A DNA stretch of 24,878 nucleotides from a bacterium (GTDB taxonomy: Bacteria > AUK180), in the NCBI GenBank assembly GCA_030622125.1, contig JAUXGM010000013.1:1-24878 (forward strand). The letters are read 5' to 3'. This document shows positions 1 through 24,878 of the stretch, one piece after another; within the stretch, counting starts at the first letter, position 1; the number at the start of each line of letters is the position of its first letter. The translations under genes were made by a program, and so were the position numbers. Below the pieces are notes generated by a model. That model did no database searches. It had not been told where the DNA came from and was given only the letters and a program-made list of their open reading frames with translations.

Positions 1-765
1 ACATTGGATCAATGGGCAATCAACGGAACGATCACAGACGGCGCTAATCCTCTACAAGATGTTACAGTTTCAATAACAAAGGATGGAGTACCTTTAACCC
101 CAGTCACAACAGATGCATCGGGAAATTATGCATTTAATAATTTAGATTCCGGTACAATTTATGTTGTTACTCCATCAAAGGCACACTGGACATTTTTGCC
201 AATTAATAGGACTTATGCAGATCTAAGCGGTGATGTTAACAATGCTGATTTTACTGGAACATTGGATCAATGGGCAATCAACGGAACGATCACAGACGGC
301 GCTAATTCTCTACAAGATGTTACAGTTTCAATAACAAAGGATGGAGCACCTTTAACCCCAGTCACAACAGATGCATCGGGAAATTATGCATTTAATAATT
401 TAGATGCCGGATGTACCTATGTTATTTTTTCAACAAAGACACACTGGACATTTTTGCCAATTGATAGGACTTATACAGATCTAATCGGTGATGTTACGAA
501 TGCTGATTTTACTGGAACATTCAATCAATGGACAATAAGTGGAACGATTACAGATGGCATAAATCCAATTTCTGGAGTAACAGTTACTTTATCCGGCGAT
601 TCATCAGACAGCAAAGAGACAGGAATAGGTGGTTATTATGAATTTACTAATCTGACAGAAGGATCTACTTATATTATCACTCCCACAATGGAAAATTGGA
701 CATTTACACCTGAAAATGCACCTTTTGCAAATCTGAATAGTGACGTAACACAAGATTTTATTGGT
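1..765 (+). repeat. Three in-frame tandem repeats (258, 258, 249 bp) in the surface protein
   Basis: The units are 1-258, 259-516 and 517-765. Each starts with the codons for T-(L/F)-(D/N)-Q-W. Units 1 and 2 differ at only two bases over their first 145 or so, then at many positions over the next 50, and again at few positions near the end. Unit 3 is clearly diverged and shorter. The pattern suggests a recent duplication or patchy gene conversion between units 1 and 2. The array may continue upstream of the window. Confidence 0.9.
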
Positions 766-1053
766 ACAAAAAATTTTGCTGAAAATCTTGATAATGTTAT
801 TGTTTATCCAAATCCATGGAAATCAGATATAGGAGTAGATGTAGTTACATTTTCAAATCTGACAGAAAATACAAAGATAAAGATATATAATGTAGCAGGT
901 AGTTTTATAATTGAACTAATGCCTGATGGCATATCTTATTCCTATAATCTTCAGAATAAAGATGTAGATGATATTGCTTCAGGGGTATACATTTTTATCA
1001 TTTCGAATGATAAAGGAGATAAGAAAATTGGCAAGTTTATGGTGATAAGATAA
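1..1053 (+). CDS. Surface/secreted repeat protein with sorting-type C-terminal domain (5' end outside window)
   Basis: The reading frame is open from base 1, so the gene starts upstream and only its last 350 or so residues are visible. They comprise three tandem beta-sandwich modules of 86, 86 and 83 residues, each opening with an N-Q-W or D-Q-W motif followed by GTITDG. These resemble carboxypeptidase-regulatory-like or SdrD-B-type folds that build stalks on exported proteins. A final segment of about 90 residues has the pattern VYPNPW, then KIYNVAGS, then SGVYIFII, ending in KIGKFMVIR. That is the layout of the type IX secretion (Por_Secre_tail) or FlgD-Ig-like terminal domain, so the product is inferred to be exported and surface-anchored or released. 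No enzymatic domain is visible. The giant protease at the other end of the window has the same kind of tail. The stop is TAA at 1051-1053. Confidence 0.8.
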   Translation, partial: TLDQWAINGTITDGANPLQDVTVSITKDGVPLTPVTTDASGNYAFNNLDSGTIYVVTPSKAHWTFLPINRTYADLSGDVNNADFTGTLDQWAINGTITDGANSLQDVTVSITKDGAPLTPVTTDASGNYAFNNLDAGCTYVIFSTKTHWTFLPIDRTYTDLIGDVTNADFTGTFNQWTISGTITDGINPISGVTVTLSGDSSDSKETGIGGYYEFTNLTEGSTYIITPTMENWTFTPENAPFANLNSDVTQDFIGTKNFAENLDNVIVYPNPWKSDIGVDVVTFSNLTENTKIKIYNVAGSFIIELMPDGISYSYNLQNKDVDDIASGVYIFIISNDKGDKKIGKFMVIR

Positions 1054-1130
1054 GCAAAGCGAGTACGAACAGACTAATATAGGGATGTACCTAAAAAAAA
1101 GTTAAAAAGTAACGAAGTCATTATGATTAA

Positions 1131-1174
1131 CGGGACATTCCTTTGAAAAAGGTGTGCCCCAAGACTGTGTCCCG
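1131..1174 (-). repeat. REP-like palindromic element, copy 1
   Basis: Read on the minus strand, this starts CGGGACACAGTC, continues TTGGGGCACAC and ends TGTCCCG. It matches the element at 17490-17534 at 21 of the first 24 bases and at all of the last 7. On the plus strand it folds as arm 1132-1144 against 1148-1160: an outer GGG/CCC, an inner CCTTT/AAAGG, and a three-base GAA loop, with two mismatches and one G-T wobble. No reading frame is needed to explain it. It lies between the surface protein gene and the khpA promoter. Placement in the REP class is inferred from size, palindromic form, intergenic position and the RAYT gene in this window. Confidence 0.7.
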
Positions 1175-1280
1175 AGGCAACCAAGGAAATCCAATTGCCT
1201 GTCTGCGTATTGTCGCACAGCACAGGTAGGGAATCTCCGTGGTAAAAAAAAAATCTTATTTCACAAAAAACAAAAAAAAC

Positions 1281-1308
1281 TTGAAAAAAAATATAAATAT
1301 GTTATAAT
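1281..1308 (+). promoter_or_regulatory. Sigma70-type promoter of the khpA-rimM-trmD operon
   Basis: The -35 box is TTGAAA (1281-1286) and the -10 box is a perfect TATAAT (1303-1308), separated by 16 bases. The -10 is extended by TGT at 1300-1302. Transcription would start near 1315, giving a leader of about 125 bases before khpA. It is the best promoter match upstream of this operon. Confidence 0.75.
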
Positions 1309-1441
1309 TAAAATTATGAAAATAATGGAAGTGTATTGCCTTAATTTCAATTCTCCCTTTTCAATTGTGAAGAGGCTCAGAAATTTGAATATTGCAGCGT
1401 ATCGTAAGATAGTAAAACGAAATTACTAAATGGAGGAAAAA

Positions 1442-1690
1442 ATGGAAGTGAAAGAAATCCTAAAAAACATTATTGAAGGTCTTGTTGATGACAGAGATGC
1501 AATAGAAATTGAAGAAGTGCAAAGTTCTACGATGTTTGTCTATGAAATCAAAGTAGGAACGGATGATATTGGTAAGGTTATTGGAAAATCAGGTAGAAAC
1601 GCTACTGCTATAAGAACTATTATTACATCTATCGCAAGAAAACAAGGTAAAAGCGCTCATATCAAATTTAATGATCGCGCCGAAAGATAA
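1442..1690 (+). CDS. khpA: KH-domain RNA-binding protein KhpA
   Basis: An 82-residue single KH-domain protein. The RNA-binding GxxG loop is GKSG at residues 48-51, inside GKVIGKSGR, followed by the usual TAIRTI helix. Family members (KhpA/YlqC) bind RNA, often as a partner of KhpB/Jag, and affect cell division and translation. The start at 1442 was chosen because GGAGG at 1432-1436 lies five bases upstream. An in-frame ATG at 1430 overlaps that ribosome binding site and has none of its own. Gene order khpA-rimM-trmD-rplS is classic, but rpsP, which normally comes just before khpA, is missing here. First gene after the promoter at 1281-1308. Confidence 0.9.
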   Translation: MEVKEILKNIIEGLVDDRDAIEIEEVQSSTMFVYEIKVGTDDIGKVIGKSGRNATAIRTIITSIARKQGKSAHIKFNDRAER

Positions 1691-2201
1691 TTATTTATTG
1701 ATCGGCAAATTAATTGGAACCTTTGGCAACAAGGGTGAGTTAAAGCTCTTTTCGGCATGGACTGTTGATATTGAAATATTTATCGGGAAAGAACTTTGTG
1801 TTCATCTACCGAATAATATTGATAAAGAGGTCGTTTTAAAAAGTGCAAGGAGACATAAAAATGTTTTCCTTGTGAACCTTGACCCTTATTGTAATATCGA
1901 GAGTGCAAAAGAATTAATTGGCGGAGATGTTTATACTAATGATAAATATCTCTCCAGAGAAAATGGCGAGATCTATTTTTCTGATATTGACGGTTTTGAA
2001 TGTTGTCTTGAATCGGGAAAAATATTCGGCAGATTAGTCGGATTTAAGGAAGTACCTCAATACGATCTTTTCGTTATTGAAAGAAAAGATGGCAGCCAAA
2101 TAGATATTCCCAATATTCCGGAATTCGTGAAAACAATTGAGCGAATAAACAGGAAGATCATATTTTTTAGTAATAGAATCAAGGATTACTATGAAGATTG
2201 A
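1671..2201 (+). CDS. rimM: Ribosome maturation factor RimM
   Basis: A 176-residue protein of normal RimM length. The N-terminal RimM barrel carries LIGKLIGTFGNKGELK at about residues 9-24. The C-terminal PRC-barrel carries YDLFVIERKDG, then IDIPNIPEFV. RimM binds ribosomal protein S19 and assists late assembly of the 30S head. The start overlaps the khpA end by 20 bases. No good ribosome binding site precedes the ATG at 1671, so translational coupling is likely, and a TTG start at 1698 cannot be excluded. The stop overlaps trmD by 11 bases. Confidence 0.92.
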   Translation: MIAPKDNYLLIGKLIGTFGNKGELKLFSAWTVDIEIFIGKELCVHLPNNIDKEVVLKSARRHKNVFLVNLDPYCNIESAKELIGGDVYTNDKYLSRENGEIYFSDIDGFECCLESGKIFGRLVGFKEVPQYDLFVIERKDGSQIDIPNIPEFVKTIERINRKIIFFSNRIKDYYED

Positions 2202-2826
2202 TGTTGTTACCATTTTCCCTGAGCTCTTTGAATCATTTTTGAAGGTAGGACTGCTTGGAAAAAGTGTAATGGAAGGCAAATTGCAAATAAGTATTCATAA
2301 CCTCAGAGATTATACCACCGATAGGCATCATCAGGTAGATGATTATCCTTATGGTGGTGGCAGAGGAATGATATTTATGATAGAACCTCTTTACAACGCT
2401 TATGAGAGTTTAAGGCGGAATGATACTTTTATGATCTTAATGAGTGCGGATGGAAAATTGCTTACCAATGCCCGAACAAAAAAAATAAGTAAAAAGAGGC
2501 ATATTTTGATCTTTTGCGGAAGATATGAGGGCATTGACGAGAGATTTAAAAGATTTGCGGATATGGAAATATCAATCGGTAGGTATGTAGTTTACGGTGG
2601 CGAGATCCCTGCAATGGTTTTGATAGAAGGTGTAACCCGATTTTTACCGAATATTCTTGATAGTGAGGTAGTGGAAAATGAAACCTATTCTCAAGGAAAT
2701 TTGAGTGATTTCCCACAGTATAGCAGACCTCGGGAATTTAAAGATATGAAAGTTCCGGAAGTTCTTTTAAACGGAAATCATAAAGAGATAGCAAAATGGC
2801 GAGAAAAACAGAGAAAAAAAATATAG
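2191..2826 (+). CDS. trmD: tRNA (guanine-37-N1)-methyltransferase TrmD
   Basis: A 211-residue SPOUT (knotted) methyltransferase that uses S-adenosylmethionine to make m1G37 in tRNAs, which prevents frameshifting. Visible signatures are MKIDVVTIFPELF at the start, YGGGRGM at residues 54-60, CGRYEGIDER at 109-118, and SDFPQYSRP near 172-180 with the expected acidic residue D173. The C-terminal region is compact compared with the usual 230-250 residues. The well-conserved SIGDYV motif reads SIGRYV, with Arg at residue 131. AAGGA at 2181-2185 lies upstream of the ATG. The gene overlaps rimM by 11 bases and the next methyltransferase by 31. Confidence 0.95.
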   Translation: MKIDVVTIFPELFESFLKVGLLGKSVMEGKLQISIHNLRDYTTDRHHQVDDYPYGGGRGMIFMIEPLYNAYESLRRNDTFMILMSADGKLLTNARTKKISKKRHILIFCGRYEGIDERFKRFADMEISIGRYVVYGGEIPAMVLIEGVTRFLPNILDSEVVENETYSQGNLSDFPQYSRPREFKDMKVPEVLLNGNHKEIAKWREKQRKKI

Positions 2827-3398
2827 GGAAATTTAAAAGCAGTATTTATACGGCTTTGGTAAACTATCCGTCATTGAATAGATCCGGTGATATTGTTACT
2901 ACATCTATAACACCTCTGAGTATCCATGACATTGCGAGAGCATCCGCTACATACAATGCCAAAAAATACTTTGTAGTAAATCCCGTAAATTCTCAGAAGC
3001 GACTGATAAAAAGAATAATTGAGTATTGGAATAATGGTTTCGGCAGCCTTTATAATACAAATAGAAAAATAGCATTAAAAACCATTAAACCGGTAAATAA
3101 TCTTACGGAAGCGTTCAGATGGATTGAAAAGGAAGAAAAAAGAATGCCGGAGATCGTTGTAAGCTCGGCAAAACACTTTCCTAACACCATATCTTTCAAA
3201 GAATTGAGAAAAAAGATATTTGATGAAGATAAAATTTTTCTCTTGTTGTTTGGAACAGGCTGGGGTTTACCTGATGAAATTATTATGGAATCGGATTATA
3301 TATTGGAAGCAATAAATGGCTACAGCACTTTTAATCATCTTTCTGTTAGAAGCGCAGCCGCAATTATATTGGATAGATTATTATGTATGGAGGAATAA
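2796..3398 (+). CDS. SPOUT-type RNA methyltransferase (Methyltrn_RNA_4 family) next to TrmD
   Basis: A 200-residue protein resembling the SAM-dependent RNA methyltransferase family often encoded between trmD and rplS in diverse bacteria. Typical features are [10 protein letters not shown] at residues 16-25, [20 protein letters not shown] at 42-61, a glycine-rich SAM-site segment [11 protein letters not shown] at 151-161, and a closing [16 protein letters not shown] helix at 181-196, as in knotted SPOUT enzymes. Its RNA target is unknown. The start at 2796 lies inside trmD (31-base overlap) behind only a weak AAAGAG motif, which suggests coupling. The first dozen residues are Lys/Arg-rich and precede the conserved core. 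Confidence 0.8.
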
Positions 3399-3399
3399 T

Positions 3400-3762
3400 A
3401 TGGAAGATTTAATGGGCGAAATAAAAAAGCATTATGAAGAGAAAATTCGCAAGGAAAAGACAATACCGAAATTTTCTGTTGGAGATACCGTAAAGGTATG
3501 GATACGGGTTATTGAAGGAAATAAATCCCGATTACAGGGGTTTCAAGGTGTTGTAATTAGAAAAAAAGGTAAAGGAATTGAAGCAACATTTACCGTTAGA
3601 AGGGTATCAATGGATGTAGGAGTTGAAAGAATATTTCCTCTCTATGGTCCGACGGTTGAAAAGGTAGATGTGATCAAAAAAGGTAAGGTAAGACGCGCAA
3701 AGATATATTATATTAGAGAAAGAAGAGGAAAATCGGCAAGGATCAAAGAAAGGAAAAAATGA
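3400..3762 (+). CDS. rplS: 50S ribosomal protein L19
   Basis: A 120-residue protein of normal L19 length. It carries [35 protein letters not shown] and the [19 protein letters not shown] block, which are diagnostic of L19 at the interface of the 30S and 50S subunits. The start at 3400 is set by GGAGG at 3389-3393, six bases upstream. The frame stays open further back to 3316, but that part lies inside the preceding gene and does not resemble L19. The stop overlaps the rnhB start in an ATGA arrangement. Confidence 0.97.
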
Positions 3763-4409
3763 CGGAATTGATTGGGAATATCTCAGATATAGGGATGCTC
3801 TCAGAATTGGAATTTTCTCTAAAAAAACAGGGTTATAATTATATTTGCGGTATAGATGAAGCGGGTAGAGGTGCTCTTGCCGGACCGGTTGTCGTCGGCA
3901 GTGTCATTATCAACGAGAAAATAGATGGGATAACCGATTCAAAAAAAATCAGACCGAAAAAACGCGAATTACTTTTTAAAGAGATCCAAAAACAAGCACT
4001 TACATACAGTGTCGGAATTATCTATCCGAATGTAATTGATAAGATAAATATTCTTAATGCTACAAAAAAAGGCGTAGTAAAAAGTGTGGAACTTTTAAAA
4101 CAAAAACCGGATATATTGGTTCTTGATGCTTTAAAGGTAAAAGAAATTAATATAGAACAACTATCATTTATAAAAGGTGATCTATACATATATTCAATAG
4201 GTGCTGCCTCCATTATCGCTAAGGTTATTCGTGACAGAATAATGCGGTACTATGATAAAATATATCCTCAATACGGCTTTGCTTCGCATAAGGGTTACGG
4301 TACAAAATTACATATCAGAATGATCCGAGAGAATGGAATATCGCCTATTCACAGAAAAAGTTTTGAACCCATATATTCATTGAACAAGGGGGACCTTTTT
4401 GAAAGATAA
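3759..4409 (+). CDS. rnhB: Ribonuclease HII
   Basis: A 216-residue enzyme that cuts RNA in RNA-DNA hybrids and at single ribonucleotides in DNA. The DEDD metal-binding residues are visible: D33 and E34 in GIDEAGRG, D123 in VLDAL, and D159 in KVIRDR. The C-terminal [14 protein letters not shown] block is also typical. The ATG at 3759 overlaps the rplS stop by four bases and is preceded by AAAGGA. Its 3' end overlaps yraN by 11 bases. The order rplS-rnhB-yraN is common in bacteria. Confidence 0.96.
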
Positions 4410-4746
4410 ACGAAAAATCGGAAAAAAATATGAAGAAATCGCTTCTCAATATCTGATGCAGCATAACTGGAAAATACTTGAGAAGAATTACACATTTCAC
4501 CATAAAGAAGTTGATCTGATCATCCAAAAAGAAGATGAGATATGCCTTGTTGAGGTAAAATATCGGAGGAGCGATAGTTTTGGTGAACCAAAGGAATTCG
4601 TTAATGAAAATAAGAAAAGAAATATAAAAATGATCGCAAAATATTATATTAGTTCAAAGAAATTATTTGACAAAAACATCACTTTTGGTATAATATCAAT
4701 AACAAATGGTAAAATAAATTTTGAGAGAGGTTTTTTTCAATGGTAA
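4399..4746 (+). CDS. yraN: YraN/UPF0102 family putative nuclease
   Basis: A 115-residue protein of the UPF0102 family, which has a Holliday-junction-resolvase-like PD-(D/E)xK fold. Family features visible are YEEIASQYL at residues 11-19, KEVDLI with D39, and VEVKYR with E52 and K54, giving the D-ExK metal-site pattern. The biochemical role is not firmly known. A link to DNA processing is inferred from the fold and from its usual place beside rnhB and comM. Translation starts at a TTG (4399) six bases after a G-rich site at 4388-4392. No in-frame ATG lies close by. Confidence 0.85.
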   Translation: MKDKRKIGKKYEEIASQYLMQHNWKILEKNYTFHHKEVDLIIQKEDEICLVEVKYRRSDSFGEPKEFVNENKKRNIKMIAKYYISSKKLFDKNITFGIISITNGKINFERGFFQW

Positions 4747-6257
4747 CAAAATTATTTTCATCATCAATTGAAGGATTGGATTCAAGAGGTGTAGAGGTAG
4801 AGGTTGACCTTTCCAATGGATTAACCGCCTTTAATCTTGTCGGACTTCCTGACAGTGCTGTTAAAGAAAGCAAGGAAAGGGTAAGAACTGCAATTCAAAG
4901 CAGCGGGTTTATTTTTCCCTTAAGAAGAATTACGGTTAATCTTGCTCCTGCTGATATTAGAAAAGAAGGGTCTTCTTATGATCTTCCAATCGCTCTCGGT
5001 ATCTTGATTGAAAACGGTATGTTGGAACCTCCACGGAAGAAATATTTGATTGCCGGAGAATTATCTTTGAACGGTGAGCTTAGAAAATTATCAGGTGGTA
5101 TATCCTTAGCACTTCTTGCAAGAGAGATGAAAGCCGACGGTATAATTATTCCGGAAAAAAATGCAAATGAATGTGCGGTCATTGACGGTGTAACCGTCTA
5201 TAGTTTTGAATCACTTTTTGAAGTAATTCAATTTTTAAAAGGCGATATTGAAAAGAGCGAAGTAAAGGTAAGCTACGAAAAATATCTTGAAAAATTAAAT
5301 AAATACACCACCGATTTTTCTGATGTAAAGGGACAATATCTCGTTAAAAGAGCGATTGAGATCGCTATTTCCGGTGGTCATAATGTTCTTATGATCGGTC
5401 CTCCCGGTGCAGGAAAGAGTATGCTTGCAAAAAGAATACTTACCATAATGCCGGATATGACATTAGATGAAGCGATAAAGGTGACAAGAATCCATTCTGT
5501 TAGCGGACTTGTTAACAATGAGATAGTTTCTGAAAGACCGTTTAGAAACCCACATAGTTCGATATCAAAAATTGGACTTTTAGGCGGTGGTACATATCCG
5601 CGCCCGGGAGAGATCTCTCTTGCACATCGCGGTGTTCTATTTTTAGATGAATTTCCTGGATTTAATAAAGATGCCATAGAAGGACTTCGTGAGCCGCTTG
5701 AAAATGGTGCCATTACCATTTCAAGATCAAAGCAGAGCATAACATTTCCGGCTAATTTTATTCTTGTTGCTGCTATGAATCCCTGTCCCTGCGGTTATTA
5801 TAATGATCCGACCCATGAATGCCGATGCAGTATAAGTGAAATTCAAAGATACAGGAAAAAAATATCGGGACCAATAATGGATAGAATTGATATCCACATA
5901 GATGTTCAGCCTGTTCCCGTTGAGGATTTGCAAAAAAAGAAAGCCGGAGAGAATTCAAAAGAGATCAAAGAAAGAATAGAAAATGTTAGAAAAATTCAAA
6001 GATTAAGATATAAAGAAGAGCAATTCTCGGAAAATGGAGATATAGCTGACAGAGAGCTTGAAAGATACTGTAAAGTGAGTGTCCAAAGTGAACAATTACT
6101 CGCCGATGCTATGCGGCTATATAAGCTTTCCGCAAGAAGTTATAAAAAAATATTAAAAATAGCAAGAACAATTGCCGATATGGACAGTTCGGAGAATATA
6201 AAAGAAAATCATCTCAGTGAAGCATTGAATTATAGGATTTTGGATCGGGAGATATGA
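4740..6257 (+). CDS. comM: ComM/YifB family AAA+ ATPase (Mg-chelatase-like)
   Basis: A 505-residue protein of full family length. The N-terminal LonC-like domain (about 1-170) has FNLVGLPDSAVKESKERVR and the SSYDLPIALG motif. The AAA+ core has Walker A GPPGAGKS at 220-227, Walker B VLFLDEF at 299-305, and a Cys cluster in NPCPCG and CRCS (C349, C351, C361, C363). A C-terminal Mg-chelatase helical domain follows. ComM homologues are hexameric helicases that promote branch migration during natural transformation. That role is inferred here, since no competence genes are in view. GAGAGAGG lies upstream of the ATG, which overlaps yraN by seven bases. Confidence 0.93.
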   Translation: MVTKLFSSSIEGLDSRGVEVEVDLSNGLTAFNLVGLPDSAVKESKERVRTAIQSSGFIFPLRRITVNLAPADIRKEGSSYDLPIALGILIENGMLEPPRKKYLIAGELSLNGELRKLSGGISLALLAREMKADGIIIPEKNANECAVIDGVTVYSFESLFEVIQFLKGDIEKSEVKVSYEKYLEKLNKYTTDFSDVKGQYLVKRAIEIAISGGHNVLMIGPPGAGKSMLAKRILTIMPDMTLDEAIKVTRIHSVSGLVNNEIVSERPFRNPHSSISKIGLLGGGTYPRPGEISLAHRGVLFLDEFPGFNKDAIEGLREPLENGAITISRSKQSITFPANFILVAAMNPCPCGYYNDPTHECRCSISEIQRYRKKISGPIMDRIDIHIDVQPVPVEDLQKKKAGENSKEIKERIENVRKIQRLRYKEEQFSENGDIADRELERYCKVSVQSEQLLADAMRLYKLSARSYKKILKIARTIADMDSSENIKENHLSEALNYRILDREI

Positions 6258-7210
6258 AAAAAAAATATATTGTTTGTATTGATCTCGGTGGTAACACAAC
6301 AAAATTAGCACTTATGAATTTGAATGGAAAAATTTTATGCAAGGACCATTTTTTGACAATGTCGAAATTGGGCAGCGATAGATATCTAAAAACATTGGAA
6401 GACCATATTGATCTGTTATTGGTATCCAATAAAATTAAGAAAAAAGAACTTATCGGAATAGGAATGGGTTCTCCGGGACCAATAGATATAAATAAGGGAA
6501 TAATGCTCTATTCTGCAAATTTCCCCGGTTGGAAAAATGTAAATTTTAAGTTATTTTTAGAAAATAAATACGAAGTTCCTGCATTTTTTGAGAACGATGT
6601 AAATATGGTCGGACTTGGTGAATACTATTTAAATCTCCAGGGCAAATATAGACATATTATTATTTTAACACTTGGTACGGGACTTGGTGGAACATATATT
6701 GAGAATGGAAAAATACTTCATGGGCGAAATGGTTTTGCAGGTGAATTCGGCCATATTCAGATCGTTGAAAAAGGAATACCCTGTGGTTGTGGTTCTAACG
6801 GATGTTTAGAGGCGTATATCTCTGCAAGCGGTATAAAAAAACGGTTGCAGAAATTGAAAGCGAATAAAAAAACAAATACGGAATTCATCTTAAGGCTTGA
6901 TGATCTTACCCCAAAATCCGTTTACAAACTCGCTGAAGAAGGAAACGGTTATGCGATCTCATTTTTCAGAGATACCGGCTATTATTTGGGTATAGGACTC
7001 AAAACAATTATAAACATCTTTAATCCGGATCTTATCTTAATTGGCGGTGGAATGTTCAGATCATTGAAGTATATCCTGCCTTCGACAAAAAAATATATAA
7101 AGGAAAATGCCTTTTTCGTAATGGTGAAAGATCTTGAGATCAAAAAGATAAATTTTTCTGAAAAGCTTGCATTTTACGGGGCATTTTTACTCGTTAAAAA
7201 TGGAATATAA
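6254..7210 (+). CDS. ROK family sugar kinase (glucokinase-like)
   Basis: A 318-residue ROK protein. The N-terminal phosphate loop is IDLGGNTTK (D10 onward). The catalytic Asp is D115 in ENDVN. The ATP-site loop is TLGTGLGG at 139-146. The ROK zinc site is formed by H167 in EFGHI and C177, C179 and C184 in CGCGSNGC. No N-terminal helix-turn-helix is present, so this is a kinase rather than a ROK repressor. It should phosphorylate glucose or an amino sugar. The GlmU-like gene downstream makes an N-acetylhexosamine pathway plausible, but the substrate cannot be read from sequence alone. GGGAG at 6247-6251 precedes the ATG, which overlaps the comM stop by four bases. Confidence 0.9.
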   Translation: MKKKYIVCIDLGGNTTKLALMNLNGKILCKDHFLTMSKLGSDRYLKTLEDHIDLLLVSNKIKKKELIGIGMGSPGPIDINKGIMLYSANFPGWKNVNFKLFLENKYEVPAFFENDVNMVGLGEYYLNLQGKYRHIIILTLGTGLGGTYIENGKILHGRNGFAGEFGHIQIVEKGIPCGCGSNGCLEAYISASGIKKRLQKLKANKKTNTEFILRLDDLTPKSVYKLAEEGNGYAISFFRDTGYYLGIGLKTIINIFNPDLILIGGGMFRSLKYILPSTKKYIKENAFFVMVKDLEIKKINFSEKLAFYGAFLLVKNGI

Positions 7211-7223
7211 TAAAGGAGCTGCT

Positions 7224-8237
7224 ATGATAACATTATTTGAAGACCATCGGAGTAATTTTTATCCCTTTACCCTATCAAGAACAATTGCGAATATGTATTA
7301 TGGTTTGTTTAACAACATAGAAAGAGTAGAAATATTTAGTGCTAAAACAAAAAAAGAAGATTTAGATATTGAGATAAATAGCAGGTTTATGGGATTCGGG
7401 GCGTTGAAATATATCTTTGATCTTAAAAAAGATAGTAAGTTAATTGATATTAACGGAGATTGCGTTGCAAGAAGAGGAGCGGGAACAAGGAAAACCAAAA
7501 TTGAAAAAAAACTCCTTTTTTCTTTTTCTTATGATATGATGGCTGAGAACGGGGTTTTTATAAGAGATGATATAAGAGAGACCAAGGGAGATGAAAAATT
7601 GATCGTAGATAAATCTGCTGTCATTGAAGATTTCGTCTATCTTGACACAAAAAATGGACCGATATTTATAGATAAAGAAGCAAAGATCCATGCAGGAAGT
7701 AGAATAGAGGGACCCTGTTATATTGGCAAAAAGACAAAGATATTTACTGCAAAAATAAGAAAAAACACTTCGATCTTTACCGATTGCCGTATCGGAGGTG
7801 AGGTAGAACAATCTATCTTTTATCCTTACTCAAATAAATACCATGAGGGCTTTGTCGGGCATTCTATTTTCGGTTCATTTACCAATTTGGGAGCACTTAC
7901 AACGACATCGGATCTGAAAAATAATTATGGTAATATCAGAATATTCCTGCAGGGTAAAGCAGTCGATACAGATATAATGAAACTTGGAACATTATGTGGC
8001 GACCACACAAAATTAGGTATAGGAACATTAATAAATAGCGGCACTGTGATCGGTTTTTCATCCAATCTTTTTGGTGGCGGTTTCTTTAAAAAAGAATATC
8101 CGTCATTCTATTGGGGAAGAGCAGATAAAGGGACAACTTATGATATTGAAAAAGCAATAGAAACTGCAAAAATTTCAATGAAAAGACGAGGAATTAACTT
8201 TTCAAAAGATGAAAATTGGGGACGGTGGTTAGTTTGA
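7224..8237 (+). CDS. GlmU-like sugar nucleotidyltransferase/acetyltransferase
   Basis: A 337-residue protein resembling the alternative bacterial GlmU family. It opens with the family hallmark LFEDHRSNFYPFTLSRTIAN. From about residue 130 to 290 it becomes a left-handed beta-helix of hexapeptide repeats, with FIDKEAKIHAGSRIEGPCYI and the conserved HEGFVGHSIFGSFTNLGA region (H207, H213) followed by TTTSDLKNNYG. The family is thought to acetylate glucosamine-1-phosphate and couple it to UTP for envelope sugars. The N-terminal half is short compared with the roughly 390-400 residues usual for the family. The start at 7224 was chosen because AAGGAG at 7213-7218 lies five bases upstream, although an open frame extends to 7167. 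Confidence 0.82.
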   Translation: MITLFEDHRSNFYPFTLSRTIANMYYGLFNNIERVEIFSAKTKKEDLDIEINSRFMGFGALKYIFDLKKDSKLIDINGDCVARRGAGTRKTKIEKKLLFSFSYDMMAENGVFIRDDIRETKGDEKLIVDKSAVIEDFVYLDTKNGPIFIDKEAKIHAGSRIEGPCYIGKKTKIFTAKIRKNTSIFTDCRIGGEVEQSIFYPYSNKYHEGFVGHSIFGSFTNLGALTTTSDLKNNYGNIRIFLQGKAVDTDIMKLGTLCGDHTKLGIGTLINSGTVIGFSSNLFGGGFFKKEYPSFYWGRADKGTTYDIEKAIETAKISMKRRGINFSKDENWGRWLV

Positions 8238-8255
8238 TTAGTTTACTGGGTGAAA

Positions 8256-8300
8256 AATGTTCATAAAACATTTATTGATTAACTTATTTTATGGTATAAT
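8256..8300 (+). promoter_or_regulatory. Promoter upstream of the RAYT-gmk run, with an adjoining small palindrome
   Basis: A perfect TATAAT at 8295-8300 is extended by TGG (8292-8294), giving a TGnTATAAT extended -10. Candidate -35 boxes are TTGATT at 8275-8280 (14-base spacing, short) or TTTATT at 8271-8276 (18 bases). Just upstream, AATGTT/AACATT (8256-8261 and 8267-8272) form a six-base inverted repeat with a five-base loop, which might be an operator or a weak terminator for the upstream operon. No T run follows it. This promoter would serve RAYT and probably gmk, coaBC and the genes beyond. Confidence 0.55.
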
Positions 8301-8346
8301 AAGATGGGAATAGTTATTAATTTTCATTTGTTTAATGGCGGGAAAC

Positions 8347-9234
8347 ATGGCTCGTAGAGCTCGTATTGATCTACCTAATTTCTGGTATCATATCATTGTA
8401 AAAGGTGTAAATGGAATGAAAATTTTTAGAAGTGATAATGATAAAAAATATTTTATGAAAATACTTTATTCTTTACTTTCTGAATATGATATATTATTAT
8501 CTTCATTTTGTTTAATGGACAATCATTTTCATTTAATAGTTTTAAGGCAAAGTATCTCTTTATATAAATTTATGCATAGATTATTAACAAAATATGCTTT
8601 GTATTTTAATAAAAAATACAAACGCAAGGGTCATCTTTTTAATGATAGATACCATTCTTTTATTATTTTAAAAGAGCGATATTTAATTATCGCAGTAATA
8701 TATGTTAATCAAAATTCAGTCAAAGCGGGAAAAGTTGCAAAATCTATTAATTATAGATTTTCTTCAGCTAAATGTTATTATGGTTTGGAAGACAATCCGT
8801 TTATCACAAAAATTCCAAATTTTGATGGAGACGAAGGAATAAAAAACTATATTGCAAATAGTCCTGAAGAATTTGTTGAATTAGAAATTTATAGGGATTC
8901 TATTGGCAGGAAAGATGATTACATCCTTTTAAATAAAAGAAAACTTGGTAGAGATAAAGAAAAATATATAGAGAGAAGAGACATTAAAGAAGATGAAAAT
9001 ATAAACAATATTATTAGAAAATTGTTGATCGAAAAAATGCAGATAAAAGAAAAAATCCTGCAAATGATTAGATCTAAAAAGAAAAGGGGAGACATCATTA
9101 AGTTAAGAAAAAAGGCAGTTCTTTTATTATATGCTGAAGGTTTTACCCTATCTGAAATTGCAAGATTTATGAATAAAAGTTTGCCAACGATATTTAACAC
9201 AGTAAAAAAATATGGAGGAAATAAATATGAGTAA
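8347..9234 (+). CDS. REP-associated tyrosine transposase (RAYT, Y1/HUH family)
   Basis: A 295-residue single-strand DNA transposase-like enzyme. The HUH metal motif is H60-F61-H62 in MDNHFHLIV. The likely nucleophile is Y119 in AVIYVNQNSVKAG, the family's tyrosine position. GHLFNDRYHS at 96-105 is also typical. A C-terminal helix-turn-helix candidate lies near AEGFTLSEIARFMNKSLPTI. RAYTs cut and join REP palindromes and are usually single-copy and non-mobile. Two in-frame ATGs exist, at 8335 and 8347. The later one gives the family-typical MARRARIDLP start and follows a CGGG tract. The gene is visibly richer in A and T than its neighbours, consistent with horizontal origin. No terminal inverted repeats or target duplications were seen. 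Its stop overlaps the gmk start by eight bases. Confidence 0.92.
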   Translation: MARRARIDLPNFWYHIIVKGVNGMKIFRSDNDKKYFMKILYSLLSEYDILLSSFCLMDNHFHLIVLRQSISLYKFMHRLLTKYALYFNKKYKRKGHLFNDRYHSFIILKERYLIIAVIYVNQNSVKAGKVAKSINYRFSSAKCYYGLEDNPFITKIPNFDGDEGIKNYIANSPEEFVELEIYRDSIGRKDDYILLNKRKLGRDKEKYIERRDIKEDENINNIIRKLLIEKMQIKEKILQMIRSKKKRGDIIKLRKKAVLLLYAEGFTLSEIARFMNKSLPTIFNTVKKYGGNKYE

Positions 9235-9871
9235 ACTAATTAAACTAACCACCGTCCCCATTTCCTACTACAATGCCGGGTTTTTAGTTGTTTTAACGGC
9301 ACCATCAGGGGCGGGAAAAACAACGATAAGAGACGGCATATTAAAACTCCACCCCGAAATAATGTATTCGATTTCTACAACTACAAGAAAACCAAGAAGG
9401 AATGAGGCGAACGGAAGAGATTATTTCTTTGTCTCGGGGAATGAATTTAAGGATATGATCAAAAATGATAAACTTATTGAATGGGCAAAGGTGCATAATC
9501 ACTATTACGGAACGCCAAAAGATTTTGTTAAAAAGCATATAAGACAGGGAAAGATCATTGTTATGGATATAGATGTTCAAGGTGGAATAAACATAAAAAA
9601 ACGATTTCCGGATGCGGTATTTATCTTTATCCTTCCTCCCTCTTTTGAAGAGCTTGAAAAGAGATTACTTGAAAGAGGAACAGACAATTTAAAAACGATA
9701 AAATTAAGGATAGAAAATGCTAAAAAAGAGATTGCAATGATGTATAATTACAATTATATTATTGTTAATGATGAGGTAGAAAAAGCCATTGATGAAACAG
9801 AAGCAATTATTATTGCCGAGCAAAGAAAAATATCAAGAAATGTAGATTTTTACAAGGGGTATATTAAATGA
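9227..9871 (+). CDS. gmk: Guanylate kinase
   Basis: A 214-residue kinase converting GMP to GDP with ATP. The P-loop is APSGAGKT at residues 25-32. The GMP-binding block is TTRKPRRNEANGRDYFFV at 52-69, then EWAKVHNHYYGT and the MDIDVQGG Walker-B-like segment. The N-terminus is about 15-20 residues longer than most Gmk proteins, which begin shortly before the P-loop. The start at 9227 is set by GGAGG at 9214-9218, eight bases upstream. This ribosome binding site lies inside the end of the RAYT gene, so gmk translation is probably tied to RAYT translation or at least to its transcript. The stop overlaps coaBC in an ATGA arrangement. Confidence 0.95.
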   Translation: MSKLIKLTTVPISYYNAGFLVVLTAPSGAGKTTIRDGILKLHPEIMYSISTTTRKPRRNEANGRDYFFVSGNEFKDMIKNDKLIEWAKVHNHYYGTPKDFVKKHIRQGKIIVMDIDVQGGINIKKRFPDAVFIFILPPSFEELEKRLLERGTDNLKTIKLRIENAKKEIAMMYNYNYIIVNDEVEKAIDETEAIIIAEQRKISRNVDFYKGYIK

Positions 9872-11031
9872 ATATCTTGATGGGTATAACGGGTTCAATT
9901 GCGGCGTATAAATCACTTGATCTAATCAGGCTTTTTGAAAAAGCGGGGCATAAGACCGCAGTAATACTTACAAAAGGCGGATCAAAATTTGTTCCGGTGC
10001 TTTCATTGAAGACATTTACTTCAAGGGGTGTTTACATTGATCAGTTTGATGAAAATACCGATCAGCCGATCCACATAAACCTTGCAAGGTGGGCGGATAT
10101 TTTTATTATCTCTCCTGCAAGTCTTGATATCATCGGAAAAATGGCAAATGGAATTGCAGACAATCTACTTCTTTCCACATTTTTTGCTTTCGATAAAAAA
10201 GTAGTAATCGTTCCGGCAATGAACGATAAGATGTATGCACATCCAATGTTTAAAAAAAATCTTGTAAGATTAAAAAAACTTGGTATTATTGAAATACCGC
10301 CAAGATCCGGTGCACTTGCATCCTATGATGTTGCAAAAGGACATACGGAGGAGAGTTCGGTGATTTTTGAAGAGGTCTTAAATTTAGATAAGTATTCAAA
10401 TAAATTTAAAGGGAAGAATATTCTAATAACTGCCGGCGGGAGCAGTGAGGATATTGATCCAGTTCGAGTGATCTCAAATAGATCTACCGGTGAAATGGGA
10501 CGGCAGGTGGCACTTGCCTTTTATAGACAGGGTGCGGAAGTAAGTGTTATTTCTTCGAAAAATATTTCACTTCCTACCTCCATTAAGATCATTTCCGCAA
10601 CCTCTTTGGATGATTATTTTAAAGCGGTAAAAAAAATGATGAACCGCTTTGATATATATGTATCAAGTGCTGCTTTATCTGATTTTGTTCCCAAAAAAAA
10701 TAACGAAAAAATTAAAAAAGAAAAATTCAACGGCACATTAAAATTAGAAAATGGAATTGATATCCTCTCTTATGTTTTAAAAAATAAGAAAAAAAATCAG
10801 ATCATTGTAGGATTTGCCGCTGAAACCAATTTGAAAGATAAAGATATTGAAAAGAAGTTGAAAAGAAAACCGGTCGATTATCTTTTTGTAAATGAGATAT
10901 CGGAAAAATACGGGTTTGGTGATAAATTAGTAAATGGGTATATAATCCACAAAAATAAAAAAGTTATCCTATCGGATGAAACCAAAGGGAATGCTGCTTT
11001 TCAACTTACGAGATTTATTGTAGAAGGATAA
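9868..11031 (+). CDS. coaBC: Bifunctional CoaBC (phosphopantothenoylcysteine synthetase/decarboxylase)
   Basis: A 387-residue protein with both domains of coenzyme A synthesis. The N-terminal flavoprotein (CoaC, about 1-175) has GITGSIAAYKS, active-site H69 in IHINLARWAD and the substrate motif PAMN (116-119). The C-terminal CoaB (about 182-387) has ITAGGSSEDIDPVRVISNRS with N204, and the Lys-rich strap FVPKKNNEKIKK. In the CoaC substrate-recognition flap, the usual LACGxxGxGR pattern reads LASYDVAKGH, so the catalytic Cys is replaced by Ser152 and the following Gly and Arg are lost. AAGGGG lies upstream. The omega subunit gene often found between gmk and coaBC is absent. Confidence 0.92.
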   Translation: MNILMGITGSIAAYKSLDLIRLFEKAGHKTAVILTKGGSKFVPVLSLKTFTSRGVYIDQFDENTDQPIHINLARWADIFIISPASLDIIGKMANGIADNLLLSTFFAFDKKVVIVPAMNDKMYAHPMFKKNLVRLKKLGIIEIPPRSGALASYDVAKGHTEESSVIFEEVLNLDKYSNKFKGKNILITAGGSSEDIDPVRVISNRSTGEMGRQVALAFYRQGAEVSVISSKNISLPTSIKIISATSLDDYFKAVKKMMNRFDIYVSSAALSDFVPKKNNEKIKKEKFNGTLKLENGIDILSYVLKNKKKNQIIVGFAAETNLKDKDIEKKLKRKPVDYLFVNEISEKYGFGDKLVNGYIIHKNKKVILSDETKGNAAFQLTRFIVEG

Positions 11032-12320
11032 TGAAGAAAATTCCATTAGCAGAATTACTAAGACCTGCTGCCTTCGATGATGTTGTCGGACAGGAACATC
11101 TCACATCACTAAATTCACCATTTAGAAAAATGATAGAAGAAGATAATTTTTCATCATTTATTCTTTGGGGTCCTCCCGGTGTTGGAAAAACAACGATAGC
11201 AAAAATAATCTCAAAAAATGAGGGATTAAATTTTTACCACTTTTCCGCTGCTTCATCGGGAATTCCCGAATTAAGAAGGATAATAAAGGATTCAAAATCA
11301 CTTTTATCTGCCAATAAAAAAACAGTGATATTCATAGATGAGATACATCATTTCACAAAGACCCAACAAGATTTTTTATTGCCATATACGGAAGATGGAA
11401 CGATCACATTGCTTGCCGCCACTACGGAAAATCCTTCTTTTCAATTGAATGCCGCCCTCTTATCACGGTTAAGTGTTTTTATTTTGTACGCACTTCCGGA
11501 AGAATCAATAGAAAAAATCTTGTTAAGAGCAATAAAAAGAATGGATCAATGGCTTACAAAAAAGGTAAGTTTTACCGATGATGGGATCAAGACAATAATA
11601 TCACTTTCAGGGAAGGATGCGCGAATAGCACTCTCCATATTGGAAAGCAGTGCGAAAGCAATATCCAAAAAAAGTATTGATAAAAATGATATTGAGAACT
11701 TTGTTAAACTTACAACCTTGAAATTTGATAAAAAAGGAGAAGAGCATTACAATCAGATATCCGCACTCCATAAATCATTAAGGGGTTCGGATGTTGATGC
11801 TGCCCTCTATTGGGGGAAAAGGATATTGATGGCAGGGGAGGACCCAAGGTATCTTCTCAGAAGATTGATCCGATTTGCCGCAGAAGATATCGGACTTGCC
11901 GACCCCAATGCTTTAAATTTAGCAGTTTCCGCAAAAGAAAGTTATGAATTTCTCGGAAGCCCGGAAGGGGAGATCGGAATAATTGAACTTATAATCTATC
12001 TGGCACTTTCTCCAAAGAGTAATTCCGTCTATATTGCCGAGAAGAATGTGGATGCAAAGATAAAAGCAACAGGATATCTTGAAGTGTCTTTTCACATAAG
12101 AAATGCACCCACAAAACTGATGAAAGATATTGGTTATGGAAAAGGATATGAATACTCCCAAAATTTTAAGAATGCAATAAATGCACAGGATTACCTCCCT
12201 GAAAAATTAAAAGGAACGATCTTTTATAATCCGAGTGATAGGGGCTTTGAGGAAAAATTAAAAAAAAGATTGGACTATATAAAAAAAACAAAGAAAAGAT
12301 TAAAAGATGAAAAAAATTAA
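11031..12320 (+). CDS. rarA: Replication-associated recombination ATPase RarA/MgsA
   Basis: A 429-residue AAA+ ATPase related to clamp loaders, acting at stalled forks. It begins with LAELLRPAAFDDVVGQEHL. Walker A is GPPGVGKT at residues 47-54, Walker B FIDEIHHF at 101-108, sensor 1 TTENPSF at 131-137, and the Arg finger is in LLSRLSVF (R146). The C-terminal tetramerisation part includes SDVDAALYWGKRIL and RRLIRFAAEDIGLADP, both diagnostic of RarA. Its ATG shares one base with the coaBC TAA stop (TAATG), and GAAGGA lies just upstream. It overlaps the next gene by 14 bases. Confidence 0.95.
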   Translation: MKKIPLAELLRPAAFDDVVGQEHLTSLNSPFRKMIEEDNFSSFILWGPPGVGKTTIAKIISKNEGLNFYHFSAASSGIPELRRIIKDSKSLLSANKKTVIFIDEIHHFTKTQQDFLLPYTEDGTITLLAATTENPSFQLNAALLSRLSVFILYALPEESIEKILLRAIKRMDQWLTKKVSFTDDGIKTIISLSGKDARIALSILESSAKAISKKSIDKNDIENFVKLTTLKFDKKGEEHYNQISALHKSLRGSDVDAALYWGKRILMAGEDPRYLLRRLIRFAAEDIGLADPNALNLAVSAKESYEFLGSPEGEIGIIELIIYLALSPKSNSVYIAEKNVDAKIKATGYLEVSFHIRNAPTKLMKDIGYGKGYEYSQNFKNAINAQDYLPEKLKGTIFYNPSDRGFEEKLKKRLDYIKKTKKRLKDEKN

Positions 12321-13800
12321 TTTGATAGTGATACTGATTATTTTGACAATAATTACTTTTGCAAAAACAAATTTTTATGTATTTTATTCTTATGATTGTG
12401 ATGGCTGTCAAGCACTTTTAGAAGGAATTTTACAAGAAAAATTAGAAAAATATGATCCGATATTCCACTATTTCGAGGTTTCAAGTGAAGTAAATATGGA
12501 TGTCCTTTTTAAGCTTGAAAAAACAATTGGGAAAAAAGGTGAGGATTTCCCTGAAATTATTGTTGGAAATAGCTTATTTGCGGCAAATGAACTTATTGAA
12601 GACGAATTCTATCAATATATTAAGAAGAAAAAACCTGAGGATGTAACACCGGAACTTAAAGATATTATATCTAAGGGGGTTGAATTTAGAGAAGTTAAGT
12701 GGCAAAGAGAAACAGAAAATATAACTGAATTTAATAGCAAAAAAAATGTTTGTATTGCCTATTTTTATTCTGCCGCATGTAATCATTGCAGAAAGACAGA
12801 CAAGGTCCTTGAGATATTGAAAAAAAAATATGGTTTTAATATAGATAATTTTTCACTTCCCCAAAATACTGTACTTTTGGAGGCAATGGAGGAAAAATTC
12901 GACTTAGCAAGTAAATACCATCTCGGTTATCCGAAGATATTTATCGGGAATGATATTTTGATATCTAATGATATTACAAAGGAATCGATAGAGTTTTTAA
13001 TAAATAAATATGATGAGGCAGAACCATACTGGCGGAAAATAAAGATAGGAAAGGGAATTAGGAACAATATTGTAAAACGATTCAAAGAATTCCGATTGGG
13101 TGCTATTATTGCGGGAGGAATCATAGATGGGATCAATCCCTGTGCATTTACAACGATCCTTTTTTTTATCTCATTTTTGACACTTACCAAAAGAACCAAA
13201 AAGGAGATACTAATAACCGGATTATCATTTTGTTTGGCAATATTTATCTCATACTATGCAATAGGAGTAGGGCTTATCTATCTTTTAAAATCAATAGCGA
13301 CTATTTCAATTATTTCAAAGATCATCTATATAGGAATGGGAATTGTTGTGTTGGTCTTTGCAGGGCTTTCATTTTACGATTATTTTATGTTTAAAAAAGG
13401 AATGACAAAAAAAGCAATGCTCCAACTTCCCGATTATCTTAAAAAAAAGGCACATTCCATAATAAGAAGAGGAAGAAAGAGCCATTATATTTTTATTTCA
13501 GCATTTGTAACCGGTATCTTAATCTCATTTGTGGAATTTGCATGTACGGGGCAGGTCTATCTTCCTACGATTACATTCGTAATGAAGATCCCTGAACTCA
13601 GGATAAAAGCACTTTTTTTTCTTTTTTTATACAATATCTTTTTTACCTTACCGCTTATCGGCGTATTTATTCTTGCATATTTAGGTTTTTCTTCTGAGAA
13701 ATTCAATACGGTTTATAAAAAAATGGGACCAGGTGTAAAACTTGTAACCGGTATCTTCTTTGTCATTCTCGGTGCATTACTTATTCTTTTATCATTATGA
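12307..13800 (+). CDS. DsbD/CcdA-like thiol-disulfide carrier with two N-terminal thioredoxin-like domains
   Basis: A 497-residue protein with a signal peptide or first membrane anchor (about 1-19). The first thioredoxin-like domain has CDGC at residues 31-34 and a likely cis-Pro at 82. The second has CNHC at 158-161 and a cis-Pro candidate in LGYPKIFIG. A multi-helix DsbD/CcdA membrane domain follows from about 264 to the end. Its paired cysteines are C279 in GINPCAF and C413 in FACTGQVYLP, the signature for passing electrons from cytoplasmic thioredoxin to the periplasm. E. coli DsbD has its thioredoxin domain after the membrane part, so this order is different. The cysteine-rich protease at 18006 could be a client, which is inference only. 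The gene overlaps rarA by 14 bases, with no strong ribosome binding site. Confidence 0.85.
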   Translation: MKKINLIVILIILTIITFAKTNFYVFYSYDCDGCQALLEGILQEKLEKYDPIFHYFEVSSEVNMDVLFKLEKTIGKKGEDFPEIIVGNSLFAANELIEDEFYQYIKKKKPEDVTPELKDIISKGVEFREVKWQRETENITEFNSKKNVCIAYFYSAACNHCRKTDKVLEILKKKYGFNIDNFSLPQNTVLLEAMEEKFDLASKYHLGYPKIFIGNDILISNDITKESIEFLINKYDEAEPYWRKIKIGKGIRNNIVKRFKEFRLGAIIAGGIIDGINPCAFTTILFFISFLTLTKRTKKEILITGLSFCLAIFISYYAIGVGLIYLLKSIATISIISKIIYIGMGIVVLVFAGLSFYDYFMFKKGMTKKAMLQLPDYLKKKAHSIIRRGRKSHYIFISAFVTGILISFVEFACTGQVYLPTITFVMKIPELRIKALFFLFLYNIFFTLPLIGVFILAYLGFSSEKFNTVYKKMGPGVKLVTGIFFVILGALLILLSL

Positions 13801-14540
13801 TAGATCTTACAAATAAAAAAGTATTGATTGTCAGCGACATTCATTATGGTGAAAAGAATAAAAAAGGAAGTGAACTCTTTTTAAAATTTATAAAAAATTA
13901 TAAAGATTATGATGCAATGATCTTAAATGGTGATATCTTTGATTTCTTCTATGAGCCGGTAGAAAATAAATATCATTTGAATAAAGAAATTCTTACTGAT
14001 TTTAAAAATCTTAACAAGGATATCTATTTCATTCCCGGCAACCATGATTTTTGGGGTAAGAATATCTTGCTTAAAAACGGTATTCATTATTACCCTTATG
14101 GATTTGGGGTTATGCAGAACGGTAAACGATTTTTTGTTCATCATGGCGACGGTTTTAATCCGAAGGATATCGGATACACTATCCTGAAAGGATTGACCCA
14201 TAGCGGACTTCTTTTTGAGATTGGAAAATTGATCATACCGGCATCATTTTTTTACAGGTATATCAGGGATGTTTCAAGAACCGACAGTTTTGTATCTCAT
14301 AGCAGAATAGAGGTAGAATACCTTGAAAAAACAGGAATTAAGATCGCAAAAAAATACGGCTATGATGGCATCATTACCGGTCATTCCCATTATCCGTATA
14401 TAAAAAAAATAGGAGATTTGATCTATGCAAATTCAGGCGATTTCCTTATCAACTTTTCCTATCTTGTTTTGGAAAACGGTGAGATTTTATTAAATTATAT
14501 CGTTCCCGGGGGAACAAAGCCCGCCTCGGTCCCGTCATAA
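13797..14540 (+). CDS. Calcineurin-like metallophosphoesterase, LpxH-like
   Basis: A 247-residue phosphoesterase with the full metal-binding set: D14 and H16 in SDIHYG, D46 in NGDIFDF, N82-H83 in PGNHD, H116 in HHGD, and H196/H198 in GHSHYP. Spacing and length fit the UDP-2,3-diacylglucosamine hydrolase (LpxH) group of lipid A synthesis, but other phosphoesterases share these motifs, so lipid A is an inference. The ATG overlaps the stop of the DsbD-like gene by four bases. The last 46 bases overlap the convergent kinase gene. They encode a Gly/Pro-rich tail (PGGTKPASVPS) that does not look like part of the enzyme core. Confidence 0.82.
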   Translation: MIDLTNKKVLIVSDIHYGEKNKKGSELFLKFIKNYKDYDAMILNGDIFDFFYEPVENKYHLNKEILTDFKNLNKDIYFIPGNHDFWGKNILLKNGIHYYPYGFGVMQNGKRFFVHHGDGFNPKDIGYTILKGLTHSGLLFEIGKLIIPASFFYRYIRDVSRTDSFVSHSRIEVEYLEKTGIKIAKKYGYDGIITGHSHYPYIKKIGDLIYANSGDFLINFSYLVLENGEILLNYIVPGGTKPASVPS

Positions 14541-15730
14541 TTATACCTTAGCGAGCCGATCTGGATAAATTTAACCTTATCTTTCTCAGATTCATTTAAA
14601 GAAGTCAGGATACTTACATTTTTATTTGTAAAATCGATACCGGATATAATACCTACTGCAAGTGCAAATCCATTACTGTTGGTAAGTCCGACATAAATAT
14701 TTTTTAAATATTGTGGTCGAAACCATTTTGCTCTCGGGTACTTATTCAATATTGTTGAAAAATGATTTTTATCAATATTATCAGGGAAGACTATCAAATC
14801 TCCTTCCCATCCCGGTAGTTTTTCCATATAGAGAACATCAAGGAAATCGTTATTTTCTTGATTGCCGCTTCCTAAAAAACAACGGTCAAATTTTACGCTG
14901 TCAAATGAAAATATCTTTTCCTTTGCATTTTTAAAAAAGGATCTTGAAATATTTTCCCTGAGTTCTTTTCTAATGATTTGAGAGGTGTCGCTTGCCCTTT
15001 TTGAAACAGTTAGTCGCAATATTTTATCCTTCTCAATATGGCGGACAAGATGTTCAAGTTCGTTATCTCTTTGAAGCAGGATGATCAGATCGGGATCAAT
15101 AATATCTATCTTTGCCCTTTTGATACTTCTTCCGCCATCTCCATGCACCCAGCCGGTTGTGTCAAGGATAAATACATCTGTTTTCTTTTCGGCATATTTC
15201 GTTATTCTGGATATACCGGAGAGAAAGGTTGTAAAACATCCACCGGGAGAATGATTACCTATAAAAAATTGCCTATTTATCGGCACCTCTGATAGAGAAA
15301 AATAAGAGCGGTCAAAAATACCGAAACCAATTGTTCCGGGTGCACCGATATCCGATTGTCCCGTATCCGTATCTATAACGCCGACCTTAAGCTCTCTTTC
15401 TAAAAGTTGATTGGCGATAAATGTGGAGAAAAAGGATTTTCCCGTATCCACTTCACCTAAAACAACTATTTTTTTGATCTTTTTATCTATCACTATATCC
15501 GGAATATCATACCATATTTTAGGAATAGTGGAAGCGCTAAGTTCTTCAAATAAACCGCCGGTAATATCCAGATCACCATCTTCCAGACAGATAAAAGGAA
15601 GTTGTTTGCCATTGGGGATCGATATTTTGCCATTTGTATATATTGCACCGATAATTTCATACTTACCGTTTTTAATATCAACGGTTATTTCACCTTTTGC
15701 AAGATAAAGTTTGTCTTTTTTCGTTTTCAT
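14495..15730 (-). CDS. Clp1/GRC3-type polynucleotide 5'-hydroxyl kinase
   Basis: A 411-residue protein with an N-terminal beta-rich region (about 1-75) and a Clp1_P-type kinase domain. Walker A is GEVDTGKS at residues 92-99. The Clp1-specific DTDTGQSDIGAPGTIG follows at 120-135, then a Walker-B-like VFILDTTGWVHG at 186-197. The C-terminal 150 residues end in Clp1-like beta structure. The family transfers phosphate from ATP to the 5'-OH of RNA or DNA. It is well known in eukaryotic and archaeal RNA processing and less common in bacteria. The ATG at 15730 overlaps the upstream gene stop by four bases (ATGA), with GAGG upstream. It is the last gene of the minus-strand operon after the DHH phosphoesterase, which suggests joint work on nucleic-acid ends. 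Confidence 0.8.
   Translation of the reverse strand: MKTKKDKLYLAKGEITVDIKNGKYEIIGAIYTNGKISIPNGKQLPFICLEDGDLDITGGLFEELSASTIPKIWYDIPDIVIDKKIKKIVVLGEVDTGKSFFSTFIANQLLERELKVGVIDTDTGQSDIGAPGTIGFGIFDRSYFSLSEVPINRQFFIGNHSPGGCFTTFLSGISRITKYAEKKTDVFILDTTGWVHGDGGRSIKRAKIDIIDPDLIILLQRDNELEHLVRHIEKDKILRLTVSKRASDTSQIIRKELRENISRSFFKNAKEKIFSFDSVKFDRCFLGSGNQENNDFLDVLYMEKLPGWEGDLIVFPDNIDKNHFSTILNKYPRAKWFRPQYLKNIYVGLTNSNGFALAVGIISGIDFTNKNVSILTSLNESEKDKVKFIQIGSLRYNYDGTEAGFVPPGTI
14502..14515. other. GC-rich perfect palindrome inside overlapping convergent gene ends
   Basis: GTTCCC (14502-14507) and GGGAAC (14510-14515) flank two G bases. The site is much more GC-rich than its surroundings and falls in the 46-base overlap of the phosphoesterase and kinase genes. 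It could form a hairpin on either transcript, but no T run follows on either strand, so an intrinsic terminator is not well supported. Confidence 0.5.
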
Positions 15731-16116
15731 TTTTTTCTTACCTCAAATAATAATGTCGGCCAGAACTTTTCAATTGTCTTATCATTTATTATAAATATCT
15801 CAGAGACATCCCTCAATGGTATCTCGTAATTTTCTACAAATATGGTAGAATCATTTGCCCGAGCGATACCATAATACTCCTTTCCATCAATAGCTCTTAT
15901 CAAATATTTTCTTTCCTCTTCAATTTCCTCCGCTTTTATTTTTTCTATCATACTCCCGGCACACATTGCAACAAGTCCGGGATTTATAGATAGTTTTTTT
16001 CTCAGATTTGAGATTTCCTTTAAGGCATCAATTATAAACTCTCTGTTTTTATATTCGTTTATAATTCTATCTATAAGATTCATAATGTCTTCAAATTCAT
16101 TTTCTAAATATGCCAT
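15727..16116 (-). CDS. Small protein of unknown function between DHH phosphoesterase and kinase
   Basis: I do not recognise this 129-residue protein. The first 70 or so residues look helical and charged, with MAYLENEFEDIMNLIDRIIN and later NLRKKLSINPG. The last 55 look like beta strands: YLIRAIDGKEYYGIA, then STIFVENYEIPLRDVSEIFII. The strand pattern with a central xDGKEYxG turn is reminiscent of a small SH3- or Sm-like barrel, which is speculative. The start at 16116 was chosen because GGAG lies just upstream and the DHH stop ends one base before it. A TTG at 16143 would extend it by nine residues. It overlaps the kinase start by four bases, so all three genes are tightly coupled. Confidence 0.7.
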   Translation of the reverse strand: MAYLENEFEDIMNLIDRIINEYKNREFIIDALKEISNLRKKLSINPGLVAMCAGSMIEKIKAEEIEEERKYLIRAIDGKEYYGIARANDSTIFVENYEIPLRDVSEIFIINDKTIEKFWPTLLFEVRKK

Positions 16117-16117
16117 A

Positions 16118-17422
16118 TTATACTCCGTATTTTTCTTTATCAAAATTATTTTTTATATCGTGAAACTGTTTCAAGAAGATCGACAATGCTTCATCATAAG
16201 GGTAATTCTTGATCATAACATTGCATTCGGCTGCCTTCGGATGCCCGCCTCCCGATATCAATGCCTTTTGTTCATCCGAAACGGTTGCTTTTAAGAGTTC
16301 TGCAAGATCTCCCATTATTTTTCCCGAATGCAGGTTTCCGCCGGTTGATCTAACTGAAAAATGAACAATATCATTTTTTTTCGCTGCCATTATGAATATT
16401 GCGTCCTCGCCATTTGCAAAATCAAAAAGAGCAACGGATCCAAGCATCGGCATTAAATTCATTTCCTTACCCATATAGAGAAACACTCGGGTTTCCTCCA
16501 TTTTTTTTAATTCTATATTTGTGGAAAGAAGATCAATGCCTTTTTCCCAATCCTCTTCAAAGAATTTCAGAATAAGATGTGCTTTTTCCGAGAATTCCTC
16601 AATATCAAGAAGTTCCTCCTCGCTTTTTATTGCGGCAAGGGCAATATTCTGTTTTCGTATTGCTTTTAACATTCTGTATGAAAATTCAGGTTGAAAGATA
16701 TCTTTTAATCTATTATCTTTTTCATTATAAAAAAATTGAAATGCTCCGCCCGATATTGCATGAAGATCATGTGCATACCTTGAAAGTAAGGTCGTAACGG
16801 ATTTTTGTGATGCTTCAAACATTGTCGGTTCAAGGTCATTTCTCTTTTCTATCAGATTTGGGAATTTGCTTGCGAACTCATTATAAAAAGACAGGACATA
16901 AGGTGCGACCATATCAATTGCCGGATCAATGACCCAGTCGCCCTTCATTCCGACCATAGCATAAAGATCGGTAAGATCATCTCTATAGCCAAGTGCCGCA
17001 GCAATGTTGTGTACAACAAAAGATGCGGAACAGTAAGAATTCGGTTTCAGCGACGGGTTGTAATAACTGATTTTTTCGGGGACCGCCGGGGTAAAATGGT
17101 GATCAATCGTTAAAAACGGCTTTTGCGGATCATAAAAATCATCATATTCCTTTAATGTTCCTTTATCGGTAATTACGATAGCATCATAATCGTTATCCGG
17201 AATATCCGATTTTCTTAAAGCAAAATTCGAAGGGAAAAAAATCTTATATTCAATGCCGAGATATTCAAAAAGCTCACTTGTAAGTGCAGCCGATGATATA
17301 CCGTCGGGATCATCATGGGAAAAATAATAAACCTTTTTACCTTTTAGGTCTCTAAAAAATTGCATAACATTGCCAAAATCCTTATTGGCTTTCAGTCTTT
17401 CAATAAATTCATCATAGTTCAT
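16118..17422 (-). CDS. DHH/DHHA1 family phosphoesterase (RecJ-like or oligonucleotide phosphatase)
   Basis: A 434-residue protein with the DHH motifs in order: SHDDPDGISSA at residues 35-45 (metal-binding D38 and D40), ITDKG with D86, the name-giving DHH at 107-109, and MVGMKGDWVID at 156-166. The C-terminal DHHA1 domain has GGGHPKAAEC near 391-400. Members include single-strand exonucleases (RecJ), nanoRNases (NrnA) and cyclic dinucleotide phosphodiesterases. No CBS, GGDEF or membrane domain is present, and the sequence resembles archaeal-type DHH proteins more than classic RecJ. It is first in the minus-strand operon, with a promoter at 17449-17477. Substrate is not assigned, though its kinase neighbour suggests nucleic acid. 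Confidence 0.85.
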   Translation of the reverse strand: MNYDEFIERLKANKDFGNVMQFFRDLKGKKVYYFSHDDPDGISSAALTSELFEYLGIEYKIFFPSNFALRKSDIPDNDYDAIVITDKGTLKEYDDFYDPQKPFLTIDHHFTPAVPEKISYYNPSLKPNSYCSASFVVHNIAAALGYRDDLTDLYAMVGMKGDWVIDPAIDMVAPYVLSFYNEFASKFPNLIEKRNDLEPTMFEASQKSVTTLLSRYAHDLHAISGGAFQFFYNEKDNRLKDIFQPEFSYRMLKAIRKQNIALAAIKSEEELLDIEEFSEKAHLILKFFEEDWEKGIDLLSTNIELKKMEETRVFLYMGKEMNLMPMLGSVALFDFANGEDAIFIMAAKKNDIVHFSVRSTGGNLHSGKIMGDLAELLKATVSDEQKALISGGGHPKAAECNVMIKNYPYDEALSIFLKQFHDIKNNFDKEKYGV

Positions 17423-17448
17423 AACACACTCTCATAAAAATTAAGGTT

Positions 17449-17477
17449 ATTATAATAGATTTTTTAAAAAAATGCAA
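17449..17477 (-). promoter_or_regulatory. Promoter of the DHH-small protein-kinase operon
   Basis: On the minus strand, TTGCAT (17477-17472) is followed after 17 bases by a perfect TATAAT (17454-17449). The DHH start codon is at 17422, leaving a short leader. The -35 is only a half match, while the -10 and spacing are good. Confidence 0.6.
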
Positions 17478-17489
17478 ATATTAAGGTAG

Positions 17490-17534
17490 AGGGACGCAGT
17501 CTTGGGACACACGATGCAAGCAACGTATGTCCCG
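17490..17534 (+). repeat. REP-like palindromic element, copy 2
   Basis: It starts AGGGACGCAGTC, continues TTGGGACACAC and ends TGTCCCG, matching copy 1 (1131-1174, opposite strand). The hairpin runs from 17504 to 17533: GGGACA pairs with TGTCCC and ACG with CGT, with one C-A mismatch, around a ten-base loop. A GTAG tetranucleotide sits immediately 5' at 17486-17489, the position where classic REPs carry the RAYT recognition tetranucleotide. A GCAAGC/GCTTGC pair (17516-17521 and 17534-17539) could form an alternative fold. Confidence 0.7.
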
Positions 17535-17570
17535 CTTGCTTTCGGTGTATTTTCTTTTAACCTTTGATTA

Positions 17571-17780
17571 TATTTCCTTCGGCTGTATTGTTCTCGGGAG
17601 ATATATCGTTATCTAATGAAAAGTCCGGGACACAGTCATTCTATCTTCCTTTGGCTATATTGTTCTCGGGAGGTATATCGTTATCTAAGGAAGAATCCGG
17701 GACACAGTCGTTCTATTTCCTTGTCTATATTGTTCTCGGGAGGTCTATCGTTATCTAATGAAGAGTCCGGGACACATCTC
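17571..17780 (+). repeat. Three tandem 71-72 bp repeats (last copy about 67 bp)
   Basis: The units are 17571-17641, 17642-17713 and 17714-17780. Shared blocks are ATTGTTCTCGGGAG, ATCGTTATCTAA and TCCGGGACACA. The last block carries the left half of the REP-like element. CGGGACACAGTC occurs exactly at 17626-17637 and 17698-17709, and in reverse complement at 1163-1174. Within each unit AG(A/G)T(A/C) faces TATCT across a six-base spacer. Unit 1 pairs AGATA, unit 2 uses AGGTA (a G-T wobble), and unit 3 has one mismatch. Open frames across the array are only translations of the repeat. Confidence 0.85.
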
Positions 17781-17814
17781 AACAAAAAAAATCAGTTTGA
17801 TGAGGTGATGTCCC
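17769..17814 (+). repeat. Third GGGACA/TGTCCC hairpin at the end of the tandem array
   Basis: GGGACA at 17769-17774 (from the last tandem unit) pairs with TGTCCC at 17809-17814, and CTCA (17778-17781) with TGAG (17801-17804), around an A-rich loop of about 19 bases. A further lone TGTCCC lies at 17878-17883 with no obvious partner. The outer stem is the same as in the REP-like copies, but the inner stem differs. Confidence 0.55.
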
Positions 17815-18005
17815 TCTTTTATGGCTTTTCGGAGATTAATATTGTTTTACTTATTTCCTTATCTACTTATTTTTGAATGTCCCTTTTTCCAGAAATTTAG
17901 AAAATTCCAAAAAAATGGAAAATTTTTGAGATATATTTACCTATATAAAATAAGTTAAGAAATGGCATAGATATTGCACATTATATAAAAAAATTGGAGG
18001 TTGCT

Positions 18006-21000
18006 ATGAAAAAGCACATTTTTTTGATTTTACTTTTGTTAGTCGGTATTTTTACTTATGCTGTTGATAAGGAAATATCTTTATCACCAAAGAGGGATTC
18101 GAAAGCTATTTCTCAAAATGAAAAGGGAATAAAGGTTGTTTCTTATCAAAAGCTTAATGAACAGTTTCCAAAAGCCGATTTTAAAGAGGTGAAGGTAAGA
18201 GGGGCTGTTTATTTTCATCCCAGACTGAGGCTTGGTGAGATTAAAAAATTATGTAGCGGTATTATTGCTACGGTAGTTACAGATGCCAAATACCATAAAC
18301 CGGTATTGGTGTGGGGCGATAGGATTTGGGTAAAATTTGAGGACCATAAAACCCGTTCTCATGCAAGAGGGAATAGCTTCTTAAAGCAATTTAATTCAAA
18401 GATTCTTCCACAATATTGGGGAACAGATAAATTTGCATTTAGCGTAAAGATTCCGGATGGGGAAACGGTACAATCATTTGTTGATAAATTAAATAAACTG
18501 CCCGAAATCGAATATGCAGAACCGTGCCCTATTTATCATAGTTATTATATACCGGATGATCCTAGGTATAATCAGGGACTTTACCGTCAATGGCAATGGC
18601 CTCTGATCAAGATGGAAGAAGCATGGGATATTACCAAAGGTGATGCAAGTATTGTTTATGAGATCAATGACACCGGTGTTTCTCTTTACACTTTACCTAA
18701 TGATGCCAATATTGCAACAGGAGCGACCTATGTTCCTTCGGAAGAACTTGAGAATGTTAGTGAATTAAATCCCGGTGGGACCAGAGACCCTGTGAATAAT
18801 GACAATATACCGGCTGATGATAATGGACACGGAACATTTATAGCCAATCTGATATTTGGTGATATGGATGATAAAGAGTATGGTTGCGGTATGGCACCGA
18901 ATGTAACACTTTTACCCTATAAAGCAGGTGGATGTGATGGTGCCTTTGGCCATGGTACCGATGGTATTACTTATGGTACCGCTAATGGTGCTCATGTAAT
19001 TAACTGTTCCTATGGTGGCTCATTCCAGAGTCAAACAAATCATGCTGCCATTGATGCAGCATGGGATGCCGGTATTGTTGTTGTTGCATCATCGGGAAAT
19101 GAAGCTGATACAACAGATCCGTGGCAAGTTGGTAATCCAGCTGAGGTTATAAATGCTCTTGCAATTGGAGCTTGTGACTCCACCGGAATGAGGGCGGATT
19201 TCTCTAATTATGGTTGGGGTAGCACAATTGGTTGGCAGGGGAATGAATCCGGAGAGCTTTTCTGTGTAGCACCAGGTGAGACCGTTTGGACCTTATCTAT
19301 GGGATGGTCGGATGAGAATACCACACCTCCTTATTATCCTCCGGATCTATGTGGAACTGCTGATCCAACCGACCAGTACTGGTGTGGTGCTTCGGGTACC
19401 TCATTTTCTGGTCCTATTGTAGCAGGACTTGTTGCATTGATGTATTCCTGTGGCGCATCTGATCCGGGTACGATAAGAGATATCATTGCGAGTACCTGTG
19501 ATCACACATCAAACGGTTATGCTTCAAACACTGCAACATCAATAATATCGGGTGCCAATACCTATTCCGAAGAATACGGGCATGGACTTATTGATGTTAC
19601 TGCTGCTCTTTTACAGGTGTCGCCTGCACCATATATAGTGATATCAGGAAAAAGTTATGATGATTCACTTGGTGATAATGATGGTATTCCGGAGCCCGGT
19701 GAGGATATAAAGATTACATTAACACTTAAAAATGAAGGGCAGAATGATCCTAAAGCAACATTAACAAGTGTTAGTGCAAAACTATCTACTGAGGATTATT
19801 GGATTGATGATATAACCGATAATACATCTGCTTTTTTGGATATAACAGGGCAATCAAGTCGTACAGCAAGCGATCCCTTTGAATTTATAATAAATCAATA
19901 CTGTCCGAATCTAAGAGAGATTGAATTTTCTGTGTATATAACAGGAAAGTATGACAGTGCGACAAAGAATTACTCGACTACAAGAACATTTAGAATGACG
20001 GTTGGAATCTCATCCATTATAATAGTTGATGTAGATTCAGGTGCTGCGATCAATGGATATACTATGAATTCAGATGAAAGTATTGGGAATGCTCTTTCAC
20101 AATTAGGCTGGCAATATGAAAATTTAATTACTGTCCCTACCGATCTCAATACCTCTATCTGTGATATAGTATTCGTAGCGTCTGGAAATGTTGGCTATTA
20201 TTGGCCGCCTAGATCAAAAACAGGGGATTATCAGGTATTTACAGGTTCTGAACTATCTGCTCTTAATGATTTTGTTGATAATGACGGCAACCTTTATTTT
20301 GAAGGTTCCGGTCAGAGTGAAAGATATTCCGGAAGTGTCTTGTGGCCCCAGTTTGGAACGAGCTATGGAACGGAAGGGGATACTTATGAGCAATCCGTTA
20401 ACATCAGCGATGTAAGCGGTGGAGGCGTCTCAGGTTCGGGACTTGGGAATAAGGTCGTTTATGAAAATAATGTCAGCAATCCAGGTTGGGGGACCTATAC
20501 CAATAGTTATAATACTATAATGAATCCTGATGGTGGTGCATCGGCAACAGTAACCTCGAACGGAGATCAGGGCAAGAATGCTGTAAGGGTTGTCGAATGG
20601 AATATCCCTGCAAAGGGAAAAACGATCTGGTCTGATATACTACTTGGAGGTATTGAATCTTCCGATAATTTTAGTATAGAGAGAAGCGGTTATATGGATA
20701 CAATTATGGATTTCTTCGGGAAATCTACAAATCCTTCCGATAATACTCCACCCTCAAAGGCAGTATTATCTATTAAATTAAATGGTTTCACTCGAGGGAA
20801 AGCTTCTATTTCATGGGTTGCTCCCGGAGATGACGGAGATGCCGGTTGGATATATGATGCCGGAAGTAATGAACCGTATATTATGAAATATGTACAGAAT
20901 AATACGGATCCTTATAATGATAATACCCCATTTGGTTCTATGACTAATCTTCCGGGTGAACCTACAATTACAAATCAACCCGGTAGAAATGAATCTATGA

Positions 21001-24000
21001 CCGTAACGGGTCTTACTGCCGGTAACACCTATGTTTTCCAGTTGAGGGTAACGGATGAATCAAGTAATTATAGTGATTCCGATAAGGTTGTTAAATATTT
21101 CAAGACCGCTTGTGCTGATTACACGGGGCAGGTATGGTTATTGGTTAATGATTCGGATATTTTCGACGGTGAGGATTTAGACTTTCAATGCTGGAAAGAT
21201 ACATTTACAAGGAAAAAAATACTTTACGATGCAGTGTATGATCTACCGACAGATCTTTCCGATTATGATGTCGTATTTTTGATTGGTAACCTAAATGGTT
21301 GTCTTGATGTTTTCTTTGATGATGCCGAAAGTGCAAGACTAAGAGATTATATAGATGCCGGTGGGAATGTTGTTTTGACAGGAATGCGGGTATTTACCAG
21401 AATAGATATCCAGGGCATGGGCACTGCTGGACATTGGGTAGCAGATTATTGGGGCTTGAATATGGATGGCGATCATACGAATAATTATAATGTGGTAAAA
21501 GGTGATAATGGTCTGGCTTGGCAAAGTGCAGGATTTGGAAGTAAGAATTATCCATCACCCGCTAATTATAATCCCGCTTCCTGGCTTGATGGTAATGGAG
21601 ATTTTCTCAATGAAACGATACCTGAAAATGCCGGATGTACTGCGCAATATTTTAATGATTCCTGGAAGAAGGGAAACGGTTGGGAGGTTACAACTTTTCA
21701 ACCTTCCGGTGGTATAAGAATGATTGAATCCATCGCTTTGGATGTTTTTACAACAGAGGCAGATCAGGATGACTGGATTCAAGAAAATCTTGATTTCTTC
21801 GGGTATTCAACAACGGATAATTGCTCACCTGATACGGTTACGGATCTAATAGCTAATTTAACAGTCGCTGCCGGTGAGGTAAGGTTAACATGGACATCAC
21901 CGGGAAATGATAATTGGGTTATTCCTCTTTTTGCGCCTGATGTTTATGTTATGAAACAGGATACTTCAATAATGGATACTGTGGCTAAATTTGATGCTGC
22001 AAGTAATGTAACGGGAACCCTTCCGACACCTGAAAATGCAGGTATAGAACAAACTATGGTTGCTACCGGACTGGCAACCGACCAGGGTTATTATTTCAGA
22101 TTAAGTGCAGATGATACTGCGAATAATGGTCCAACATATTCAAATAATGCTTATATTTATTTACCGGGTAATCTTGCATCACCGAAAATATTGGTATTCG
22201 ATGCAGCAAATCCATGGATGGGCGATCCGGGTAGTTTATATGATGGCATCAATGATGCCGGTCAACCCGCTGATAGGTTGTCAACGCCACTTGCAAGGGC
22301 ATTAACGGACCTTGGTTATTCTTATGATTATGTGATAGATGAGACGGAGGGTAGGGGACCGGCGGTAAATAACACAAATGTTTTACCGGCTGATATATCA
22401 GGTTATGATGTTATGTTTATTGAGATGGCGTCTGCAAGTAATACAAATATGTTCTCTACCGGTGATCAAGCAAAGATAAATAGTTATCTTACTACAGATA
22501 ATAAGAATCTTTTCTGGGAGGATTGGTTTATTTATCAATATCAATTCGATGATAATGATCAGAAAGCACCATTCTGGGATTTGTTTGCTGCTGATGTTAC
22601 AGACATAGCGGGCACAGTTGAGTGGTATGAAACCGGAGGTTATTATTATAATAGTATGGAAGGTGTAGTTTCAGCGATGAAAGGTGATTCAAATCCGTTC
22701 AATATTGCCAATGGAATGAAATTTAAATTTGATAATGCATCGGATCCTGATTATCTACACGATATATTAACTTCAAGTGGTGTTGACTCATATAGAATTC
22801 TTACGGTTACAGAGACCAAATGCGATTCACCGCCACAACTATATCCCCCAGGATTTACTACTACAATGGCACATTGGAATCAAGGAAACAATGTAAGAAC
22901 AGTTCTTTCCGGTTCTGCACTTGCCGGATTAACTCCTTATGATGATTACTGGAGTAATTCAACCTATACGAATCTGATCAAAAATATCATGATATTCTTT
23001 GGTTATGGAGGAAATGTAGGGCTTGAAGTTATTAAGAATACAATTTTAAATCCGGTATGGAATCCGAATGGTGTTGATGGATATTATATCTATTCATACT
23101 ATGGTTCAAATCCTGCATTGTATAAGATAAATAATCTTGCCTATAGTGAAAAAGATAACATTTATCAATATACAAATGTAGATTTAGGACTTCATCATGG
23201 TTCCAATATTACAACAGATGGAACAAATGTTTATTACGGAAGATATGATGAGGGACCTAATCATATGGAAATATATAAGGTGCCCGAAGATGATAGTGCT
23301 GCTGCGGTTGCAAATTATCCGGTAGGAGCCGGGACAGGAGTGCCATGGGCTAAGAAATGGTATGATCCCGATTACATTAACGGGGCGGTATTCGCAGATG
23401 GAAAACCGAGAATCGCTGCCTCCCATGTAGGTGAGATCGTTACCTACCTTGTAAACAGTGCCGAAGCAAATGATCCAAATACACTTGATATTGTCCGATT
23501 AACTGGTTTTCAAGGTTCAGTAGAAAATAATGATACGATTGAGCCAAAATGTTATCAGCCGAAATGGGCGCCCGATGGTGATAGTGTTGTTTTTGTTTAC
23601 AGACCCGCAACCCCAGGAGGTACGGCTGCAAAATCAGGTATCTATATTATTACGGATGTTTTACATACAATTGCAATTTCTAATGCAACACAACAATATT
23701 GGGCAACATCACTAAGTGATTCACGAATAAAAGAGATTTATAAGTATGGTAGACATCCGACATGGTCTCCATCATTTTCACAGGATGGATCCATTGTAGC
23801 ATTTACGGTAGATGTAACAGATAAATTTGACAATCACGACTTTATTACTAATGCAAAATCAGGTATAGAAAATACGAATTTTGACATTTACAAAAAAACA
23901 GTTGCAAAAGTAGGATATCCTGAGGATATGATTTTATCAGCATCAGATAAGGGTGAAGCATTTACAAAATGGGCAACGGAAGGTGGAGATAAATTATGTC

Positions 24001-24854
24001 AGGTAACATATAAGTATATTGATAGTAATACGTTTGTATTTAGATTAAATTCCTTTTCCGATGATAGCAATACTTATGGCGGTTGGACAAATAAAGCAGG
24101 TGAAAGCGGACTTAAAGTAACGGATCATGCAAAAACATCTCTTGAGATCAAGGGAGATATTACAGAATACGGATTCAAGACCATAAAGATACTACCTGTT
24201 CAAAAAAAGTTTGAGATTCCGAACGGATACAAGTATTTCGGTGCTTCAAGAACAATAGTAACCGAACCGAGAGGAACGGTTATTCCAAATGGAGCAAACC
24301 TGAAACTTCACTTTACAAAGGGAGCAATGTATAATGTTGATCCTGATAAAGAAAGACTTGGGCTATACTATGTAAATAACGACAAACTTGAAAAGGTAAA
24401 TGCGAATATTGCACTTTGTGAGAACGGTTATGAAGGTTATGCTTATGCAAACATTACAAAGCAGGGCGATTATGTGATTTGCGCATTACCGAAAGCAAGT
24501 GCTTATGCTGATTTTACAAAAGTCAGGGTCTTCCCGAATCCTGTAAGAGTGGGTAAAGTTCAAGGCGGAACAATCGTCGAAGGTGTTGTATTAGATAGAT
24601 TACCGGATAAGATCACAGAGATCAATATCTACAATATTGCAGGTGAAAAGGTTGCAACGCTGGATGATGATGCTGTAACTTGTTATGAACCGGCTCTTAA
24701 TACTCATTACCCGAATATTGATGGAAGTGGTGTAAGTGTATATTGGGATCTTAATAACTGCGACGGTGAAAAGGTTGCATCGGGTATCTACATTGTAATT
24801 CTTAAAGCGGAAGGCATTGACCCAATCTATAAAAAGATTGCAGTGATAAAATGA
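18006..24854 (+). CDS. Giant secreted S8 (subtilisin-like) protease with sorting-type C-terminal domain
   Basis: A 2282-residue exported protein. A signal peptide (about 1-19) is followed by a propeptide-like region (about 95-185, fervidolysin-like) and an S8 catalytic domain. Catalytic residues are D222 in INDTGV, H275 in NGHGTFIANL and S466 in ASGTSFSGP, with oxyanion N365 in ASSGN. Next come a CARDB-like beta domain (about 538-668) and three flavodoxin- or ThuA-like alpha/beta modules starting near 672, 1041 and 1393, separated by two Fn3-like domains (near 915 and 1275). A TolB/PD40-like stretch follows (about 1849-1942, with PKWAPDGDSVVF and SQDGSIVAFTV). The tail (about 2172-2282) has VFPNPV, INIYNIAGEKVATL and ASGIYIVIL, typical of type IX sorting domains. 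The ATG at 18006 has GGAGG five bases upstream. An in-frame TTG at 17994 overlaps that site and is rejected. The protease domain is unusually rich in Cys. Confidence 0.88.
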   Translation: MKKHIFLILLLLVGIFTYAVDKEISLSPKRDSKAISQNEKGIKVVSYQKLNEQFPKADFKEVKVRGAVYFHPRLRLGEIKKLCSGIIATVVTDAKYHKPVLVWGDRIWVKFEDHKTRSHARGNSFLKQFNSKILPQYWGTDKFAFSVKIPDGETVQSFVDKLNKLPEIEYAEPCPIYHSYYIPDDPRYNQGLYRQWQWPLIKMEEAWDITKGDASIVYEINDTGVSLYTLPNDANIATGATYVPSEELENVSELNPGGTRDPVNNDNIPADDNGHGTFIANLIFGDMDDKEYGCGMAPNVTLLPYKAGGCDGAFGHGTDGITYGTANGAHVINCSYGGSFQSQTNHAAIDAAWDAGIVVVASSGNEADTTDPWQVGNPAEVINALAIGACDSTGMRADFSNYGWGSTIGWQGNESGELFCVAPGETVWTLSMGWSDENTTPPYYPPDLCGTADPTDQYWCGASGTSFSGPIVAGLVALMYSCGASDPGTIRDIIASTCDHTSNGYASNTATSIISGANTYSEEYGHGLIDVTAALLQVSPAPYIVISGKSYDDSLGDNDGIPEPGEDIKITLTLKNEGQNDPKATLTSVSAKLSTEDYWIDDITDNTSAFLDITGQSSRTASDPFEFIINQYCPNLREIEFSVYITGKYDSATKNYSTTRTFRMTVGISSIIIVDVDSGAAINGYTMNSDESIGNALSQLGWQYENLITVPTDLNTSICDIVFVASGNVGYYWPPRSKTGDYQVFTGSELSALNDFVDNDGNLYFEGSGQSERYSGSVLWPQFGTSYGTEGDTYEQSVNISDVSGGGVSGSGLGNKVVYENNVSNPGWGTYTNSYNTIMNPDGGASATVTSNGDQGKNAVRVVEWNIPAKGKTIWSDILLGGIESSDNFSIERSGYMDTIMDFFGKSTNPSDNTPPSKAVLSIKLNGFTRGKASISWVAPGDDGDAGWIYDAGSNEPYIMKYVQNNTDPYNDNTPFGSMTNLPGEPTITNQPGRNESMTVTGLTAGNTYVFQLRVTDESSNYSDSDKVVKYFKTACADYTGQVWLLVNDSDIFDGEDLDFQCWKDTFTRKKILYDAVYDLPTDLSDYDVVFLIGNLNGCLDVFFDDAESARLRDYIDAGGNVVLTGMRVFTRIDIQGMGTAGHWVADYWGLNMDGDHTNNYNVVKGDNGLAWQSAGFGSKNYPSPANYNPASWLDGNGDFLNETIPENAGCTAQYFNDSWKKGNGWEVTTFQPSGGIRMIESIALDVFTTEADQDDWIQENLDFFGYSTTDNCSPDTVTDLIANLTVAAGEVRLTWTSPGNDNWVIPLFAPDVYVMKQDTSIMDTVAKFDAASNVTGTLPTPENAGIEQTMVATGLATDQGYYFRLSADDTANNGPTYSNNAYIYLPGNLASPKILVFDAANPWMGDPGSLYDGINDAGQPADRLSTPLARALTDLGYSYDYVIDETEGRGPAVNNTNVLPADISGYDVMFIEMASASNTNMFSTGDQAKINSYLTTDNKNLFWEDWFIYQYQFDDNDQKAPFWDLFAADVTDIAGTVEWYETGGYYYNSMEGVVSAMKGDSNPFNIANGMKFKFDNASDPDYLHDILTSSGVDSYRILTVTETKCDSPPQLYPPGFTTTMAHWNQGNNVRTVLSGSALAGLTPYDDYWSNSTYTNLIKNIMIFFGYGGNVGLEVIKNTILNPVWNPNGVDGYYIYSYYGSNPALYKINNLAYSEKDNIYQYTNVDLGLHHGSNITTDGTNVYYGRYDEGPNHMEIYKVPEDDSAAAVANYPVGAGTGVPWAKKWYDPDYINGAVFADGKPRIAASHVGEIVTYLVNSAEANDPNTLDIVRLTGFQGSVENNDTIEPKCYQPKWAPDGDSVVFVYRPATPGGTAAKSGIYIITDVLHTIAISNATQQYWATSLSDSRIKEIYKYGRHPTWSPSFSQDGSIVAFTVDVTDKFDNHDFITNAKSGIENTNFDIYKKTVAKVGYPEDMILSASDKGEAFTKWATEGGDKLCQVTYKYIDSNTFVFRLNSFSDDSNTYGGWTNKAGESGLKVTDHAKTSLEIKGDITEYGFKTIKILPVQKKFEIPNGYKYFGASRTIVTEPRGTVIPNGANLKLHFTKGAMYNVDPDKERLGLYYVNNDKLEKVNANIALCENGYEGYAYANITKQGDYVICALPKASAYADFTKVRVFPNPVRVGKVQGGTIVEGVVLDRLPDKITEINIYNIAGEKVATLDDDAVTCYEPALNTHYPNIDGSGVSVYWDLNNCDGEKVASGIYIVILKAEGIDPIYKKIAVIK

Positions 24855-24878
24855 GCGAACGAGCATCGCGAGTGAGCG

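Follow-up and report, generated by a model that had tools for sequence, protein, structure and literature searches.

A family of short imperfect palindromes is spread through the genome from which the analysed DNA was taken (24,878 nucleotides, here called the window; it is C140 among the 192 contigs of the draft genome G000, 2.08 Mb), and the recurrence of the two window copies is far above chance. The repeats are probably short non-autonomous single-strand-hairpin elements of the REP or TIR-repeat type, which would be moved by a Y1 protein and nested by targeting their own kind. The host phylum is probably AUK180, the label of Candidatus Uvuciota from hydrothermal sediments (PMC11382960), given that the window genome belongs to the same family as the relative G002.

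According to the initial annotation, a GGGACA/TGTCCC palindrome occurs twice in the window in inverted orientation. When the sequence was re-read, both copies were found in place and accurately delimited, with CGGGACACAGTCTTGGGGCACACCTTTTTCAAAGGAATGTCCCG on the minus strand (1174-1131) and AGGGACGCAGTCTTGGGACACACGATGCAAGCAACGTATGTCCCG on the plus strand (17490-17534). An inverted-repeat search gave a common left part of 22 nt with 91% identity, TGTCCCG terminates both copies, and CGGGACACAGTC was seen twice more, at 17626-17637 and 17698-17709, within the tandem array at 17567-17776 (Table 1). It had escaped the initial annotation that in each copy one hairpin is enclosed by a second, that both copies represent one site type (GGGACACAGTCTT^) with different cores inside, and that a further hairpin lies at 17769-17814. 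The solitary TGTCCC that follows is possibly the closing arm of the outermost nested element.

Table 1. Positions of the repeat modules and of the resident transposon in the window.
Feature	Position	Strand	Support
Outer palindrome CGGGACA...TGTCCCG, head GGGACACAGTCTT (A-site), core b29 inside	1131..1174	-	
Hairpin core b29 GGGGCACACCTTTTTCAAAGGAATGTCCC	1132..1160	-	sequence, hairpin table, pair counts
TIRYT-type transposon, 34-bp terminal inverted repeats GGGGACGGTGGTTAGTTTGATTAGTTTACT	8214..9263	+	
Y1 (HUH) transposase gene, Y1_Tnp and HTH_23	8335..9234	+	
Head GGGACGCAGTCTT (A-site left arm)	17491..17503	+	
Hairpin core b30 GGGACACACGATGCAAGCAACGTATGTCCC	17504..17533	+	fold -8 kcal/mol, z -2.5
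Tandem array, three copies, ~72 bp each	17567..17776	+	
Array unit: conserved leader TATCGTTATCTAAkGAAGARTCC, then GGGACACA head	heads at 17627..17637 and 17699..17709	+	
Hairpin c GGGACACATCTCAAC...GATGAGGTGATGTCCC, then TCTTTTATGG	17769..17814	+	covariance-model match 17764-17816
Solitary right end TGTCCC	17878..17883	+	sequence

The family unit is an imperfect palindrome of the form GGGACRCA(Y)...(R)TAYGTCCC. A strict pattern matched 96 times in the 2.08-Mb genome and the exact head GGGACACAGTC 39 times, each with a reversed control of 0, while a 69-nt query gave 44 matches and a covariance model at least 103. Hairpins are 27-51 nt long and contain cores of the types b30 (GATGCAAGCAACG), b31 (CTGAACATCCGAG), b51 (containing ATCCCGTATCTGATACGGGA) and c45/46 (CTCAAC...GTTGAG), as well as the less frequent b27 and b29 and long cores that exceed 100 nt. 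It is scarcely conceivable that only the local array is real, as a minisatellite or an assembly artefact, and that the rest arose by chance. Such a reading could appeal to the tandem array in the window and to the draft state of the assembly, but it is refuted by the genome-wide counts, and dozens of dispersed copies in unrelated contexts, the empty reversed control and counterparts in the independent genome G002 speak against it as well.

Within the stems, 88.4% of the cells pair (23 distinct arm pairs), and two-sided compensatory cells number 25 compared to 9.7 in shuffles, none of 500 of which reached 25; these counts somewhat favour structure, as the arms were bridged by an artificial loop and the register was read off the sequences themselves. 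Pairing falls to 21-48% when the register is slid. One b31 loop, for example, was found both as GGGACA...TGTCCC and as GGGACG...CGTCCC. The otherwise covarying stem has an invariant C.A mismatch, with C opposite A at position 7. Folded as single-stranded DNA, hairpin oligonucleotides gave z-scores of -2.2 to -5.2. The initial guess of a REP-type family was thus right in substance and in a descriptive sense, since the genome-wide search and covariance model that it had proposed as a check returned tens of intergenic copies (at least 103 in total) with paired, covarying stems. The feet of the hairpins (5' side) are mostly TCTT or GARTCC. The GTAG/CGTC tag of the two described REP super-families is absent, and GGTAG stands before the head in only 3 of the 34 copies whose flanks are unique. 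No family was matched in Rfam scans of the window and five other loci, and a permissive scan of the tandem array returned only two weak, implausible matches.

That the repeat is dispersed and intergenic, as first described, holds for the genome-wide family, which lies mostly between genes. Only 6 of 154 sampled heads are inside ORFs of at least 150 aa, which make up 66% of the sampled DNA; sampling was centred on repeats, and genes were called simply as ORFs. With the cut-off at 110, 130 or 150 aa, 14, 8 and 6 of the 154 heads fell in ORFs. A cut-off of 80 aa (59 of 154 heads inside) was dropped because the repeat stretches themselves yield short spurious ORFs. In the window, the first copy lies between an ORF ending at 1053 and one at 1671, and the second copy with the array (17491-17883) lies between a DHH-family gene (16121-17422, minus) and a divergent subtilase-domain gene (17994-24854, plus).

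This location would also suit palindromes maintained by the host for regulation or structure, such as terminators, mRNA stabilisers or protein-binding sites, which were multiplied mainly by recombination without a dedicated transposase. Neighbouring genes at the classifiable loci were convergent in 11, tandem in 10 and divergent in 5 cases, and TCTTTT follows hairpin c, both of which may be counted in its favour. Nevertheless, this explanation is unlikely, as copies occur between divergent genes too (e.g. 17491-17883 in the window), no Rfam family matched, and recombination alone hardly explains dispersed single copies that sit in unrelated flanks. A terminator scan of the window stretch with the second copy found none, and a reading of this copy as nothing other than a terminator was discarded on the grounds of the empty scan and the divergent flanking genes.

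Nesting of the hairpins is apparent at several loci with a matching right end downstream, e.g. C55, C152 and C41. The tokenised loci follow a common order, in which a leader (...TATCGTTATCTAAkGAAGARTCC) is followed by GGGACACAGTCTT, a b-core and GCYTGTTTTC, and after approx. 60 bp by the leader again, hairpin c and TCTTTTATGG. At two recurring sites, the A-site GGGACACAGTCTT^ and the C-site CTCAACTTTCTT^, different cores stand between constant flanks. The 27 sampled A-site copies comprised 18 b30 and four long cores, one each of b51, b31, b27 and b29, and one unclassified core with an inverted hairpin inside, while 27 sampled C-site copies comprised 17 b31, eight b51, one b30 and one long core. 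Similarly, an outer frame GGGACACACAGTGACGAAGTCACAyAATA...GACACCTTTG is shared in similar form by C50 of G000 and several G002 loci and encloses different inverted hairpins. The ~72-bp tandem array of the window consists of leader plus head repeated and is part of this mosaic; its junction GTC(A/T)TTCTATTTCC suggests that a deletion took place between the A-site and the leader. It is conceivable, if rather doubtful, that a resident single-strand transposase repeatedly swaps hairpin cores at fixed nested sites in the manner of a stem-loop cassette system, and the swapping could be plain homologous recombination. If cassettes were indeed at work, intergenic regions would be built and rewritten from interchangeable palindromic modules.

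Covariance-model matches were counted in three genomes, with at least 103 in G000, 11 in G002 and 3 in G003, whereas 28 other genomes searched with the same model had none. Pattern scans of named genomes and of viral contigs as well as a plasmid search returned no copies, so that a phage or plasmid origin found no support. A C172-type transposase is present at one locus in exactly the two genomes richest in hairpins, G000 and G002. The three GGGACACACC hairpins of G003 read GGGACACACCTTAAGAAAGGAATGTCCCG and similar, and none of the transposases found in this genome had hairpin-type ends. A perfect co-occurrence of gene and repeats was therefore dropped; the correlation is good but imperfect.

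The window genome has four Y1 transposase genes. The single-copy Y1/HUH transposase on C172 is the likely mobiliser of the hairpins, to judge from sequence and distribution. It ends in TTAGGGACACACCTC, of which 12 nt are identical to some hairpin arms. The element is bounded by TTAGGGACACACCTCGC...GCGAGGGGCGTCCCTAA and its G002 counterpart (C235) by TTAGGGACACACCTCGC on both sides. The first 12 nt of these ends, GGGACACACCTC, are the same as the arm in hairpins like the dispersed repeat at C8:12482 (GGGACACACCTCTGCGAGGAATGTCCC, compared to the GGGACACACCTCGC ends of the transposase), and the match covers this arm and not whole hairpins. Most intact Y1 genes inspected in the window genome and six relatives are flanked by terminal inverted repeats, and the elements start mostly with variants of (R)GGGAC and in a few cases with GGTACC/GGTGCC. 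Among the ends inspected, the continuation GGGACACACCTC was found only in the C172 and C235 elements. The 12-nt match was spotted post hoc, and with GGGAC common to most ends its informative part is 7 nt; the chance of such a match is roughly estimated at ~0.4% with ~60 ends inspected. It counts against the link that the transposase ends are without the C.A mismatch of the hairpins and that the left flank at C172 is ATGTTA and not a TCTT/GARTCC foot.

The hairpins could instead have been spread by another transposon, either lost since or absent from the draft, in which case the ends of C172 match only through the shared GGGAC signature. This alternative is less probable. It agrees with the (R)GGGAC variants that open most Y1 elements inspected, with the 192 contigs of the assembly, many of which end inside repeats, and with the three G003 hairpins without a matching gene, but not with the restriction of GGGACACACCTC, among the ends inspected, to elements of the two hairpin-richest genomes.

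The C172 and C235 proteins share 66% identity, compared to at most 50% with any other family member. Both elements are at the same locus, flanked on either side by corresponding neighbour genes (protein identities 54.8% and 60.5%), and the site is empty in G001, G003 and G004, where the two neighbours are directly adjacent without an insert. Therefore, the element either entered once, in an ancestor common to G000 and G002, or disappeared from the other genomes; since then it has stayed at its locus by inheritance. Against named genomes, the C172 protein gave one record, JAGGYO010000015.1, and this record is identical at its start to the C235 locus of G002. Domain searches scored Y1_Tnp with 26-32 bits and Bac_DnaA_C with 25-26 bits, the latter below the curated cut-off of 31.5, and the H-Y-H motif (HUH) is visible in the protein alignment. 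The transposase resembles TIRYT (TnpA subclass 2.1).

Mobilisation by a Y1 protein would start on the lagging-strand template, where the single-stranded hairpin could fold. The protein would recognise the GGGACACA stem with its C.A mismatch, nick beside the hairpin foot (TCTT/GARTCC, 5' side) and attach the piece at a different site. One favoured target would be a family hairpin already in place, which would lead to Russian-doll mosaics and core exchange, and the 72-bp array may have grown via unequal recombination or slippage between repeated leaders. The transposase as mover, the single-stranded substrate and the preference for existing hairpins as targets are all inferred.

The kind of system is already known as REP/BIME plus RAYT/TIRYT. 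Established components are REPs, BIMEs and RAYTs (PMC2817692, PMC8266576). The substrate of TnpA-REP is the REP hairpin in single-stranded form; in E. coli a stem bulge is required, and the cut is made at CT next to the hairpin (PMC8266576). RAYT genes occur in a single copy and are passed on vertically, and E. coli also has REPINs in genomes without a RAYT gene (PMC8049555). As in the definition of REPs, the studied repeats are imperfect palindromes forming stem-loops (20-40 nt by definition, here up to ~50) of high copy number and mostly extragenic location. They share with the E. coli GTAG system the conserved stem irregularity, the mosaics and a transposase gene in single copy whose ends are related in sequence. 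In contrast, most copies have a TCTT/GARTCC foot and no GTAG, nesting is in direct order instead of the alternating orientation in BIMEs, and the transposase belongs to the TIRYT branch with its C-terminal helix-turn-helix. Given that the GTAG/CGTC tag is absent and that the one transposase associated with the repeats is of the TIRYT branch and not a classical RAYT, the family is REP-like or a TIR-repeat and not a classical GTAG REP.

TIRYTs, described in 2013, are Y1 transposases whose long terminal inverted repeats often belong to the GGGGWSAS type; moderately abundant TIR repeat families were described along with them (PMC3733652). A later study tentatively identified TIRYTs with subclass 2.1, whose proteins have a C-terminal helix-turn-helix and near whose genes REP-like structures were not found (PMC6006769); here, REP-like hairpins are probably linked to such a gene. 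The C172 and window proteins have the architecture of TIRYTs/TIRtrons (TnpA-Y1 subclass 2.1), i.e. a Y1/HUH transposase of ~280 aa with a C-terminal helix-turn-helix (Bac_DnaA_C or HTH_23), although the Bac_DnaA_C match is below the curated cut-off. GGGGAC-like terminal inverted repeats are a further, approximate likeness, and the TTAGGGACACACCTCGC repeats bracketing the C172/C235 gene are near but not exactly GGGGWSAS. Like TIR repeats, the hairpins form moderately abundant families with the same ends, partly self-complementary and in dimers and clusters, but they are imperfect hairpins of 27-51 nt with an invariant C.A mismatch, nested, with interchangeable cores and GGGACACA ends instead of the published GGGGWSAS. 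The family thus appears to work like REPs and, by its candidate transposase, to belong to the TIRYT kind. CGTC-tagged palindromic repeats (PMC3733652) are likewise short stem-loops with unpaired tags at one end, but CGTC is absent here and those families lack a flanking transposase. MITEs are also non-autonomous and share their ends with a resident transposase, whereas each hairpin is shorter and consists of one palindrome with ~12-19-nt arms.

What appears to be new is the family itself, together with its TCTT/GARTCC tags, the probable candidate phylum of its host and the nesting with exchanged cores. Most descriptions of REP-type hairpins that have a dedicated transposase come from Proteobacteria, and the window genome would add a candidate phylum with a handful of genomes, in which the tag and the transposase branch are different and the architecture is nested. 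As three sister genomes have an empty site, the arrival of one transposase can be bracketed, and it becomes testable whether the repeats came with the gene. The interchangeable cores are a natural substrate set for TIRYT protein recognition.

The window's own Y1 transposon (8214-9263) belongs to the same superfamily as the proposed mobiliser and was set aside as mover of the hairpins on account of its different ends, GGGGACGGTGG. Short derivatives of this transposon exist in the window genome, namely MITE-like pairs of 161-198 bp with GGGGACGGTGG ends. The transposase gene of the window shares 94% identity with a gene of G002, as would be expected for a recently moving element, in contrast to C172.

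The intact Y1 transposon inside the window is of the TIRYT type, the Y1 transposase branch with long terminal inverted repeats and a C-terminal helix-turn-helix, and the transposase it encodes shares 94% identity with a protein of the related genome G002. Ends of its type, GGGGACGGTGG, were found 35 times across the window's draft genome (G000), among them MITE-like pairs of 161-198 bp on contigs C34, C40, C45 and C91. Many of the inverted repeats bounding the Y1 elements inspected contain, just internal to GGGAC, a double direct iteron whose period is approx. 8-9 bp, for example TTGCAAAAG-TTGCAAAA or GTGAAGAGT-GTGAAGAGT. The iteron sequence differs from transposase to transposase and may be a recognition code for the helix-turn-helix domain.

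Locations of the features
Feature	Location	Detail
Tandem repeat	window 1-558	258 bp, 2.2 copies, inside an ORF
TIRYT-type Y1 transposon, intact	window 8214-9263	34-bp inverted repeats
Hairpins preceded by GGTAG/GGGTAG	G000 C140:17491, C8:12469, C89:15158, C9:510	
Y1-element ends with double iteron	loci L057, L059, L141, L143, L147, L151, L154 and others	

Within the dispersed hairpin family, GGTAG or GGGTAG stands immediately 5' of the hairpin in four copies, at least two of which adjoin another, CGATTAGTCTATTCGTATTCGCT-like repeat; the motif is either a real GTAG-like foot or due to chance. A hybrid palindrome, GGGACACATC...GCACCGTCCCC, was observed at G000 C15:8983 (locus L101), its left end belonging to the hairpin family and its right end to the GGGGACGGTG family. 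Hairpin loops and inter-hairpin spacers, e.g. at loci L006, L008 and L027, are occupied by quasi-repeats of 7-8 bp (CCTCTAA, ATTGTCA, TTATTTCC and TCAATTC, among others), which are similar to the short tandemly repeated sequences of cyanobacteria.

The product of the ORF holding the 258-bp repeat has SdrD_B/carboxypeptidase-regulatory-like domains and, at its C terminus, a secretion sorting domain.
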